DNA from: Streptomyces pristinaespiralis
GTDB lineage: Bacteria; Actinomycetota; Actinomycetes; Streptomycetales; Streptomycetaceae
Reading direction: 5' to 3'
NCBI RefSeq assembly: GCF_001278075.1
Contig: NZ_CP011340.1
Span: 124,001-188,000 of the forward strand
DNA length: 64,000 nucleotides
This document shows positions 1-64,000 of this stretch, piece after piece. The translations under genes and the position numbers were made by a program. The notes beneath the pieces were generated by a model. The model was not told the origin of the DNA. It ran no database searches and saw nothing but the letters and a program-made list of their open reading frames with translations. Within the stretch, counting starts at the first letter, position 1. The number at the start of each line of letters is the position of its first letter.

Positions 1-2
1 GG

Positions 3-287
3 CCCCGCCTCGACCGGCTCACCGGCCCGGCCGGCCTCTCCCCGTCAGCGCTCCTCACCATCGCGGTGGAGCTGGCCGCCGAACTCACCCGAGCCATGGA
101 GCCCGACCCGCTGCTGCCGCCCGAGCTCCTGCCCCGGCCCTGGCCCGGCACCCAGGCCCGGGAGCTCGTCGCCCGGTGCTGGACGGCCCTGCGTGAACGA
201 GACGGCGGCGAGACCCGCCCGGCCCTCTTCCGCCTCTACGCCGACATCACCCGGGCACGAGCCGAGGAGCCCGCCGAGGCCGGCTGA
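3..287 (+). CDS. PaaX-like transcriptional regulator, C-terminal fragment (5' cut by window edge)
   Basis: The frame is open from the window edge and ends at 287, giving the last 94 residues. The segment LLPPELLPRPWPG followed by a short helix rich in Arg and Leu resembles the C-terminal end of PaaX-family repressors, which sense aryl-CoA thioesters and control aromatic acid catabolism. The N-terminal winged helix lies outside the window, so the family call rests on this tail only. A perfect 16-bp inverted repeat follows the stop and looks like its terminator. An unrelated protein with a similar tail cannot be excluded. Confidence 0.55.
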   Translation, partial: PRLDRLTGPAGLSPSALLTIAVELAAELTRAMEPDPLLPPELLPRPWPGTQARELVARCWTALRERDGGETRPALFRLYADITRARAEEPAEAG

Positions 288-304
288 CTCTGCCGCTGCC
301 TGCC

Positions 305-342
305 GTGACTGCCGGCCGCCCTGACAGGCGGCCGGCAGTCAC
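305..342 (+). terminator. Hairpin terminator after the PaaX-like gene
   Basis: A 16-bp perfect inverted repeat (305-320 and 327-342) with a 6-nt loop begins 18 bp after the stop at 287. There is no U-run, as is usual for Streptomyces terminators. It may serve transcripts from both sides. Confidence 0.7.
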
Positions 343-409
343 GCAGTCGTGATCCCCCGCCAGGGACTTGCGGCCGGGCGCGCTCAGCCCCCGTGGTGTG
401 TCAATGGCC

Positions 410-608
410 TCAAGAGTCGAGCACGGCTGCCACGGCCTCGATCTCGACGAGCTGGTCCTTAGTAGCCGAGCACAGTGCCGAGCACAGTGCCGCCCATCAG
501 GGTGCTGGGGACGTCATGGTCGGCGAACGAGTCCCGGACCGCCTCCCAGGCAGCCACCAAATCCTCCCGCCGGGCCGATGCGACCAGAACCCTTGTACTG
601 ATGACGTC
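410..608 (-). pseudogene. RidA (YjgF) family C-terminal pseudogene fragment
   Basis: Reading leftwards from 608, the frame gives a sequence ending in HDVPSTLMG and TVLG typical of the RidA imine/enamine deaminase C-terminus. Two lesions are visible. A 12-bp tandem duplication (about 473-496) repeats the residues TVLG, and one extra base at 461 then creates a stop after VLGY. Skipping that base restores DQLVEIEAVAAVLDS and a natural stop at 410-412, as expected for RidA. The N-terminal half, including the trimer-core start, is absent. The gene is therefore truncated and frameshifted. The reading of family is mine from memory of the RidA tail. Confidence 0.6.
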
Positions 609-633
609 GTGGAGAGACGCCTGGCCCTGGGGC

Positions 634-903
634 TCAGGGACTGTCGTCCTCCCAGTCGAAGAACCGGGGGGCGCCGTTCCTCGGGCCGTACAGGGAGCGG
701 CCGCCGGCTCCGTAGCGGCCGAGTTCGGTGGCCAGCACGGCTCCTTCGTGCAGTTGTCGGGGCGTCCAGCCGGTGACGTCCAGCAGCAGCCCGTCGAGCG
801 GTCCGCCCACCAGCTCGACGTAGTCGTGTCCTGGCTGCGGGCCGGGGTCGGGGTCCTCGTGATCGGCGCCGTAGACGCGTCCGCGCATGATCTGCTCGTC
901 CAT
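634..903 (-). CDS. Small conserved-looking hypothetical protein (89 aa)
   Basis: An 89-residue acidic protein starts at ATG 903 and ends just upstream of the RidA fragment. It contains YVELVGGPLDGLLLDV and ends GAPRFFDWEDDSP. The GGPLDG stretch is seen in several small actinobacterial proteins of unknown role. There is no signal peptide, membrane segment or metal-binding motif. Larger frames running through here on the same strand have the repetitive Arg/Pro composition of non-coding GC-rich DNA, so the short internal start was preferred. No function is proposed. Confidence 0.5.
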   Translation of the reverse strand: MDEQIMRGRVYGADHEDPDPGPQPGHDYVELVGGPLDGLLLDVTGWTPRQLHEGAVLATELGRYGAGGRSLYGPRNGAPRFFDWEDDSP

Positions 904-967
904 GCTGCCAGCGTCGCAGCCGCCACTGACAGTCCGGCGGGCCGGCCCCGCGTGCCGGCCCCCGCCT

Positions 968-1018
968 GCCGGCGGCGGTGGGTCGGCGGCGGTAGGTCGG
1001 CGGCGGTGGGTCGGCAGG
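968..1018. repeat. Short GC-rich tandem repeat (about 15-bp unit, three copies)
   Basis: The unit GGTCGGCGGCGGTGG, or a one-base variant, occurs three times in a row upstream of the 89-aa gene. It lies between two minus-strand genes and has no coding sense. Confidence 0.6.
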
Positions 1019-1114
1019 CACAGGCCGCTGTCCGTGCGCCCGGGTTGCTGGCGCCTCGCCAGGGCGGGGGCCGGCCCGGTGCAATGGCGGCGCGGGGCCG
1101 CTGCGGCTGGGGCG

Positions 1115-1435
1115 TCAGCTCGACGGGGCGTCGCCGGGGAACTCCCCGCTCCCCCACCGGTTCCAGAGCGTGTGGTGCCACTCGTCGGCGCCCGGGCCGG
1201 GCGGCCGCACCGCAGGGACGGGGCCGGGGCCGGTCTCGATGAGGTGCAGCAGCGTCCAGGCGACGCCGTAGCAGTCGTCCGGGCCGAAGCAGCCGGCCAG
1301 TGCCTGCGCCTCCTCGGCCGTGACGGGCGCGGGGACGGCTTCGAGCTGCCTGACGCGCCGGTCGATCTCGTCCTCGTCGGCATCCTGGTCGGGCAGGGGG
1401 CCGCCGGCGACGAAGGCCTGGATCTCGGGTCTCAT
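1115..1435 (-). CDS. Hypothetical protein (106 aa)
   Basis: A 106-residue acidic protein starts at ATG 1435. It has an N-terminal stretch rich in Asp and Glu and a central segment CFGPDDCYGVAWTLLHLIE, then ends in a Trp-rich tail (DEWHHTLWNRWGSGEF). The pattern suggests a small soluble intracellular protein. It runs in the same direction as the 89-aa gene and diverges from the cupin gene at 1520, so the 85 bp between them probably hold two promoters. I do not recognise the family. Confidence 0.55.
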   Translation of the reverse strand: MRPEIQAFVAGGPLPDQDADEDEIDRRVRQLEAVPAPVTAEEAQALAGCFGPDDCYGVAWTLLHLIETGPGPVPAVRPPGPGADEWHHTLWNRWGSGEFPGDAPSS

Positions 1436-1519
1436 GACCCCATCATGACCGGTGCGGATTGGCCCAGGGTTTCGGTGTCGAAGTGACCCTGCCCGCAGGG
1501 CACTTCGGACCGTAGGGTC

Positions 1520-2047
1520 GTGATCATGACTGAGGAAACGCCCACCGGGTCCACGTCCACCACGCCCTTTCCTGCGGTGCTGACCCGCCGCGCCGACGCC
1601 GAGACCTGCGCCGACCCCAGCAGTGTCATGACGCTGCTGGGCGAGTCGGACGCCACGCCCGGCGGCTTCACCAGCTACCGGTCCACCTTCGCCGAGGGAG
1701 CCGTGGGCGCCCCGGCCCACTTCCACACCAGGGCGACGGAGCTGTTCTTCGTGATCAGCGGATCCCTGCGGGTGCTGGTGGGCGAGGAGATCACCGTCCT
1801 GGACGAGGGCGACTTCCTGGCCGTGCCGCCGCACACCCCGCATGCCTTCGCCGCCGCGCCCGGCGCGACGGCGGACGTCCTGTTCGTGTTCACGCCCGGC
1901 ATGGGCCGGTTCGACTACCTGCGCCTGCTCAGCCGGGTGATGCGCGGTGAGGCCGACCCGAAGGAGATCGCCGAGTCCGCGGAACGCTTCGACAACCACT
2001 ACGTCGACAGCCCCGTTTGGCGTGCCGCCCTGGCGGCGTCGGCGTGA
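1520..2047 (+). CDS. Cupin-domain protein
   Basis: The 175-residue product has a single cupin barrel. Motif 1 is visible in HFHTRATELFFVISGSLRVLVG, with two His and one Glu as metal ligands, and motif 2 in VPPHTPHAF. A short helical tail follows. Single-domain cupins of this size often act as small-molecule oxygenases, isomerases or binding proteins, and the substrate cannot be read from sequence. The start could be GTG 1520 or ATG 1526; both are close to the same weak ribosome site. The gene stands alone and diverges from the 106-aa gene. Confidence 0.8.
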   Translation: MIMTEETPTGSTSTTPFPAVLTRRADAETCADPSSVMTLLGESDATPGGFTSYRSTFAEGAVGAPAHFHTRATELFFVISGSLRVLVGEEITVLDEGDFLAVPPHTPHAFAAAPGATADVLFVFTPGMGRFDYLRLLSRVMRGEADPKEIAESAERFDNHYVDSPVWRAALAASA

Positions 2048-2099
2048 TCGGCGCAGCCACCCACATCCGCGTAAATAGTCCTCGATCGCCCATCCGCCA

Positions 2100-2939
2100 T
2101 CAGTGGCAGTGACCGGACTCGGTCGCCGGGCCGGTGCCGGTGACGCCCAAGTCATCGGAGCGGCCGGCGTCGACGCGCGGCCACTGTGCTGTGGGACGTC
2201 CACCCGGCCACTCCCACAGCGGCGGCCAGTCGGGGGCCCCGCCCAGGGTCCGCGTGGCCTGCCCGAGGCGCGGCCAGCCTGCCGGTGAGTCCTCCCAGTC
2301 CTCCTGACGCCCGAACACCGTAAGGTCCATGAGCGCGTAGCTGTAGTCCACCGCCTCGGCCCCGCGACGCTTGGTCCAGAACGTCTCGAAAACACGATCG
2401 CCGTCGCGCAGGTAGCACACCAGGTGGAACAAGCCGAGCTCCCGGCCGACAAGAAGCGACTCGAGCGAGGGCTGGGCGGAGTACCACGGCATCGCCCAGC
2501 CCATGAAGGCGCGGTAGCGCAGGCTCTCCTCGTACGACGTCTGCGCATCCCCGAAGCCGTAGGCCGTGTTCCGCCCCTGACAGAACACGGCGAAGGTGAT
2601 GTCACGGGAGTGCAGATAAGCCAGCTCGCCCACGTGGCTCATCACCCAGGTACAGCCTTCGCACTGCTCAGCGGCCGGCCGGCCCGGCCACCACATGAAG
2701 TAGTAGGCGATCATCTGGCGTCGCCCTTCGAACGCGTCCAGGAGCGTCATGGGACCGTCCGGCCCGAGCAGCGGGCTGTCCGCGGCCACCTCGACCATCG
2801 GGAGCCTGCGGCGCGCGGCGGCGATCGCGTCGCCTTCGCGGGTGTGGGCCTTCTCCCTCGCCCGCAGCCCCTCCAACTGCTGCTCGAAGGTCGCTCGGTC
2901 GACGACCGGCGGCTGCGCCTTGCTCGGGTTCTCGGACAT
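2100..2939 (-). CDS. DUF899 family thioredoxin-fold protein
   Basis: The product (279 aa) has features of the DUF899 family, which adopts a thioredoxin-like fold: a LPMVEV entry, a conserved aromatic MIAYYFMWWPG segment, then CEGCTWVMSHVG with the CxxC-like Cys pair, HSRDITFAVFCQGR and a late FHLVCYLRDGDRVFETFWTKRRG. A proline- and glycine-rich tail of about 30 residues extends the C-terminus. Family members are thought to be redox or dithiol-disulfide related, but no reaction is established. ATG 2939 was chosen because the family start lies near MSENPSKAQPP; the frame itself is open further upstream. Confidence 0.8.
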   Translation of the reverse strand: MSENPSKAQPPVVDRATFEQQLEGLRAREKAHTREGDAIAAARRRLPMVEVAADSPLLGPDGPMTLLDAFEGRRQMIAYYFMWWPGRPAAEQCEGCTWVMSHVGELAYLHSRDITFAVFCQGRNTAYGFGDAQTSYEESLRYRAFMGWAMPWYSAQPSLESLLVGRELGLFHLVCYLRDGDRVFETFWTKRRGAEAVDYSYALMDLTVFGRQEDWEDSPAGWPRLGQATRTLGGAPDWPPLWEWPGGRPTAQWPRVDAGRSDDLGVTGTGPATESGHCH

Positions 2940-3327
2940 CAGCGGCTCCTGGGATCGCTTCGTCGTGACTAAGGGTCCCTCCTCAGCAACGTAGTTGCCG
3001 GTCGGGATCGCCGTCACGCGCATCCGACCCGGCTCCACCGTCTCCGAACATACCCACGGCATCACTCACCGTAGCGGCCAACGACCTCTGCGCGGGTCGG
3101 CATACAAGCTCATCGAGTCCGCCCAAGCCGCTGGCGCGCCGTCAACGCCTCCCACCTGGTCGCGCTGGCTGCTGCATGCCCTGGGGGTGGTCCCCGCACA
3201 GGCGGGGGGTGATCCGACCTGCACGGTGACGCGGAGGGTTCAAAGGGCTGCCGGCCGTCGGCATCCGGCCTGCCGCGGGGGTGGGTCGAGAAGACCTCGG
3301 CCAGCGCGGCATCGCGGATACGGGGGT
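2940..3327. other. Intergenic region without a supportable gene
   Basis: This 388-bp stretch lies between the DUF899 gene and the end of the sigma-factor gene. A 73-codon minus-strand frame (3110-3331) has no clear domain and poor context. I see no convincing gene, hairpin or repeat here beyond likely promoter sequence for the DUF899 gene. Confidence 0.4.
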
Positions 3328-4614
3328 TCATGGGTGGTGCGTGGTGTCCGGGCCGGCCTGTTCGACCGCGTCCAGTCTGCGCCGCAGGTGGGCCCGTTCG
3401 GGTTCGGTGCCGGCCAGGGCGAGTGCTTCCCGGTAGGCCGCCGCTGCTTCGGGGAGCCTGCCGAGGCGCTGCAGGAGGTCCGCCCGGGCGGCCGGGTACG
3501 GGTGGTGGCCGCGCAGCCGCTCCTCCCCCGCCAGGTCGTCGAGCAGCGCCAGACCCGCTTCGGGGCCGTCGCGCATGGCCACCGCGGCGGCCCGGTTCAG
3601 GGCGACGACCGGGGAGGGGGTGAGCCTGAGCAGCACGTCGTAGAGCGCGACGATCTGCGGCCAGTCGGTGGTCGCGAGGTCCGCCGCCTCGTCGTGCAGG
3701 GCGGCGATCGCGGCCTGCACGCCGTACGGGCCGGGCGGGCCGCCGGTCAGGGACGGGGGCACCAGGGCCAGCCCTTCCTCGATCATGGGGCGGTCCCAGC
3801 GGTCGCGGTCCTGGTCCTCGAGGAGCACGAGTTCGCCGTCGGGGCCGGTGCGGGCGGCGCGGCGGGCGTGGACCAGCAGCATCAGGGCGAGCAGTCCGGT
3901 GACCTCCCGTTCGGCGGGGAGCAGACGGTGCAGGATACGGGCGAGGCGGACGGCTTCCTCCGCGAGGTCGAGCCGTTGGAGGTCGGGGCCCGAGCTGGCC
4001 GTGTAGCCCTCGGTGAAGATGGAGTAGAGGACCTGGAGGACGCCGGGCAGGCGTCCGGGCAGTTCGTCGGCGCCGGGCACCCGGAACGGGATCCGGGCCT
4101 CGCGGATCTTCTTCTTCGCCCGCACGATCCGCTGGGCCATCGTCGATGGCGGCACGAGGTAGGCGCGGGCGACCTCGGGTGTCGTCAGTCCGGCCAGGCA
4201 GCGCAGCGTCAGGGCTCCCCGGGCCTCGGGCGGCAGGGCGGGGTGGGCGCAGGTGAAGAACAACTGCAGCCGCTCGTCGGGCAGATCGCTGTCCGCGCCG
4301 GTGCCGGGGGCCGGGGCGGGGCCGGCCCGGTCCGCCTCCAGTTGGAGGACGGCGAGCCGGGCGGCGTACGCCTGGTCGCGCCGCAGCCGGTCGACGGCCT
4401 TGCGCCGGGCGGTGGTCAGCAGCCAGGCGCCGGGCCGGTCCGGCACCCCCTGTACCGGCCAGTGCACCAGCGCCGCCTCGACCGCCTCGGACGCGACCTC
4501 CTCCGCCAGGTCCAGATCTCCGAAACGGCGTACGAGGGAGGCGAGCAGCCGGCCGTGTTCCTCACGGAAGACCGACTCCACCGCCCTGTCCGTGCCGGCC
4601 GGCCGCGCCTCCAT
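3328..4614 (-). CDS. ECF sigma factor of the SigJ-like/DUF6596 type (sigma-70 region 2, region 4 and C-terminal TPR-like domain)
   Basis: The 428-residue protein starts with sigma region 2 (FREEHGRLLASLVRRFGDLDLAEEV and AWLLTTARRKAVDRLRR), continues into region 4 (LTLRCLAGLTTPEVARAYLV with the helix-turn-helix at about residues 140-175), and carries a long C-terminal domain with a closing tetratricopeptide-like motif (PYPAARADLLQRLGRLPEAAAAYREAL). This layout is that of large ECF sigma factors that pair with YCII-domain proteins. ATG 4614 lies 5 bp after the stop of the YCII gene at 4620, so the two are co-transcribed and probably translationally coupled. The C-terminal extension likely replaces a separate anti-sigma factor. 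Confidence 0.9.
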   Translation of the reverse strand: MEARPAGTDRAVESVFREEHGRLLASLVRRFGDLDLAEEVASEAVEAALVHWPVQGVPDRPGAWLLTTARRKAVDRLRRDQAYAARLAVLQLEADRAGPAPAPGTGADSDLPDERLQLFFTCAHPALPPEARGALTLRCLAGLTTPEVARAYLVPPSTMAQRIVRAKKKIREARIPFRVPGADELPGRLPGVLQVLYSIFTEGYTASSGPDLQRLDLAEEAVRLARILHRLLPAEREVTGLLALMLLVHARRAARTGPDGELVLLEDQDRDRWDRPMIEEGLALVPPSLTGGPPGPYGVQAAIAALHDEAADLATTDWPQIVALYDVLLRLTPSPVVALNRAAAVAMRDGPEAGLALLDDLAGEERLRGHHPYPAARADLLQRLGRLPEAAAAYREALALAGTEPERAHLRRRLDAVEQAGPDTTHHP

Positions 4615-4619
4615 CGCCG

Positions 4620-4970
4620 TCAGGCCCCGAAGTCGGCGACCGGCCGCACCACGACCGACCCGCTGCCGCGTGCGCCGGGGCAGCGGGCGGCCCAGTCGAG
4701 GGCGGCGTCCAGGTCCGGCACGTCGATGACGTAGAAGCCGCCGAGGACTTCGCGGGTCTCGGCGAACGGCCCGTCGGTGACGGTCCGTTCGCCGTCGGCG
4801 GCGACCTGGACCTTCGTGGCGGTGACCAGGTCGGCCAGCGACTCCCCCGAGACGAGGATCCCGGCGTCCCGCACGGCCTTGTCGTAGGCCATCCAGTCCT
4901 CGACGCCGCATTCGGCGGCTCCGCCGTTCTCGTCGGTCGCGCCACTGTTGATCAGCATCATGTACTTCAT
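4620..4970 (-). CDS. YCII-related (DGPF) domain protein
   Basis: This 116-residue protein has the DGPF hallmark (TVTDGPFAETREVLGGFYVIDV) and the MKYMMLINSG opening of small YCII-like proteins encoded beside ECF sigma factors. The His/Asp pair of true YciI hydrolases is not obvious. It is the first gene of a two-gene operon with the sigma factor at 3328. It probably acts as a sensor or modulator of that sigma factor; this is inference from context. Confidence 0.9.
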   Translation of the reverse strand: MKYMMLINSGATDENGGAAECGVEDWMAYDKAVRDAGILVSGESLADLVTATKVQVAADGERTVTDGPFAETREVLGGFYVIDVPDLDAALDWAARCPGARGSGSVVVRPVADFGA

Positions 4971-5117
4971 GGTCCGGCTCCTTCAGGTCCTGATCGTCTT
5001 CGTGCGGCGGGCGCCGCACACCATGACGACGAACGGGGTGGCGCTCTGTCGACACCGTCCCCCGATTTTTTTCTTCTGATCTTTTCGCGGGACTCCTGCC
5101 GGGTGCCCGGGCGGGCG

Positions 5118-5870
5118 TCAGCCGGGCCCGTGGCGGTGGTGTGTTCCCGGGGTGTGGCCGAAGGCGCGGCGGAAGACGTCGATGAACGCGCTGGCGGACG
5201 ACCAGCCGCACAGGTGCGCCACGGTGGTCACCGGGGTGTCCTCCGCCAGCAGGACCAGCGCGTGGTGCAGGCGTAGTTGGGTGCGCCACTGAGGGAAGGT
5301 CATGGCGAGGTCGGACTTGAACAGCCGGGACAGGGTGCGGTCGCTCGCGCCGACCTCCCTGCCCAGCGCGGCCAGCGTGCGGTTGTCGGCCGGGTCGGTG
5401 CGCAGCAGGTCGCACAGGTCCTTGAGCAGGGGCGAGGTGGGTGTGGGCAGGTGGAGCGGCTGTTGGGGCGAGGCCCGCAGCTGGTCCAGCAGTACGGCGC
5501 GCAGGCGGGTGCGTTCGGGGCTGTCGTCGAACGGGGGGCGGGTGTGGGCGAGGATGAGTTCGCGCAGCAGGGGGGCGACGGCGAGGACGGTCGGCTCGTC
5601 GAGGCCGAGCGGGTTGTCGGTGGCGGGCAGTCCGACGAGGTGCAGGTCCAGTTCGCCGTGGGCCTGGTGGGCGTGGACGGTGCCGGCCGGGATCCAGATG
5701 GCGCGGGTGGCCGGCGCCACCCAGGTGCCCGTGCCGGTCGTCACGGTCAGCACTCCGCGCCCCGCGTAGACGATCTGGTGGTCGTCGTGCCGGTGGGCGT
5801 CGATCTCTGTTCCGGTCGCCAGACTCCGGGTGCGGGTGGGGGCGACCGGCTGGTGGCGGATCTTCGGCAT
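5118..5870 (-). CDS. AraC-family transcriptional regulator with N-terminal cupin
   Basis: The 250-residue protein begins with a cupin-type sensor (HRHDDHQIVYAGRGVLTV) and ends with a double helix-turn-helix of the AraC type: LAALGREVGASDRTLSRLFKSDL, then VTTVAHLCGWSSASAFIDVFRRAFGHTPG. It lies head to head with the MFS gene at 5924, with 53 bp between the two starts, a classic arrangement in which the regulator controls the transporter. The ligand is unknown. ATG 5870 gives the standard length for the subfamily. Confidence 0.92.
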   Translation of the reverse strand: MPKIRHQPVAPTRTRSLATGTEIDAHRHDDHQIVYAGRGVLTVTTGTGTWVAPATRAIWIPAGTVHAHQAHGELDLHLVGLPATDNPLGLDEPTVLAVAPLLRELILAHTRPPFDDSPERTRLRAVLLDQLRASPQQPLHLPTPTSPLLKDLCDLLRTDPADNRTLAALGREVGASDRTLSRLFKSDLAMTFPQWRTQLRLHHALVLLAEDTPVTTVAHLCGWSSASAFIDVFRRAFGHTPGTHHRHGPG

Positions 5871-5923
5871 CGGTCGGCAGTTTATTGGAAGTACGACAGC
5901 GGTGTGCTGACGACGATGGTGGC

Positions 5924-7183
5924 GTGCGAGAGAACAAGTCGGTCGTCCTGCTGTCGGTCGGGCATGCCTGCGTGGACGTGTATCAGGGCGCGGTGGCGGC
6001 GCTCGTGCCGTTCTTCGTGGCCGAGCGTGCCTACAGTTACGCCGCGGTGTCCGGTGTCGTCCTTGCCGCGTCCGTGCTGTCGTCCGTGGCCCAGCCGGTG
6101 TTCGGGGTGCTGACCGACCGGTGGGCGATGCCCTGGCTGCTGCCGGTGAGCACGCTGCTGGGCGGGGTGGGCATCGCTCTGAGCGGTGTGAGCGGGTCCT
6201 ATGCGTGGACGCTGGTGTTCGTGGCGGTGTCAGGGCTGGGGGTGGCCGCCTACCATCCGGAGTCGGCCCGGGTCGCACGGCTCGCCTGCCGGGGCGGTCA
6301 CAAGGGGATGGGCTGGTTCTCCCTGGGCGGGAACCTCGGCTTCGCGCTCGCTCCGCTCATGGTCACCGCGGTCGTCGCCGGCGGCGGGCTGCGGCTGTCG
6401 CCGCTGCTCGTGGTGCCCGCGCTCGTGGGCAGCGTGCTGTGCCTGCCCGTGCTGAAGGCGCTGGAGCGGGACGGGACCGCCCGCTTTGGCCCGGCTGTGA
6501 CGGCGGAGGCCGACGACCGGGTGTCGTTCGTGATGTTGTCGATGGCGGTGATCTGCCGTTCCGTCGTCTTCGTGGGCCTGAGTACCTTCATCTCGCTCTA
6601 TGCGCGGCAGCGTGTGGAGGGCGGCGCGGCGGCGGGCACCGCGGCGCTGTTCGTGCTCTATCTCGGGGGCGCGGTGGGCTCCGTGGTGGGTGGCAGCCTG
6701 GCCGAGCGCTGGGACCGGGTCGTCGTCTCCCGCTGGTCGTACCTGGCGACGGCCGTGGCGGTCGCCGGGATCGTCACCGTCCCCGGGCCGGTCCTCTATC
6801 TGTTCGTGGCGCTGGCGTCCGCCGGCCTGTACGTGCCGTTCTCGCTGCAGGTCACCCTGGGCCAGGACTATCTGCCGTCGCGGGTCGGTACGGCCGGCGG
6901 GATCACGCTCGGTCTCACCGTCAGTGCCGGCGGCCTGGCCGGTCCTTTCATCGGGAAGCTGGCCGACGCGACGTCCCTGCGTACGGCGCTGGCCCCGCTG
7001 GTGATGATGCCCGTGCTGAGCTGGCTGTTGTTCCGCACCCTGCCCGAACCCGTGGCGCCGCGGCGGCATGTCACGCCGCCGGCGGAGCCGTCGGGGGGCG
7101 GGGCGGCAGCGGAGGCGGCGGGGGTGACGGAGGGCGGCGCCGGCCGCAGGCGGGCCCGGAGGGTCAGGCGTGGAACTCGGTGA
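5924..7183 (+). CDS. MFS transporter, fosmidomycin-resistance (Fsr)-like
   Basis: The product (about 419 aa) has twelve predicted hydrophobic segments and the N-terminal signature GHACVDVYQGAVAALVPFFV of Fsr-type major facilitator proteins, followed by FGVLTDRW, the conserved loop 2-3 motif. The C-terminus is a basic, glycine-rich cytoplasmic tail. GTG 5924 was chosen over TTG 5885 because it gives a normal short N-terminus directly before the first membrane helix. It probably exports a small toxic molecule under control of the divergent AraC regulator. Its last 20 bp overlap the convergent GNAT gene. Confidence 0.88.
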   Translation: MRENKSVVLLSVGHACVDVYQGAVAALVPFFVAERAYSYAAVSGVVLAASVLSSVAQPVFGVLTDRWAMPWLLPVSTLLGGVGIALSGVSGSYAWTLVFVAVSGLGVAAYHPESARVARLACRGGHKGMGWFSLGGNLGFALAPLMVTAVVAGGGLRLSPLLVVPALVGSVLCLPVLKALERDGTARFGPAVTAEADDRVSFVMLSMAVICRSVVFVGLSTFISLYARQRVEGGAAAGTAALFVLYLGGAVGSVVGGSLAERWDRVVVSRWSYLATAVAVAGIVTVPGPVLYLFVALASAGLYVPFSLQVTLGQDYLPSRVGTAGGITLGLTVSAGGLAGPFIGKLADATSLRTALAPLVMMPVLSWLLFRTLPEPVAPRRHVTPPAEPSGGGAAAEAAGVTEGGAGRRRARRVRRGTR

Positions 7184-7697
7184 GGTCGATGCTGTGGACG
7201 CGCAGCGGGTGGCCGTACACGGGGTGCGTGGTCTCGCGCTCCGGCACCATGCCGAGCTTGCGGATGACGTTCTCGGACGCCTCGTCCCCGGCGCGGCTGA
7301 TGCTGATGACGCGGTCCAGGCCGCGGTCCTGGAGCGCGAACTCCAGCGTGGCGTGGGCGGCTTCAGAGGCGTAACCCTGGCCCCAGAACTGGGAGCCGAG
7401 CCGCCAGCTGATCGCCACGGCGGGCAGCACCTCCGGCAGGAACCCGGGCACGGACAGCCCGGTGAAGCCGGCCAGTTCGCCGGAGGCGAGCAGTTCGACG
7501 GCGAAGAGGCCGAAGCCCTCCTCGTCCCACTCCTCCTCCCACTGCTCGATCGCCTCTGCGGTGTGCTCGAGATCGTGCGGGGAGCCGTCGTCGACCCACT
7601 GCATGACCCGCGGGTCCGCGTTGATGTCCGCCATCGGCGCGAGGTCGTCGTCGTGCCAGCGGCGGAGGATGAGGCGGGGGGTGCGGATCTCGGTCAT
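7164..7697 (-). CDS. GNAT-family N-acetyltransferase (RimJ/RimL-like)
   Basis: The 177-residue protein opens with TEIRTPRLILRRWHDDDL, the typical beta1-alpha1 of RimJ/RimL-type acetyltransferases, and shows the acetyl-CoA loop in SQFWGQGYASEAAHATLEFAL. It ends in a strand-rich HSIDLTEF. The acceptor may be a protein N-terminus or a small amine. An upstream ATG at 7748 would add 17 residues; ATG 7697 is preferred because the fold begins directly after it. It converges on the MFS gene with a 20-bp overlap. Confidence 0.88.
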   Translation of the reverse strand: MTEIRTPRLILRRWHDDDLAPMADINADPRVMQWVDDGSPHDLEHTAEAIEQWEEEWDEEGFGLFAVELLASGELAGFTGLSVPGFLPEVLPAVAISWRLGSQFWGQGYASEAAHATLEFALQDRGLDRVISISRAGDEASENVIRKLGMVPERETTHPVYGHPLRVHSIDLTEFHA

Positions 7698-7907
7698 GGG
7701 CTCCCATCCTGCCGGAGGTGCGGGGGTCGTGAACTGCTGCTGTTTCATCTCGTATGAGTGAGTTCTGCCGTGTGCGGGTGAGGGGTTGTGGGCTGTGGTG
7801 TGTGAGGGCTCGCGGGGTGGACGGGGGTTCGTGTGTCGAATGGGTGACCTTTGCGGGGGCGGGTCGTTGGGGGTGGTGGCGGGTGTGTGCGGTCCGGTAC
7901 GGAGGGG

Positions 7908-9545
7908 GTGGACACGGTGGGCGGTCTGCGGGAGGTGGCGGCGCCGTTCGTGGTCACCGGACCTTCGGGTGTGGCAGTGCGTACCCGGCTCAAGGGCCTG
8001 ACGGCCGGGGACGAGGAGGTGCTGCGGCTGGTGGGTGCGCATCTCGGGTCGCTGGCCTCGCGTGATCTCAAGGCGCGGTGTGTGGAGGGTCTGGAGCACT
8101 CAGCCGAGTCGTGGGCGGTCCGGAAGCGGGAGTTGACGGGGGTGTCGTCGTCGAGGTGGGCGGGGTCGATCACGAAGGCCACGCACGATCAGTGGGCGCT
8201 CGCCCGGCACGGGCAGGCCGCGCACATCCAGGGCCTCGAAGCCGGGATCAGGACGATCGCGCACCGGCTGTCGCTGCCGGTCGGAGCGAAGGGCACGAAG
8301 CGTGCCGCGGGTGGTTACCGTTCGCGGCGGGAGTGGCATGCCAAGGCCCGGCGTCTGCGGGTGCTGGAGGACCGGCTGGGGCGGGTGCGGGCCGAGAGGG
8401 ACGCGGGCCGGGTGCGTGTGGTGCGCGGCGGCCGACGACTGGCGCGCACCCGGCATCACCTTGCCGATGCGGGGCTGACCGCAGCCCAGTGGCGGCAGCG
8501 GTGGGAGGCCGGGCGCTGGTTCCTGCAGGCGGATGGTGAGTCGGGGAAGAGGTTCGGCAACGAGACGATCCGCATCACCCCCGAGGGTGAGGTGTCGATC
8601 AAGCTCCCGGCACCGCTGGCACATCTGGCGAACGCCGCGCACGGCCGGTACGTACTCGCCGGGCGGGTGCGGTTCGCGCACCGCGGGCAGGAGTGGGCGG
8701 ACCGTGTGGCGGCGCACCGGGCCGTGGCCTACCGCATCCACCACGACACCGGACGCGACCGCTGGTACGTCACCGCCTCCTGGCAGATCCCACCCACCCC
8801 TACCGTTCCGCTCGAAGCCGCCCTCGCCCACGGTGTGATCGGCGTCGACACCAACGCCGGCCACCTCGCCGCCTGGCGCCTCGACACCCACGGCAACCCC
8901 ATCGGCGATCCGCGCCGCTTCTTCTACGATCTGACCGGCAGCGCCCCACACCGCGACGCCCAGGTCCGGCACGCCCTCACCCGCCTCCTGCACTGGGCCC
9001 GGTCCTGTGGCGTTAAGGCGATCGCGGTCGAGGACCTCGACTTCCAGGCCGAGAAGACCAGGGAGAAGCACGGCCGCAGGCGAAGGTTCCGGCAGCTGAT
9101 CTCCGGCATGCCCACCGGACGCCTGCGTGCCCGCCTCGTCTCGATGGCCGACGCCACCGGCATCACGATCATCGCCGTCGACCCCGCCTACACCAGCAGA
9201 TGGGGCGCGCAGCACTGGCAGAAGCCCCTCACCAGCACCACCCGAAAGACCAGCCGTCACGATGCGGCGAGCATCGCGATCGGCAGACGCGCCCAAGGGC
9301 ACCCGATCCGGCGACGGACGACACCGCCCCCGCACGACCAGAGCGATCGTGCGGGGCATCGGACCGTCCAGGCCGACCGGCGTGCGCTTGGGCGCGAGGA
9401 ACCCCGCCCCCGCATTCCCGGACCACGCACACGATGCGTGCCCCCGGACGCGGAACGAACGCGGGCAACCAGGGCACCCACCACCGTTCGGGATGCCCGC
9501 AGCGACCAGGAATGGGTCCAAGACCCACTCCTGCTCACTGAATAG
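7908..9545 (+). CDS. TnpB/IS605 OrfB-like RuvC-fold nuclease without zinc ribbon
   Basis: The protein (about 545 aa) carries the three RuvC acidic positions of TnpB: Asp in VIGVDTNAGHLAAW, Glu in AIAVEDLDF and Asp in SRHDAASIAIGRRA. Where canonical TnpB has a CxxC...CxxC zinc ribbon, this protein reads TSRWGAQHW with no cysteine. The N-terminal half is long and Arg/Gln-rich. There is no adjacent tnpA and no obvious terminal hairpin pair, so it may be an immobile or host-adapted TnpB relative. The C-terminal 80 residues are Arg/Pro-rich and may be read-through of GC-rich DNA. The start is uncertain (GTG 7908 or 7917). Confidence 0.75.
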   Translation: MDTVGGLREVAAPFVVTGPSGVAVRTRLKGLTAGDEEVLRLVGAHLGSLASRDLKARCVEGLEHSAESWAVRKRELTGVSSSRWAGSITKATHDQWALARHGQAAHIQGLEAGIRTIAHRLSLPVGAKGTKRAAGGYRSRREWHAKARRLRVLEDRLGRVRAERDAGRVRVVRGGRRLARTRHHLADAGLTAAQWRQRWEAGRWFLQADGESGKRFGNETIRITPEGEVSIKLPAPLAHLANAAHGRYVLAGRVRFAHRGQEWADRVAAHRAVAYRIHHDTGRDRWYVTASWQIPPTPTVPLEAALAHGVIGVDTNAGHLAAWRLDTHGNPIGDPRRFFYDLTGSAPHRDAQVRHALTRLLHWARSCGVKAIAVEDLDFQAEKTREKHGRRRRFRQLISGMPTGRLRARLVSMADATGITIIAVDPAYTSRWGAQHWQKPLTSTTRKTSRHDAASIAIGRRAQGHPIRRRTTPPPHDQSDRAGHRTVQADRRALGREEPRPRIPGPRTRCVPPDAERTRATRAPTTVRDARSDQEWVQDPLLLTE

Positions 9546-9632
9546 GAACGGTCGGCGTTAATCGGTGCTCGTGCCGGTGCTGTGCGGCGGGCCGGGCCGG
9601 GGCGGGGCGTCCGCCGGGCCTGGTGGCGGGCC

Positions 9633-9751
9633 GGCCGGGGCGGGCGGGGCGCCGGTGCGGGCCCGGCCGGGGTGGGCGGTGCGCCGGTGCGGGCCCGGCC
9701 GGGGTGGGCGGTGCGCCGGTGCGGGCCCGGCCGGGGTGGGCGGTGCGCTGG
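9633..9751. repeat. 32-bp tandem repeat (minisatellite), three full copies plus flanks
   Basis: The 32-bp unit containing GCGCCGGTGCGGGCCCGG recurs with starts near 9649, 9681 and 9713; a degenerate fourth begins at about 9745. It sits in the 299-bp gap between the TnpB-like gene and the helicase, directly before a GTAAAAT stretch (9751-9757) that may be part of the helicase promoter. It is out of any credible coding frame. Copy number could vary between strains. Confidence 0.85.
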
Positions 9752-9844
9752 TAAAATGGGGGCACGCTTCGTCGTTCTGGGGCCCGTACCAAGGGGTGCG
9801 GGCCCCGGCTCGTTCCGGGCGCCACACCACGGAAGGGTCCCCCC

Positions 9845-11248
9845 ATGAATGCGAAGCCGTCAGCCTCTGGGCGCTCCGGTGCCGGCGAAACCCGGGCGAC
9901 GGCGGTGCGGGGTGAACTCTCGGCGGTGACGCTGACACCCGGTTCGCCGCCCGCGCAGTCCTTCGCCGAGCTGGGGCTGCCCCCGGAAGTGGCGCGGGTG
10001 ATGACCGGCTCCGGGGTGACGGAACCGTTCCCGATCCAGGCGGCCACCCTGCCCGACGCGCTGGCCGGCCGGGACGTCCTCGGCCGTGCGCGGACCGGGT
10101 CGGGCAAGACCCTCGCCTTCGGGCTGGCCCTGCTCACCCGTACCGCGGGCCGGCGCGCCGAGCCGAAGCAGCCGCTCGGGCTGGTCCTGGTGCCGACGCG
10201 TGAACTGGCGCAGCAGGTGAGCGACGTGCTGGACCCGTACGCACTGGCGCTCGGGCTGCGGCTGGCGACGGTGGTCGGCGGGTTGTCGATCGGGCGGCAG
10301 GCGACGCTGCTGCGGGCCGGCGCGGATGTGGTCGTCGCGACCCCGGGGCGGCTGACCGATCTGGTGGCGCGCCGGGACTGCCGGCTGGACCAGGTGCGGA
10401 TCACGGTGCTGGACGAGGCGGACCAGATGTGCGACATGGGGTTCCTGCCCCAGGTGTCGGAGCTTTTGGACCAGGTGCGGCCCGGCGGGCAGCGCATGCT
10501 GTTCTCGGCCACCCTCGACCGCAACGTCGACCATCTGGTCGGCCGCTATCTCCACGACCCGGTGCTGGCGACGGTGGACCGGGCGGCGGGCGCGGTCGCC
10601 ACGATGGAGCACCATGTGCTGAACATCCACCCGGCGGACAAGTACGCGACGGCCACGGAGATCGCCGCCCGGGACGGGCGGGTGCTGATGTTCCTGGACA
10701 CCAAGCACGCCGTCGACCAGTTCACCCGCCATCTGCGCGGCAGCGGTATCCGGGCCGCCGCGCTGCACAGCGGGAAGTCGCAGCCGCAGCGCACGCACAC
10801 GCTCGCCCAGTTCAAGAGCGGTGAGGTCACCGTGCTGGTGGCCACCAATGTGGCCGCGCGGGGCATTCACGTCGACGCGCTCGACCTCGTCGTCAACGTC
10901 GACCCGCCCGCCGATCCGAAGGACTACCTGCACCGGGGCGGCCGCACGGCGCGTGCGGGCGAGTCGGGCCGTGTGGTCACCCTGGTCACGCCGGGTCAGC
11001 GGCGTGACGTGAACCGGATGATGTCCGACGCCGGGATCCGGCCGGTGGTCACGCAGGTGCGCTCCGGTGAGGAGAAGCTGGCCGGGATCACGGGAGCGAA
11101 GCGGCCGCCCGTCGCGGACAGGTCCGCCGGCGGCAACGCGTCCTTCCGCGGCCTGGGCGCCCGGGCCCCGAAGGAGTCGCGCAGGACGGCCGAGGCCCGC
11201 GGTCTCGCGGAGGCCCGTAGGGCCGCCCGGGTCCGCAGAGGCCGCTGA
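9845..11248 (+). CDS. DEAD-box ATP-dependent RNA helicase
   Basis: All core helicase motifs are present in the 467-residue protein: the Q motif (EPFPIQAATLPDALAG), Walker A (ARTGSGKT), Ia (PTRELAQQ), TPGRLTDL, the DEAD box in LDEADQMCDMGF, SATL, VATNVAARGIHVDALD, and motif VI HRGGRTARAG. The C-terminal tail is basic and Arg-rich, suited to RNA binding. Such helicases unwind RNA duplexes during cold adaptation, ribosome assembly or mRNA turnover. ATG 9845 follows a ribosome site (GGAAGGGTCCCCCC). The gene stands alone behind a minisatellite. Confidence 0.95.
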   Translation: MNAKPSASGRSGAGETRATAVRGELSAVTLTPGSPPAQSFAELGLPPEVARVMTGSGVTEPFPIQAATLPDALAGRDVLGRARTGSGKTLAFGLALLTRTAGRRAEPKQPLGLVLVPTRELAQQVSDVLDPYALALGLRLATVVGGLSIGRQATLLRAGADVVVATPGRLTDLVARRDCRLDQVRITVLDEADQMCDMGFLPQVSELLDQVRPGGQRMLFSATLDRNVDHLVGRYLHDPVLATVDRAAGAVATMEHHVLNIHPADKYATATEIAARDGRVLMFLDTKHAVDQFTRHLRGSGIRAAALHSGKSQPQRTHTLAQFKSGEVTVLVATNVAARGIHVDALDLVVNVDPPADPKDYLHRGGRTARAGESGRVVTLVTPGQRRDVNRMMSDAGIRPVVTQVRSGEEKLAGITGAKRPPVADRSAGGNASFRGLGARAPKESRRTAEARGLAEARRAARVRRGR

Positions 11249-11277
11249 CGTTCCGCGGAGGGCTCGAGCGGGGGGCT

Positions 11278-12876
11278 TCAGGCGTCCAGCGGCACCGGTG
11301 GTGTGTCCGTCCGCTCCGCCGCTTTCTGCCCTGCCCGCGCGGGTCCGCCGGTGGCCGGGACCTCGGCGTATCCGAAGATGGTCGCCCCGCAGGGCGGTTC
11401 CATCGGTGACCTGCCGCCGTCGAAGGGGCGCAGTTCGCAGGCCAGGACGGGGCGGGGGGCGGCCGGCCCTTCGGATTCCGCCCGGCGGACGCTGGTGCGG
11501 CTCATCCTCCACAGCAGGTAGGCCACGGCCAGGGCGAACAGCATGTGGAGCAGGCCCCACAGCATCGCGGACGGTGTCGGCAGTCCGCCGGCGGTGCGGA
11601 CCTGCTTGGCGGCCAGCCGCGCGAGCGTGCGCAGCAGCGACCACAGGACGAGCCCGACGCCGATGATGGGCAGCAGCAGGAAGAGCATCTGCACGACGGA
11701 CGCGACGATGCCCAGCGGGGAGCCGGCGGTGCCGAACAGATGGCTCGCCGTCGCCCATGCCTGCGTGATCATGTCCGGCAGGCGCAGCACCACGACGCCC
11801 AACTGGACGGCGAGCACGGGCAGTACGAGCAGGACCCACAGGGTGACGACCGTCTGGGGCCACCGTTTGAGTTCGCGGAGGCGGGGTTCGGCGGGTCGGC
11901 GCAGGACCTTGTGACGGAGGATGGGGCCGATGTATTTGAACAGGTCGGGGATGCCGACCAGGTCCGACATGATGTAGTACCCGTCGAACCGCAGGGTGGG
12001 CAGGAGTTGCTGCACCATTTCGAGGTTGATCAGCAGGATCGCCGCGAGGAGTACGGGTGTCGGGGCCTGGGCGTAGATGCCGGTGAGGGCCAGGATGAAC
12101 AGGCCGTTGAAGTAGACGCCGCCGAGGTCGGTGCGCAGGCGTCCGGCGCGGCCGAGGCGGTAGGAGTTGGTGACGTCGGTGTAGAAGGCGGGCCACACGA
12201 CGTAGATGCCGCAGCCCATCACGCCGGGGCGTACTTTGCCGTAGCGGCAGGCGGAGGCGTGGCCGACCTCGTGGAACGCGGCGGAGAGCAGGGTGAGACC
12301 GACGGTGACGAGGACGCCGAGCGGCTGTGCCATCACCCCGGTGATCGCCGCGCCGGTGTTCTGGGTGGTGAAGAGCCAGGCCTCGGCGGTGAACAGCGCG
12401 CCGACCAGCAGGACGACGGCGACGGGGTGGAAGAGCCAGGCGAAGAGGCCGGCGATCATCCAGGTGGTGTGCTCGGAGACGAGAGCCGCGCGTGTCTTCA
12501 GGCCGAGCACGGCGTGTTCGGTCTTGGTGACGGGGGGCGCGGTGCCGTCGCTGCGGGTGGTGATGCCGAGGGGGGCGAGTTTCTCGTCGAGCAGGAAGGC
12601 GACGTGTTCGGCTGCGAAGCCGCGGCCGGTGGCGTGGGACAGTTCCTCGGCGACGCGTTCGAGGATGCGTTCGGCGGAGGCTTCGATGCCGCGCTGGCGG
12701 CGGAGTTCCTTCACCGTGCGGTAGAGCAGGTCGGGCAGGTGGATGACCTGGCCGTCGCGGCGCTGGATCAGGTGCGGGGGCTTGCGGTAGCCCGAGCCCG
12801 CGTACTCGCCGACGAGTTCGGTGCCGTCGGTGAGGGCCGGCAGGTTCAGGTGCTCACCGACGGAAGGGGAAGGCAT
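11278..12876 (-). CDS. M50-type membrane zinc metalloprotease, peptide-associated
   Basis: The 532-residue protein has a soluble N-terminal domain of about 150 residues (with LPDLLYRTVKELRRQRG and a helical bundle) followed by some ten hydrophobic segments. The zinc site HEVGH lies in SAAFHEVGHASACRYG, and a second conserved block reads LPTLRFDGYYIMSDLVGIPDLF, as in proteins annotated as putative peptide zinc metalloproteases (YydH-like). It starts 60 bp after the stop of a small peptide gene (12937), and a paralogous peptide gene lies before that, all on one strand. I infer that it processes or exports the two peptides. Its C-terminal 60 residues look cytosolic. ATG 12876 is preferred over an upstream ATG at 12909, which would add residues with no clear role. 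Confidence 0.85.
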   Translation of the reverse strand: MPSPSVGEHLNLPALTDGTELVGEYAGSGYRKPPHLIQRRDGQVIHLPDLLYRTVKELRRQRGIEASAERILERVAEELSHATGRGFAAEHVAFLLDEKLAPLGITTRSDGTAPPVTKTEHAVLGLKTRAALVSEHTTWMIAGLFAWLFHPVAVVLLVGALFTAEAWLFTTQNTGAAITGVMAQPLGVLVTVGLTLLSAAFHEVGHASACRYGKVRPGVMGCGIYVVWPAFYTDVTNSYRLGRAGRLRTDLGGVYFNGLFILALTGIYAQAPTPVLLAAILLINLEMVQQLLPTLRFDGYYIMSDLVGIPDLFKYIGPILRHKVLRRPAEPRLRELKRWPQTVVTLWVLLVLPVLAVQLGVVVLRLPDMITQAWATASHLFGTAGSPLGIVASVVQMLFLLLPIIGVGLVLWSLLRTLARLAAKQVRTAGGLPTPSAMLWGLLHMLFALAVAYLLWRMSRTSVRRAESEGPAAPRPVLACELRPFDGGRSPMEPPCGATIFGYAEVPATGGPARAGQKAAERTDTPPVPLDA

Positions 12877-12936
12877 GCGGATCTCCCGGTGACACGCAGG
12901 GCCCGGCATAGCGGACCGGGCCCCACGTCGGAGCGA

Positions 12937-13209
12937 TCAGCCGCTGGTGACGGCGGCCGGTACGCAGGTCAGGCTGGAACTCGGGTTGTTGGAGCCGAGG
13001 CCCAACGAGCCGATCAGGCCGGGGGTGCCGTGCACCCGCTCGGACTGGCAGGCGAAGGCGACCTGCGAGTTTCCGTCGCCGCCGCCCTCGGGGAAGTGGT
13101 ACTGGTACGTCGTGGAGCTGTTGTCGATCGTGATGAGCGACAGCATGGTCCGCGGCGGGAGAAACTCTGCGCAGAGCGCATTGAGTTCGGGGTAGCCGAT
13201 GTCGTCCAT
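12937..13209 (-). CDS. Candidate precursor peptide 2 (90 aa), partner of the M50 protease
   Basis: A 90-residue peptide with a good ribosome site (GGAAGGAAG) before ATG 13209. Its N-terminus (YPELNALCAEFLPPRTMLS) matches the leader-like motif of the neighbouring paralogue: E-L-x-x-L-x-x-E-x-L-P-x-R-x-x-L-S. The C-terminus carries HGTPGLIGSLGLGSNNPSS, and two Cys residues are separated by exactly 27 residues, as in the paralogue. The middle is variable and Ser/Gly-rich. This constant ends-variable middle pattern, and an adjoining membrane protease, fit a ribosomally made, processed peptide. There is no lanthipeptide, cyclodehydratase or radical SAM gene nearby, so the modification, if any, is unknown. 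Confidence 0.7.
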   Translation of the reverse strand: MDDIGYPELNALCAEFLPPRTMLSLITIDNSSTTYQYHFPEGGGDGNSQVAFACQSERVHGTPGLIGSLGLGSNNPSSSLTCVPAAVTSG

Positions 13210-13365
13210 GGCTTCCTTCCTCGGGCTATCCTCGTGCCGTTGACGCTCCCGTTATGTGCCGTTCGTTTCCTGCCGGCACTCACGGTCGGGACGCGGAAAC
13301 CCGAACGGCCGGGGACGGTGTTTCCGTGGTGGCGGAAACGCCATCCCCAGCCGCGGACGGGTGAA

Positions 13366-13665
13366 CTAGAACACCGACGTGGAGCTCGGCATGCAGGTCA
13401 TGCCGGAGCTCGGGTTGTTCGAGCCCAGGCCCAGGGCGCCGACCAGACCCGGGGTGCCGTCGACCTCCTGGACGGAGCAGGCCGAGGTGGTGATGCCGTT
13501 CTGGTCCGACGCGGCCGGCGCGATGGCAACGGCCGAGCTCGAGGAACCGCCCTCGGAGCCGCCGCCACCCCAGTTGTTGAAGGGCACGACGGTGGAGAGC
13601 ACAGCACGCTCGGGCAGCATCTCGCCGGCGAGAACGTCGAGCTCCTCGAAGCTGATCTTCGACAT
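13366..13665 (-). CDS. Candidate precursor peptide 1 (99 aa), first gene of the peptide/M50 operon
   Basis: This 99-residue peptide begins MSKISFEELDVLAGEMLPERAVL..., sharing the E-L-x-x-L-x-x-E-x-L-P-x-R-x-x-L-S motif with the second peptide. A Gly/Ser-rich segment follows, and the C-terminal region holds DGTPGLVGALGLGSNNPSS flanked by two Cys 27 residues apart. Nearly all identity between the two peptides is in these blocks. A purine-rich ribosome site (GAAAGGAAAAGG) precedes ATG 13665. It is the promoter-proximal gene of three same-strand genes (13665 to 11278). It may be a structural or bacteriocin-like peptide; no function is demonstrated. Confidence 0.7.
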   Translation of the reverse strand: MSKISFEELDVLAGEMLPERAVLSTVVPFNNWGGGGSEGGSSSSAVAIAPAASDQNGITTSACSVQEVDGTPGLVGALGLGSNNPSSGMTCMPSSTSVF

Positions 13666-14009
13666 GGAGACCTTTTCCTTTCGGTTCCTGCAATACGGCT
13701 CGAACCCCTACGAGCCGGTGTCCATCACGGTGTGGACGACAGGAGTAACGGCGGTCCCCGGTGGCTGGATGCGCGCGATCACGCTTTCCGGCATTCTTCT
13801 GGCCAATGGGGCGAAACGCTTTGGTCATTCACCCCGTTCCCGTGGTATCGGGGCGCGCGGCGCCGGCGCGGAGAAAACCGCAGTTCAGCGGCGGATACCG
13901 GGGGCGGGCGACGGCTGCTGTTCCGCAGTCGAATAGAACGGGCGTCCATCCCTGGGGAAGGAGTCACGCACAGTGGCACGCATGTGCGCGGGGGTGCGGA
14001 CACCGCGTC
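13666..14009. other. Intergenic region, probable promoter of the peptide operon
   Basis: The 344 bp between the oxidase gene stop and the first peptide start are relatively AT-richer than their surroundings. No supportable ORF is seen in either direction. The part next to 13665 probably carries the promoter of the peptide/M50 operon, but I cannot fix a -10/-35 pair with confidence. Confidence 0.4.
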
Positions 14010-15743
14010 TCATTCTTCTGTGCCGTCCTCTTCCCTGTTCAAGGGGGCAATGCCCTTGCCGGGTTCGACGACGTCGCGCCGGCCGGAGGACTCGGCCTCG
14101 TCGAGCTGTGTGACCACGGGATGGTGGAGGTCGAAGGCGGGCGACTCGGAACGGATCTTCGGCAGCGTGGTGAAGTTGTGCCGCGGCGGCGGGCACGAGG
14201 TCGCCCACTCCAGGGAGCGGCCGTAGCCCCACGGGTCGTCGACGTCGATGCGCTTGCCGGTCTTCGCCGTCTTCCAGACGTTGTAGAAGAAGGGGAGCGT
14301 GGAGGCGCCCAGGAGGAACGCCCCGATGCTGGAGAGGGTGTTGAGAGCGGTGAAGCCGTCGGCGGCGAGGTAGTCGGCGTAGCGCCGGGGCATGCCTTCC
14401 GCGCCGAGCCAGTGCTGGACGAGGAACGTGGTGTGGAAGCCGATGAACAACGTCCAGAAGTGGATCTTGCCGAGGCGTTCGTCGAGCATCGTGCCGGTCA
14501 TCTTGGGCCACCAGAAGTGGAAGCCCGCGAACATGGCGAACACGACGGTGCCGAAGACGACGTAGTGGAAGTGGGCCACCACGAAATAGCTGTCGGTGAC
14601 ATGGAAGTCGAGCGGTGGTGAAGCCAGGATGATGCCGGTCAGGCCGCCGAAGAGGAAGGTGACGAGAAAGCCGATGGACCACAGCATCGGCGTCTCGAAC
14701 GACAGCGACCCCTTCCACATGGTGCCGATCCAGTTGAAGAACTTCACCCCGGTGGGCACCGCGATGAGGAAGGTCATGAAGGAGAAGAACGGCAGCAGGA
14801 CCGCGCCGGTCGCGAACATGTGATGGGCCCACACGGTCACCGAAAGTCCCGTGATCGCGATGGTCGCCCCGATCAGCCCGGTGTAGCCGAAGATCGGTTT
14901 CCGGGAGAAGACGGGGAGGATCTCCGTGACGATGCCGAAGAACGGCAGGGCGATGATGTAGACCTCGGGATGGCCGAAGAACCAGAAGAGGTGCTGCCAC
15001 AGGAGCGCGCCGCCGTTCTCCGGGTTGAACACCTGCGCGCCGAAACGCCGGTCCGCCTCCAGGACCAGCAGCGCGGCCGCGAGGACGGGGAAGGCGAACA
15101 GCACCAGTAGCGAGGTGAACAGGATGTTCCAGGTGAAGATCGGCATCCGGAACATCGTCATTCCCGGCGCGCGCAGGCAGATGATCGTCGTGATGAAGTT
15201 GACGGCGCCGAGGATGGTGCCGAACCCGGCCAGCGCCAGGCCCATGATCCACAGGTCGCCGCCCACGTACGGCGAGCGCTCGCCGCCGCTGAGCGGTGTG
15301 TAGGCGGTCCAGCCGAAGTCGGCCGCGCCCTGGGGGGTGAACAGACTGCTGACCACGATCAGTCCGCCGAAGAAGAACAGCCAGAACGACAGCATGTTCA
15401 GCCGTGGGAAGGCCACGTCGGGAGAGCCGATCTGCAACGGCATGACGGCGTTCGCGAATCCCGCGAAGGTGGGCGTCGCGAACAGCAGCAGCATGATGGT
15501 GCCGTGCATCGTGAACGTCTGGTTGTACTGCTCGCTCGAGAGGATCTGGATACCCGGCCGGGCCAGTTCCGCGCGGAGCAGCAGGGCCATCACGCCGGCG
15601 ACGGCGAAGAACAGGAACGACGCGATCAGGTACAGGTGCCCGATCTTCTTGTGATCCGTGGTCGTCAGCCACACGATGACGGCCTGGCCCCGCGTGCGGC
15701 CCTTGACGGGGACGGGAGCCGACGTGTGGGTGGATGTGACCAT
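14010..15743 (-). CDS. ctaD: Cytochrome c oxidase subunit I (CtaD)
   Basis: The 577-residue protein is a complete haem-copper oxidase subunit I. Visible landmarks are the low-spin haem His in [11 protein letters not shown], the CuB/cross-link motif [10 protein letters not shown], the CuB His pair in VWAHHMF, the K-channel region, and the haem a3/a His in [11 protein letters not shown]. It transfers electrons from cytochrome c to oxygen in the membrane. No ctaC, ctaE or qcr genes lie nearby, so this is a solitary, probably secondary copy (the main cluster is normally qcr-cta linked). ATG 15743 gives the normal length; the frame remains open upstream to 15863 without matching the family. Confidence 0.95.
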
Positions 15744-16002
15744 GTGTGACCCCCGGGCTGTTCTGGCGGTTCCTTTGTGAGCAGTTCGGAAAGCGGTGGA
15801 GTGCCCAGCCAACGCGATGCCACACGCTATGCCGCGATGCCGCGCCCGGGACCTTTCGGACATGCCCTCGGCCGGGTCAGCCGGACGGGTGGGGCGGGGC
15901 GCGGGGCGGAGTATGTGGCGATCGGGTGAGGCCGCGCTCGGCGGAGCCGCCCGTGGTTAGCATCCGGGAAGGGGGACGCCCACCGATGGCACGGAGGCCG
16001 TC

Positions 16003-16794
16003 ATGCCGCAACGACCCGCATCCCGTCTGTCGACGAACCGGTCGAGCCTCGGCCACAAGGCGCGGTACGCGCTGCGGCATCCGCGGCGCGTACTGCCCTA
16101 TCTGCGCCGGGCGGGCCGCGACACCTGGCTGCGGCTGCGCCACCGCGACGGCCACGTCGCCTACTACCGGGCGGTGATGGCCTCCGACACCGCGAAGAGC
16201 CCGGAGGCGGCGGTCGGCGGCGGCCCCTCCCACGACCGCTGGCTCGCCATCGGGCAGATGCAGTTCGACTACCTGCGCGAGCACGGGCTGAGGCCGCAGG
16301 ACAGGATGCTGGAGCTCGGCTGCGGCAATCTGCGGGCCGGCTGGCGGTTCATCGACCATCTGGAGCCCGGCCACTACTACGGGATCGACATCTCGCCCGA
16401 CATTCTCATCGAGGCCAAGAAGACCCTCGTGCGCTACGGGCTCCAGCACAAGCTTCCGTATCTGACGCCCGTCGACAACCTGACGCTGGACTTCCTCCCC
16501 GACGCCGCGTTCACGGTCGTGCACGCGCACAGCGTCTTCTCGCACTCGACGCTCGACATCATCGACGAATGCCTGGCGAACGTGGGGCGGGTGCTCGCCC
16601 CGGGCGGGTTCTTCGACTTCACCTACGACCGCACCGAGACGCGTGAGCACCAGGTGCTGGGCGAGGACTTCTACTACCGCACCCAGACGCTGGTCCGGCT
16701 GGCCGCACGGCACGGCCTCGCCGCCCGCTTCATGGACGACTGGGAACAGCTGCCGCACGGCCAGTCGAAACTCCGCGTCACCCACGCCGCGTGA
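16003..16794 (+). CDS. SAM-dependent class I methyltransferase
   Basis: The 263-residue protein has a Rossmann-type SAM site: motif I MLELGCGNLRAGWRF, acidic loop GIDISPDIL and a post-motif FTVVHAHSVFSH, then VLAPGGFFDFTYD. A basic N-terminal helix of about 60 residues precedes the core. The substrate is not evident; such proteins beside unrelated genes in Streptomyces methylate sugars or small secondary metabolites. The start ATG 16003 follows a good purine stretch. Confidence 0.85.
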   Translation: MPQRPASRLSTNRSSLGHKARYALRHPRRVLPYLRRAGRDTWLRLRHRDGHVAYYRAVMASDTAKSPEAAVGGGPSHDRWLAIGQMQFDYLREHGLRPQDRMLELGCGNLRAGWRFIDHLEPGHYYGIDISPDILIEAKKTLVRYGLQHKLPYLTPVDNLTLDFLPDAAFTVVHAHSVFSHSTLDIIDECLANVGRVLAPGGFFDFTYDRTETREHQVLGEDFYYRTQTLVRLAARHGLAARFMDDWEQLPHGQSKLRVTHAA

Positions 16795-16820
16795 CGGGCG
16801 CCGCGTCACGGGCGCGGCGC

Positions 16821-16868
16821 GGTTGCGGTTGCGGTTGCGGTTGCGGTTGCGGTTGCGGTTGCGGCTGC
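16821..16868. repeat. Hexanucleotide tandem repeat, GGTTGC x7 plus one variant
   Basis: Seven perfect GGTTGC units (16821-16862) are followed by GGCTGC. They occupy most of the 141-bp gap between the methyltransferase and the NAD(P)-binding gene and are non-coding in context. Slippage may change copy number. Confidence 0.9.
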
Positions 16869-16935
16869 GTACGGCGGATGCGCCCGCCGTGCACCCGAAT
16901 GCACGAGCACCTGGATGCCTGAACGGAGAGATCGC

Positions 16936-17679
16936 ATGCGTGTTGCGGTAGCGGGCGGTACCGGCCTGGCCGGGCGGCACGTCGTCGGGGAGCTGCGCGC
17001 CGCCGGGCACGAGCCCGTGGTGCTGGCCCGTTCCAAGGGCGTGGACGTCACCACGGGCCAGGGTCTCGCCGAGGCCCTGGCCGGTGTCGAGGCGGTGATC
17101 GACGTGACCAACGCGGCGACGCTCAGCCGCCGGAAGGCCGTGGCGTTCTTCGAGGCGGCGTCGCGCCATCTGCTCGCGGCCGGGGAACGGGCCGGCGTGC
17201 GCCACCACGTGGTGCTGTCGATCGTGGGCATCGAGCGGGTCGGCCACGGCTACTACCAGGGCAAGATCCGCCAGGAGCAGGTCGTGGCGGGCGGCCCGGT
17301 CCCGTGGACGGTGCTGCGGACGACGCAGTTCCACGAGTTCGCCGACCAGCTCCTCGACGGCATGCCCGGCCCGCTGGCGGTGATCCCGCGCATGCGCGTC
17401 CAGCCGGTCGGGGTCCGGGAGGTGGCCCGCGCCCTGACCGGGCTGGCCGAGGGGCCCGCGCAGGGCATGGCCCCGGAGTTGGCGGGCCCCCGCGAGGAGT
17501 GGCTCCTCGACATGGTCCGCCGCCTGCTCCCCACCCGCCCGGAACGCCGCTTCGTGCTGCCGGTCCGCTACCCGGGAGCGGCGGGCCGCGCGATGGCGGG
17601 CGGCGGCCTGCTCCCCACGGGGCCGGGGCCGCGGGGTATGCAGACGTTCGACGCATGGCTGGCGGACGAGCGCGGCTGA
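16936..17679 (+). CDS. NAD(P)-binding protein of the atypical SDR/NmrA type
   Basis: The 247-residue protein starts MRVAVAGGTGLAGRHVVGEL, the glycine-rich dinucleotide loop of atypical short-chain dehydrogenases. It continues with HHVVLSIVGIERVGHGYYQGKI, in which Tyr and Lys take the usual SDR positions, and WTVLRTTQFHEF. Such proteins reduce or bind redox cofactors, with no assigned substrate. ATG 16936 follows GGAGAGATCGC. It is in the same direction as the methyltransferase, 141 bp away across a hexanucleotide repeat. Confidence 0.85.
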   Translation: MRVAVAGGTGLAGRHVVGELRAAGHEPVVLARSKGVDVTTGQGLAEALAGVEAVIDVTNAATLSRRKAVAFFEAASRHLLAAGERAGVRHHVVLSIVGIERVGHGYYQGKIRQEQVVAGGPVPWTVLRTTQFHEFADQLLDGMPGPLAVIPRMRVQPVGVREVARALTGLAEGPAQGMAPELAGPREEWLLDMVRRLLPTRPERRFVLPVRYPGAAGRAMAGGGLLPTGPGPRGMQTFDAWLADERG

Positions 17680-17734
17680 CCGGCCGCCCGGCGGCCGGCG
17701 GCCGCGCCGGGCGGGGTGTCAGGTGACCGCCGCG

Positions 17735-18345
17735 GGCGGGAGGTCCGGGCGGGGCCCGGTATCCCCTGGGGGGCCGCCCCGGCAGGTTTCAGGGTGGCCG
17801 CCCAGGGCGCGGGTGCGCGAGGCCACGCGGCAGGCGGGTCCGGCGGCGTGCCCGGCGGCGTGTCCGGCGGGGCGTCAGGTGGTGGCCGGGCCGGGCGGCC
17901 GGTGGGCCGGTCGGGCTCGGCCCGGTATCGCCCGGGGGGCCGCCCCGGAGAGGGTCGCCCCGGCAGGTGTCAGGGTGGCCGCCCCGGGCGCGGGTGCGCG
18001 AGGCCACGCGGCAGGCGCGCCCGGCGGCGCGCCCGGCGGCGTGTCCGGCGGGGCGTCAGGTGGTGGCCGGGCCGGGCGGCCGGTGGGCCGGTCGGGCTCG
18101 GCCCGGTATCGCCCGGGGGGCCGCCCCGGAGAGGGTCGCCCCGGCAGGTGCCAGGGTGGCCGCCCGGGGCGCGGGTGCGCGAGGCCACGCGGCAGGCGGG
18201 TCCGGCGGCGTGCCCGGCGGCGTGTCCGGCGGGGTGTCAGGGTGGCCGCCGCAGGCGGGAGGTCCGGCGGGGCGTCAGGTGGTGGCCGGGCCGGGCGGCC
18301 GGTGGGTCGGTCGGGCGCGGGACCGGGATCGCCCGGCGGGCCGCG
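17735..18345. repeat. 181-bp tandem repeat array (about three copies plus a degenerate fourth)
   Basis: The segment GCGCGAGGCCACGCGGCAGG recurs at 17815, 17996 and 18177, exactly 181 bp apart, and the surrounding DNA repeats with it. The unit is over 80 % GC. Because 181 is not a multiple of three the array cannot encode a protein repeat in one frame, although long open frames appear by composition. It fills the gap between the SDR gene and the end of sodF. Confidence 0.9.
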
Positions 18346-18414
18346 CCCGGCGGGGTGGGCGACGGGCCTCTCGGGCTCGTCGCCCACCGCACCCGGGCGC
18401 GGCCCGCGCTGAGG

Positions 18415-19023
18415 TCAGGCGCCGGACGCTGCCGCGTAACGCGCGGCGACGTCCTCCCAGTTGACCAGGTCCCACAGCTTGGTGACGTAGTCGGGGCGGA
18501 CGTTCTTGTACTGCAGGTAGTAGGCGTGCTCCCAGGCGTCGAAGACCAGCAGCGGGGTGCTGCCCTGGCCCACGTTGCCGTGGTGGTCGTAGACCTGTTC
18601 GACGATCAGGCGGCGGCCGAGCGGCTCCCAGGCCAGTACGCCCCAGCCGGAACCCTGTACCGAGGTGGTGGCGACCGTCAGCTGCTTCCTGAACGCCTCG
18701 AAGCCGCCGAGGTGTTCGTCGATGGCGTCGGCGAGCGCGCCCTCGGGGCGGTCGCCGCCGTCCGGGGAGAGGTTCTGCCAGAAGATCGAGTGCAGGGCGT
18801 GCCCGGAGAGGTTGAAGGCGAAGGTCTTCTCCAGACCCACCAGGCCGGTGGGGGTGATCAGGTCCTTCTCCCGGGCCTCGGCGAGCTGCTCCAGGGTGTC
18901 GTTGGCGCCCTTGACGTAGGCGGCGTGGTGCTTGGCGTGGTGCAGCTCCAGGATCTCCGGCGTGATGGCCGGGGCGAGCGCGGAGTAGTCGTACGGCAGG
19001 TCGGGAAGCGCGTAGGTGCCCAT
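18415..19023 (-). CDS. sodF: Iron superoxide dismutase (SodF)
   Basis: The 202-residue protein is a standard Fe/Mn-type dismutase: first metal ligand in [17 protein letters not shown], second in [13 protein letters not shown], then [13 protein letters not shown] with the Asp and His ligands. It converts superoxide to oxygen and peroxide in the cytosol. In Streptomyces the iron enzyme is made when nickel is scarce, under the repressor Nur. A Nur-type box lies 58 bp upstream of the start (19081-19097), which supports both the family and the iron assignment. The gene abuts the 181-bp repeat array at its 3' end. Confidence 0.95.
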
Positions 19024-19080
19024 CAGGCACGTCCCCTTTCGTTTCCGTGTGGGTGATCGTCCGGGGACAGCCAACCTCTA

Positions 19081-19097
19081 TTGCACATTACTTGCAA
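19081..19097. promoter_or_regulatory. Nur-type operator upstream of sodF
   Basis: The sequence TTGCAC-N5-TTGCAA lies 58-74 bp upstream of the sodF start, in the promoter region. It fits the published Nur consensus, as I recall it (tTGCaa-N5-ttGCAA). Nickel-bound Nur would repress sodF here when the nickel enzyme is available. Confidence 0.8.
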
Positions 19098-19382
19098 CAA
19101 CCTATGTGATGCAGGAACATGGCCGGGGGGCGGGGTCGGCACGTCAGCTTTCGGCGGTGCGGCATTCGAGGTGCTGCCGTTCCTCCCGAGAGGTGATCGT
19201 CTTCTCACCGGCGCCCGCCGGACCACCGGCCCCGCTCCCCCGGCCGGCGCGACCTGAGACCGACCACGGGTCCGCCGAGCGGCCGAGGCGAGCGCGCGGA
19301 GTTGCCGCTCACGGCCGATGGCCGGCAAGGGGGCGGCCTGAAGGATGGAACACGTCGGAACACCAACTCCCGGGAGACCAAC

Positions 19383-20075
19383 GTGTTTCATCCGTCACCA
19401 CGCAGGACAGCGGCCGTACTGACCGCGGCCGTCGCAGTGCTCGCCGTGAGCGGCACCTCCAGTGCCTCCGGCACGTCGGGTGCCTCGGGGGCCTCGAGTG
19501 CGTCGGGTGCCTCGGGTGCCGCCGGTGCCCCTGCCGAGCGTCGTGGAACGCCGGCGTACGCGAGTGTCACCGGGGGCGCGGATTTCGTGCTGCCCTACCA
19601 CCAGGACGAAGACGTCCGCTCGTTCAGCTTCGACGCGGTCGCCGCTCCGTACAGCCGGCCGCTGCCCGGGATACCCACGGGCCTTCCCACCGACGCCCGG
19701 GGAACGGTCAGGATCTCGCACTACTCGGCCGAACGGGACGTCACCTACACGGCCGAGGGACGGGTGGACTGTCTGGTCACCGGTCCCCGCTCGGCGACGC
19801 TGACGGCGGTCATCACCAAGGTGGGTCCCGGCGGGCCGCTCGACATCGGTCTGAGGCTCGGATTCAGCGTGTACGACGGAGGAAAGGGCGGCAAGAACCG
19901 CTCCGGCGACCGTGTGGGCTTCTCGTGGAACGGTGTGAATCTGCTGCCGGACGGCGCGGGCGGCCCCGAGGACGCCCCCGTCGGCACCTGCATGGCGCCG
20001 GCCCCGTACGCCCCGGTGACCAGGGGCGACTACACGGTCGTGCACGCCGAACTGCCGCCCCCGCCACAGCCCTGA
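19383..20075 (+). CDS. Secreted protein of unknown function
   Basis: The 230-residue protein has a Sec-type signal peptide (positively charged start, hydrophobic AAVLTAAVAVLAVSG core), then a low-complexity Gly/Ala/Ser stretch made of GTSGASGASSASG-like repeats, then a soluble domain with only two Cys (VDCLVTG and GTCMAP), probably one disulfide. The body is rich in beta-strand-forming residues. The GTG start at 19383 is preferred because the signal peptide begins directly there. I do not recognise the domain. Confidence 0.7.
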   Translation: MFHPSPRRTAAVLTAAVAVLAVSGTSSASGTSGASGASSASGASGAAGAPAERRGTPAYASVTGGADFVLPYHQDEDVRSFSFDAVAAPYSRPLPGIPTGLPTDARGTVRISHYSAERDVTYTAEGRVDCLVTGPRSATLTAVITKVGPGGPLDIGLRLGFSVYDGGKGGKNRSGDRVGFSWNGVNLLPDGAGGPEDAPVGTCMAPAPYAPVTRGDYTVVHAELPPPPQP

Positions 20076-20164
20076 CCTCCGGCGCGGCCCGGCCCCGGCA
20101 CGGGGCCTCCTCCCCCGCACCGGGCGCCATCGTGCACGCCGGGACCGGCGGCGTGGCGGGTGGG

Positions 20165-21622
20165 TCAGGGAGCGATGCCGATGCCGTCGATCCGGCTCCA
20201 GGCCTGCTCCTCGGCGAAGGTCATGGCGGGCCAGTCCAGCCCGCCCGGCCGGGGCCTGATCCGTGAGGCGTACGGGGCCGGGCTGAAGTCCGGGTCGTAG
20301 AAGCAGCCGGTGCCGTAAGCGCGGTCGAACGCGGGACAGGACGCCGCGATCGACCGCGGGGAAGGCTTGCGGCCGGTGCGGACCCAGGTGTCCAGGGAGG
20401 AGACGGCGCTCGCGTACTCGGAGTCGCTCAGCTCGCTGTGCTCGCTCTCCCTGGTGAAGGTCTGCACGAGGTGACCGTCCCTGCGGGCCCCCTCGAGGGT
20501 GGCTCGGTAGGCGGCCTCGTGCTCGACGAACGCGGTGGGGTCGTCGATCGCGTGCAGGGTGAGCACCGGGACGTGGACGCGGCCGGTGAGATCACTGTCG
20601 TACGAAAGATCGCGCCGGGCGGCCGGGTCGGCGGAGAAACGCTCGACGCCGGCGTTGAGCGCCTTGTCGTCGTGCGAGCCGGAGTACCGGACGCCCTTGT
20701 TGCTGAAGGGATTACGGCCGCCGAGACGGCCCAGCACGATGTCACGGAAGGTGAACGTCGCGAACCGCAGATGCGACTCCAGTGTGCGCTCGGGGATGCG
20801 CGTGACGGCCAGGATGTCGTCGAGGTTGCGCTGCTGCAGGGCGGTGCGCTCCTGCGGCGCGGACGCGTAGCCGGTGCACTCCTGCAGGCGGGCACGCAGG
20901 CCGGCCGTCGTCATCGTCGAGCCGGCCCGCAGCCCCTCCCACAGCGGGTACCGGGGCTCGGTGGGGCGGGGATGGTTTTGGCAGTAGTACTGGTAGACCA
21001 CGCGCAGGTCGACGCGGTAGTCGTAGCCGCGGGTGCCGCCCGCGAGGACGCCGTTGGTGAGCAGGGCGCCGTCGTACGGGCCGTGGTGCCCGCCGTAGAC
21101 CTCGACCACCTTGGCGGCGACGTTGCCGCCCCAGGACTGGCCGTGCACGTAGGTCCGCTGCGGTCGGCCGAACGTGTCGACGAACAGGCGGCGTACGTTC
21201 TCGGTGTCGGCGGCGGCCATCCGTGTGCCGTAGCCGCCCCGCCGGTAGGAGGAGCCGGCCCAGGCGTAACCCTCGTCCACCATGACGGCCCAGCGCTGGA
21301 GGTCCTCACCGCTGCGGCCGGGGTCGGAGGCGTCGCCGAGGTCGGGGCCGCCGTGGGCGTGCACGACGAGGGAACCGTTCCACCGGGCGGGTATCGCGAA
21401 CGTGTAGTGAGCCCCGTTGGCGTCCTGTCCGGAGTAGCAGGTGGCCTTCTCCGCCAGTTCGGCGGGACACACGGCGGGTGCCGGGCCGTCGCCGTCCGCC
21501 TGCGCGGCGGGGGCCGCGCCGACCGCGCCGCCGATCAGCCCGAGGAGACAGGCCGCGATTCCCGCGGCGCGGCGCCGGCGGGACACCGGCCGTCGGGAGG
21601 TGCGTGTTTCTGACCTGTTCAA
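20165..21622 (-). CDS. Secreted alpha/beta hydrolase
   Basis: The 485-residue precursor has an N-terminal Arg-rich region and a hydrophobic IAACLLGLIGGAVGAAPAAQA signal. The mature part shows the hydrolase fold: LVVHAHGGPDLG as oxyanion strand, the elbow HGQSWGGN with catalytic Ser, an Asp-containing HAIDDPTAF and a final active-site candidate ESEHSELSDSEY. Four Cys may form two disulfides. The reaction is probably an esterase, lipase or peptidase of the tripeptidyl type, but I cannot decide. The start TTG 21622 is the frame's own; an internal start closer to the signal peptide is possible. It diverges from the 183-aa gene at 21815. Confidence 0.75.
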   Translation of the reverse strand: MNRSETRTSRRPVSRRRRAAGIAACLLGLIGGAVGAAPAAQADGDGPAPAVCPAELAEKATCYSGQDANGAHYTFAIPARWNGSLVVHAHGGPDLGDASDPGRSGEDLQRWAVMVDEGYAWAGSSYRRGGYGTRMAAADTENVRRLFVDTFGRPQRTYVHGQSWGGNVAAKVVEVYGGHHGPYDGALLTNGVLAGGTRGYDYRVDLRVVYQYYCQNHPRPTEPRYPLWEGLRAGSTMTTAGLRARLQECTGYASAPQERTALQQRNLDDILAVTRIPERTLESHLRFATFTFRDIVLGRLGGRNPFSNKGVRYSGSHDDKALNAGVERFSADPAARRDLSYDSDLTGRVHVPVLTLHAIDDPTAFVEHEAAYRATLEGARRDGHLVQTFTRESEHSELSDSEYASAVSSLDTWVRTGRKPSPRSIAASCPAFDRAYGTGCFYDPDFSPAPYASRIRPRPGGLDWPAMTFAEEQAWSRIDGIGIAP

Positions 21623-21762
21623 GGCGGCTCCTCGTCCTCGCGGGCGCGCATCGGTGCGTCGTCGGCGCTGATGCTAGGGAGACAGGGGCCGGGAAACCAT
21701 GCGGCTGATCTTTGCGTTCATATTGTTCGCCGACCGCTGCTCGAACAGCTCGGACCGTTCGC

Positions 21763-21798
21763 GCTGTTCGCGCTGTTCGCGCTGTTCGCGCTGTTCGC
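21763..21798. repeat. Nine-base tandem repeat GCTGTTCGC x4
   Basis: Four perfect copies of GCTGTTCGC stand directly before the ribosome site (GGAAAGGATG) of the 21815 gene and lie in its probable promoter/leader. A copy change here would shift promoter spacing or leader length. Confidence 0.85.
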
Positions 21799-21814
21799 CG
21801 GAAAGGATGTGGGG

Positions 21815-22366
21815 ATGGCATCGGGCACGAGCACCGGCACGGGCCGGGAGGATCAGGAGCCCGGACTCGGCACGTGGAGCTTCGAACGGCTCCACGCGAT
21901 GGCCGTGAACGAGCACGGCAGGCACCTCGAGGCAGTACGTATCGTCGCGCAGGGCCGTGCCTATGACGACGACCGGCCCGCGGAGGCCCGCCTGCGGTGG
22001 GCCAAGCTCTCCCTGCTGGCGAACCGGCGTGCGCATGGTGACGGTCTTGAAGACCGGACACGCGCGGCCACGCAGGACTTCACGCTCCGGATGTGGATCA
22101 TCGACCATCTCGGTCCCGACGACGACGATCCCGACCGGAGCCCGGACGCGTTGGCGTCCGACACGCTCGGGACATTGCGTCTCACGCCCTCGCAGGCCGG
22201 TGCGCTCGGTGACCGCTGGCGTGAACTGCCCATCGAGCAGCTCCGCGAGCTGCGGCGGCACAAGAACCTGACGGCCCATCTGGCAGACCTCGTCGGCCGG
22301 ACGGGGCCCGGTCCGACGCGTGATCTCCTCCTGGCCTGGGACGGGGTCCGGCACCGGCTGCCCTGA
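21815..22366 (+). CDS. Hypothetical protein (183 aa)
   Basis: The 183-residue protein is hydrophilic and largely helical, with a WSFERLHAMAVNEHGRHLEAVRIV segment and a run of Asp residues in GPDDDDPDRSPDAL. No signal peptide or membrane segment is seen. ATG 21815 is preferred because a clear ribosome site (GGAAAGGATGTGGGG) precedes it; the upstream 48 codons are repeats. It converges with the methyltransferase gene at 22400. I do not recognise the family. Confidence 0.65.
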   Translation: MASGTSTGTGREDQEPGLGTWSFERLHAMAVNEHGRHLEAVRIVAQGRAYDDDRPAEARLRWAKLSLLANRRAHGDGLEDRTRAATQDFTLRMWIIDHLGPDDDDPDRSPDALASDTLGTLRLTPSQAGALGDRWRELPIEQLRELRRHKNLTAHLADLVGRTGPGPTRDLLLAWDGVRHRLP

Positions 22367-22399
22367 GACAGGCAACCGCCCCGGCGTCGTCCGTCCGCG

Positions 22400-23083
22400 T
22401 CAACAGGCGGTCGTGCCCCCGGCGTTCGGGAGCTCGGGCTTTTGGGCGAGGAAGGTGGCGATGGTTCTCTTCGTTCCTTCGTCGGGCGCCTGCAGCAGGC
22501 GTGCGGTGACCACGAGGCCGGCCGCCTCCAGCAGTTCGGCGAGCCGGTCCGGCGGCGTCAGGTAGGACCCGTAGGACACCGGGCGGCCGCCGTACGCCTG
22601 TGTCGGACGCAGATGCTCACCGGATCCCACCGGGCCGGCCATCATCAGGAGGCCCCCGGGTGCCAGCGTGCGGCGGAATTCGCCGAACACGACCTGCAGC
22701 AGTTCCGGTGGCGTGTGGTGGACGGAGTAGTAGGCGAGGATGCCGCCGAGTTCGTCGTCGCCGATCGCCGGCGCGGTCATCGACCCGACGGTGAAACGCA
22801 GCTCCGGGTACGCCTGCCGGGCCAGTCCGACCATCGCGGGCGACAGGTCGATGCCGAACGCGGGCACCCCCAGCTCCGCCAGGTGCGCCGTCACCCGGCC
22901 GGGACCGCATCCCATGTCCGCGACGGCCCCGCGGCCGGCCGTCCGCACGGCCTCGGCGAACGCCGCGAGCATGGCGCGGGACAGCGGGTCCAACTCGGCC
23001 GGGAACTTGACCCGTCGGGCGTATTCGGCGGCGACGGAGTCGTACGACTCCCGGACGTCGGCGAGGTAGGAGAGGTCGGTCAC
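22400..23083 (-). CDS. SAM-dependent methyltransferase (UbiE/Methyltransf_11-like)
   Basis: The product (about 227 aa) has the SAM motif VADMGCGPGRVTAHL, the acidic GIDLSPAMVGLAR, and a post-motif GGILAYYSVHHTPPELL, with FRRTLAPGGLLMMAG closing the fold. Such enzymes methylate O, N or C atoms of metabolites. A start at GTG 23083 gives a normal N-terminus (VTDLSYLADVRESYDSVAAEYA); the frame is open to ATG 23143. It is divergent from rox, with the rifampin-associated element between them. Confidence 0.85.
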   Translation of the reverse strand: MTDLSYLADVRESYDSVAAEYARRVKFPAELDPLSRAMLAAFAEAVRTAGRGAVADMGCGPGRVTAHLAELGVPAFGIDLSPAMVGLARQAYPELRFTVGSMTAPAIGDDELGGILAYYSVHHTPPELLQVVFGEFRRTLAPGGLLMMAGPVGSGEHLRPTQAYGGRPVSYGSYLTPPDRLAELLEAAGLVVTARLLQAPDEGTKRTIATFLAQKPELPNAGGTTAC

Positions 23084-23236
23084 CGGCGTGACTCTAGAGG
23101 GCGGGCGGCGTGCCGAGGGCCTTGAGGTGGCCTTCACCGACATCGGCTGCTTCGACGTCTCTTTCTGAGCGCCCAGGAAAAGGGAAAGGCAAGGAGGTTA
23201 CCCGCTCCTTGCCACTCTCAACTTATAGCGCCCCGG

Positions 23237-23255
23237 GGGGCTTGCGGCAAGGCCC
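23237..23255. promoter_or_regulatory. Rifampin-associated element (RAE)
   Basis: The 19-base sequence GGGGCTTGCGGCAAGGCCC is the inverted repeat I recall as the rifampin-associated element found upstream of rifamycin-inactivating genes in actinomycetes. It lies 115 bp before the rox start, next to an AT-rich TTATAG that could be a -10 box. It likely makes rox inducible by rifamycins. Confidence 0.85.
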
Positions 23256-23274
23256 GGGGGGTGCCGCAGAATGA

Positions 23275-24837
<1,563 letters not shown>

Positions 24838-25036
24838 GCGCGCGGTCGCGGCCCCGCACGGGCGGGACCGGTCTCGGGCCGGGTCCGGCGCGGGGCCTCC
24901 CGCCCTGGGGTGCCGCGCCGCCACCCCGGGCCGGGTCGGTCACCGTCCGTCGGGGCCGCATCACGGTGCGGTGGACGCGAGGGGGTTCGGAGGCTGGTGG
25001 GGCGCGCGGGGCGGGTGGGGCGAGTGCCGGGAACAA

Positions 25037-25229
25037 CCCGGGATGGTTTACCGTTCACATGTATGTGGTCGCGGAGGGGACAGTGTCCCCGGGCCTCACC
25101 TGCAGCCCATGGGGAAGATCGTTCGGCTGAAGCCCTGTGGAGCCCCTCGCCGAGAGGCGACCGCCCTCCGTGCCCACCCTGTACCGATCCCGGCTGGTCC
25201 CCCCCGTCCAGCCGGGATCTTCCTTTTCC
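25037..25229 (+). ncRNA. Candidate structured non-coding RNA with intrinsic terminator
   Basis: Between rox and the GNAT gene there is no ORF of coding quality, but several nested pairings. CACA/TGTG (25056-25067), GGGGAC/GTCCCC near 25077-25091 and TCGCC/GGCGA with a GAGA loop (25147-25160) form hairpins. CCGGGAT at 25038-25044 pairs with ATCCCGG at 25087 plus 100 (25187-25193), closing the whole unit of about 155 nt. The last segment also forms a 12-bp perfect stem (25186-25197 and 25208-25219) with a C-rich loop followed by TTCCTTTT, an intrinsic terminator. The closing helix and the terminator compete for the same strand. Size and closing stem recall 6S-like RNAs, but I cannot assign a family. 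Confidence 0.45.
25186..25229 (+). terminator. Intrinsic terminator with 12-bp perfect stem
   Basis: GATCCCGGCTGG and its exact complement CCAGCCGGGATC flank a ten-base, C-rich loop, and TTCCTTTTCCC follows. It is the strongest hairpin of this intergenic region and ends the candidate ncRNA. Confidence 0.85.
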
Positions 25230-25319
25230 CGGGACGGATCCGCCGCTCCATGGACGACCCGCGCCCCGGTGACGAGGGCCCCGGCGTCGAGCCGGGGCCG
25301 TTCGGGACCGGGCGGTGGG

Positions 25320-25817
25320 TCATGCCGGGGCGGGCGGGGTGAGGGGGCGGGTGAAGCGCAGTGCGGGGTGGCCGTCGAGGACGGTGGTGCCCGTTTCCGT
25401 GAAGCCGTTGCGGGTCAGGACGGTCCGCGAACCGGTGTTGGCGACGGTGGCCGCCGCGTGCAGGGTGTTCAGGCCGTAGGCGGTGGCCGCGAGCGTGCAC
25501 ACCTGCTGGACGGCCGTGGTGGCGAGGCCCTTTCCGGCGGCCTTCTCGGCGACACGGAAGCCGAGTTCGGCGCCGCCGTCCACGAGGTCGACGAGGTTGA
25601 CGCGGCCCACGATCGCACCGGCGTCGTCGACGAGGACGTGGAAGCGGCAGATTCCCGCGGCCTGTTCGGCGAGCAGGGCGGCAAGGCGGGCGGCGAAGTG
25701 GGTGAAGTAGTCGTCGCCGCGGTCGGGGACGTGGGCGGCGAAGTAGGCCCGGTTGTCGCGTTCGAAGGCGAGCAGGGCGTCGGCGTGGCCGGCGTGCAGG
25801 GGTTCGAGGCGGGGCAT
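25320..25817 (-). CDS. GNAT-family N-acetyltransferase
   Basis: A 165-residue acetyltransferase of the RimJ/RimL type: MPRLEPLHAGHADALLAFERDN opening, FHVLVDDAGAIVGRVNL strand, and the acetyl-CoA loop EKAAGKGLATTAVQQVCTLA, then NTGSRTVLTRNGFTETG. It may acetylate a ribosomal protein or an amine. It is a single gene, convergent with the upstream ncRNA, and lies outside the biosynthetic cluster. Confidence 0.88.
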   Translation of the reverse strand: MPRLEPLHAGHADALLAFERDNRAYFAAHVPDRGDDYFTHFAARLAALLAEQAAGICRFHVLVDDAGAIVGRVNLVDLVDGGAELGFRVAEKAAGKGLATTAVQQVCTLAATAYGLNTLHAAATVANTGSRTVLTRNGFTETGTTVLDGHPALRFTRPLTPPAPA

Positions 25818-25904
25818 GGGGGAACGGTACGCGGCCGGGCGCGGGGCCGGGCGGGCGGGTGGGACGCGGCCCGGCCACCCGGTGCGGGGTGGGGGCGGTC
25901 CTGG

Positions 25905-26180
25905 TCACGGCTTGCGGGTGATCCAGCGCTGGAGGGCGGCGTGGGTGGTGTCGTCGAGGGCGCAGAGCGCGTCGATGGCGGCGAGGTCGCCGGGCAGCGG
26001 GGCGATGCCGGCGGTGGTCAGGGCGGCGTGCAGGTCCAGGCGGCGGCGGTCGGCCGGCTCGAGCGGGAGGGGGACGCGCTGGCCGGGCCGGGGCGCGGGC
26101 AGCAGGTAGTCGTCCGTGGCGCCGGGGAAGCGGTAGGGGTCGATGGTGGTGGTCCCGGTGGTGGTGTGCCAGGCGGTCAT
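25905..26180 (-). CDS. Hypothetical protein (91 aa)
   Basis: A small soluble protein begins MTAWHTTTGTTTIDPYRFPGA after a clear ribosome site (GGGAGGCAGAC) upstream of ATG 26180. The C-terminal half (ADRRRLDLHAALTTAGIAPLPGDLAAIDALCALDD) is helical. The longer frame up to 26267 is unlikely because the ribosome site belongs to the internal ATG. No family is recognised. Confidence 0.65.
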   Translation of the reverse strand: MTAWHTTTGTTTIDPYRFPGATDDYLLPAPRPGQRVPLPLEPADRRRLDLHAALTTAGIAPLPGDLAAIDALCALDDTTHAALQRWITRKP

Positions 26181-26407
26181 GTCTGCCTCCCTGAGGGGTG
26201 GTGCGGTGTCTGTGGTGGCAAGGACTGCGCTGCGGCGGCGGCAGTTGCAGTACGGGAGCATTGCCACCCGAATGTCCCCTATGGCATTTCGTCACATGAC
26301 AGTTCGTCACATCAGCGGTCGTGTGACGGACACACCGGCCCGCCCGGCGTGCGGGCGGGCCGGTGCGGCAGGGCGGGGGCCGGTGGGCCGGGGCGTGTCC
26401 GGGTCGG

Positions 26408-26779
26408 TCAGACGATGCAGCGGTGGGGCGAGCCGTTGCCCGACAGGTGGCCGTCCCAGATCCAGCCGGCTCCGGGGACGTAGGACCAGGTGTTCCCGTA
26501 CTCGTTGACGATGAAGCAGCGGACCTCGATCCGGGTGCCCGCCGGGTAGGTCTGGAGGCGGTAGCACTCGCCGTAGGGGCCCATGCGCAGCGGTGCGGCG
26601 TCCAGGGCGGTGTGGGTGGTGGTGTACGGGTTGTCGGCGCGGGCGGGGGCGGCCTGGCTGCAGCGGTCGGCGGGTGCGGCGGTGGCCGTGGTCGTGGCGG
26701 AGACGGTGGCGGTCAGGGCCGCGGCGGTGGCCATGATCGTCGCGGTGGTGCGGTGGCGGACCTGTCGGTGCTGGCGCAT
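26408..26779 (-). CDS. Small secreted SH3-like protein
   Basis: The 123-residue precursor has a Tat- or Sec-like N-terminus (RHRTTATIMATAAALTATVSATTTATAA) and a mature part of about 85 residues with YRLQTYPAGTRIEVRCFIVNEYGNTWSYV, reminiscent of bacterial SH3 domains that bind peptidoglycan. Three Cys are present (DRCSQ, GECYRL, EVRCF) plus one at the very C-terminus (HRCIV). Its role is probably in the wall or in secreted signalling; no enzyme motif is seen. Confidence 0.75.
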   Translation of the reverse strand: MRQHRQVRHRTTATIMATAAALTATVSATTTATAAPADRCSQAAPARADNPYTTTHTALDAAPLRMGPYGECYRLQTYPAGTRIEVRCFIVNEYGNTWSYVPGAGWIWDGHLSGNGSPHRCIV

Positions 26780-26903
26780 GGCGGCTGCCTCCTGCGAGTG
26801 GTTTCCGGTGATGGGCGGTCACCGTGGCACGGGGCACGCGGCCGGTGGGAGGGCCCGGGGTGTCCGGGACGTGTCCCGGACACCCGGGCGGGGCGGGTGC
26901 GGG

Positions 26904-27737
26904 TCAGGGGGTCCAGACGCCGGTGGCGGCGGTCTCGCGGGCGAAGTCGGTGAAGTCGCGCGGTTCGCGGTGCAGGACCTGGCGGACGCCGTCGACGAGG
27001 TGGGCGTTGCGGCCGTCGAGGAAGACGGCGAAGACGTCGGCGTAGGTCTGGTCCTGGCCGGCGTCCTTCAGGATGGTGCGGTACTCCTCGACGGTGACGG
27101 GGCGGTAGGTGATGGTGCGGCCCGTCGCCTTGGACAGTTCGTCGGCGATGTCGGCGAAGCTGAGCAGCCGGGGGCCGGACAGTTCGTAGGTGCGGCCGGT
27201 GTGGGCGGGGTCGGTGAGGGCGGCGACGGCGACGTCGGCCACGTCGTCGGCGTCGACGAAGGGGGCGACGGTGTCGGCGGCGGGGACGGCGAGTTCGCCG
27301 GCGAGGACCGGCGGCAGGAAGAAGCACTCGGAGAAGTTCTGGTCGAACCAGTTGGAGCGCACGACGGTCCATTCGGCGCCGGAGGCCTTGAGGCGGTCCT
27401 CTGCGGCGCGGGCGCCTTCCTCGCCGATGCCGGAGAGCAGGACGATGCGGCGGACGCCGGCGGCGACGGCGGTGCGGCAGAACGCGCCGACGGTGTCGGC
27501 GGCGCCGGGGAAGGCCAGGTCCGGGTAGTAGCTGAGGTAGACCGAGCCCATGCCGTCGAGGGCGGCGTCCCAGGTGGCGGGGGCGTTCCAGTCGAAGGGC
27601 GGGGTGCCGGTGCGCGATCCCGTACGGGGCCGCAGGCCGCGTAAGGAGAGCCGCTCGGCGACGCGGCGTCCTGTCTTGCCGGTGCCGCCGGTGACGAGGG
27701 TCGGACGGGTGGCTGCTGTGGGTGTGTCAGGTGTCAT
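26904..27737 (-). CDS. NmrA-type NAD(P)-binding protein, last gene of the P450 operon
   Basis: The 277-residue protein has an N-terminal dinucleotide fold (PTLVTGGTGKTGRRVAERLSLRG) and a later YELSGPRLLSFADIADELSKATGR segment typical of NmrA/ergot-alkaloid AgnG-like reductases. The active-site triad of classical SDRs is not clear. It follows the P450 with a 9-bp gap and so belongs to the retinol saturase-like, P450, NmrA operon. It may reduce an iminium, quinone or enone of the pathway; this is inference. Confidence 0.85.
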   Translation of the reverse strand: MTPDTPTAATRPTLVTGGTGKTGRRVAERLSLRGLRPRTGSRTGTPPFDWNAPATWDAALDGMGSVYLSYYPDLAFPGAADTVGAFCRTAVAAGVRRIVLLSGIGEEGARAAEDRLKASGAEWTVVRSNWFDQNFSECFFLPPVLAGELAVPAADTVAPFVDADDVADVAVAALTDPAHTGRTYELSGPRLLSFADIADELSKATGRTITYRPVTVEEYRTILKDAGQDQTYADVFAVFLDGRNAHLVDGVRQVLHREPRDFTDFARETAATGVWTP

Positions 27738-27746
27738 GCGGGCCAG

Positions 27747-29105
27747 TCAAACCGAGCCGTTCCGGGCAGCGCCAGGTTCCTCGAGTCGGAGCCGAGGATT
27801 CCTGGCGGCCGGGTGGAGTGCGGTGAGGCGGACCGGGAGGGTGTGGTGTCCGTAGGCGATGAAACCTTCCGTGGGGGCCGGTCCGCCGGGTGCGGCGGCG
27901 AGGTGGATCCCGGGGAAACGGTCGAAGAGGGCGGGCAGTGCGACGGCCGCTTCCGTGCGGGCGAGCGGGGCGCCGGGGCAGAAGTGGACGCCGTGTCCGA
28001 AGGCGAGGTGTTCGGCCGCTCCCCTGCCGGGGCGGGTGATGTCGAACCGGTCGGCGGTGGGGCCGTGTCTGTCCGGGTCGCGGCCCGCGGCGGCGTAGGC
28101 GGCGAGGATCGCCTCGCCCTTGCGGATGGTGGGGCCGCCGGGCAGCGCGATGTCCTCGACGGCGTAGCGCAGGGGGACGTTGGCGACACTGGGGGCCCAG
28201 CGCAGGGTCTCCTCGATGGCGTCGTGCCAGGAGACGGTGCCGTCGAGGACCAGGCGCAGCTGGTCGGGGTGGGTGAGCAGGGCGTGGACGGCGTTGCCGA
28301 TGAGGTTGACGGTGGTCTCGTTGCCGGCACCGATGACCAGCAGGAGGGTGTCGAGGAGTTCGCGTTCGCTCAGGTGTGATCCGTCGTCGTCGCGGGCGGC
28401 GACGAGGGCGCTGGTCAGGTCGTCGCCGGGGTGGCTGCGGCGGTGGGCGACGAGGGCGGTGAGGGCGTCGTCGACCTCGTGGACGGTCTGTTCGGCCTCG
28501 TCGGGGGTGAGGGTGGTGTCCATGGCGCGGGCCATGAGGCGGGCGAGGCGGGGGCGGGAGGTTTCCGGGACGCCGAACAGGTCGCAGATGACCTGCATGG
28601 GCAGGGGGTGGGCGTAGGCGGCGCGCAGGTCGACGATGTCGCCGGGGGCGGTGTCCGCCAGGGCGTCGAGGAGGCGGTCGGCGGCGTGGCGGACGCGGGG
28701 CAGCATGGCCCGGGTGCGGCGGCCGGTGAAGGTCGGGGCGACGAGTTTGCGCAGCCGGCGGTGTTCGGGGCCGTAGGCGGTGTCCATGTTGTGGACGCCG
28801 ACCCAGGTGCGGATCCAGGTGTCGTGGTGTTCGCCGCGCTGCCAGGCGGGCCAGTGGCGGCGCGGGTCCTTGGAGACGCGGTCGTCGGTGAGGAGGGTCT
28901 TGAGGAGGTCGTGGGTGTTGATCGACCAGGCCCGGATGCCGGCGGGGAGTTCGACGAGGACGGCCGGGCCGAGGGCGCGCAGGCGGGCGGCCTCGCCGTG
29001 CAGGTCGCGGCCGGCGGGGTCCAGGACGAACGGCCGGGGGCCGGGTGGTGCGGTGGCGGTGGCGGCGCCGGGCGCGGCGGGCAGGGGCAGGGGCGGGTGG
29101 GTCAT
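27747..29105 (-). CDS. Cytochrome P450
   Basis: The 452-residue protein has all P450 landmarks: I-helix LLLVIGAGNETTVNLIGNAV (acid-Thr pair as E-T), K-helix EETLRWAP, and the haem-binding loop LAFGHGVHFCPGAPLAR with the Cys ligand. It would oxidise a cluster intermediate using ferredoxin. It lies 24 bp after the stop of the retinol saturase-like gene (29129) and 9 bp before the NmrA gene, in one minus-strand operon headed by a putative SARP box. ATG 29105 follows GAGGAGCACC. Confidence 0.93.
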   Translation of the reverse strand: MTHPPLPLPAAPGAATATAPPGPRPFVLDPAGRDLHGEAARLRALGPAVLVELPAGIRAWSINTHDLLKTLLTDDRVSKDPRRHWPAWQRGEHHDTWIRTWVGVHNMDTAYGPEHRRLRKLVAPTFTGRRTRAMLPRVRHAADRLLDALADTAPGDIVDLRAAYAHPLPMQVICDLFGVPETSRPRLARLMARAMDTTLTPDEAEQTVHEVDDALTALVAHRRSHPGDDLTSALVAARDDDGSHLSERELLDTLLLVIGAGNETTVNLIGNAVHALLTHPDQLRLVLDGTVSWHDAIEETLRWAPSVANVPLRYAVEDIALPGGPTIRKGEAILAAYAAAGRDPDRHGPTADRFDITRPGRGAAEHLAFGHGVHFCPGAPLARTEAAVALPALFDRFPGIHLAAAPGGPAPTEGFIAYGHHTLPVRLTALHPAARNPRLRLEEPGAARNGSV

Positions 29106-29128
29106 GGGGTGCTCCTCGGGGCTCGGGC

Positions 29129-30823
29129 TCATGCCGGGCGGCGGGCGGTGTCGATACGGGCGAGGCCGCGGGCGTGGCGGCGGGCCCTGCCGCGGGAGAC
29201 GGCGAGCGGGTCGAAGTCCTCGCCCCGGTGCGGCAGAAGAGACCGGTCGGCGAGGACGGCGCCGCGGGTGACCTCGGGGACGAGGCGGCGGCCGAGGATG
29301 GTGGAGGCGCACATCATGGCGCCCGTGGCGACGCCTTCGATGCCGGAGCCGTAGCGGATGCTGGTGCCGACGACGTGCAGTCCCTCGACGCCGGTGGTGG
29401 TGTCGGGGCGTTCGCCGGTCGCTCCCCAGCCGGCCAGGCCGTAGGGGGTGCCGCCGCGGGAGTGGATGTAGCGCTCGTGGGTGAGGGGGGTGGCGGCCTC
29501 TAGGTGGGTGATGTGGCCGCGGAAGGGGCCGAGTGCCTCCTCGGCGGCGTTCAGCATCGCGTCGGTGAGTTCCTGTTTGCGGCGCCGGTAGAGGTCGGTG
29601 CGGCGGTAGCGGCCGCCGTCGGCGGGCCCGGCGTCGGCTCCCCAGTAGGCGTGGTCGGGCGGGACGAGGGTCATCACCTGGAAGTTGCTGTGTCCTTCGG
29701 GGGCGATGTTGCGGGCGGCGGGGTCCTTGAGGGAGGAGAAGGACACGAACAGGAACGGCACCGGGTCGATGCGGTGTTCGGCCAGTTGCCGGAAACCGGT
29801 GTCGATGTCGGTGTGCCGGTACCACCACAGGTTGGCGTTGGGGCGCTCGGGGAGGGTGGTGTCGAGGGCGACGTACAGGACGGCGAAGGGAAGCGACATG
29901 GTGGAGCCGCGGGTGCGTCGTACCGTGCCGGGCTCGAAGTGCTCCTCGCCGACGAGGTTCTGGACGGTGCGGGTGTAGTCGGCGTTGGAGACGACCAGTG
30001 GTGCGGTGACGACTTCGCCGTCGGTCAGGGTGACGCCGCGGGCGCGGCCGGAGGTGACGAGGATGCGTTCGACCCGGGCGCGGGTGCGGACCTCGCCGCC
30101 GTGCGACTCGATGACTTCGACGAGACCGGCGGGCAGCATCTGGCCGCCGCCCTTTGGGTAGTAGGCGCCGTGCAGGTAGTGGTCGATGATCGCCGCGTGG
30201 GTGGGCAGCGGGCACCGGCCGGGCGGCAGTCCGTAGGTGGGCGCGTGGGCGGCCAGGACGGTACGGGCCCGGGTGGAGAGGCCGCAGTGGTCGAACAGGT
30301 CGGCCAGGGTGCGCTGTTCCCAGGCGGTGAAGGCGGGGCTGCGGGCGGCGAACTGCTCGTCGGTGAGGTCCGTCTCGCTCAGCAGGGCGCTGCGTCCCTC
30401 CGCGCCGACGGCGGAGCAGATCGAGGTGAACGTGTCGATGCCGGCGGCATCGCCGGGTAACGCCTCCTTGAGGCGTTTGCGGTAGCCGTCCCAGCCCGCG
30501 GGCACGTCGAGGGTGAGGCCGGGCACGACGATGCGGTCGAAGCCGTCCTGGTCCATGGGCAGGTAGGTGATCCGGTCCGCGAGGCCCAGGCCGCCGAAGA
30601 CGGAGGGCAGCAGGCCGCCGGGTCCGCAGTCGCCGAGGTAGTGGATGCCGACGTCGAACTCGTAGCGGCGGCGGCGCCGGAAGACATGGCTGTTGCCGCC
30701 GGCGACGTCGTGCTGTTCGAGCACGAGGACGCGCAGTCCGCTCACCGCGAGGTAGGCGGCGCAGACGAGGCCGCCGATGCCGGAGCCGACGACGACGGCA
30801 TCCCACTCTTTGCGTTTCGCCAT
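29129..30823 (-). CDS. Retinol saturase/CrtI-like FAD-dependent oxidoreductase
   Basis: The 564-residue flavoprotein has an N-terminal FAD-binding GxGxxG in DAVVVGSGIGGLVCAAYLAVSG, EQHDVAGGNSHVFRR and a terminal GTSIRYGSGIEGVATGAMMCA, as in phytoene desaturase-like and all-trans-retinol saturase proteins. These act on long conjugated polyenes or isoprenoids by saturation, desaturation or isomerisation. It is the first gene of the operon with P450 and NmrA. A SARP-type direct repeat ends 24 bp before the start, so the transcript may be leaderless (no ribosome site is seen). ATG 30823 is the family-like start. Confidence 0.85.
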   Translation of the reverse strand: MAKRKEWDAVVVGSGIGGLVCAAYLAVSGLRVLVLEQHDVAGGNSHVFRRRRRYEFDVGIHYLGDCGPGGLLPSVFGGLGLADRITYLPMDQDGFDRIVVPGLTLDVPAGWDGYRKRLKEALPGDAAGIDTFTSICSAVGAEGRSALLSETDLTDEQFAARSPAFTAWEQRTLADLFDHCGLSTRARTVLAAHAPTYGLPPGRCPLPTHAAIIDHYLHGAYYPKGGGQMLPAGLVEVIESHGGEVRTRARVERILVTSGRARGVTLTDGEVVTAPLVVSNADYTRTVQNLVGEEHFEPGTVRRTRGSTMSLPFAVLYVALDTTLPERPNANLWWYRHTDIDTGFRQLAEHRIDPVPFLFVSFSSLKDPAARNIAPEGHSNFQVMTLVPPDHAYWGADAGPADGGRYRRTDLYRRRKQELTDAMLNAAEEALGPFRGHITHLEAATPLTHERYIHSRGGTPYGLAGWGATGERPDTTTGVEGLHVVGTSIRYGSGIEGVATGAMMCASTILGRRLVPEVTRGAVLADRSLLPHRGEDFDPLAVSRGRARRHARGLARIDTARRPA

Positions 30824-30846
30824 GCTGCGAGCAAAGCGGGCGGCTC

Positions 30847-30862
30847 GCAACAGGCGTGCAAG
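30847..30862 (-). promoter_or_regulatory. Putative SARP box 1 (retinol saturase operon)
   Basis: On the minus strand the motif reads CTTGC-N6-GTTGC, two 5-base repeats spaced 11 bp. It lies 24-39 bp upstream of the operon start. It belongs to a set of seven identical-geometry sites in the cluster, and SARP activators bind direct repeats with this period. Confidence 0.7.
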
Positions 30863-30969
30863 GCGGGGCGGACGGCGGCGCTCCGGTCCCGGGGCGGGTG
30901 CGTGCGGGGCGTCGGGCGGGTCCGGTGCCCGGCGCGGCTTCGGCCCTGGGGGCGGCCGCGGGGCGGCGG

Positions 30970-31572
30970 TCAGGCGTCGGTGGCGGGGTGGGCGTCGGTG
31001 GCGGGGCGGGCGAGGAGGCGGGTGGTGAGTTCGTCGATGAGGGCGGGGGCACGGCCGTCGAGGACGGCCGGGACGGTGAGATCGTCGACGATCATGCCGT
31101 GGACGGCGAGGTAGAGCAGGACGACGTCGGTGCGGTCGCCGGGCAGCCCGGTGTCGAGGTGGAAGCGGATGTTCGTCTCGAGCTCCGCGGCGAGGCCCTT
31201 GTTGAGCTCGGCGCCCAGTTCGGGGCGGCGGGCGCCCTCCAGGCGCAGTTCGAGCATCGCCAGGTAGCTGGCGCGGTCGTTGTCCATGCGTTGGTGGACC
31301 TGGCGCAGCAGGCGGGCGACGAGGTGGTGGTCGCGCGGGGCGGTGAGCGTGTCGGCGAGCTCCGCGGGGTCGGGGGTCAGGCGCTCCCGGGTGCGCGACA
31401 TGATCTGGCCGAGCAGCTGGCCGCGGTGGGCGAAGTAGTTGGAGCAGGTGCCGACGGGGACGCCGGCCTCGGCGTCCACCGCGCGCAGGGTCAGGCCGCG
31501 CATGCCGTCGCGGGCCAGGACTTCGATGGCCGCGTCCAGCAGCGCGGTGCGGCGTTGTGGGTTCTGTCGCAT
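30970..31572 (-). CDS. TetR-family transcriptional regulator
   Basis: A 200-residue TetR-type protein with the helix-turn-helix LTLRAVDAEAGVPVGTCSNYFAHRGQLL at the N-terminus, then a divergent helical ligand domain. The C-terminal end carries a short direct repeat (ATDAHPATDA). It lies upstream of, and on the same strand as, the retinol saturase operon and probably regulates it or the cluster exporter in response to a pathway molecule. No operator was identified. Confidence 0.92.
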   Translation of the reverse strand: MRQNPQRRTALLDAAIEVLARDGMRGLTLRAVDAEAGVPVGTCSNYFAHRGQLLGQIMSRTRERLTPDPAELADTLTAPRDHHLVARLLRQVHQRMDNDRASYLAMLELRLEGARRPELGAELNKGLAAELETNIRFHLDTGLPGDRTDVVLLYLAVHGMIVDDLTVPAVLDGRAPALIDELTTRLLARPATDAHPATDA

Positions 31573-31734
31573 GTTCCTTCTCCGTCACGCCACCGGCATC
31601 ACATCGGGCGGAGTACTGCGCCTGGAGCGCTTTGCCAGCGTACAGGGCACTCCCCTCGGGCCCGGGGTCCGAGGGGCCGGGCTGGGGCGCGGGGTGCGGG
31701 GTGCGCCAGGTGCTCCAGGTGCGCCGGGCGGTGT

Positions 31735-32373
31735 TCAGGCGGTCGCGGCGAGGCGGGCGGGGCGCCGGACGGAACGGACGGTGGCGGGACACACCGCGGG
31801 GGCGGCGCTCTCGGCGTCCACCAGGGCGAGGAACTCGTCCCAGGCGAAGACCCGTTCCGCCCGGTGGGCGGTGATCGGCCCGTGGCACCACAGCACGGGA
31901 CGCGGGTGGCCGGCGTCGACGAGGGCGTCGCAGTTGCCGGGCGAGTCGTCGAGGAAGACGTCGGTGAACCGGCACGCCTTGTCGGCGGCGATGGTCAGCG
32001 AGTCGACGGGGAAGTCCCAGGCGGCCAGCCACGCCGCCGTGCGGCGCCAGGCCAGCGGCGCGGGTACGCCGGTGATCGCGCGGGCCGTCACGTAGTGCAG
32101 CCGGTGCCCGGCCCGGGCCAGTTCGCGGACCGCTTCGAGCGCGCCGGGCAGCGGGGCGCCCTCGGTGAACACCACGTTCTCGTGCACCCCCCGCCCGCAC
32201 AGCGCGAAGAACTCCCGCTCGCTCAGGCCCCACTGGTGCACGTACCAGTCCCACGACTCGGCCTTCGCCGAGCACGGGCGCCCCAGGACGCCCTCGGCGT
32301 AGCGGGCGACGACGTCCACGAAGGGGTAGAGCACCCCGTCGATGTCGAGACCGATGTCCAGTGTGCGGGTCAT
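31735..32373 (-). CDS. HAD-superfamily phosphatase, NT5C-like
   Basis: The 212-residue protein has an N-terminal D-x-D-x-V motif in LDIGLDIDGVLYPFVDVV, as in deoxyribonucleotidases, a threonine motif II in HYVTARA, and the late VFLDDSPGNCDALV acid pair. Such enzymes hydrolyse phosphate esters. Its promoter region holds a SARP-type repeat oriented towards it (32465-32480), so it belongs to the cluster regulon. It diverges from the PKS gene, and may remove phosphate from a ribosylated or glycosylated intermediate (inference). Confidence 0.85.
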   Translation of the reverse strand: MTRTLDIGLDIDGVLYPFVDVVARYAEGVLGRPCSAKAESWDWYVHQWGLSEREFFALCGRGVHENVVFTEGAPLPGALEAVRELARAGHRLHYVTARAITGVPAPLAWRRTAAWLAAWDFPVDSLTIAADKACRFTDVFLDDSPGNCDALVDAGHPRPVLWCHGPITAHRAERVFAWDEFLALVDAESAAPAVCPATVRSVRRPARLAATA

Positions 32374-32464
32374 GGCTGCCTCCTTGACCTCGTACCGCGT
32401 GGAGACGGCCGCCGGGTCCCCCGGGGGGACGGTGCCGCCCGTTCGGCATCGTGGGCCGCCGCGC

Positions 32465-32480
32465 GCAACGTCCCCGCAAG
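32465..32480 (-). promoter_or_regulatory. Putative SARP box 2 (HAD gene)
   Basis: Minus strand CTTGC-N6-GTTGC, 92-107 bp before the HAD start. Part of the seven-site set, on the HAD side of the PKS/HAD divergent promoter. Confidence 0.65.
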
Positions 32481-32520
32481 GTGCCCGCGGCGGCGGGCCG
32501 GCGGGTGAGGGCGGGGCGGA

Positions 32521-32536
32521 CTTGCACCGCGCTTGC
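32521..32536 (+). promoter_or_regulatory. Putative SARP box 3 (PKS gene)
   Basis: Plus strand CTTGC-N6-CTTGC, 64-79 bp upstream of the PKS start. Eight bases separate the second repeat from GGATTT, a possible weak -10, the spacing usual for SARP-activated promoters. Confidence 0.75.
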
Positions 32537-32599
32537 TCCCGGCGGGATTTGCTGGCCTGTGGACGCCGGGACCGTTCGCCAACGCCGAAAGGCAGATCT

Positions 32600-35500
32600 G
32601 TGACGCAGCAGCACGAACATGCCGAAGCCATCGCCGTCGTCGGGATCGGCTGCCGCCTGCCGGGCGGGATCGACACCCCCGACGCGTACTGGACGTTCCT
32701 GACCGAGGGCCGTGAGGCCGTCGGTGATCTGCCCGAGGGACGCTGGGACGCCTACCGGGGCCGGCCGGGCCTGGCACGTGCGCTGGCCGCCGCACCGCGG
32801 CGGGGCGCGTTCCTCGCCGACGCGGCCGGCTTCGACGCCGCGTTCTTCGGGATCACCCCGCGCGAGGCGGAGCTGATGGACCCCCAGCAGCGGCTCACGC
32901 TGGAGACGGGCTGGGAGGCGCTGGAGGACGCGGGGATCGCCCCGCACACCCTGGCCGGTTCGGACGCGGGCGTGTTCATGGGCGCCGGGTCCGACGACTA
33001 CGGGCGGCAGATGCTCGAGGACCTGCCCGCGATCGAGGCCTGGTCGGGGATCGGCGCGTCGCTGTGCGCGATCGCCAACCGCCTCTCCTACGTGCTGGAT
33101 CTGCGCGGGCCCAGCCTCGTCGTCGACACCGCCTGTTCGTCCTCTCTCGCCGCGCTGCACCTGGCCTGTCAGAGTCTGCGCGCCCGCGAGTGCACGCACG
33201 CGCTGGCCGGCGGGGTGCACCTGGTGGCCGCCCCGGGCCTGTCGATGGTCCTGGACGCCGCGGGGGCCACCTCCCGCGACGGGCGCTCCAAGTCGTTCGA
33301 CGCCGCGGCCGACGGTTACGGCCGCGGCGAGGGCGTGGGGGTCGTGGTCCTCAAACGGCTCTTTGACGCGCTCGCCGACGGCGACCCGGTACGGGCCGTC
33401 ATCCGCGGCAGCGCGCTGGCGCAGGACGGCCGCACGAACGGGATCATGGCGCCCAGCGGCGCCGCCCAGGAACGGGTGGTGCGGGCCGCGCTCGAACAGG
33501 GCGGCGTCGAGGCGCTGTCGGTGTCGTTCGTGGAGGCGCACGGCACCGGCACCCGGGTGGGCGATCCGGTGGAAGTGGGCGCGCTGGCCCGGGTGTTCGG
33601 GGTGGGACGGGCCGCGGATCGACCGTGTCTGATCGGGTCGGTGAAGGCCAACATCGGCCACCTGGAGGCGGGTGCCGGGGTCGCCGGGGTGATCAAGGCC
33701 GTGCTGGCGCTCCAGCACGGGGTGATCCCGCCGACCGCGAACGTCCATGAGCTCAACCCCGACATCGACTGGGCCGCCTCGGGGCTGGCCGTCCCGACGG
33801 AGCCGGTGCCCTGGCCCGAGCAGGACACGGTGCGGCGGGCCGGTGTGTCCGGCTTCGGCTACGGCGGCACCGTCGGCCACGTCGTACTGGAACAGGCCCC
33901 GGACGCGGCGGACACCGCCACGGCCGGTACGGGGAGGGGCGCCACGGCCGGTACGCGGACGGCCGGCGCGGCCGGCGCGGTGTCCGTCGGCGCGGCCGGG
34001 AACGGGGAGGCGGTGGGCGTGGACGCGGGCGCCGTGCGCACCGAGGGCCCGGACGGCGGCGTGGGGCCGGAGGGTGTCGCAGGGCCGGAGGGGGCCGCGG
34101 GGCCTGACGGTGCCGCGGGGCCGGGGCTGTTCGTGGTGTCCGGGGCGTCCGGGGACGATGTGCGGGCGCAGGCCGCGTCGCTCGCCGCCTGGCTGCGGGG
34201 CGAGGGCGCCGGCGCGCCCCTGGACGGTGTCGCGCACACGCTGATGGCCCGTCGCAGCCATGCCGTGCACCGGGCCGCTGCCGTCGCGGAGGACCACGGC
34301 GGGCTCGCCGCGGCGCTCGAGGTGATCGCCGGGGGCGGCACCGCGCCGGCCGCGGTCGCGGGCCAGGTCCTCCCCCGCGGCGGGGACGGTGCGGTGTGGG
34401 TGTTCTCCGGGCACGGCTCGCAGTGGGAGGGCATGGGCCGCGAACTGCTGGCCACCGAGCCGGTGTTCGCCGACGCGGTCGACCGGCTGGAGCCGGTCTT
34501 CGCCGAGGAGCTCGGCATCTCGCCGCGCCGGGTGCTGAGCGAGGGGCCGCTGGGCGGGACCGACCACGTCCAGCCGATGATCTTCGTGGTGCAGGTCGGG
34601 CTGGACGCCCTGCTGCGCGCCAAGGGCCTGACGCCGGCCGCCGTGGTGGGCCACTCGGTCGGCGAGATCGCGGCCGCGGTCAGCGCCGGGGTGCTCGGCC
34701 CGGCGGACGCCGCCCGGCTGATCTGCCGCCGCTCCGTCCTGCTGCGCCGGGTCATGGGGCGCGGCGCGATGGCGATGGCGGGCGCCGGGTTCGAGGCCGT
34801 CCAGGGCCTGCTGGGGGACCGTACCGACGTGGTCGCCGCGATCGCCGCCTCCCCCGCCTCCACCGTCGTCTCCGGCACGCCGGAGGCCGTCGAGGAGGTG
34901 TGCGCCCGTCTGGAGGCCGAGGACGTGATGGTGCGGCGGGTCGCCTCCGACGTCGCCTTCCACAGCCCGCAGATGGACCCGCTGCTCGAGGAACTCGCCA
35001 AGGCGGCCCACGGGTTGGAGGTGCGTGAGCCGCGGGTGCCGCTGTATTCGACGGCGCTGGAGGACCCGCGGTCGACCGCCGTGCGCGACGGCGCCTACTG
35101 GGCGGCGAACCTGCGCAACCCGGTCCGCCTGGAGGGTGCGGTGCGGGCGCTGGCGGAGGACGGGTACCGGGTGTTCGTCGAGCTGTCCGGGCATCCGGTG
35201 GTCACCCACTCCGTCGGCGAGACGCTGGAGGCGGCCGGTCTCGACGACGTGCTCGTGACCGCGACCCTGCGCCGGGAGCGGCCCGAGCGGGCCACCCTCC
35301 TCGCCCACCTGGGCGCCCTGCACTGCCATGGCGCCGCCGACGGTCTCGGCGTGCCGCACGGCCCGCTGACCGCGCTGCCCCGCCGGGCCTGGCAGCACGT
35401 GCCCTACTGGCGCACCCCCTCCTCCCAGGGTCCCGTGGCGGAGGAGCACGACACCGGGTCGGGCACCCTGCTGGGCGGGGAGGTGACATGGGCGGGCGCC

Positions 35501-38059
35501 GTGTCGCCGCGGCTGTGGCGCACCCGGCTCGACGAGGACTGCCGTCCCTACCCCGGCTCGCACCCCATCCACGGCGTCGAGGTCGTCCCCGCCGCGGTGC
35601 TGCTGAACACCTTCCTCGCCGCCGGCGGCACCGACACGCTTCAGGACGTGGCGCTGAAGGTGCCGGTCGCCGTCACCGGCGAGCTGGAGGTGCATGTGGT
35701 GCGCGACGACAGCGAGATCCGTCTCGCCTCGCGCCGCACCACCGCCGGTGCCGCAACCGCCGATCCTGCCGACGGCGCGGCGCAGGCGGGCTGGAGCACC
35801 CACACCACGGCGCGGCTCGTCCCCGACGGCACCGGGGGCCGTGATGTCGCGGAGGGTGCCGGTGACGACGGGTGGGAGGAGTCGGCAGCGGTGGAGCTGG
35901 ACCCCGGCGCGGTGAACGAGCGGCTGCACGCGGTCGGTGTCGCCGATGTCGGATTCCCCTGGCGGATCACCGAACTCGCCTCCTCACGCGGGCAATTGCG
36001 TGCCCGGGTGCGGCCCGCGGCCGACGGGGACCTCTCCCCCGCCCTCGCCCGCGCCTCGCTGCTGGACGCCGTCTTCTCCGTCGCCCCCCTCACGTTCCCC
36101 GCCGACGGCCGGCTGCGGATGCCCGCCGCCGTGCGGCGGGTACGGCTGCCGCTGGCTCTGCCCGAGGCCGTCGTCGTGCACATCAGCCCCTCCCCCACGG
36201 CCGGCGCCGACACCACCGACGCGGTCGTCCGCGACGAGGACGGGCACCTCCTCGGCACCCTCGAAGGGCTCGTGTTCGCCACCCTCGACGGCGGTGCGGG
36301 CAGCAGCCCCGGGCTCCCCCCGCAGCGCCTGACCCACACCCTCGGCTGGTCCGCCGCCGCACTCACCGCCGAGCCCCGTACCCGGCTGCGGACCCTCGCG
36401 CTGGTCGGCGAAGACGCCCCCGCCGGGCTCGCCGACGACGTCACCCGCGCGCTCGGCGGGGCCGGACTGCGCTGCCTGCACGCGAAGGACGCCGACGCGC
36501 TCGGCGGCCTGGTCGACGAACTCGGCCCGGGCGACGCGGTCGTCGTCCTGCCCGACGTGAGCGGCCCGCCGGCCGCAGCGGCGCGCCGCTCCGCCTGGCG
36601 GCTGGCGTCGACCGCCCAACTGCTGCTGGACCGCTGCGGATCCCTCCCGCCGCGGCTGTGGGCGCTGACCCGCGGCGCCTGGGAGGCCGCCGGCGACGAC
36701 GCGGTCGCGCAGAGCGCGATGCTCGGCCTGATCCGCATCGTGGCGGGCGAGCACCCGGAACTGCACGCCCGCGCCGTCGACCTCGACACGGGCACCCCGC
36801 CGGCTCTCCTCGCCGGGCCGCTGGCCGAACTGCTGCGCTGCGCACCGGAGGCGGACGTCTACCGGGTCGGCGAGGACGGCGTACGGGCCGCCCGGCTCAC
36901 CCCCCTCGTGCCAGACCCGGACGGCCAGGACGGCCCGAACGGCCGGGACACGGGCGTGGGCGTGTGCCGGGCGGACGGGACGTATCTGATCACCGGCGGG
37001 TTCGGCGCGCTGGGCCGACAGGTCGCCGACTGGCTGGCCGGCCGGGGCGCGCGGCGGATCCTGCTCGCGGGCCGCACCGCCCTGCCGCCGCGCCGCAGTT
37101 GGGCCGAGGAGAGCGACCCGGCCACCGTGCGGCGTATCGAGGCGGTCCGGCGGCTGGAGGCGCGGGGGGTGAGCGTGACGGGCGTGGCCGTCGACATCGC
37201 CGACGGCGCGGCGGCCCGCGCGGCACTGGACACCGACGCGCTCGGCCTGCCGCCCGTGCGGGGTGTGGTGCACGCCGCCGGAGTCCTCGACGACCGGATG
37301 CTCGTCGACCTCGACGAAGCGTCGCTGGAGCGGGTGCTCGCACCCAAGGCGGGCGGGGCGCTGGTGCTGCACGAGCTGTTCCCGCCCGGCAGCACCGACT
37401 TCTTCGTGCTGTTCTCCTCCGTCGGCTACCAGCTGGGCCTGACCGGCCAGTCCGGTTACGCCGCCGCCAACGCCTGCCTCGACGCCCTCGCCCGCCACCG
37501 GCAGGCGGCCGGCGACGCGGGCAGCACCGCCTACGCGTGGACGTCGTGGCGCGGCGCGGGCATGGCCGTCAGCGACTTCGTCGACGCCGAACTCGCCGAC
37601 CGCGGCAGCGGGTCCGTCGAGCCGGCCGACGCGTTGCGGGCCTGGGAGTACGCGCTGGACCGCGGTCCGCGGCCGTACGTGGCCGTCCTGCCGGTCACCG
37701 GCGCCACCGGCCTGCCCGTCCTCGGCGAACTGTCCGCGCCGGGCGACAAGGCGGCCCACGGGCCCGACGACGCGGCCGCGTTCCGGGCCGACGGGCTCAC
37801 GACGGAGGAGCTGGGCGCGCTGCTGCTGGCCGAGGTCGGCCGGCAGATCGAGGCCGAACTCGGCATCAGCGCCGAGCGGCTGGACGTCCACCGGCCGCTG
37901 ACCGAACTGGGCCTGGACTCGGTGATGACGCAGGTCCTGCGGCGCGGCCTGGAACGGCGGCTGGGCCTGAAACTGCCCGCCACCCTGGTGTGGAAGCACC
38001 CCACGGCCGCCGCCGTCGCCGCGTTCCTCACGACCCGGCTGGCCCCCTCCCCCGCGTAA
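32600..38059 (+). CDS. Iterative type I polyketide synthase, KS-AT-DH-KR-ACP (6-MSAS/naphthoate-synthase class)
   Basis: The 1819-residue multidomain enzyme has the following order. KS: C179 in DTACSSSLAALH, then HGTGTRVGD and KANIGHLEAGAG. A Gly/Ala-rich linker of about 75 residues (near 435-510). AT: S686 in VVGHSVGEIAA and AFHSPQMD, which points to malonyl. DH/product-template-like: H988 in HPIHGVEVVP. KR: GGFGALGRQVAD near 1465 and SSVGYQLGLTGQSGYAAANA. ACP: S1774 in LGLDSVMTQVL. No ER, MT or thioesterase domain is seen. Length and layout match bacterial iterative aromatic synthases such as ChlB1, NcsB and AziB, which make 6-methylsalicylate or naphthoate from malonyl-CoA. Which acid is made cannot be read from sequence. 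GTG 32600 follows GAAAGGC and a SARP box. Confidence 0.93.
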   Translation: MTQQHEHAEAIAVVGIGCRLPGGIDTPDAYWTFLTEGREAVGDLPEGRWDAYRGRPGLARALAAAPRRGAFLADAAGFDAAFFGITPREAELMDPQQRLTLETGWEALEDAGIAPHTLAGSDAGVFMGAGSDDYGRQMLEDLPAIEAWSGIGASLCAIANRLSYVLDLRGPSLVVDTACSSSLAALHLACQSLRARECTHALAGGVHLVAAPGLSMVLDAAGATSRDGRSKSFDAAADGYGRGEGVGVVVLKRLFDALADGDPVRAVIRGSALAQDGRTNGIMAPSGAAQERVVRAALEQGGVEALSVSFVEAHGTGTRVGDPVEVGALARVFGVGRAADRPCLIGSVKANIGHLEAGAGVAGVIKAVLALQHGVIPPTANVHELNPDIDWAASGLAVPTEPVPWPEQDTVRRAGVSGFGYGGTVGHVVLEQAPDAADTATAGTGRGATAGTRTAGAAGAVSVGAAGNGEAVGVDAGAVRTEGPDGGVGPEGVAGPEGAAGPDGAAGPGLFVVSGASGDDVRAQAASLAAWLRGEGAGAPLDGVAHTLMARRSHAVHRAAAVAEDHGGLAAALEVIAGGGTAPAAVAGQVLPRGGDGAVWVFSGHGSQWEGMGRELLATEPVFADAVDRLEPVFAEELGISPRRVLSEGPLGGTDHVQPMIFVVQVGLDALLRAKGLTPAAVVGHSVGEIAAAVSAGVLGPADAARLICRRSVLLRRVMGRGAMAMAGAGFEAVQGLLGDRTDVVAAIAASPASTVVSGTPEAVEEVCARLEAEDVMVRRVASDVAFHSPQMDPLLEELAKAAHGLEVREPRVPLYSTALEDPRSTAVRDGAYWAANLRNPVRLEGAVRALAEDGYRVFVELSGHPVVTHSVGETLEAAGLDDVLVTATLRRERPERATLLAHLGALHCHGAADGLGVPHGPLTALPRRAWQHVPYWRTPSSQGPVAEEHDTGSGTLLGGEVTWAGAVSPRLWRTRLDEDCRPYPGSHPIHGVEVVPAAVLLNTFLAAGGTDTLQDVALKVPVAVTGELEVHVVRDDSEIRLASRRTTAGAATADPADGAAQAGWSTHTTARLVPDGTGGRDVAEGAGDDGWEESAAVELDPGAVNERLHAVGVADVGFPWRITELASSRGQLRARVRPAADGDLSPALARASLLDAVFSVAPLTFPADGRLRMPAAVRRVRLPLALPEAVVVHISPSPTAGADTTDAVVRDEDGHLLGTLEGLVFATLDGGAGSSPGLPPQRLTHTLGWSAAALTAEPRTRLRTLALVGEDAPAGLADDVTRALGGAGLRCLHAKDADALGGLVDELGPGDAVVVLPDVSGPPAAAARRSAWRLASTAQLLLDRCGSLPPRLWALTRGAWEAAGDDAVAQSAMLGLIRIVAGEHPELHARAVDLDTGTPPALLAGPLAELLRCAPEADVYRVGEDGVRAARLTPLVPDPDGQDGPNGRDTGVGVCRADGTYLITGGFGALGRQVADWLAGRGARRILLAGRTALPPRRSWAEESDPATVRRIEAVRRLEARGVSVTGVAVDIADGAAARAALDTDALGLPPVRGVVHAAGVLDDRMLVDLDEASLERVLAPKAGGALVLHELFPPGSTDFFVLFSSVGYQLGLTGQSGYAAANACLDALARHRQAAGDAGSTAYAWTSWRGAGMAVSDFVDAELADRGSGSVEPADALRAWEYALDRGPRPYVAVLPVTGATGLPVLGELSAPGDKAAHGPDDAAAFRADGLTTEELGALLLAEVGRQIEAELGISAERLDVHRPLTELGLDSVMTQVLRRGLERRLGLKLPATLVWKHPTAAAVAAFLTTRLAPSPA

Positions 38060-38165
38060 CGCCTCCCCCGCGCCCCCGTCCCCGCCCGCCTTGTTCCGCC
38101 CCGCCCCCGCTTTTTCCGTCCCCCTCCCCGTGCCCGTTCCTGTGCCGTCACGAAAGGACCGTCCC

Positions 38166-39233
38166 ATGCGCCACGACGACATCCATCTCGCCGCCACCGG
38201 TGCCTGGCACCCCAAGACGGTGCCGGTCGACGAGGCCGTCGCCGACGGCCGCTACAGCCGTGAGTACCAGCGTGCGACCGGGCAGCAGCGGGTCGCCGTG
38301 TGCGACGACGACGCCGACTCGCAGCCCGCGATGGCCATGCGGGCGGCGCGGGCCGCGCTCGGCCGGTCCGGGATCGGGGCCGAACGGTTCGGGCTGCTGC
38401 TGCACGCGGTCGCCACCCACAACGGGCTGCCCGGCTGGAACGCCGCCTCCTATCTCCAGCACCACGTCCTGGACGGGCACGGTGTCTCGCTGGAGATCCA
38501 CCAGCTGTCCAACTCGGCTGTCGCCGCACTGGAGTTGGCGTGCACCCAGCTGGCGGCCGGCCCGGCCGGCGGGGCGGCGATGATCACCGCCGCTGACCGG
38601 TTCGGCGACGGCGCCTGGGACCGGTGGCGTGCCGCGCCGCCGGTGTTCGTCTTCGGTGACGGGGCGAGCGCCGCCGTGGTGACCCGCGGTGAGGGTTTCG
38701 CCCGGGTCGTGTCCACCGTGTCCGTCGCCGACACCGGCCTGGAGGGCATGCAGCGCGGCGCGATGCCGTTCTCGGCCGACCCGCGGGCCGGCTATCCGAT
38801 CGGCTTCTTCGACCGGGTGATGGAGTTCTCCGACACCCTCGCCGGCGGGCTCGACGAGGCCAAGCAGCGCATGGCCGACCTGATGCGGCGGGCCGGTGCC
38901 AAGGCCATGGCGGAGGCCGGGATCACCGCCGGCGACGTGCGGTGGGTGGCCGGGCCGGCGCTGGGCCGCGAGGCCCTGTACGAGCAGTGCCTCGACCCGC
39001 TGGGCATCGACATCGACCGCTCCACCTGGCCGTTCGCCCGCCGGGTGGGACACGTGGGCTGCACGGACCAGCTGGCCGCCCTCGACGACCTGATCGTCTC
39101 CGGCGCGGTCGAGGCCGGCGACCGGGTACTGGTCGCCGGGCTGGGCGGCGGCTACAACTGCACGGTCGCCGTGCTGGAGTTCACCGCCACGCCCGACGTA
39201 CCCGCCGTACCGGAGGCCGGGGAATGTCGCTGA
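38166..39233 (+). CDS. KAS III-like acyltransferase with Ser nucleophile
   Basis: The 355-residue protein has the FabH fold, but the usual active-site Cys is replaced by Ser115 in the sequence IHQLSNSAV. The His of FRRVGHVGCTD-like context (ARRVGHVGC) and the Asn in GLGGGYNCTV remain. The Cys-to-Ser change is known from DpsC, and related ChlB3/CerJ-type proteins move the acid made by an iterative PKS onto a sugar or alcohol. It lies directly after the PKS and overlaps the next gene by 10 bp. I infer that it transfers the PKS product to an acceptor in this pathway. Confidence 0.9.
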   Translation: MRHDDIHLAATGAWHPKTVPVDEAVADGRYSREYQRATGQQRVAVCDDDADSQPAMAMRAARAALGRSGIGAERFGLLLHAVATHNGLPGWNAASYLQHHVLDGHGVSLEIHQLSNSAVAALELACTQLAAGPAGGAAMITAADRFGDGAWDRWRAAPPVFVFGDGASAAVVTRGEGFARVVSTVSVADTGLEGMQRGAMPFSADPRAGYPIGFFDRVMEFSDTLAGGLDEAKQRMADLMRRAGAKAMAEAGITAGDVRWVAGPALGREALYEQCLDPLGIDIDRSTWPFARRVGHVGCTDQLAALDDLIVSGAVEAGDRVLVAGLGGGYNCTVAVLEFTATPDVPAVPEAGECR

Positions 39234-39952
39234 CGCCGGCCGTGCTGCGGATGCCCGAGGACGTGCGCCGCTGTCTGGAACCCGGCCGCTACGTCGACAG
39301 CGCCCACCCCGCCGTACGGGAGACCGCGGCCCGCATCGCGCCCGGCGCGCACGGCGTCGACAAGGCGCGCGCCCTGTACGAGCAGGTGCGCGACCGGATC
39401 GGCTACTGCAGCATCCCGCCGGGCCGGCCGATCTCCATGGGCGCGTATCTGCGGGACGAGGAGACCTACCGGGCCAGCAGCGTGCTGGCCGAGGGGCACG
39501 GCTTCTGCGTGAGCAAGGCGTCGCTGCTGACGGCGCTGGCGCGGGCGTCGGGGATCCCGGCCCGTGTGGCGTTCGCCGACGTGGTCAACCACCATCACAC
39601 CGGGCGGCGGATGCGGGCGGCGACCGGCACCGACGTGTTCGCCTGGCACGGCTACAGCGAACTGTGGCTGGAGGGCCGCTGGGTGAAGGTGACCCCGATG
39701 TTCCACCGTGCGCTGTGCGAACGGCTGGGAGTGGAACCGACCGGCTTCGACGGCCGCAGCGACGCGCTGCTGCCCGACCGGGACCGGCGGGGCGCGGCGT
39801 TCTTCTCCTACGCCGCCCGGCACGGCAGCTTCCACGACGTGCCGGCGCGGTTCCTCACCACGCAGATCCCGCAACGCTACCCGGGGCTGGACGAGTACCG
39901 GCAGCTCGCGGACCCTGCGCAGGGTCCGGGCGGCGGGTCGACGGGAGCGTAA
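39224..39952 (+). CDS. Transglutaminase-like protein with Asp-to-Thr change in the triad
   Basis: The 242-residue protein has a transglutaminase-like core: Cys in EGHGFCVSKASLLTALARASG, His in FAWHGYSELWLEG, and the third position reads WVKVTP where the canonical Asp would be. Related subfamilies with Thr here exist as far as I recall, so it may still act as a cysteine hydrolase, acyltransferase or cyclase. Its ATG lies within the end of the KAS III gene (10-bp overlap), so the two are translationally coupled and functionally linked. The role is unknown. Confidence 0.8.
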   Translation: MSLTPAVLRMPEDVRRCLEPGRYVDSAHPAVRETAARIAPGAHGVDKARALYEQVRDRIGYCSIPPGRPISMGAYLRDEETYRASSVLAEGHGFCVSKASLLTALARASGIPARVAFADVVNHHHTGRRMRAATGTDVFAWHGYSELWLEGRWVKVTPMFHRALCERLGVEPTGFDGRSDALLPDRDRRGAAFFSYAARHGSFHDVPARFLTTQIPQRYPGLDEYRQLADPAQGPGGGSTGA

Positions 39953-40250
39953 CGCGGGGAGGAGCGGGGCGGGTTGCGGCCGACCGCGCGGGGCGGGGTG
40001 CGGCCGGTGCGGCCCTCGCGGACGGGACGGCGACAGCGGTTACCACCGGCACCTACACGGAGATGCTGTCCCGCCTGACGGAGCCGGTGCTGCTGTGCCT
40101 CGCCGTGCTCGCGGTGCGCGGGCGTAAAAGCGCCGGCCCGGGGCCGGGCCGGGTCCCAGGAGGCCCGTCGGCCCCCGGGGGCCGGGTCTGTGAGGCGCCA
40201 CGAGCAGAATGGGATCTTCACCAGCTGCTGCCGTACCGAAAGCGATGCCG

Positions 40251-40895
40251 ATGAATCAGCTTCCTCCGGACCCGATGGCGCTTCACCCGTTTCCCGACCA
40301 GCCGCGCGTGGTGCTGCTCAAGCCGCTGGTGACCTCGCCGCTGATCGAGGTCGGGGAGTACTCCTACTACGACGACCCGGACGATCCGACCGCGTTCGAG
40401 ACCCGCAACGTGCTCTACCACTACGGGCCGGAGAAGCTGGTCATCGGGAAGTTCTGCGCGCTGGGCACGGGGGTGCGGTTCATCATGAACGGCGCCAACC
40501 ACCGCATGGACGGCCCCTCCACGTTCCCCTTCCCCATCATGGGCGCGTCCTGGGCCGAGCACTTCGACCTGATCACCGGCCTGCCGGGCAGGGGCGACAC
40601 CGTCGTCGGCAACGACGTCTGGTTCGGCTACCACACCATGGTCATGCCCGGCGTACGCATCGGGCACGGCGCGATCATCGCCTCCGGCGCCGTCGTCGTG
40701 GACGACGTCCCCGACTACGCGATCGTCGGCGGCAACCCGGCCAAGGTCGTCCGCACCCGCTACAACGACGCCGATGTCGCCCGTCTGCTCCGGCTCGCCT
40801 GGTGGGACTGGCCCGCGGAGCACCTCACGGAGCACGTTCGCACGGTCATGGCCGGAACCGTCGACGACCTCGAGAAGGCCGCGCCACGGGCCTGA
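40251..40895 (+). CDS. Vat/CatB-type xenobiotic O-acetyltransferase (left-handed beta-helix)
   Basis: The 214-residue protein shows hexapeptide-repeat turns and the Vat family signature: PEKLVIGKFCALGTGVRFIMNGANHRMDG, FGYHTMVMPGVRIGHGAIIASGAVVVDDV and AIVGGNPAKVVRTRY. Vat enzymes acetylate streptogramin A; other members acetylate chloramphenicol. The catalytic His is in GANHRMDG. In this context it may be a tailoring acetyltransferase or a self-resistance enzyme. ATG 40251 was chosen; ATG 40245 is also in frame. A 298-bp gap separates it from the transglutaminase-like gene and holds no recognisable gene. Confidence 0.9.
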   Translation: MNQLPPDPMALHPFPDQPRVVLLKPLVTSPLIEVGEYSYYDDPDDPTAFETRNVLYHYGPEKLVIGKFCALGTGVRFIMNGANHRMDGPSTFPFPIMGASWAEHFDLITGLPGRGDTVVGNDVWFGYHTMVMPGVRIGHGAIIASGAVVVDDVPDYAIVGGNPAKVVRTRYNDADVARLLRLAWWDWPAEHLTEHVRTVMAGTVDDLEKAAPRA

Positions 40896-41036
40896 GCCGG
40901 GTCCTGCGGAGGTCGTCAAAAGCAGGCTCTACGCCAGTCGATGAAGACGGGCATGCCTCCGAGTGCGGCGAAGTCGCCACCGCTCAGGTGGCAGAGGCAG
41001 CCGGCCGCCCCCCGGCGGCCGGCGCGGCGGGCGGGG

Positions 41037-41687
41037 TCAGCCGGTGCGCGGGGCGTACGGCGGGAAGTGCGGCGGCGGTGCCTGCGGGGCGGCGGGGGCC
41101 GGGGCGGTGGCGGTGGCGCGGCCGTGGAGCTTCAGGCAGTGGGCCAGGCAGCCCAGCGCGGCCGCGCACAGCAGGGTCCGCATGATGTTGGTGGTCTCCC
41201 AGATGCCCTTGAACTTGTCGACCAGGGCGAAGTCGGTGACCTTCGCCGGGTCGCCGAGCTGCGCGAGTTCCATGTTCAGGGGGATGTTGACGGAGAACGT
41301 GATGAGCAGCGCCACCAGGTAGAGGGTCGCGGCGACCGTCGCCCACAGGGCCGGTGACCGGTGGCCGCGGCGGAAGTCGAGGACGGCGGCGGTGGTCGTG
41401 GCGACGAATGCGCCGATGAACACCAGCGCGAACAGGCCGCTGTTGTCGATGAGTTCGTTGAAGTTCTGCATCGCCTCGACGTAGAAGCGGTCGTCGGTCC
41501 GGGCGAGGCCCGGCATGATCGACACGTCGAAGGTGAAGAACAGTCCGGCCATCAGGCCCATGGTGACGGTCGAGGTCACCAGCAGCGGTCCGGTCGTCCT
41601 GCTCGGGCGGCGGGCCGGGCGCGGGGGCGGCGGCGCGGGCGCGTAGGGGTTCGCGGGGCCGTACGGGTGGTACGGGTTGGCAGCCAT
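41037..41687 (-). CDS. DUF1772 / anthrone oxygenase-family membrane protein
   Basis: The 216-residue protein has a Pro-rich N-terminal tail (PYHPYGPANPYAPAPPPPRPARR) and four membrane helices with the DUF1772 pattern: MAGLFFTFDVSIMPGL, FYVEAMQNFNELIDNSGLF, LITFSVNIPLNMELAQLG and KGIWETTNIMRTLLC. Some members of this family oxygenate anthrones in aromatic polyketide pathways. Here it sits between the acetyltransferase and the MFS exporter, within the cluster but with no SARP box seen. A role in oxidation or in protection is possible. Confidence 0.85.
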   Translation of the reverse strand: MAANPYHPYGPANPYAPAPPPPRPARRPSRTTGPLLVTSTVTMGLMAGLFFTFDVSIMPGLARTDDRFYVEAMQNFNELIDNSGLFALVFIGAFVATTTAAVLDFRRGHRSPALWATVAATLYLVALLITFSVNIPLNMELAQLGDPAKVTDFALVDKFKGIWETTNIMRTLLCAAALGCLAHCLKLHGRATATAPAPAAPQAPPPHFPPYAPRTG

Positions 41688-41966
41688 GGGGTCCTCACTC
41701 GGTCGATTGCGAGGCTCGCGGCAGGTGTCGGGCGACGCGCACACGGGCGTCGGGAGCCTAGGCGCGGGCCCGGCCGTCGGCCAGGGCGGTCCGAGCGGAT
41801 CTGGACGGGGGCTCGAGGCGGCGCCGGCCGGCTCGCGGGCCGGGGGCAGGTCGCACCGCGTACGGCGGGTTGCCGGGGCGAGCGGGTGTCGACGGTTTCT
41901 CGAGCGGTCCCTGAGAGCGTGCCCGGGGCGCTGTCCGCGCCGGGAAGCATCTCGAGGAGGCCGACC

Positions 41967-43448
41967 ATGACCGCGCAGCTCTCCGACCAGCCGGTGCCGG
42001 CCGCCCCGGCGGGTCCCCGGCCGACGCCGTCCGCGTCCGGGCGCACGGCAGTGTCCGGGTCCGGGCACACGGCGGTGTCCGGGTCCGGTGCGGGAGTACG
42101 GGTGGGAAAGACGCGGCGGGCCGCCGGCGCGCTCGCGGTGATCGCCGGCTGCAACGCGATGATCCAGCTCGACGATCCGATCGTGAACATCGCGCTGCCG
42201 GGCATGCGGGCCGACCTGGGTCTGTCGGAGGTCGGCGCCTCGTGGGTGGTGACCGCCTATCTGCTGGCGTTCGGCGGGCTGCTGCTGCTCGGCGGGCGGC
42301 TGGGTGATCTGCTGGGCCGGCGGCGGGTGTTCATGGCGGGGGTCGCGCTGTTCACGGCCGCCGCGGCGCTGCGCGGGGCGGCCTCGTCGGGCGAGATGCT
42401 GATCGCGGTGCGGGCGGTGCAGGGCGTGGGTGCGGCGCTGGCCGCGCCCAGCGGGCTGGCGCTGCTGCTGAGCATGTTCCCCCCGGGTCCCGCGCGGACG
42501 CGGGCGATCGCGGTGTGCACGGCGGCCGGGGCGCTCAGCACGGCCGGCGGGCTGCTGCTGGCCGGTGCGCTGACCTCGCTCGGCTCCTGGCGGTGGGTGG
42601 TGTACCTGGACGTTCCGGTGGGGGTGGCGATCGTGGTGGCGGCGCCGTTCGTGCTCGTCGAGACGCGGCGGGTGCCCGGCCGCCTCGACGCGGCGGGGGC
42701 GCTGCTGTCGGCGCTGGGCGCGGCCGCGCTGGTGTTCGGGCTGGCGCGGGCGGCCGAGCGGCCGTGGAGCGACCTGAGTGTGGCGGGCGGTGTGCCGGCG
42801 GGGATCGCGGTGCTGGTGCTGTTCGCGGTGGTCGAACGCCGGGCCCGGCAGCCGCTGGTGGCGCCTGCGCTGTTCGCCGACCGGGACCGGCTGCTGGCGT
42901 ACGGGGCGACGCTCGCGGTGCCGGGCGCGGTGATCGGCACGTACTTCTTCCTCAACCAGTTCTTCCAGGCGGGTCGGGGCTGGTCGGCGCTGGTGGCGGC
43001 GTGTGCGCTGCTGCCGCTGCCGGTGACGACGGCGCTCGCCGCGGCCGGTGGTGAGCGGCTGCTGCGGCGGCTGGGGGCGCGGCGGATGCTGGCGGTGGGC
43101 GCGGGGCTGCTGATGTGCGGGAACGGGTGGCTGGCGCTGTCCGTGACGGGCCCCTACCCGGTGGTGCTGCCGGCGCTGGTGCTGCTGGGGGCGGGGATGG
43201 CGTGCGCGGTGCTGCCGCTGACGGTGCTGGCGACGTCGTCGCCGGCGCCGGACAGGGCGGGGGCGGCCTCCGGGGTGCTGAACGCGGTGCAGAGCGTGGG
43301 GGGTTCGGTGGGGCTCGCGACGCTGGTGGCGGTGGCGTCGCACGGCGGCGGGGCGGCGGCCGGGTTCGTCGCGGGCGCCGGGTTCGCGGCTGTGGCGCTG
43401 GTGGCCGCCGCCGGGTTGCGGAGGCGGCCGGCGGCCGTCGTCAGCTGA
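41967..43448 (+). CDS. MFS exporter, EmrB/QacA (DHA2) type
   Basis: A 493-residue protein with about 14 hydrophobic segments, the LDDPIVNIALPGMRADLG motif of helix 1, the loop motif GGRLGDLLGRRRVFMAG, and a Ser/Gly-rich N-terminal tail of 40 residues containing two copies of VSGSG. DHA2 proteins export drugs using the proton gradient. In a biosynthetic cluster this is the likely product exporter and a self-protection factor. ATG 41967 follows GAGGAGG. It overlaps the convergent multicopper oxidase gene by 8 bp. Confidence 0.92.
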   Translation: MTAQLSDQPVPAAPAGPRPTPSASGRTAVSGSGHTAVSGSGAGVRVGKTRRAAGALAVIAGCNAMIQLDDPIVNIALPGMRADLGLSEVGASWVVTAYLLAFGGLLLLGGRLGDLLGRRRVFMAGVALFTAAAALRGAASSGEMLIAVRAVQGVGAALAAPSGLALLLSMFPPGPARTRAIAVCTAAGALSTAGGLLLAGALTSLGSWRWVVYLDVPVGVAIVVAAPFVLVETRRVPGRLDAAGALLSALGAAALVFGLARAAERPWSDLSVAGGVPAGIAVLVLFAVVERRARQPLVAPALFADRDRLLAYGATLAVPGAVIGTYFFLNQFFQAGRGWSALVAACALLPLPVTTALAAAGGERLLRRLGARRMLAVGAGLLMCGNGWLALSVTGPYPVVLPALVLLGAGMACAVLPLTVLATSSPAPDRAGAASGVLNAVQSVGGSVGLATLVAVASHGGGAAAGFVAGAGFAAVALVAAAGLRRRPAAVVS

Positions 43449-44892
43449 TGCGCATCTGGGCCATCATGCCCATCGCGGAGTGGTCGAGCAGGTGGCAGTG
43501 GTAGACGTACGTGCCGCGGTAGGTGTCGAAGGTGGCCTGGAGCCGGACGGTTTCGCCGGGCAGCAGCCGCACGGTGTCCTTGAGGCCGGACTCCGAGGGG
43601 TCCGGTGCCTGCCCGTTGCGGGCGAGGACCCTGAACTGCACCAGGTGCAGGTGGAAGTTGTGCGGGACGAGGGTGTTCGGGTTGGTGACGGTCCAGATCT
43701 CGCTCGCGCCGTGGCGGATGCGGGTGTCGATGCGGTCGTGGTCGAAGACGCGGCCGTTGACGAGGCCCTGGGCGCCCGGGGCGCCGCTCTCGTCGGTCAT
43801 GCGCAGCTCGAAGGAGCGTTCGACTGTCGCGGTGGGCAGCGGCGGCAGGGTGCGCAGGACGGCCGGGACGCTGCTGGGGTCGGGTGCGGTGCGCACGATG
43901 TCGAACCGCAGGACCTGGCCGACCTGTTCGGGGCTGCCGGGCCCGAGGGTGTTCTCGAGGACGAGCCGGGTGCCGACGGGGTAGCGGGAGAAGTCGATGA
44001 CGATGTCGGCCCGTTCGGCGGGTGAGAGCCACAGCGAGTCGAGGGTGGCGGGGGCGGGCAGCAGGCCGCCGTCGGAGCCGATCTGGGTGATGGGGCCGCC
44101 GTCGGCGAGGCGCAGGTGGAAGAAGCGCAGGTTGGAGGAGTTCAGCAGCCGGAAGCGGTACTTGCGGGCGGCGACCTGGAGGTAGGGGTAGGGCTTGCCG
44201 TTGGCGAGGAGGGTGGTGCGGCCGAGGGCGTCGTCCATCTCGTAGACGAGGCGGCCGCGTTCGTCGAGCCGGGCGTCGCGCAGGGCGATGGGGATGTCGT
44301 AGGAGCCGGCGGGCAGCGGCAGGGCCTGTTCGGTGTCGTCGGTGAGCAGGTAGGAGCCGGACAGGCCGCGGTAGACGTGCTCGGACTCGTGGTGGTGGGC
44401 GTGGTCGTGGTACCAGAGCGGGGCGTGCGGCTGCCGGTTGGGGTAGGTGTAGGTGCGGCTCGTGCCGGGGGCGAAGGTGTCCATGGGGGCGCCGTCGTCG
44501 GTGGGCGCGACGGAGGCGCCGTGCAGGTGGACGGAGGCGTGGTCCTCCAGGGCGTTGCGGTGGTGGACGACGACCGGGCGGCCGGATCTGGCCTTGATGG
44601 TGGGGCCCGGGAAGTGGCCGTTGTAGGTGAGGACCTCGGTGCTGATGCCGGGGAGTATCTCGGTGCGGGCGCGGCGCAGGGTGAGCGCGTAGGTGTCCTT
44701 GCCGCCGGCGGTGGACAGCGGGGTGAGGACGGGCGGCACGGGCAGCGCGGTGGTGAACAGCGGGGCGCTCGCGGGGCGGGTGCCGGCCTGGGCGCTGCGG
44801 GCCTGGAACAGCGGGGTGAGAGCGGCGGCGGTGAACAGTGAGGCTCCGGTGGTGGCGAGCGTTGCTCCGAGCACGCGGCGTCTGGTGACCAT
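43441..44892 (-). CDS. Multicopper oxidase (three-domain, CotA/phenoxazinone synthase-like)
   Basis: The 483-residue protein has a Tat-type signal (VTRRRVLGATLATTGASLFTAA) and all copper ligands: SVHLHGAS, LWYHDHAHH, PHNFHLHLVQF and YVYHCHLLDHSAMGMMAQM for T1 and the trinuclear site. Such enzymes oxidise phenols, aminophenols or metals with oxygen outside the membrane. Within the cluster it may couple two aryl units or close a ring, or it may have a copper-homeostasis role. It converges on the exporter with an 8-bp overlap. Confidence 0.92.
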   Translation of the reverse strand: MVTRRRVLGATLATTGASLFTAAALTPLFQARSAQAGTRPASAPLFTTALPVPPVLTPLSTAGGKDTYALTLRRARTEILPGISTEVLTYNGHFPGPTIKARSGRPVVVHHRNALEDHASVHLHGASVAPTDDGAPMDTFAPGTSRTYTYPNRQPHAPLWYHDHAHHHESEHVYRGLSGSYLLTDDTEQALPLPAGSYDIPIALRDARLDERGRLVYEMDDALGRTTLLANGKPYPYLQVAARKYRFRLLNSSNLRFFHLRLADGGPITQIGSDGGLLPAPATLDSLWLSPAERADIVIDFSRYPVGTRLVLENTLGPGSPEQVGQVLRFDIVRTAPDPSSVPAVLRTLPPLPTATVERSFELRMTDESGAPGAQGLVNGRVFDHDRIDTRIRHGASEIWTVTNPNTLVPHNFHLHLVQFRVLARNGQAPDPSESGLKDTVRLLPGETVRLQATFDTYRGTYVYHCHLLDHSAMGMMAQMRIS

Positions 44893-45001
44893 GGTGTTCT
44901 CCCTCGAGGGCAGGGGCTGGGCGGGCTGAGTGCAGCACGGGCGGCTCGCACGGCACTCGGGTACGGCCGCGCCCGTCCCGGCAGCCGGCCCGGGGCCCCG
45001 C

Positions 45002-45017
45002 GTTGCGGGGGCGTTGC
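45002..45017 (+). promoter_or_regulatory. Putative SARP box 4 (decarboxylase operon)
   Basis: GTTGC-N6-GTTGC, 55-70 bp upstream of the decarboxylase start. A TATACC (45029-45034) lies 11 bp after the second repeat and would be the -10. This is the most convincing promoter among the set. Confidence 0.75.
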
Positions 45018-45071
45018 GCCGCTGTCCGTATACCTGGGGCGTCGGTCGTGCCGCCCTGGGAGGACGTTGTC

Positions 45072-46451
45072 GTGGATCTTCGGTACTGGCTTCCGCGTGC
45101 GGTGGACGTCTTCGAGCGGTTCGGGGAGCGGTTCGGCCCGTTCACGCCCCACCCCAGCCACCGGATCGACGACGCGGCGTTCGCGCCGGTCTTCGAGCGG
45201 TTCGCCAAGCGGCTGGACGACAACTATCCGTTCTTCCACCCGTCGTACGCGGGGCAGATGGTCAAGGCGCCGCATCCGGCGGCCGTCGTCGGCTATGTGA
45301 CGGCGATGCTGTTCAACCCCAACAACCATGCCGCGGAGGGCGGTCCGGCGACCACCGAGATGGAACGCGAGTGCGTCGCCTCGCTCGGTGCGATGTTCGG
45401 TCTCAAGGATCCGCTGGGTCATCTGACGACCAGCGGCACGATGGCGAACCTGGAGGCGCTGTACGTGGCGCGCGAGTCCCATCCGGGCCGGGGTGTCGCC
45501 TACAGCTCCGAGTGTCATTACACGCATGAGCGGATGTGCCATGTGCTGGGCATGGAGGGCCACCGGGTGCCCGTCGACGCGCGGGGCCGGATCGACCTCG
45601 AGGCGCTGGAGCGGCTGCTGGCGACGGGCCGTGTCGGGACCGTGGTGGTGACGCTGGGGACGACGGGGCTGGGCGCGGTCGACGAGGTGCACGAGGTGCT
45701 GCCGATGGCGCGCCGCCACGGGGCGCGGGTGCATGTGGACGCGGCGTACGGCGGCTTCTTCGCGCTGCTGGGCCGTTCCGTGGACCCGGTGGGCCTGGAC
45801 CCGCGGCCGTGGGCGGCGGTGGCCGGGTGCGACTCGGTGGTGGTCGACCCGCACAAGCACGGCCTGCAGCCCTACGGCTGCGGGGCGGTGCTGTTCAACG
45901 ACCCGGGGGCCGGCCGGCATTTCGCGCACGACTCCCCCTACACCTACTTCACGCAGGCGGAGCTGCATCTGGGCGAGATCAGCCTGGAGTGCTCGCGCGC
46001 GGGCGCGGCGGCGGCCGGTCTGTGGCTGACGCTGCAGCTGCTGCCGCTGAACCGGGAGGGCTTCGGCGAGATACTCGCCGCCGGCCGCCGGGCGGCGCTC
46101 CGCTGGGCGGACCTGCTGGCCGGCTCCGACGTGCTGGAGCTGTACCAGCGTCCGGATCTCGACATCGTCACGTACGTGCCCGCGGTGCGGCCGTTCTCGC
46201 TGCTGTCGGTCGACGCGGCCTGTGAGCGGCTGCTGCACGAGGGCATGTACGCGGCCGACGATCCGGTGTTCCTGAGTGTGCTGCGCGCGGACGCCGACGC
46301 GTTCGCCCGGCGTCATCCGCGGGTTGTGCGGGACGCCGGTGCGGCGCGGGTGATGCGCAGTGTCCTGATAAAGCCGGAGGCCGAGCTCCGTCTCGACCGG
46401 CTCCACGCCAGGGTGGAGCAGCTGGCCGCCCTGGCCGCCGGGAGACAGTAG
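45072..46451 (+). CDS. PLP-dependent decarboxylase (group II, glutamate/aromatic amino acid type)
   Basis: The 459-residue protein has a type I PLP fold: TTSGTMANLEALYVARE, HYTHERMCHVLGMEG, Asp in VHVDAAYGGFF and the Schiff-base Lys in VVVDPHKHGLQPYGCG. The closest groups remove CO2 from glutamate, tyrosine or tryptophan and their relatives. The substrate is open; an amino acid that feeds the pathway is likely. The start is GTG 45072, with GGAGG at 45058-45062 as ribosome site. It begins a plus-strand unit whose downstream neighbours (46646, 47278) may be co-transcribed beyond a hairpin. Confidence 0.88.
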   Translation: MDLRYWLPRAVDVFERFGERFGPFTPHPSHRIDDAAFAPVFERFAKRLDDNYPFFHPSYAGQMVKAPHPAAVVGYVTAMLFNPNNHAAEGGPATTEMERECVASLGAMFGLKDPLGHLTTSGTMANLEALYVARESHPGRGVAYSSECHYTHERMCHVLGMEGHRVPVDARGRIDLEALERLLATGRVGTVVVTLGTTGLGAVDEVHEVLPMARRHGARVHVDAAYGGFFALLGRSVDPVGLDPRPWAAVAGCDSVVVDPHKHGLQPYGCGAVLFNDPGAGRHFAHDSPYTYFTQAELHLGEISLECSRAGAAAAGLWLTLQLLPLNREGFGEILAAGRRAALRWADLLAGSDVLELYQRPDLDIVTYVPAVRPFSLLSVDAACERLLHEGMYAADDPVFLSVLRADADAFARRHPRVVRDAGAARVMRSVLIKPEAELRLDRLHARVEQLAALAAGRQ

Positions 46452-46519
46452 GCCCCTGGCCGCGGGCCGGTCCGCCGGCGAGCGGGGATCTGGTGCCGCC
46501 CTCCGTGATGCGCGGGTGC

Positions 46520-46540
46520 GGGCACGGCTTCGCCGTGCCC
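46520..46540 (+). terminator. Hairpin between decarboxylase and GNAT genes
   Basis: GGGCACGGC-TTC-GCCGTGCCC, a nine-base perfect stem with a three-base loop, 69 bp after the decarboxylase stop. It may attenuate or end the transcript. Confidence 0.65.
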
Positions 46541-46645
46541 TGCGCCGGCGGCGCGGCGGGCGGGCGGCCGGGCCCGTGAGCCCGGCCGGGCCCGCGGTGC
46601 GGGGCGTGCGGGGCGCGGACGGCCGGCGCCGTTCTCTTTGGAGGG

Positions 46646-47281
46646 ATGGGTCCCTTGTCCTCGTCAACAGTTCCGGTGGTGCCGGCACGTGTCGGGAGGC
46701 CCGCGTCGCGGGCCGATTCCGATGTGCTGGCCGCGCTGCTGGCCGATGCCTTCTTCGATGATCCCCTCACCCGGTGGATCGTTCCCGACGACGGGCGCCG
46801 CGCCGCGGTGCTGCCCGGCTTCTTCCGGGTGTTCCTTTCCATGTCGTTCGCGTTCGACGCGGTGCGCACCACCGCCGGGCGGGACGCGGTGATGACCTTC
46901 CTGCCGCCGGGCGGCTGGGAGGAGGTGGAGCGGCACCATGACGCCTACGGGCGGCAGTTCGCCGAGGTGCTGGGCGAGGACGCGGCCCGGCTGTCGGTGA
47001 TCAGCGCGCTGCAGGCGGAGCACCATCCGGTGGGCCGGCCGCACTACTACCTGGCGTTCGGCGCGGTGTCCCCCCGGGCGCGCGGCGCCGGTGTGCTGTC
47101 GTCGCTGGTGGGTGAGGTGACGTCGTGGGCGGACGCGCGGGGCGTGGGTGTGTACGCGGAGGCGAGTTCTCCCGGCGGGCGGGCGGCGTGTCTGCGGCAC
47201 GGCTTCACCCCGGCCGGGCCGGCGCTCACCCTGCCGGACGGCGGGCCGTCGCTGGAGCCGCTGTGGAGGGACCCGCGATGA
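46646..47281 (+). CDS. GNAT-family N-acetyltransferase in the cluster
   Basis: A 211-residue acetyltransferase with an N-terminal extension and a degenerate acetyl-CoA loop, VSPRARGAGVLSSLVGEVTSWA (R-x-x-G-x-G pattern as RARGAGV), then YAEASSPGGRAACLRHGFTPAG. It resembles GNAT proteins that acetylate antibiotics or their precursors, but the acceptor is unknown. Its stop overlaps the start of the next gene as ATGA (47278-47281), so these two are translationally coupled. It is a candidate self-resistance or tailoring enzyme. Confidence 0.85.
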   Translation: MGPLSSSTVPVVPARVGRPASRADSDVLAALLADAFFDDPLTRWIVPDDGRRAAVLPGFFRVFLSMSFAFDAVRTTAGRDAVMTFLPPGGWEEVERHHDAYGRQFAEVLGEDAARLSVISALQAEHHPVGRPHYYLAFGAVSPRARGAGVLSSLVGEVTSWADARGVGVYAEASSPGGRAACLRHGFTPAGPALTLPDGGPSLEPLWRDPR

Positions 47282-47916
47282 GGGGCGACGAGACGCTGAG
47301 GATCTACTCCCCCTCCGAGGTGGAGCAGGACATGGTGCCTCCGGAGCATGCCGGGCCGCTGCGGGAGGTGCTGGAGTGGAGTCGCGAGTTCCTGGTGAGC
47401 GGGCATCCGGCGCTGGGCCGCAGCGGCCCCGTGTGCCCGTACACGCAGCCGTCGCTGCGCCGTGACCTGTTCCTGCTGGCCGTGCCGGCGGCGGGGACGG
47501 ACCGGGCCGGGCTCGCGGACGCGGTGGCGCATCTGCGGGTCTGGTACGAGAAGCTGGCGGTGGACCTGGACACGGAGGAGCGGGAGCTGCTCACGCTGCT
47601 GATGGTCCTGCCGCGTCTGGACCGCACGGACTCGGCGCCGCTGGACGCGCTCCAGCGGGCGGCGAAGGACGAGTTCGTCGCCGAGGGGCTGATGATCGGC
47701 CAGTTCCATCCGGTGTGCGCGGAACCGGGCCTGTGGAACGAGGACTTCCGGCCGTTGCGTTCGCCGGTGCCGCTGCTGGCGGTGCGCCGGCTGCTGGTGT
47801 TCGACCTGCCGTTCCTGGTGAACACGGACCTGCATCTGTCGCACTATCTGCGGCAGTTCGCGCCGGGCATACCGGCGCGGATGCGGGACGAGCTGGTGAA
47901 CCGGGTGGTGTCCTGA
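47278..47916 (+). CDS. Conserved hypothetical protein, DUF6875-like
   Basis: The 212-residue protein contains LVSGHPALGRSGPVCPYTQPSLRRD, with a Gly-Arg-x-Gly-Pro-x-Cys-Pro motif, and HPVCAEPGLWNEDFRPLRSPVPLLAVR, plus many Arg and Asp residues. I recall this pattern as DUF6875, found in biosynthetic clusters beside acetyltransferases and condensation enzymes; the match is from memory. It shares an ATGA junction with the GNAT gene. A role in handling an acyl or amino acyl intermediate is plausible but unproven. Confidence 0.75.
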   Translation: MRGDETLRIYSPSEVEQDMVPPEHAGPLREVLEWSREFLVSGHPALGRSGPVCPYTQPSLRRDLFLLAVPAAGTDRAGLADAVAHLRVWYEKLAVDLDTEERELLTLLMVLPRLDRTDSAPLDALQRAAKDEFVAEGLMIGQFHPVCAEPGLWNEDFRPLRSPVPLLAVRRLLVFDLPFLVNTDLHLSHYLRQFAPGIPARMRDELVNRVVS

Positions 47917-47932
47917 CCGGTCGGCACACGCT

Positions 47933-47970
47933 GCTGCCCCGGCCCCCTGTGACAGGGGGGCCGGGGCAGC
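47933..47970 (+). terminator. Strong hairpin terminator
   Basis: A near-perfect stem of about 18 bp (GCTGCCCCGG pairing with CCGGGGCAGC at the base) with a tight loop lies 17 bp after the DUF6875-like gene. It probably also serves the convergent hydrolase gene at 48024. Confidence 0.85.
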
Positions 47971-48023
47971 GTCGTGCGCGGGCGAGGCGGTCAGGCACGG
48001 GCGGGCATGCCCCGACGGCCCGG

Positions 48024-49088
48024 TCAGGGGCGCAGGCACTCCTCGAGGAAGGCGAGGGCCCGCAGATGGTAGGGGCGGGCGGCCCAGCCGAGGCTGATGT
48101 TGTGGCCGGCCGCGTCCTGGCGGTCGACGCGGACCCGGGGCGAGGCGCTGAGGCGGGCGGCCATCGCGGTGAGGGCGGCGTCGTCGGTGTGCCACCACTG
48201 TTCGTGCTCGGCGAAGGTGAGGCGTACGGGGACCCGCACGCGGGGGGCGAGCTGCCGGTAGCGCAGCGGCCAGGGCGGGCCGGGGTCGTGTTCCTCGTGG
48301 CGCGGGGTACGGGCCATCAGGGCGCGGGCGCCCTGGAAGGTGCCGGGCGGATAGAGGTGCATGGGGCCCCAGTTGAGGCCCCAGGCGCCGCCGCCGAGGG
48401 TGGCGGGGAAGCCACGGGCGGCGGGGGCGTAGTGGTGGCCGAGGCCGGAGATGTCGAGGCCGATCAGGGTGCCGGCGGTGTCGTCGGCCGCGGCGTGCAG
48501 GGCGAGCTTTCCGCCGTAGGAGTGGGCGAGGAGGAAGAAACCGGCGCCGGTGGGGTGTTCGCGGGCGAACGCGGCGAGGGCCCGGTGCAGGGTGGCGGAC
48601 TGCTCGGCGAGCGGCTGGCCGTCCGGGTGGCGGTGGCCGAGGCGGCCGTGGCCGGGGCGGTCGACGGCGAGGACCGGGTGGCCGAGACGCGCGGCGAGGG
48701 TGAGCAGCGACAGGTCGGGGTGGGCGGGCGAGTGGAAGTAGCGGGCGTGCATGCCGAGCCCGTGGACGGCGACGACGACGGCCCGTGGCTCCCCGGCGGC
48801 CGGGTGGGGTCTCGCGTACAGGGCGGACAGCTGAAGGGCGCCGGCGTCGAGGGTGATCTCCTCGATCCGCACGCCCTGGTCCGCGGCGGTCCCGTCCGCG
48901 ACGCCCTGATCCGCGGCGGTCCGGTCCGCGGGGGCCTCCGGCCCCGGCCGGGCGGCGGGTACGGGAGTGGCCGGCCGTAGCGGGGCGGGCGCGGGCGTCG
49001 CCGGGACCCGGGACGGCGCGGGTACGGGGGTGGCTGCCGCCCGGGGCGGCGCGGGCGCGGCGGGGGGCGGTTCAGGCGGCCGGGGCAT
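48024..49088 (-). CDS. Alpha/beta hydrolase with long Ala/Pro-rich N-terminus
   Basis: The 354-residue protein begins with about 70 residues of Pro/Ala-rich linker (with a short AADQGV repeat), followed by an alpha/beta hydrolase: VVVAVHGLGMHARYF, nucleophile elbow LLAHSYGGKLAL, then the Asp and the late His in AAGHNISLG. It lacks a signal peptide. Its start overlaps the end of the TrpC-like gene by 17 bp on the same strand, so the two are coupled. It may hydrolyse an ester or thioester in the pathway. Confidence 0.85.
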   Translation of the reverse strand: MPRPPEPPPAAPAPPRAAATPVPAPSRVPATPAPAPLRPATPVPAARPGPEAPADRTAADQGVADGTAADQGVRIEEITLDAGALQLSALYARPHPAAGEPRAVVVAVHGLGMHARYFHSPAHPDLSLLTLAARLGHPVLAVDRPGHGRLGHRHPDGQPLAEQSATLHRALAAFAREHPTGAGFFLLAHSYGGKLALHAAADDTAGTLIGLDISGLGHHYAPAARGFPATLGGGAWGLNWGPMHLYPPGTFQGARALMARTPRHEEHDPGPPWPLRYRQLAPRVRVPVRLTFAEHEQWWHTDDAALTAMAARLSASPRVRVDRQDAAGHNISLGWAARPYHLRALAFLEECLRP

Positions 49089-49773
49089 GGCGGGTGCCGC
49101 TGACGGTGGGCCAGGCGTGCAGGTCCTCGGTGCGCAGCAGGGCGGTGGCGATGAGCAGGCCCCGGTAGCCGGCCCGCAGCAGGCGGGCGGCGGTCTCGGG
49201 GGTGTCGATCGCGCTGGCGCTGACCGGGCAGGGGGTGCCGGCGGCGGTCAGGGCGGGCAGCAGGGCCAGGCTGCGGCCGATGTCGCCACTGTCCTGTTCG
49301 CGGGTCTTGATGTCCTTGTTGTTGACGGCGATCACGCACTCGTCGGCGTGCGGGACGTGTTCGAGCTCGGCCTCGCCGGTGATCTCGACGAACGGGGTGA
49401 GGCCGGTGCGCAGGGCCGCGGTGACCAGGGAGCGCATGCTGGAGGCGGGCAGCAGGGCGGCGGTGAGCAGCACGGCGGACGCGCCGAGGGCCCTGGCGGT
49501 CTCGAGCTGGTCGCGGCGGGTGATGAAGTCCTTCTGGAGCAGCGGGAGTTCGGTGAGCCGGGCGACGTCGCGCAGCAGGTCGGGGGTGCCGCCGAACCAG
49601 CGTCCGGTGACCACGGAGATGCAGGGGGCGCCGGCGGCCTCGTAGCCGGCGACGATGTCGGCGGGGGTGCGGCCCGACATGAGGTCGATGCCGTGCGCGT
49701 CGCGCCGCTTGACCTCCATGACCAGGGGGCGTTCGGCGCCGAGCAGGGCTTCGATGAAGCGGGACGACGTCAT
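49072..49773 (-). CDS. TrpC-like (indole-3-glycerol-phosphate synthase family) protein, divergent
   Basis: The 233-residue (beta/alpha)8 protein keeps several IGPS landmarks: MEVKR (Glu51 and Lys53 positions), PLLQKDFI (Lys110), VEIT (Glu159) and AVNNKDI (Asn180). But VSASAID replaces the usual SESG, so the Glu210 position is Ala. The segment after MEVKR reads RDAHG instead of the usual SPS, and the N-terminus is about 30 residues shorter than in standard IGPS. A SARP box 160-180 bp upstream supports a cluster role. It may act on a modified anthranilate-type substrate instead of the normal one. TrpF, absent from streptomycetes, is supplied by PriA elsewhere. Confidence 0.85.
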   Translation of the reverse strand: MTSSRFIEALLGAERPLVMEVKRRDAHGIDLMSGRTPADIVAGYEAAGAPCISVVTGRWFGGTPDLLRDVARLTELPLLQKDFITRRDQLETARALGASAVLLTAALLPASSMRSLVTAALRTGLTPFVEITGEAELEHVPHADECVIAVNNKDIKTREQDSGDIGRSLALLPALTAAGTPCPVSASAIDTPETAARLLRAGYRGLLIATALLRTEDLHAWPTVSGTRHAPAA

Positions 49774-49934
49774 GGTGCTCCTTCGCGTGCGAGAGGTGCG
49801 GTGCGGTGCGCCGGCCCGGCCGCCCGGAAGGCAGGGTGGACCGGCGCACATGAGCGGGGGCGCAGTGCCGGTGGAGGGCGCGGGCGGTGCGCCGGAGCGG
49901 CCGGGCGCCTTCAGGGCAGCAAAGCGCGCCGGGG

Positions 49935-49950
49935 GCAAGCGGGGTGCAAG
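49935..49950 (-). promoter_or_regulatory. Putative SARP box 5 (TrpC-like gene)
   Basis: Minus strand CTTGC-N6-CTTGC, 162-177 bp before the TrpC-like start, followed after eight bases by CGCTTT as a weak -10, as at the retinol saturase promoter. Confidence 0.65.
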
Positions 49951-50010
49951 GGGGCCGCGGGCCTGTCCGCCCGGCGCGCGGGGGGTGCGGGCGGGGTGGG
50001 GGGCCGAGGT

Positions 50011-50026
50011 GTTGCGCCGGCGTTGC
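50011..50026 (+). promoter_or_regulatory. Putative SARP box 6 (glycoside hydrolase gene)
   Basis: Plus strand GTTGC-N6-GTTGC, about 190 bp upstream of the glycoside hydrolase start. No clear -10 follows. Confidence 0.6.
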
Positions 50027-50211
50027 GGGGCGCGTGGTGCCCCGGCCGGACGCGCGGGCGGGCCGCCCGGGGCGTGAGGGGCGGACCGTGCACCCGCGGG
50101 GCGCTTATGTCGGGAATGTCACTGTGCGGGGGTGGTGATTTCCCGCGGGGGCGACGCATACCCTGTCGCTGTCCTCCGCTGTGTGCGGTCCCGAGCATCT
50201 GGAGCTCCCTG

Positions 50212-51810
50212 GTGGAACGCGTCCGCGGCCCGCTCGTTCCCGGGCAGGCCGCTCCCAAGGCGCCCCGGCCGCCCGGTGAGCTTCCCGTCGACGCTTCCAG
50301 GCCGCGCAGCGCTCTCGTCCCGCCGCAGGCCGGCCCCCCGCAGGTCACCGGGCCGTCGCAGACCGAGCCTCCGCAGACCGGGCCGTCGCAGACCGGGATC
50401 CCGCCGCAGACCGGGCCGTCGCAGACCGCCCCGGCCGCCGGGCTCGAGGAGCTGCGCCGGCGGGCCGCCGAGGTGCTGCTGGGCAACTGGACGGGAGCTT
50501 CGACCGTCCCCTCCCCCGCCCTGTATCCGCACCAGTGGAGCTGGGACTCGGCGTTCATCGCCATCGGGCTGCGTCATCTGTCGCCCGAGCGTGCCCAGCG
50601 CGAACTGGAGACGCTGCTGGCCGCCCAGTGGGACGACGGACGCGTCCCGCACATCGTCTTCAACCCGGCCGTGCCGCTCGGGGCGTACTTCCCGAGCCCC
50701 GACTTCTGGCGGTCCTCCACGGCGGGACGGGCGGCGGGCGCCCCCGCCGCGACCGAGACGTCCGGCATCGTGCAGCCGCCCGTGCACGCGCTGGCCGCCT
50801 GGCTGGTCCACCGCAGCGATCCGGACCTCTCGCGCCGCCGGGGCTTCCTGGAGCGCGCCTGGCCGGCGCTGGTGGCCTGGCACGACTATCTGCGGCGCTG
50901 CCGCGACTTCGGCGGCGACGGGCTGGCTGCCGTGCTCCACCCGTGGGAGCCCGGCATGGACAACAGCCCCTGCTGGGACGAGCCCCTCGACCGTGTGGAG
51001 CCGGCCCCGGCCGGCTCCTTCCGACGGGCCGACCTCGGGCACGGCGACCGTGCGGACCGGCCCACCGATCTGGACTACGGCCGCTATGTCGCGCTGGCCG
51101 CGCACTACCGGGACCACGGCTACCGCGACGCGGGCACGGAGCACGCGTTCGTCGTCGAGGACCCCGGGTTCAACGCGCTGCTCGCCCTGTCGGAGAACGC
51201 CCTGGCGGCCATCGCCGGCGAGCTGGGGCGGGACGCCGCACCGCACCGGTCCCGGGCGCGGCGTCTGACCGCCGCGCTGGTGGAGCGGCTGTGGGACGAG
51301 GAGGCCGGGCTGTTCCTGTGCCGGGACGTGCGCACCGGCACCCTGGTGCGTGACAGGAGCGTCACCGGTCTGCTGCCGCTGGCGCTTCCCTCGCTTCCCG
51401 GGCCCGTCGCGCAGGCGTTGGTGCGCACCATGACGGGGCCGCATTTCGGGCTCGGTACGGCCTGTGGGCTGGTGCCCAGCTACGACCTGCGCGGCCGGGC
51501 CTTCGACGCGTCCCGCTACTGGCGCGGGCCGGCCTGGTTCAACGTGAACTGGCTCCTGGAGCGGGGGCTGCGGCAGCACGGCGAGACCGGCCTGGCCGAC
51601 GCCCTGGAGCAGGCGGTGCTCGCCTCCGCCGGTGGTTCCGGTTTCGCCGAGTACGTCGATCCGCACACCGGGCAGGCGCGCGGGGCGACCGGCTTCAGCT
51701 GGACCGCCGCCGTCGTCCTCGATCTGCTGGCCCGCACCGGCCGGGCCGCGGAGGCGCAGGCCGGTACCGCGGCCGGTGCGGCGGCCGCGGTGGCAAAGGC
51801 CGGCGGGTGA
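50212..51810 (+). CDS. Glycoside hydrolase of the MGH1/GH63-like (alpha/alpha)6 type
   Basis: The product (about 532 aa) has a low-complexity N-terminal tail (Pro/Gln/Thr repeats such as PPQTGPSQT), then an (alpha/alpha)6 barrel: YPHQWSWDSAFIAIGLRHLSP, HPWEPGMDNSPCWDEPLD, ARYWRGPAWFNVNWLL-like and GFSWTAAVVLDLLAR. This is the pattern of mannosylglycerate-hydrolase-like and trehalase-like glycosidases. No signal peptide is seen, so it acts in the cytosol. It may remove a protecting sugar or process a glycosylated intermediate. GTG 50212 is one of several possible starts and is uncertain. Confidence 0.82.
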   Translation: MERVRGPLVPGQAAPKAPRPPGELPVDASRPRSALVPPQAGPPQVTGPSQTEPPQTGPSQTGIPPQTGPSQTAPAAGLEELRRRAAEVLLGNWTGASTVPSPALYPHQWSWDSAFIAIGLRHLSPERAQRELETLLAAQWDDGRVPHIVFNPAVPLGAYFPSPDFWRSSTAGRAAGAPAATETSGIVQPPVHALAAWLVHRSDPDLSRRRGFLERAWPALVAWHDYLRRCRDFGGDGLAAVLHPWEPGMDNSPCWDEPLDRVEPAPAGSFRRADLGHGDRADRPTDLDYGRYVALAAHYRDHGYRDAGTEHAFVVEDPGFNALLALSENALAAIAGELGRDAAPHRSRARRLTAALVERLWDEEAGLFLCRDVRTGTLVRDRSVTGLLPLALPSLPGPVAQALVRTMTGPHFGLGTACGLVPSYDLRGRAFDASRYWRGPAWFNVNWLLERGLRQHGETGLADALEQAVLASAGGSGFAEYVDPHTGQARGATGFSWTAAVVLDLLARTGRAAEAQAGTAAGAAAAVAKAGG

Positions 51811-51841
51811 CGGTTCCCCGCCCCGGAGGGCGGGGACGGTG

Positions 51842-52987
51842 TCACGTGCCCAGGCCGAGCATCGAGGCGATGCGGTTGTACTGGATCTCGTTGGTGCCCG
51901 AGTAGATCGTGCCGCCGACCGCGTTGCGCACGCCCTGCTCGAGCCCGTACTCGGACATGTATCCGTGCCCGCCGAAGATCTGCACGGCGGCCAGGGAACT
52001 GGCCACGTTGGCCTGGCTGGTGAGGAGTTTGGCAATGGCCAGGTCGATGGTGACGTTCTCGCCGTCGTCGAGGCGCTGGGCGGTGTCGTACAGCCATTTG
52101 CGGGCTGTCTCCAGGCCGATCTTGGTATCGACGATCTTGTTGGCGATCGATTGGTGGGAGCCGATGGGTTTGCCGAAGGAACGGCGGGTCTTCGCGTACT
52201 CGAGGCAGCGGTCCAGCCGGTGCTGCATCTCGCCCGCGTTGACGACGAAGGAGAACAGGACCTCCCGTTTCATCACGTGGTCGAGGACGATGAACCCGCC
52301 GCCGACCCGGCCGAGGACACGGGTCCTCGGGATCCGGCAGTCGTCGAAGTAGAGCTCGCTCAACGGCGAGGTCCGCAGGCCCATTTTCTTGATCGGCTTT
52401 CCGACGGTGAGGCCGGGGGTGTCGCGGTCCACGAGGAACGCGCTGACACCGAGCGCTCCGCCGTCGGGGCGGGTGCGGGCGTAGACGACGAACACGTCGG
52501 CGACGGGACCGTTGCTGACGAACGTCTTGCTGCCGTTCAGCACGAAGTGGTCGCCGTCGCGTTCGGCGCGGGTGGTCATCGCCATCGCGTCCGAGCCGCC
52601 CTCGGACTCGGTGATGGCGTGGGCGCCGATCGCCTCGCCCGAGGAGATCAGGGGCAGGTACCTCTCTTTCTGTTCGGGCGTGCCGAACCGGGTGAGGGGG
52701 ATGCCGGTGCTGGCCAGGGTGGTGGTCACCGAGAAGTTCAGGCCGGCGTCCTGGCAGTGTTCCCCGAGTCCTTCGAGGACGTACATGGTGGTGAGGAGGG
52801 ACTGGCCGAGGCCGCCGTGTTCCTCCTCGAAGGGCAGGGCGAGGATGCCGGTCTTCTGGATCAGTTTCCACTTGTCCCAGGAGAACGTGGCCTGCTCGTC
52901 CAGTTCTATGTGGTCGGCGCTGAGCGCCTCACCCCACCGTGCCAGACCTTCGCGGAACTCGGTCTGCTCGGTGTTCCATCGGATCAC
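51842..52987 (-). CDS. Acyl-CoA dehydrogenase family protein
   Basis: The 381-residue flavoprotein has the family core: AITESEGGSDAMAMTTRAERDGDHFVLNGSKTFVSNG, LEYAKTRRSFGKPIGSHQSIANK and GGHGYMSEYGLEQGVRNAVGGTIYSGTNEIQYNRIA. The normal YEGT of medium- and short-chain enzymes reads YSGT here, so the usual Glu is missing; a Glu at the isovaleryl-CoA-dehydrogenase-like position (KREVLFSFVV) is present. It may oxidise an ACP- or CoA-bound intermediate or have another role. It is last in the long minus-strand operon, 30 bp after the EctC-like gene. GTG 52987 is the start. Confidence 0.87.
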   Translation of the reverse strand: MIRWNTEQTEFREGLARWGEALSADHIELDEQATFSWDKWKLIQKTGILALPFEEEHGGLGQSLLTTMYVLEGLGEHCQDAGLNFSVTTTLASTGIPLTRFGTPEQKERYLPLISSGEAIGAHAITESEGGSDAMAMTTRAERDGDHFVLNGSKTFVSNGPVADVFVVYARTRPDGGALGVSAFLVDRDTPGLTVGKPIKKMGLRTSPLSELYFDDCRIPRTRVLGRVGGGFIVLDHVMKREVLFSFVVNAGEMQHRLDRCLEYAKTRRSFGKPIGSHQSIANKIVDTKIGLETARKWLYDTAQRLDDGENVTIDLAIAKLLTSQANVASSLAAVQIFGGHGYMSEYGLEQGVRNAVGGTIYSGTNEIQYNRIASMLGLGT

Positions 52988-53017
52988 TGGTTGACCGCCT
53001 TCACGGTTTTCGCGTCA

Positions 53018-53392
53018 TCAGTACGCGGAGGAGACGTGCTCGTCGAGACTGTGGGTCTCGTCGCCGTTGAGCGCCGGGCTGAAGACGCACACGAGCCGCA
53101 GGTCCTCGTGGGGGCTGGCCACCAGGTAGTGGGCGTCGTGCTGGTCGAGCGCGTACATGCGGCCCGGGGTGATGGGGTGGGAGGTGCCGTCGAGCTCGAT
53201 GACCTCTCCGGAGCCGGCGATGCAGTAGCAGGCCTCGAGGTGGTTGCGGTACTCGAGGCGGGACTTGGTGCCGGCCAGGACGACGGTGTCGGTGAGCGAG
53301 TAGCCGACGCCGTCGGAGGCGAGGAGGAATCGGCGGCTGACTCCGTTGCCCCAGTCGACGGTCTTCACGTCCTCGATGTCGCGAATGATCAT
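53018..53392 (-). CDS. EctC-like cupin (ectoine synthase family homologue)
   Basis: The 124-residue protein aligns by eye with L-ectoine synthase: MIIRDIEDVK start, a SRRFLLASDGVGYSLTDTVV strand, EYRNHLEACYCIAGSGEVIELDG, PITPGRMYALDQHDAHYLVA and FSPALNGDETHSLDE. EctC cyclises an N-acetyl-diamine by dehydration. No ectA, ectB or ectD lies nearby, so this copy probably catalyses a different cyclodehydration within the pathway. ATG 53392 is taken over the TTG at 53398. It stands between the TrpD-like and acyl-CoA dehydrogenase genes. Confidence 0.87.
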   Translation of the reverse strand: MIIRDIEDVKTVDWGNGVSRRFLLASDGVGYSLTDTVVLAGTKSRLEYRNHLEACYCIAGSGEVIELDGTSHPITPGRMYALDQHDAHYLVASPHEDLRLVCVFSPALNGDETHSLDEHVSSAY

Positions 53393-53534
53393 GGTCAACT
53401 CCGATCTGGGTCGTGTGCGGCGAGGTGCCGCACGCTGGGAAGGACCCGGGGGTGGCCGGCGGCCACTGCTCGTGTCCCGGCCCCGCGGCCGGCGGCCGGC
53501 GGGGAGGCATGGGGGCGCCGCGGATGCGGCGGGT

Positions 53535-54581
53535 TCATCGGGCGGCGGGTGTGCCCGCCGCCGGGACGGGGCTGCGCGGTGCGGTGCGCAGCCGGTCGGC
53601 CAGGGCGCGGGCGGCGCCCGAGGCGACGGCCTCGCGGGTGGCGGCGAGTGCGCTCGGCCAGTCGCCCGAAGGGCCGGCGGCGAGGACGAGGGCCGCGGCG
53701 TTGAGGCACACGGTGTCGGTGGCGGCGGGGTGGGCGGTGCCGGCGAGGACGGCGAGGAAGTGGTCCGCGGCGTCGGCGGGCGGCACGGGGCGCAGGGCGT
53801 CGAACGTGCCGCCGGGGCCGGTGAGTTCGCCCGGCCGGAGCCGCCGGACGCTGCCGTCGTCGAGGTGGACGGTGTTGTCGGCGAAGCCGAGGAGTTCGTC
53901 GGCGCCCTGGTCGTTGGAGGTCAGCCAGATCCGCCGGCCGGTGAACGTGCGGGCGAGTTCGCGCAGCACGGGCAGCGGCATGGCGGCGCTGACGCCGGTG
54001 ACCTGGGCGGTGACCGGCAGGTCGGCGAGGAAGGGGCCGAGCGCGTTGAGGAAGCGGCCGAACGGTTTCATGCCGAGCGGTGCCACCGTGCGGGCCAGGC
54101 GGGTCAGTTCGGCCGGGTAGACGAACGGGCCGGCGAAGGCGATGCCGTGCTGTTCGAGCATCTGCTCGGTCTGCCGGTAGGAGGCGGTCAGGCGGATCCC
54201 GAGCCGTTCCAGCAGGTCGACGGAGCCGAGGCTGGAGGTGTAGGCGCGGGAGCCGGTCTTGACGACCCGTACGCCGGTGGCCGCGGCGGTGACGGCGGCG
54301 GCGGTGGAGATGTTGAAGGTGGCGGGTCCTCCGCCGGTGCCGACGATGTTGACGGTGCCGGGCCAGGGGCCGGGCGGGGGCGTGGTTCTGCGCTCCCGCA
54401 GGGACTCCAGCAGGGCGTCAAGGGTCTGGTGGCCGGGGAGGCTGGTGGTCAGGGAGGCCAGCAGGGCGACGGCCTGCTCCTTTTCGAGCGTGCCGTCACC
54501 GAGCCGGTCCCACAGTGATCTCCAGGTCTCGCGCTCGGTCACCGGGGCGCCTGCGAGCAGGCCGGTGAGCGCGGGATGCAT
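53535..54581 (-). CDS. TrpD-like (anthranilate phosphoribosyltransferase family) protein, divergent
   Basis: The 348-residue protein keeps the PRPP-binding core of AnPRT: VGTGGGPATFNISTAAAV and DQGADELLGF (the Asp-Glu pair). But the anthranilate-site motifs are changed: KTGSRAYTSSLGSVDLLERLG replaces the usual KHGNRA context (His to Thr, Asn to Ser), and LGMKPFGRFLNALGPF replaces the REL-GxRTIFN block. This points to a PRPP-dependent transfer onto an acceptor other than anthranilate. It starts 2 bp after the ACP stop, so it is tightly linked to the ACP and ligase. Loss of function is also possible, but the PRPP site looks intact. Confidence 0.87.
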   Translation of the reverse strand: MHPALTGLLAGAPVTERETWRSLWDRLGDGTLEKEQAVALLASLTTSLPGHQTLDALLESLRERRTTPPPGPWPGTVNIVGTGGGPATFNISTAAAVTAAATGVRVVKTGSRAYTSSLGSVDLLERLGIRLTASYRQTEQMLEQHGIAFAGPFVYPAELTRLARTVAPLGMKPFGRFLNALGPFLADLPVTAQVTGVSAAMPLPVLRELARTFTGRRIWLTSNDQGADELLGFADNTVHLDDGSVRRLRPGELTGPGGTFDALRPVPPADAADHFLAVLAGTAHPAATDTVCLNAAALVLAAGPSGDWPSALAATREAVASGAARALADRLRTAPRSPVPAAGTPAAR

Positions 54582-54583
54582 GG

Positions 54584-54841
54584 CTAGCTGTTCACCCCCT
54601 GGCGGGCGTCCTCGATGAAGGCGTCGATGGCGCGCACGCTGCGGAAGTTGTCGGGGTCCAGGTCGGCGTCGCCGACGGCGAGCTGGAAGTGGTCCTCGAC
54701 CCAGGCGATGAGCTTGAGCACGCCGAGGGAGTCGATGACGCCGTCGGAGAGCAGGTCGTGGTCGTCGGCAAGCTCGTGGACACCAAGGTCGGGCAGGAAT
54801 TCCTCGATGACGAACTTCTTGATGGTGTCGTTGTGGCTCAT
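54584..54841 (-). CDS. Acyl carrier protein
   Basis: An 85-residue carrier protein: MSHNDTIKKFVIEEFLPDL, with the phosphopantetheine Ser in LLSDGVIDSLGVLKLIAWVEDHF, and an acidic helix III. It would hold an acyl chain for the AMP-ligase, FabF-like ketosynthase, MaoC and oxoamine synthase of the same operon. Its ATG overlaps the ligase stop as ATGA and its stop is two bases from the TrpD-like start, so these genes are translated together. Confidence 0.93.
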   Translation of the reverse strand: MSHNDTIKKFVIEEFLPDLGVHELADDHDLLSDGVIDSLGVLKLIAWVEDHFQLAVGDADLDPDNFRSVRAIDAFIEDARQGVNS

Positions 54842-56172
54842 GACGTCCTTCCTTGGACTGGGATCGGTTCGTGCGGTCGGCCGGGCGCGGCGCGTCCGGC
54901 GCGTCGGGTGGTGGCGGGGGGCCGCCCTGCGGCGGCGGGCCGCCGGACGGCGGGGGCGGGCGTGCCGGTGCGGTGCCGGTTGCCGCGGACGGTGGTCCGG
55001 GTGTCGCCGGCGCGACCGGTCAGGTGGAGCAGGCCGTCGGCGTCGCGGCGGACCAGGTCGCCGGTGCGGAACCAGGTGCGGCCGTCGTCGGCGCCCAGCG
55101 GGTGGGTGGTGAAGGGGTCGCGGTGGGGGGCGCGGCCGAGGTAGCCGGGCGACTGGAAGGGGGTGGAGACGTACAGTTCGCCGGTGCCGGGGCCGTGGAC
55201 GGGTGTGCTGGGGGCGCCGATGAGGAGGGTCCGCACGCCGGGCAGGGGCCGGCCGACGGGGACGGGCGGGAAGACGGTGGCGCTGGTGTCGATCTCGTGG
55301 ACGAGGCTGGGGCTGGTCTCGGTGCAGCCGTAGAGGTTGTGCAGGCGTGCGCCGGGGAGCAGGTGCGGCAGCGCGGCGACGGTGCGGTCGGGCAGGGCGC
55401 GGCCGGTGAACACGACGTGGCGGACGCCGCTGAGGGTGGTGCCGGCGACGCGGGCGGCGTCGGTGAGCGGTGCGTGGAGCGTGGGGCGGGCGGCCACGAG
55501 GTGGATGTCGTGGCGGGTGAGGAGTTCCAGCAGGCCGGCGGCGTCCGCGGCCCGGCCCGGTTCGGCGAGGACGACGGTGGCGCCGGCGGCGAGCGGGGTC
55601 CACAGGTCGAGGAGGCTCGACGCGGCGGCGAGGTGGCCGGTGCCGAGGACGGTGGTGCCGGGGCCGATGCCGAAGCGGCCGGCGGCCCAGGTGGTGAAGC
55701 GGTCCACGGCCGTGCGTGCCAGCGGCACGATCCTGGGCGGTGCGGTGGTGCCGGATGTGGTGAACAGCAGGGCGGGCCGTTCGCCGGCGGGGCGGGGCAG
55801 GGCGTCGGCCGCCGACGGCGGCAGGCGGACGGGGCGTGGTTCGCCGGCGGGGACCAGGACGCGGGCGCAGCCTGCCTGGGCGGCCAGGTCCGCGAGCCGT
55901 CCGGCGGGGGCCGGGGAGGGCAGCAGGAGGGGGCGCTGGGACAGCAGGCCGGCCAGGACGAGGGCGATCGCGGCGGGTGAGGTGCGGGCGAGGACGCCGA
56001 CGGTGTCGTGGGGCGCCGCGCCCAGGACCGCGAGGCGTTCGCGTTCGCGGCCGGCCGCCTCGTACAGGGCGCGGTAGGTGGTGGGTTCGCCGCCGTGGAT
56101 CAGGGCGGTGGCGTCGGGGCGGTGGCGCACCTGGGTGAGGAAGCCGGCGACGAGGCCGGCGGGCGTGTTCAT
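54838..56172 (-). CDS. AMP-forming acyl ligase, C-terminally short
   Basis: The 444-residue protein has the adenylation core: LFTTSGTTAPPRIVPL (A3), NLYGCTETSPSLV (A5) and WFRTGDLV (A7), then GRAGDTRTTVRGNRHRTG where the hinge and small domain begin. The normal C-terminal domain with the catalytic A10 Lys is missing; after the hinge the sequence is about 45 residues of Arg/Pro/Ala. I looked for the missing domain in the other frames and did not see it. The enzyme may still adenylate weakly, need a partner, or only bind. It overlaps the ACP gene (ATGA) and likely loads that ACP. Confidence 0.87.
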   Translation of the reverse strand: MNTPAGLVAGFLTQVRHRPDATALIHGGEPTTYRALYEAAGRERERLAVLGAAPHDTVGVLARTSPAAIALVLAGLLSQRPLLLPSPAPAGRLADLAAQAGCARVLVPAGEPRPVRLPPSAADALPRPAGERPALLFTTSGTTAPPRIVPLARTAVDRFTTWAAGRFGIGPGTTVLGTGHLAAASSLLDLWTPLAAGATVVLAEPGRAADAAGLLELLTRHDIHLVAARPTLHAPLTDAARVAGTTLSGVRHVVFTGRALPDRTVAALPHLLPGARLHNLYGCTETSPSLVHEIDTSATVFPPVPVGRPLPGVRTLLIGAPSTPVHGPGTGELYVSTPFQSPGYLGRAPHRDPFTTHPLGADDGRTWFRTGDLVRRDADGLLHLTGRAGDTRTTVRGNRHRTGTPAPAVRRPAAAGRPPATTRRAGRAAPGRPHEPIPVQGRTS

Positions 56173-56987
56173 CGCAGGTGGGCCCAGCCGCTTTTGACGG
56201 CGGGTCCGCCCGGGGTGCGGCAGGTGAAGCGCACCACGGTGCGGGTGTCGTCGGGCTGGAGGGTGATGTCGAGGGGGACGCCGGGTGCCACGGGGGCGGA
56301 GAAGCGGCCGCCGAGGGCGTGGATGCGGGTGATGTCGCCGTCGGCGTAGCGGTCGGCGATCTCCTCCAGGGCGAGGGCGACCACGCTCATGCCGTGGGCG
56401 ATGACGGTGTCGAAGCCGGCGGCGCGGGCGGCTTCCGCGTCGAGGTGGATGGGGTTGAGGTCGCCGGAGGCGTGGGCGTAGGCGCGGATCGTTTCTTCGG
56501 TGAGGGTGTGGCGGGCGGTGGCCGGTTCGCCGTTCGGGCCGGCCGGGCCGGGGGCGGCGGCCGGGGGGATGTCGCCGAACGGTTCGGTGGCTCTGGCGCC
56601 GAGGAGCAGGGCGTGGGTGGTGAGTTCGGCGAAGGCGGTGCCGTCGTCGCCGGTGAGGCGGCTGCGTACGGCGATGCGGGTGCCGCGGGCCTCGCGGCGG
56701 GCGCCGGTGATGTCGAGCTGGACGGTGACCTGTTCGCGGGGCCGTACGGGCCGCTCGAGGCGGATGTCCTGGCCGAGGTGGACGACGGAGGTGCTCTCCT
56801 CCCCGGCGGTGAGGGCGCGCACGGCCTTGTCGGCGAGGGTGTGGGCGAGGACGAAGGTGTGCACGGGTGAGGCGTCGCGGCTCGCCGCCGGCGGGAGGCC
56901 GGGGCGGACGGCGGTGCGGTAGGCGTCGATCTCGGCGGCGCTCGCGGTGCGTTGCGCGGTGCGGGCGAGGGCGGGGGTCGTCGTCAT
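56169..56987 (-). CDS. MaoC-type (double hot-dog) dehydratase
   Basis: The 272-residue protein contains two hot-dog halves; the C-terminal one has the R-specific hydratase motif YAHASGDLNPIHLDAEAARAAGFDTVIAHGM with catalytic Asp and His. It would dehydrate a 3-hydroxyacyl intermediate, probably on the ACP of this operon, after reduction by the FabG at 62650. Its stop overlaps the AMP-ligase start at 56169-56172 (ATGA). Its ribosome site GGAGG at 56995-56999 lies within the left end of the inserted tnpB element, so that element contributes to expression. Confidence 0.88.
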   Translation of the reverse strand: MTTTPALARTAQRTASAAEIDAYRTAVRPGLPPAASRDASPVHTFVLAHTLADKAVRALTAGEESTSVVHLGQDIRLERPVRPREQVTVQLDITGARREARGTRIAVRSRLTGDDGTAFAELTTHALLLGARATEPFGDIPPAAAPGPAGPNGEPATARHTLTEETIRAYAHASGDLNPIHLDAEAARAAGFDTVIAHGMSVVALALEEIADRYADGDITRIHALGGRFSAPVAPGVPLDITLQPDDTRTVVRFTCRTPGGPAVKSGWAHLR

Positions 56988-56992
56988 CTGGT

Positions 56993-57068
56993 TACCTCCA
57001 TAGACACTCCGCCCTTCGGAGCGGCGGGGAAACGGACTCGTGCAGAGCAGGGCAGGAAGGGACGATTC
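56993..57068. repeat. 75-bp element copy A (left end of the IS, upstream of MaoC)
   Basis: The segment starting TACCTCCATAG, with the CTCCGCCCTTC hairpin arm and a GCAGGGCAGG tail, is about 75 % identical to copy B at 63410-63480. Both copies lie directly before the ribosome site of a minus-strand gene. Confidence 0.7.
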
Positions 57069-58373
57069 ACCACCGGAGCGGATCGTTGCCTGTGGCCAAC
57101 TGCGCGCAGGGGCCCACAAGTTGCAGTGCTAATTTGTGAGATGTGAAGGCCACCCCTGTGAAGCGGGCGTTCAAGTACCGCTTCAGCCCGACCGATGCGC
57201 AGGCAGCCGAGCTGTTGCGCACGTTCGGATGCGTGCGGAAGGTCTACAACATGGCGCTCGCTGCGCGTACTGAGGCGTGGACGCGGCAGCAGCGGGTCAA
57301 CTACAACGCCACGTCGGCGATGCTGACCGCGTGGAAAAAGACCGAGGATCTGGCCTACCTCAACCACGTCTCTTCCGTCCCGCTCCAGCAGTGCCTTCGG
57401 CACCTGCAGGCGGCGTTCAGCAACTTCTTCGCCAAGCGGGCCAGGTACCCGCGTTTCAAGTCCAGGCGAAAGTCCCGCGCCAGTGCCGAGTACACATCCA
57501 GCGCGTTCCGGTTCCGGGACGGGCGGCTGTACCTGGCCAAGATGTCCGAGCCGCTGGACATCTTGTGGTCCCGTCCCCTGCCCCAGGGTGCTCGGCCGTC
57601 CACCGTGACGGTCTCCCGCGACAGTGCTGGACGTTGGTTCGTTTCCATGCTGTGCGAGGACGCGAGCGTCAAGCCGCTCCCGCCGGCGGATGCGGCAGTC
57701 GGGATCGACGCTGGTCTCCATCACCTGGTGACGCTCTCCACCGGTGAGAAGATCTCCAACCCACGGCACGAACGCCGTGACCGTTCCCGTCTCGCCAAGG
57801 CACAGCGGGCACTGTCCCGCAGGTCCAGGGGCAACGGCACCAACCGGGCCAAGGCCCGGCGCAAAGTGGCACGGATTCATGCACAAATTGCGGACCGCCG
57901 CCGTGACGCCCTGCACAAACTGACCACTCGACTCGTGCGCGAAAACCAAACGCTCGTGATCGAGGACCTGACCGTGCGCAACATGGTCAAGAACAGCAGC
58001 CTCGCCCGTGCCATCAGCGATGCGGCCTGGTCCGAGCTGCGCACCATGTTGGAGTACAAGTGTGCCTGGTACGGGCGAAACCTGGTGGCCGTGGACCGCT
58101 GGTTCCCCTCCTCCAGGCTGTGCTCCGACTGCGGCGCCCTGCAGGGCAGGATGCCGCTGAGCGTCCGCACCTGGACGTGTGCCTGCGGCACGACCCATGA
58201 CCGGGACGTGAACGCCGCGAAGAATCTTCTGGCGGCCGGGCTGGCCGTGTCTGTCTGTGGAGCTGGTGTAAGACCTCAACGGGAGACCTCCCGGACGGGG
58301 CAGTCGGCAACGAAGCAGAAACCCTCACAGCGCGAGCCGTGAGAATCCCCTCCTTCAGGAGGGGAGAAGTCAA
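56996..58373 (+). mobile_element. TnpB-only insertion sequence (IS605/IS1341 type) in the biosynthetic operon
   Basis: The element lies between the KS and MaoC genes, opposite to their direction. The proposed left border follows TTAC (56992-56995), and a hairpin (CTCCG/CGGAG, 57008-57022) lies 12 bases in. The right border is a CCCCTCC/GGAGGGG hairpin (58347-58364) followed by AGAAGTCAA, ending in TCAA as in IS608-type ends. It carries only tnpB (57143-58342). The right end supplies the TGA stop of the KS gene (58370-58372, complement), and the left end supplies the MaoC ribosome site. Borders are inferred from known IS605 rules. Confidence 0.65.
57143..58342 (+). CDS. tnpB: TnpB (IS605 OrfB) RNA-guided nuclease-type protein
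   Basis: The 399-residue protein is a complete TnpB: N-terminal KRAFKYRFSPTDAQAAELLRTFGCVRKVYNMALA, RuvC-I Asp in AVGIDAGLHHLVTL, RuvC-II Glu in LVIEDLTVRNMVKNS, a zinc ribbon CSDCGALQ...CACGTTHDRD, and RuvC-III Asp in HDRDVNAAKNLLAAGL. TnpB proteins are guided by an omega RNA encoded at the element's 3' end, which would lie over the end of this gene and the right border. The reading direction is opposite to the host operon. GTG 57143 is the start. Confidence 0.93.
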   Translation: MKATPVKRAFKYRFSPTDAQAAELLRTFGCVRKVYNMALAARTEAWTRQQRVNYNATSAMLTAWKKTEDLAYLNHVSSVPLQQCLRHLQAAFSNFFAKRARYPRFKSRRKSRASAEYTSSAFRFRDGRLYLAKMSEPLDILWSRPLPQGARPSTVTVSRDSAGRWFVSMLCEDASVKPLPPADAAVGIDAGLHHLVTLSTGEKISNPRHERRDRSRLAKAQRALSRRSRGNGTNRAKARRKVARIHAQIADRRRDALHKLTTRLVRENQTLVIEDLTVRNMVKNSSLARAISDAAWSELRTMLEYKCAWYGRNLVAVDRWFPSSRLCSDCGALQGRMPLSVRTWTCACGTTHDRDVNAAKNLLAAGLAVSVCGAGVRPQRETSRTGQSATKQKPSQREP

Positions 58374-59605
58374 ACCGGCGCCACCACCAGGGCGGCGTTG
58401 TGGCCGCCGAAGCCGAACGAGTTCGACAGGGCGGGCCCGGAGGCGATGGTTCGGGGGCGGTGGTGGACCACGTCGATGTCCATTCCTGGCTCCAGGCGGT
58501 GGTGGTTGGCGGTGGGCGGTACCTCGCGTTCGCGCATGGCGAGGACGGCGGCGACGGCCTCGACGGCGCCGGCGGCGCCGATCAGGTGGCCGAGGACGCC
58601 CTTGGGTGCGGTGACCGGCGGGCAGCCGGTGCCGAACACCTTGGCCAGGGCGGCCGCTTCGGCCCGGTCGTTGTGGGGTGTGGAGGTGCCGTGGGCGTTG
58701 ATGTGGGCGATGTCCGCGGGGGTGAGGCCGGCGTCGGCGAGGGCGGCGGTCATGGCGCCGGCGGCGCCGGAGCCGTCGGGCAGCGGCATCGACAGGTGGT
58801 GGGCGTCGCAGGTGGCGCCGTAGCCGGCGACCTCGGCGTAGGGGCGGGCGCCTCTGGCGCGGGCGTCGTCGGCGCGTTCGAGGACGACGAAGCCGGCGCC
58901 CTCCCCCATCACGAAGCCGTCGCGGTCCGCGTCGAAGGGGCGGCTGGCCTGCTCGGGTTCGTCGTTGCGCAGGGACACGGCGTTGAGGTTGCCGAACCCG
59001 GCGAGGGTGACGGGGGTGAGGGTGGACTCGCAGCCGCCGGCGATGACCACGTCGGCGCGGTGGGTCTGCAGCAGCAGCCGGGCCTGGCCGATCGCGTCGG
59101 CGCCGCTGGCGCAGGTGGTGGCGATGGTGGTGGCGGGGCCGGTCCAGGAAAGGCGCATGGCGATCTGGGCGGCGGCCGCGTTGGGCATCGTCATCAGCGG
59201 CATCAGCGGGTTGACGCGGTGCGGGCCGTGTTCGGAGAAGTGGGCGGACTCCAGGTCGCTGGTGGCCCGGCCGCCGACCGCGTTGCCCACCACGACGGCG
59301 GTGCGGTGCGGGTCGGGGGCGGGGGCGCCCGCGTCGCGGTGGGCGGCGAGGGCGGCGGTGGTTCCGTACAGGGCGAACGGGTCCATCCGTCGGGCGTCCT
59401 TGGCGCCGACGAGGCCGACGTCGTCGAGTCCGCTGACGCGGCAGCCGATCCGTACCCGGTGGCGGTCGAGGTCGAGGTGGGTGAGGCGGGCGGCGGTGGA
59501 GCGGCCGGCGCGCAGCGCGGCCCACAGTGCGTCCGGGGTGCAGCCCGCCGGTGTGACCACGCCGATGCCGGTGATCACGACCGGGGGTGGGGTGGAGGTT
59601 GCCAT
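58370..59605 (-). CDS. FabF-like beta-ketoacyl-ACP synthase (KS II type)
   Basis: The 411-residue condensing enzyme has the full triad: Cys in TTCASGADAIGQ, His in NAHGTSTPHND, and His in KGVLGHLIGAAGAVEA. The fold motif FDADRDGFVMGEGAGF and the terminal SNSFGFGGHNAALVV are also present. No chain-length-factor partner is visible. It would extend or prime an acyl chain on the operon's ACP. Its stop codon is provided by the right end of the inserted IS at 58370. It starts 46 bp after the oxoamine synthase. Confidence 0.93.
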   Translation of the reverse strand: MATSTPPPVVITGIGVVTPAGCTPDALWAALRAGRSTAARLTHLDLDRHRVRIGCRVSGLDDVGLVGAKDARRMDPFALYGTTAALAAHRDAGAPAPDPHRTAVVVGNAVGGRATSDLESAHFSEHGPHRVNPLMPLMTMPNAAAAQIAMRLSWTGPATTIATTCASGADAIGQARLLLQTHRADVVIAGGCESTLTPVTLAGFGNLNAVSLRNDEPEQASRPFDADRDGFVMGEGAGFVVLERADDARARGARPYAEVAGYGATCDAHHLSMPLPDGSGAAGAMTAALADAGLTPADIAHINAHGTSTPHNDRAEAAALAKVFGTGCPPVTAPKGVLGHLIGAAGAVEAVAAVLAMREREVPPTANHHRLEPGMDIDVVHHRPRTIASGPALSNSFGFGGHNAALVVAPV

Positions 59606-59651
59606 GGTTGGTTTCCCGTTCCTGTTTCCCTGGGTGTACGGGCCGGCCGGG

Positions 59652-60869
59652 TCAGGCCGGGAGGATGCCGCACTCGCGGGCGGAGGTGAGGAACGCCTGG
59701 GCCGCGAAGTCGATGTCGGCCTCGGTGTGGCGGGCGGTGACCGCGATCCGCAGGCGGGCGAGGTCGTTGGGGACGGCGGGGGTGACCACGGGCAGGCCGA
59801 TGACGCCGTTCTTGCGGCAGGTGGTGGCCAGGTCGTAGGCGGCGTCGTCGGAGCCGGCGATGAGCGGCAGCACGGCGGTCTCGCTGTCCTGGGTGCGCAG
59901 CCCCTCGGCGTTGATGATCTTCCGCAGGCGGGCGGACTGGTGCTGGATGTGGGCGACGCGTTCGGGTTCGCGCTGCAGGATGCGCAGCGACTCGAGGGCG
60001 GCGGCGGCCTGGGCGGGTCCGAGGGCGGCGGAGAACAGGAAGGGGCGTGCGGCGTAGCGCAGGTGGCCGATGAGTTCGGCGGGGCCGGCGACCCAGCCGC
60101 CCATGGAGGGGATGGCCTTGGAGAGGGTGCCGAGTTTGACGTCGACCCGGGCCTGCCAGTCGAAGTGCTCCTCGATGCCGCGGCCGGTGGCGCCGATGAC
60201 ACCGAGGGCGTGGGCCTCGTCGACCATGAGGAGGGCGTTGTGCTCGTCGCAGACCTTGCGCAGTTCGGGCAGGGGGGCGATGTCGCCGTCCATGGAGTAG
60301 ACGCTGTCGACGATGACGAGGCGTACGCCGTCGGGGCTCGCGGCGCGCAGCCGGCGCTCGAGGTGGTCGACGTCGTTGTGGCGGAAGCGGGTGACGGTGG
60401 CGCCCGACAGGCGGCAGCCGTCGACGATGGAGGCGTGGTCGTACTTGTCGATGAAGACGGTGTCGCCGGGGCCGACGAGGCCGCCGACGGTGCCGGTGTT
60501 GGCGGCGTAGCCGGAGCCGAAGACCATGGACGCCTCGCGGTCCGCGAACCGGGCGACCTCCGCCTCGAGTTCCTCGTGCAGGGGTATGGATCCGGCCAGG
60601 GCGCGCACGCCGTGGTTGCCGGTGCCGTAGAGGTCGACGGCGGCCTTGGCGGCGGCGACGACACGTTCGTCGCCGGCCAGGCCGAGGTAGCTGTAGCCGG
60701 ACATCATGAGCAGCCGGCGGCCGTCGAGGTCGGCGTAGGCGCTGTCGCGTTCGACGGTGTATGCGACGAAGCTGTTGCGGCGGTCGGGTTCCCATTCGAG
60801 TGCCTGGACGCGGCGCTGTGTTGCCGCCAGCTTCGGCTCGAGGCGTTCCCATCCTCCAGATGCGTTCAC
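59652..60869 (-). CDS. Alpha-oxoamine synthase (AONS-like)
   Basis: The protein (about 405 aa) has the PLP fold: VFGSGYAANTGTVGGL, HASIVDGCRL, DEAHALGVIGATGRG and the Schiff-base Lys in LGTLSKAIPSMGGWVAG. Family members condense an amino acid (Gly, Ser or Ala) with an acyl thioester and lose CO2 (KBL, AONS, 5-aminolevulinate synthase, Fum8-type). With ACP and KS in the same operon, an acyl-ACP donor is likely. GTG 60869 is preferred because GAGGAG lies eight bases before it; GTG 60887 would add six residues. A SARP box lies 63-78 bp upstream. Confidence 0.9.
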   Translation of the reverse strand: MNASGGWERLEPKLAATQRRVQALEWEPDRRNSFVAYTVERDSAYADLDGRRLLMMSGYSYLGLAGDERVVAAAKAAVDLYGTGNHGVRALAGSIPLHEELEAEVARFADREASMVFGSGYAANTGTVGGLVGPGDTVFIDKYDHASIVDGCRLSGATVTRFRHNDVDHLERRLRAASPDGVRLVIVDSVYSMDGDIAPLPELRKVCDEHNALLMVDEAHALGVIGATGRGIEEHFDWQARVDVKLGTLSKAIPSMGGWVAGPAELIGHLRYAARPFLFSAALGPAQAAAALESLRILQREPERVAHIQHQSARLRKIINAEGLRTQDSETAVLPLIAGSDDAAYDLATTCRKNGVIGLPVVTPAVPNDLARLRIAVTARHTEADIDFAAQAFLTSARECGILPA

Positions 60870-60931
60870 GTGCGTCTCCTCATCCACTTCTCGGTTGGTC
60901 CAGGCGCGCCGTCCTTTCTATGCGCCGGGCC

Positions 60932-60947
60932 GCAAGGCGGGCGCAAC
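60932..60947 (-). promoter_or_regulatory. Putative SARP box 7 (oxoamine synthase operon)
   Basis: Minus strand GTTGC-N6-CTTGC, 63-78 bp before the start of the long operon, followed after nine bases by CATAGA, a good -10. It is the seventh site with the 11-bp spacing. Confidence 0.75.
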
Positions 60948-61206
60948 ACGGATTTCGACAGCGCAATTACCGCTGTGGCGTGGGAAGTCGACCTTCGAAA
61001 CGAATACCGGAGGCGCTGATTCCCAGTTATTCCCCCCGGTATGTTTTTGGCCACGGTTGAATGTGGCGACAATTGGCCGGTACGGTCGAATCCACGGGAA
61101 AGTGAGTACGAACAGAGATCTGGCTGCGAAGCCGGGGCGCGAATTCGCGGCCTCCCTTTCCTGAATCGCGCCCCCGCACGTGTGATGACCGCGTGCAGCC
61201 GAAGTC

Positions 61207-62097
61207 TTGGGGGACTCAGCGTTGCTGATCAGACTCGTAGGTCTTGTCACCATCGAACACGACGGGACGGCGCCCCAGCACCTGTCGAGCGCGCAGGCAC
61301 AAGTGGCCTTCGCTCGACTGATACTGGAGCGAACGTCGGGAACCAGCCGCGACCAGCTCGCGGACACCGTGTGGCCGGAAGGACTGCCCGACACCTGGGC
61401 GTCCGCGCTGCGCAGTGTGGTGAGCCGGGTCCGCGCCTATGTCACCGGCCCGCTGCAGAAACCGGGCGGGACACCACTGATCGCCCAGAGCGGGCGGTAC
61501 GTCCTGCGGCTGCCGGACGACGCGGCGGTCGACCTGGAGGCGGCGGAAGCCGCGATGACGGAAGCGAGGACGGCCTTCGCGGACGGTGCCCACGCGGTGG
61601 CGCACCAGCTCGCGGCGGGCGCCGTGTCCAACCTGCGCGGCTCGTTCCTGCCGGCGCACGAAGGCGAGTGGGTCAACGCCGTTCGTGAGCGGGTCGACGA
61701 ACTGCGCCTGATGTCACTGGAGCTGGCGAGCCTGTCCTCGTCGGCGCTGGGCGCGGAGCACCACGCGGTGCGCTACGCCGACGAGGCGGTACGGCGCGCG
61801 CCGTTCCGCGAGAGCGCGCACCGCTGCCGGATGACGGCGCACGCCGCAGCGGGCAACCGGGCGGACGCGCTGCGCGCCTACCAGCAGCTGCGGGAGGTCC
61901 TCGCGGACGAGCTGGGCATCGACCCGGCGGCCGAGACACAGGCCGCCTATCTGGAGCTCCTGCGCGCCGAACCCGCCGGCCCGCGCCGGCGGGCCCCTGC
62001 GGGGCGGATGACGGCGGACGCGCTGGACCCGCTGCTGATGGGAGCGTTCGAGGCACTGACACCACCGCCCGCGGTGGCGCCGCTGCCGGCACGCTGA
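61207..62097 (+). CDS. SARP-family transcriptional activator (wHTH plus BTAD)
   Basis: The 296-residue protein is a small SARP. An N-terminal OmpR-type winged helix (GTSRDQLADTVWPEGLPDTWASALRSVVSRVRAYV) recognises direct repeats, and the bacterial transcriptional activation domain follows (DLEAAEAAMTEAR..., HRCRMTAHAAAGNRADALRAYQQLREVLADELGIDPAAETQ). No ATPase or TPR extension is present. It lies divergent from the oxoamine synthase operon. I infer it binds the seven (C/G)TTGC-N6-(C/G)TTGC sites. The TTG start is the frame's first and follows a weak purine stretch, so it may be off by a few codons. Confidence 0.9.
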   Translation: MGDSALLIRLVGLVTIEHDGTAPQHLSSAQAQVAFARLILERTSGTSRDQLADTVWPEGLPDTWASALRSVVSRVRAYVTGPLQKPGGTPLIAQSGRYVLRLPDDAAVDLEAAEAAMTEARTAFADGAHAVAHQLAAGAVSNLRGSFLPAHEGEWVNAVRERVDELRLMSLELASLSSSALGAEHHAVRYADEAVRRAPFRESAHRCRMTAHAAAGNRADALRAYQQLREVLADELGIDPAAETQAAYLELLRAEPAGPRRRAPAGRMTADALDPLLMGAFEALTPPPAVAPLPAR

Positions 62098-62105
62098 TCC
62101 ACCCC

Positions 62106-62152
62106 GACGCCGGGCGGCCCGGCACCCTCCAGGTGCCGGCCCGCCCGGCGTC
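62106..62152 (+). terminator. Strong hairpin terminator after the SARP gene
   Basis: A stem of about 21 bp (GACGCCGGGCGG... pairing with ...CGCCCGGCGTC) with a four- or five-base loop starts 8 bp after the SARP stop. One or two mismatches only. Confidence 0.85.
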
Positions 62153-62279
62153 GGCATGCGCGCGCACCGCAGCGCGGGCGGCGGGGGCTCGCCGCCCGCG
62201 AGCCGGCGGTCCGCGCCGGCCGCCGTGACCGAGCAGACGTGGAATCGGCCCCAGGCCGGGGGGTGAGCTCGCCGCATCG

Positions 62280-62640
62280 TCCGCCGGGCCCCGCCGGGCA
62301 GATGACGGCCGACGCGCTGGACCCGTTCGAGCCGTCGGCCCGCCCTGGGGCCCAGGGACAACGCCGCCGGGTACGCGGCCCGGTGGCGGCGGTTCCACTC
62401 CCCCGTACCGGCGGCCGAGCCCCCGCCCGGGCGGCGGGCGCCGACGTGGCGGGTCCCTGGCCGGGCGGGCCCGGCGCCGTCCAGGTGCCGGGCCACCCGG
62501 CGTCGGCATGCGCGGCGCACCGCAGTGCGGGCGGCGGGGCGGGGCCGGGCCCGTGGGGGGCGGGTCGGCGCGGGCACGCGGAGACGTGGAAGCGGCCCGC
62601 GGCCCCCCGGTCGAAGGGGGGCGGCGGGCCGCCGGGCAGC
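62280..62640. repeat. Decayed duplicate of the SARP 3' end and its downstream DNA
   Basis: GATGACGG...GACGCGCTGGACCCG at about 62301 repeats the last codons of the SARP gene (about 62007), and the downstream TCGGCATGCGC...GCACCGCAG block at 62151 recurs at about 62503. The whole 550-bp gap to the fabG gene is therefore partly a broken copy. No intact ORF is left. Confidence 0.65.
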
Positions 62641-62649
62641 GGGGGGTGG

Positions 62650-63405
62650 TCAGGTGATGGAGACGCCGCTGTCGATGCTGATCACCTGGCCCGTCATGCA
62701 GTCCTGGTCGAGGAACAGGGACGCGCTGCGGGCCACCTCCTCCACGGTCACGAAGCGCGGGATGGGGGCCTTGTCCTCCATGCCCTCGACGACGCGGTCG
62801 GGGAGGTCCTTGGTCATGCCGGTGATCATGAAGCCCGGGGAGAGGGCGTTGACGGTCACCCCGCGCCGGCCGCACTCGGCGGCCAGCGTGCGGGTGAAGC
62901 CGATCAGGCCCGCCTTGGAGGCGGAGTACGCCGTCTGTCCCGCGGTCGCGATCAGGCCCGACGGCGAGACCACGTTGATGACGCGGCCCCATCTCTGGCG
63001 CAGCATGTGCGGAACGGCGACGCGGGCGGTGTGGAACGAGCCGATCAGGTTGGTCCGGATGACCTGGGCCCAGTCGTCCGGGTTCTGCATCGCCATCAGC
63101 GCGTCCTTGCGGATCGCGCCGTTGTTGACGAGGACGTCGACGGGGCCGAGGCGTTCGCCGATCTCCTGGTACAGCGCGGTGACGGCGGCGTAGTCGCCGA
63201 CGTCGCCGCTGACGAGGACCGAGTCGTTCGTGAGTTTGTCCTGCACGGCGCGGGCCGCGTCCTTCGAGCTGTTGTAGTGGACGGCGACCCGGCAGCCCAG
63301 CGCGTCCAGTTCGAGGGCCAGGGCCTGGCCGAGGCCTCCCGAGGCGCCGGTGACCAGGGCCACCGGCTGCTCGGGGCGGTTTCCGGTCTGTGGGCCCTTA
63401 CTCAT
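62650..63405 (-). CDS. fabG: 3-oxoacyl-ACP reductase (FabG-type SDR)
   Basis: The 251-residue protein has VALVTGASGGLGQALALELDALG, the NNG motif (VLVNNGAIRKDALM), the Ser in NVVSPSGLI, and the YSASK Tyr-Lys pair (GQTAYSASKAGLIGFTRTLAAE). It reduces 3-ketoacyl chains with NADPH; together with MaoC and FabF-like KS it makes a complete elongation set. It lies after a flavin monooxygenase gene on the same strand, with 131 bp between that hold copy B of the 75-bp element, which supplies its ribosome site (GGAGGTATGCG). Confidence 0.93.
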   Translation of the reverse strand: MSKGPQTGNRPEQPVALVTGASGGLGQALALELDALGCRVAVHYNSSKDAARAVQDKLTNDSVLVSGDVGDYAAVTALYQEIGERLGPVDVLVNNGAIRKDALMAMQNPDDWAQVIRTNLIGSFHTARVAVPHMLRQRWGRVINVVSPSGLIATAGQTAYSASKAGLIGFTRTLAAECGRRGVTVNALSPGFMITGMTKDLPDRVVEGMEDKAPIPRFVTVEEVARSASLFLDQDCMTGQVISIDSGVSIT

Positions 63406-63409
63406 CGCA

Positions 63410-63484
63410 TACCTCCGTGGATACTCCGCCCTTCACGGCGGAACCGACTCCTGCCGGGCAGGGCAGGGAAAAGTGATCCGCCGT
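63410..63484. repeat. 75-bp element copy B (upstream of fabG)
   Basis: TACCTCCGTGG, the TCCGCC/GGCGGA hairpin with a CTTCAC loop, and GCAGGGCAGG match copy A at 56993-57068 in order. No tnpB is present here. It is either an IS left-end relic or a shared leader element. Confidence 0.65.
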
Positions 63485-63536
63485 CAGGGCCGGCCGCCGC
63501 GCGGGACGGGCCCGCGGGCCGGCCGGCCGCGTGGCG

Positions 63537-64000
63537 TCAGGCGTGGTCCAGCGCCGGACGGCCGGCGTTGACGGTGGTGGCGAGCTGGTACTCGCCCAGG
63601 TCGAAACGGCGCGTCGCGCGGCGGAACCGCCACGTGTAGGTGGGCCAGATCGACGGGTTGCGGCCGTGCTCGTCCAGGTACCAGCTCTTGCAGTTCCCGG
63701 CGTTCCACACGGTGCCCTCGAGCCGGCCCTGCAGCTGCTCGTTCCACTGCTGCTGGGCCTCGGCGCGGACCTCGACACTGGCCAGGCCGCGCTTGTCCAT
63801 GTGCCCCAGCGCGTCGATGACGTAGCCGATCTGCGCCTCGATCATCACCACCTGCGAGGAGTGCCCCAGCGTGGTGTTGGGGCCCAGCAGCAGGAAGAGG
63901 TTCGGGAACCCGGCGACCGTGGTGCCGCGGTGCGCGGCCATGCCGCCCTCGCTCCACACGTCCCGCAGCAGCCGGCCCTCGCGGCCCGTGATCCGGCCGG
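63537..64000 (-). CDS. Flavin-containing monooxygenase (BVMO/FMO type), C-terminal part; 5' end beyond window
   Basis: The frame is open to the window edge and gives the last 154 residues or so. TTVAGFPNLFLLLGPNTTLGHSSQVVMIEAQIGYV, followed by WYLDEHGRNPSIWPTYTWRFRRATRRF, is typical of the C-terminal half of cyclohexanone- or steroid-type Baeyer-Villiger monooxygenases and N-hydroxylating FMOs. It would insert or add oxygen using NADPH and FAD. It is upstream of fabG on the same strand and probably belongs to the cluster, which therefore extends past the right edge. Confidence 0.85.
   Translation of the reverse strand, partial: GRITGREGRLLRDVWSEGGMAAHRGTTVAGFPNLFLLLGPNTTLGHSSQVVMIEAQIGYVIDALGHMDKRGLASVEVRAEAQQQWNEQLQGRLEGTVWNAGNCKSWYLDEHGRNPSIWPTYTWRFRRATRRFDLGEYQLATTVNAGRPALDHA

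Follow-up and report, generated by a model that had tools for sequence, protein, structure and literature searches.

The nine exact copies of the direct repeat STTGC-N6-STTGC (S is C or G) in a gene cluster of Streptomyces pristinaespiralis are very probably operators of the small SARP encoded in the same cluster (61207-62097, + strand), and, judged from the DNA sequence, a SARP regulon is a well supported reading of these sites. Seven of them lie in the window, the 64-kb stretch of DNA that was analysed. These are the seven sites proposed in the initial annotation, each recovered as an exact match (30847-, 32465-, 32521+, 45002+, 49935-, 50011+ and 60932-, the sign giving the strand), and the window holds no other. 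The seven therefore stand as members, but as a count for the cluster the number was too low: two more exact boxes, C1:190052- and C1:190087+, lie ~2.1 kb beyond the end of the window. All nine are repeated in the right chromosome arm as part of the terminal inverted repeat.

Dinucleotide shuffles of the window contained a mean of 0.44 exact boxes (largest number, 4) and none of 100 shuffles reached seven, in agreement with the earlier estimate of less than one chance match. Also as claimed earlier, all seven boxes lie between genes (called by rough codon composition) and face a start, that of the glycoside hydrolase being the least certain. A scan of the 37-kb core with all spacers of 0 to 24 nt gave nine matches at N6 and at most one at any other spacer; all nine N6 sites have the 11-bp period of direct repeats that characterizes SARP operators. 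One-mismatch boxes were not enriched in the window (16 seen versus 12.3 expected), indicating that only the exact form carries signal, and claims within the S. pristinaespiralis genome were accordingly limited to exact boxes.

The boxes precede a set of dispersed operons. Box 1 (CTTGC-N6-GTTGC, 30847-30862, -; kept in the close relative G173) faces genes for an amine-oxidase/desaturase-like flavoprotein, a P450 and an NmrA-like protein (26904-30823, -). Box 2 (CTTGC-N6-GTTGC, 32465-32480, -) faces a HAD/NT5C-family gene (31735-32373, -), and box 3 (CTTGC-N6-CTTGC, 32521-32536, +) an operon for a type I PKS with KS-AT-KR-ACP organization (32600-38059, +; a DH-like region scored below the cut-off) and KAS III-like and transglutaminase-like proteins (38166-39952, +). 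Downstream of box 4 (GTTGC-N6-GTTGC, 45002-45017, +) are genes for a PLP-dependent decarboxylase-like protein (45102-46451, +) and for GNAT-like and DUF6875 proteins (46724-47916, +), while box 5 (CTTGC-N6-CTTGC, 49935-49950, -; kept in G173) precedes those for a TrpC-like (IGPS-family) protein (49072-49773, -) and an alpha/beta hydrolase (48024-49088, -). Box 7 (GTTGC-N6-CTTGC, 60932-60947, -) faces the longest series, all on the - strand: a BioF-like alpha-oxoamine synthase as first gene (59652-60887), a FabF-like ketosynthase (58370-59578), a MaoC-like dehydratase (56169-56987), a stand-alone adenylation domain (54838-56172), a carrier protein (54584-54841; annotated as phosphopantetheine-binding in relatives), a TrpD-like phosphoribosyltransferase (53535-54542), an ectoine-synthase-like cupin (53018-53398) and a RedW/PigA-like acyl dehydrogenase (51842-52987). 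This operon is interrupted by a 1.38-kb insertion (56988-58368) that carries an OrfB_IS605/TnpB-type gene (57143-58342, +) and is missing from G173. The operons past the window encode methyltransferase-flavin monooxygenase-FabG and carrier-KASIII-FAD oxidase-SRPBCC-hydrolase.

The operons of the regulon as first listed are retained, but its glycoside-hydrolase arm is doubtful. Box 6 (GTTGC-N6-GTTGC, 50011-50026, +) points toward an MGH1-like glycoside hydrolase gene (50212-51810, +) that lies between the RedW-like and TrpC-like genes, as it does in G173, and the letters at the phased place, TGCCCC, do not form a -10, so that a role of this box is doubtful; the box is found in G173 too, likewise without a -10. 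No exact box was found directly in front of the MFS, Vat-like acetyltransferase, multicopper oxidase, TetR or SARP genes, and control of the SARP gene therefore probably comes from above.

At five window sites a -10-like hexamer begins exactly 11 nt past the box: TTTGCT at boxes 1 (30830-30835, -), 3 (32548-32553, +) and 5 (49918-49923, -), TATACC at box 4 (45029-45034, +) and TAGAAA at box 7 (60915-60920, -). The -10-like box placed earlier 8-11 bp beyond the repeats thus narrows to a single distance at these five; it is absent at 50011 and weak at 32465, where the CACGAT at 32448-32453 (-) has three A/T letters, equalled by two of 15 sites outside the cluster (L015 and L018). Over the nine boxes, seven have a -10-like hexamer at 11 nt, an eighth a weak one and the ninth none. 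The transcription start predicted for box 1 by convention (+12) falls on the ATG at 30823, which would make the transcript leaderless. Scored as T followed by A/T (TW), 11 nt was the preferred offset in the cluster (7/9 sites; best other offset, 4), in relatives (30/45 boxes; best other, 8) and in relatives minus G173 (23/35; best other, 7). With the most AT-rich hexamer as the criterion, offset 11 was the sole best in 3/9 cluster sites and 8/45 relatives' boxes and tied for best in 5 of nine and 29 of 45; a tally of 8/9 and 37/45, in which ties had gone to offset 11, was discarded. Orthologues of box 4 with TATACC occur in G173, G170, L065, L067, L069, L070 and L125, and in other genera the -10 of box 7 reads TAGAAA, TAGAAC, TACAAC or TAAAAC. 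In published SARP promoters the repeats are described as spaced by 11 or 22 bp, and the 3' one as 8 bp away from the -10 (PMC10936776). Here, 11 nt from the end of the pentamer equals 9 nt from the end of the heptamer STTGCNN, and 7/9 sites show this spacing of roughly 8 bp between the 3' repeat and a -10 that follows it.

By itself, the box is not enriched genome-wide, since a reversed-pattern control gave 57 matches compared with 34 exact boxes, 18 of which are the nine cluster sites counted twice. The sites are nevertheless dense in the cluster, with nine distinct ones in 35 kb versus 15 (14 plus C1:100350) in the remaining non-duplicated genome. Eleven of these 15 sit in long coding-like frames (rough score), none has TW as the first two letters at the phased position, and all, C1:100350 included, were rejected as regulon members for lack of it. 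The extended pattern box+N11+TW, picked after the sites were known, has 14 genomic matches, all of them in the two cluster copies, against four for its reversed control. According to the initial annotation, a genome scan that found the motif just as often in coding DNA would speak against a regulon; the scan did not give this outcome, and box+N11+TW proved to be confined to the cluster. Among relatives, the fraction of its matches inside the cluster was 7/10 in G173, 4/6 in G198 (where the total of 6 compares with 4 for the reversed control) and 4/4 in G170; it was absent from G005, where the reversed control gives two. The concentration of exact boxes in the cluster is weaker in these genomes than in S. 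pristinaespiralis (10/27 in G173, 6/27 in G198, 5/22 in G170 and 1/11 in G005). When 124 kb were scored with a weight matrix built from 35 exact boxes of other species, all nine sites ranked among the ten best, a result that tests flanks and -10 only because the training boxes were chosen by the same exact pattern; three of the nine scores (15.4 at 49935, 12.3 at 32465 and 10.2 at 32521) fall inside the range of the maxima of ten shuffles (7.5 to 21.7). A one-mismatch box at 23197+, which has TATAGC at 11 nt beyond it, was not accepted, because it is part of an inverted repeat (23188-23213) whose perfect 9-bp arms, present in G173 too, look like a hairpin.

The SARP gene placed at 61207 by the initial annotation was confirmed by a BTAD match above the Pfam cut-off (3.2e-28). 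The closest solved chain to the 296-aa product of this ORF, the proposed activator, is AfsR (8hvr, 3e-15), and the alignment to AfsR residues 45-288 spans winged helix and BTAD, as in the SARP family; the Pfam winged-helix model gave no match in this protein. The gene is divergent from the oxoamine-synthase operon, and in seven genera 23/23 gaps between SARP gene and operon contain a box facing the operon (18 exact, five with one mismatch), although the compared loci share descent and hence are not independent. Of the five gaps with a mismatched box, L127 has its -10-like letters at 11 nt; in G198, L079, L082 and L065 they are displaced by about one base. The exact box was absent from eight diverged cassettes in which no SARP orthologue was seen and from a second cassette of the S. 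pristinaespiralis genome; four fragments without a box (L074, L075, L078 and L084) stop short of the gap. In an alignment of 24 SARP sequences, three of them cut short and both members of G116/L068 and L087/L089 counted, the recognition helix reads LRSVVSR in 19 of the 21 that span the segment and LRSLVSR or LRSLMSR in the others. Relative to AfsR, it has serine in place of T88 and retains the equivalents of R87, S91, R92 and R94. A BTAD search of the genome found 20 places, 15 distinct after arm pairing; since 14 of these (three weak) are not the cluster SARP, it is by adjacency and co-inheritance that we name it as the binder. As expected of a cluster-situated SARP regulon, the regulator lies in the cluster and box+N11+TW only there (14/14).

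The AfsR-afsS promoter (PDB 8hvr, 8jke, 8k60) likewise has two 11-bp direct repeats, described as lying over a poor -35 with a suboptimal -10 and as bound by a side-by-side SARP dimer (PMC10936776). In the switch that we propose, two SARP protomers would sit side by side on the 11-bp-phased STTGC repeats, which would overlie a poor or absent -35, and the pair would anchor RNA polymerase together with sigma-HrdB region 4, in the manner of the solved AfsR complex. The operons behind boxes 1 to 5 and 7 and the two past the window would then be switched on jointly, from the amine-oxidase-like flavoprotein-P450-NmrA, HAD, PKS-KASIII-transglutaminase, PLP decarboxylase-like-GNAT-DUF6875 and TrpC-like-hydrolase units to the full oxoamine synthase-to-RedW-like series. 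This mechanism is already known, and the cluster would add another SARP regulon. The DNA-binding domain of AfsR is related to that of the cluster SARP, but AfsR, a large SARP, also carries NOD and TPR domains and its repeat is CGTT(T/C)ATCGNN, whereas the cluster SARP is small, would recognise STTGC and would have many targets within a single cluster. The operators reported for PimR, SanG and PolR are CGGCAAG heptamers with 4-bp spacers and the same 11-bp period, their GCAAG being CTTGC on the other strand, and that of PimR is described with three repeats and no -35 overlap (PMC5930380, PMC3367932). These three are SARP-LAL regulators, whereas the cluster SARP has 296 aa and BTAD only. As in the present proposal, FdmR1 and Aur1PR4 are reported as cluster-situated small SARPs acting on promoters of their own clusters (PMC7040171). 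The repeats of such SARPs are heptamers that lie 8 bp from the -10, and their core differs from STTGC. ActII-ORF4 and RedD are further cluster-situated small SARPs.

The boxes could also be true operators of some other winged-helix activator of the OmpR type, such as a different SARP, AfsR or PhoP, all of which bind 11-bp direct repeats. The AfsR site at afsS consists of two such repeats that PhoP is reported to recognise too (PMC10972967), and the genome has its 15 distinct BTAD places (20 in all). We nevertheless consider another reader unlikely, given that the TTGC core differs from the AfsR repeat CGTT(T/C)ATCGNN (PMC10972967), that confinement of box+N11+TW to the cluster is not the pattern of a global regulator, and that the box accompanies the adjacent SARP in 23/23 gaps and, in exact form, is missing from the eight diverged cassettes in which no SARP orthologue was seen and from the second cassette of the genome.

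Readings that deny the boxes any function fare worse. Three boxes have in common the letters CTTGCAC....TTGC and, in the -10 position, TTTGCT, as relics of one duplicated promoter or of a dispersed repeat might, and duplication could yield divergent box pairs; the variation of flanks and spacers from site to site, and the retention of box and phase in the orthologous gap of other genera while the intervening letters vary, make such an origin very improbable. Chance clustering in GC-rich DNA combined with selective reading would be in keeping with the unenriched one-mismatch boxes (16 versus 12.3) and with the excess of the reversed control (57 versus 34), yet it is less probable still in view of seven exact boxes where 0.44 are expected, nine distinct sites within 35 kb when all the remaining non-duplicated genome has 15, and a box kept in 23/23 SARP/operon gaps, and it is contradicted also by the spacer scan and the confinement of box+N11+TW. 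The preferred reading remains that of a switch operated by the cluster's own SARP, of a well-known type yet unusually clean. An orphan cluster present in several actinobacterial genera would thereby have a single activator with a sharply defined operator, as well as predicted transcription starts, and overexpression of this one small SARP in a laboratory Streptomyces should activate the cluster and could reveal its product; in the open-access PMC literature we recognised no paper on either. Operator and recognition helix, both kept across genera, also form a clean set on DNA choice by SARPs.

The regulon would also mark which genes are part of the pathway, including a Trp-pathway-like cassette. 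TrpD- and TrpC-like enzymes occur beside an adenylation domain and a carrier protein, and the cassettes of relatives add TrpF- and TrpA-like enzymes. The TrpC-like and TrpD-like proteins score below the equivalog cut-offs for the tryptophan pathway (133 versus 284 bits and 155 versus 199 bits, respectively); in L127, the TrpA-like protein passes (136 versus 102) and the TrpF-like protein fails (67.5 versus 216). The SARP-controlled cassette has the TrpC-like gene and lacks TrpF- and TrpA-like genes, and the second, box-free cassette, ~90 kb away, has TrpF- and TrpA-like genes, with no TrpC-like gene detected. The EctC-like cupin falls within ectoine synthase subfamily NF009806 (144 bits; cut-off, 128), but its setting of carrier protein and Trp-like genes differs from that of ectoine genes. 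The RedW/PigA-like dehydrogenase scores 365 and 361 bits, under the cut-offs of 650 and 500. Prodiginine-type systems combine a RedW/PigA dehydrogenase, an adenylation domain, a carrier protein and an oxoamine synthase. The same kinds of enzymes occur together in the box 7 operon, to which, unlike prodiginine-type systems, the cluster adds TrpC/TrpD-like and EctC-like genes and relatives also the TrpF/TrpA-like ones. A tentative possibility is that the SARP regulon drives a secondary 'tryptophan-like' pathway on a carrier protein, in which the adenylation domain, the carrier protein and the RedW-like enzyme would form a beta-enamino-acyl (anthranilate-like) unit that TrpD/TrpF/TrpC/TrpA-like enzymes, with PRPP, might convert to a pyrrole-type ring.

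The initial annotation had claimed seven STTGC-N6-STTGC boxes (S being C or G), and the window holds exactly seven matches, all where it had placed them: 32521, 45002 and 50011 on the forward strand and 30847, 32465, 49935 and 60932 on the reverse strand. The number expected was 0.44 and none of 100 dinucleotide shuffles reached seven, an excess that disappeared when one mismatch was allowed (16 seen vs 12.3 expected). In the 37-kb core, a spacer of 6 gave nine matches and any other spacer from 0 to 24 gave none or one. Two of these nine cluster boxes lie beyond the window (L032:2052 on the reverse strand and 2087 on the forward strand, or 66052 and 66087 in window numbering), and all nine fall within C1:154847-190102; the box observation is right and was understated. 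A genome-wide scan, proposed at the outset as a refuting check, did not refute the regulon. Over the whole genome, a single contig of 8,532,592 bases in which the window spans C1:124001-188000, the exact box is rarer than the backward-read pattern (34 vs 57). Of the distinct boxes outside the cluster (one at C1:100350, 14 elsewhere), 11/15 are inside long coding-like frames by a rough score and 0/15 have T followed by A or T (TW) at offset 11, 11 nt after the second pentamer. Twenty of the 34 genome matches represent ten sites mirrored at both ends (positions sum to length + 1), indicating that the window is inside a terminal inverted repeat, which the mirrored matches to BTAD, the SARP family domain, suggest extends to at least 412 kb. 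Since the arms are letter-identical over the 60 kb compared (C1:148001-208000), the cluster is present twice.

The hexamer at offset 11 is TTTGCT at boxes 30847, 32521 and 49935, TATACC at 45002, TAGAAA at 60932, TTTCCT and TTCGAT at the two boxes outside the window, and a weak CACGAT at 32465; box 50011 has TGCCCC and hence no -10. TW occurs there at 7/9 cluster sites (at most four at any other offset) and at 30/45 distinct boxes of relatives (at most eight), or 23/35 (at most seven) without the close relative G173. The most AT-rich hexamer takes in offset 11 at 8/9 cluster sites (five tied) and 37/45 relatives' boxes (29 tied), ties that leave the odds of the SARP-regulon reading unchanged because the phasing of TW and the conservation of boxes in the gaps still hold. 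The pattern box-N11-TW, picked after the sites were seen, had 14 matches in the genome, every one of them in one or the other copy of the cluster (4 for the reversed control). Cluster matches made up 7/10 in G173 (control, 2), 4/6 in G198 (control, 4) and 4/4 in G170 (control, 3), and G005 had no match (control, 2). By the usual convention, the predicted transcript of the gene at 30823 would be leaderless.

Relatives of the TrpC-like protein with at least 49% identity were present in 12 other genomes (199 searched, own included), 34 named loci and 11 plasmid records, three of which were examined; some match, mostly primary TrpC, was found in 196/199 genomes. Wherever the stretch includes the SARP gene (61207-62097, forward strand, in the window), this gene and the oxoamine-synthase operon are arranged divergently. 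A box faces this operon in 23/23 SARP/operon gaps, 18 exact and five with one mismatch, counting our own locus and all others with both genes and a full gap, duplicates dropped (by their record titles: Streptomyces, Spirilliplanes, Kibdelosporangium, Actinophytocola, Actinocrispum, Actinoplanes and Actinosynnema); by our own arithmetic from the window's one-mismatch expectation, chance one-mismatch matches are about 0.03 per gap strand. Nine stretches that end before the SARP position (L064, L069, L072, L073, L076, L077, L080, L081 and L093) have an exact box somewhere. Within the stretches examined, eight diverged cassettes (G103, G122, G047, G183, L094, L095, L096 and L126) contain no exact box and no SARP orthologue was seen, L096 having a 26% SARP-like match only, and shorter stretches might miss one farther away. 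Over most of the locus, L089, a record that carries the name Rhodococcus rhodnii, shares about 94% identity with L087 from Kibdelosporangium aridum, perhaps through mislabelling or contamination.

The TW phase and the box conservation in all 23 gaps argue for the boxes as one SARP regulon, as first proposed, and this reading is well supported; we infer SARP binding to the boxes. This kind of regulatory system is already known. According to PMC10936776, SARP promoters have direct repeats with an 11- or 22-bp period and 8 bp from the 3' repeat to the -10, and AfsR occupies two 11-bp repeats as a side-by-side dimer that covers a poor -35 and holds sigma region 4. The alignment of the window SARP with AfsR spans both domains; AfsR T88 is replaced by serine, and equivalents of R87, S91, R92 and R94 are retained. 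The recognition-helix segment LRSVVSR is found in 19 of the 21 SARPs covering it (24 aligned). According to PMC5930380 and PMC3367932, PimR, SanG and PolR operators contain the heptamer CGGCAAG with 4-bp spacers; the heptamer's core, GCAAG, is the box pentamer on the other strand.

By Pfam and NCBIfam, the genes with a box in front of them encode an amine-oxidase/desaturase-like flavoprotein (called retinol saturase initially; the Pfam match is Amino_oxidase), grouped with P450 and NmrA-like genes; a HAD/NT5C protein; a type I PKS, accompanied by KAS III-like and transglutaminase-like genes; a PLP decarboxylase-like protein, joined by GNAT and DUF6875; the TrpC-like protein, paired with a hydrolase; and a glycoside hydrolase of PF22422. 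Boxes also precede the oxoamine-synthase operon and, beyond the window end, methyltransferase-flavin monooxygenase-FabG and carrier-KASIII-FAD oxidase-SRPBCC-hydrolase sets. No exact box lies directly upstream of the MFS, Vat-like acetyltransferase, multicopper oxidase, TetR or SARP genes. The Vat/CatB-like hexapeptide acetyltransferase near the PKS (40308-40895; 246 bits vs a curated Vat cut-off of 300) possibly serves self-protection or tailoring. An inverted repeat at 23188-23213, shared with G173 and with two perfectly matching 9-bp arms, imitates a one-mismatch box. Within the oxoamine-synthase operon, G173 lacks a 1.38-kb insertion that lies here between FabF and MaoC (56988-58368) and carries, in opposite orientation to the operon, an OrfB_IS605/TnpB-type gene. 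This insertion may cut off the genes downstream of it from the SARP promoter.

Many actinobacteria (L125, L127, L064-L097) have TrpD, TrpF, TrpC and TrpA paralogues in one operon together with a stand-alone adenylation domain, a carrier protein, an ectoine-synthase-like cupin and a RedW-like dehydrogenase. The annotated order in relatives is A domain-carrier-TrpD-like-TrpA-EctC-RedW-like-TrpF-TrpC, and TrpA-like and TrpF-like genes both accompany the TrpC-like gene in 41/48 relative rows. The alignment of the TrpC-like protein with IGPS enzymes extends to K and E positions that we take to be catalytic in IGPS. TrpA-like and TrpF-like genes are missing from the window and G173 cassettes. A second cassette in the same genome, paralogous to the first and about 90 kb from it (C1:276-283 kb; L128 12305-19044), reads A domain-carrier-TrpD-TrpA-EctC-RedW-transglutaminase-TrpF, with 0 exact boxes in 36 kb and no TrpC-like match at 276-283 kb, and the two cassettes are complementary in gene content. 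Its TrpA-like match, which contains one TGA, and its TrpF-like gene are 56% and 52% identical to those of L127. G173 likewise has a TrpF-like gene, 92% identical to that of the second cassette.

In 45/48 relative rows (duplicates included), the RedW-like and TrpC-like genes come in this order on the same strand, often with a TrpF-like gene between them. In our cluster and G173, the glycoside hydrolase gene separates the two and the TrpC-like gene has a box of its own with TTTGCT; judging from gene order, the TrpC-like gene seems to have been kept in the regulon after the operon was broken.
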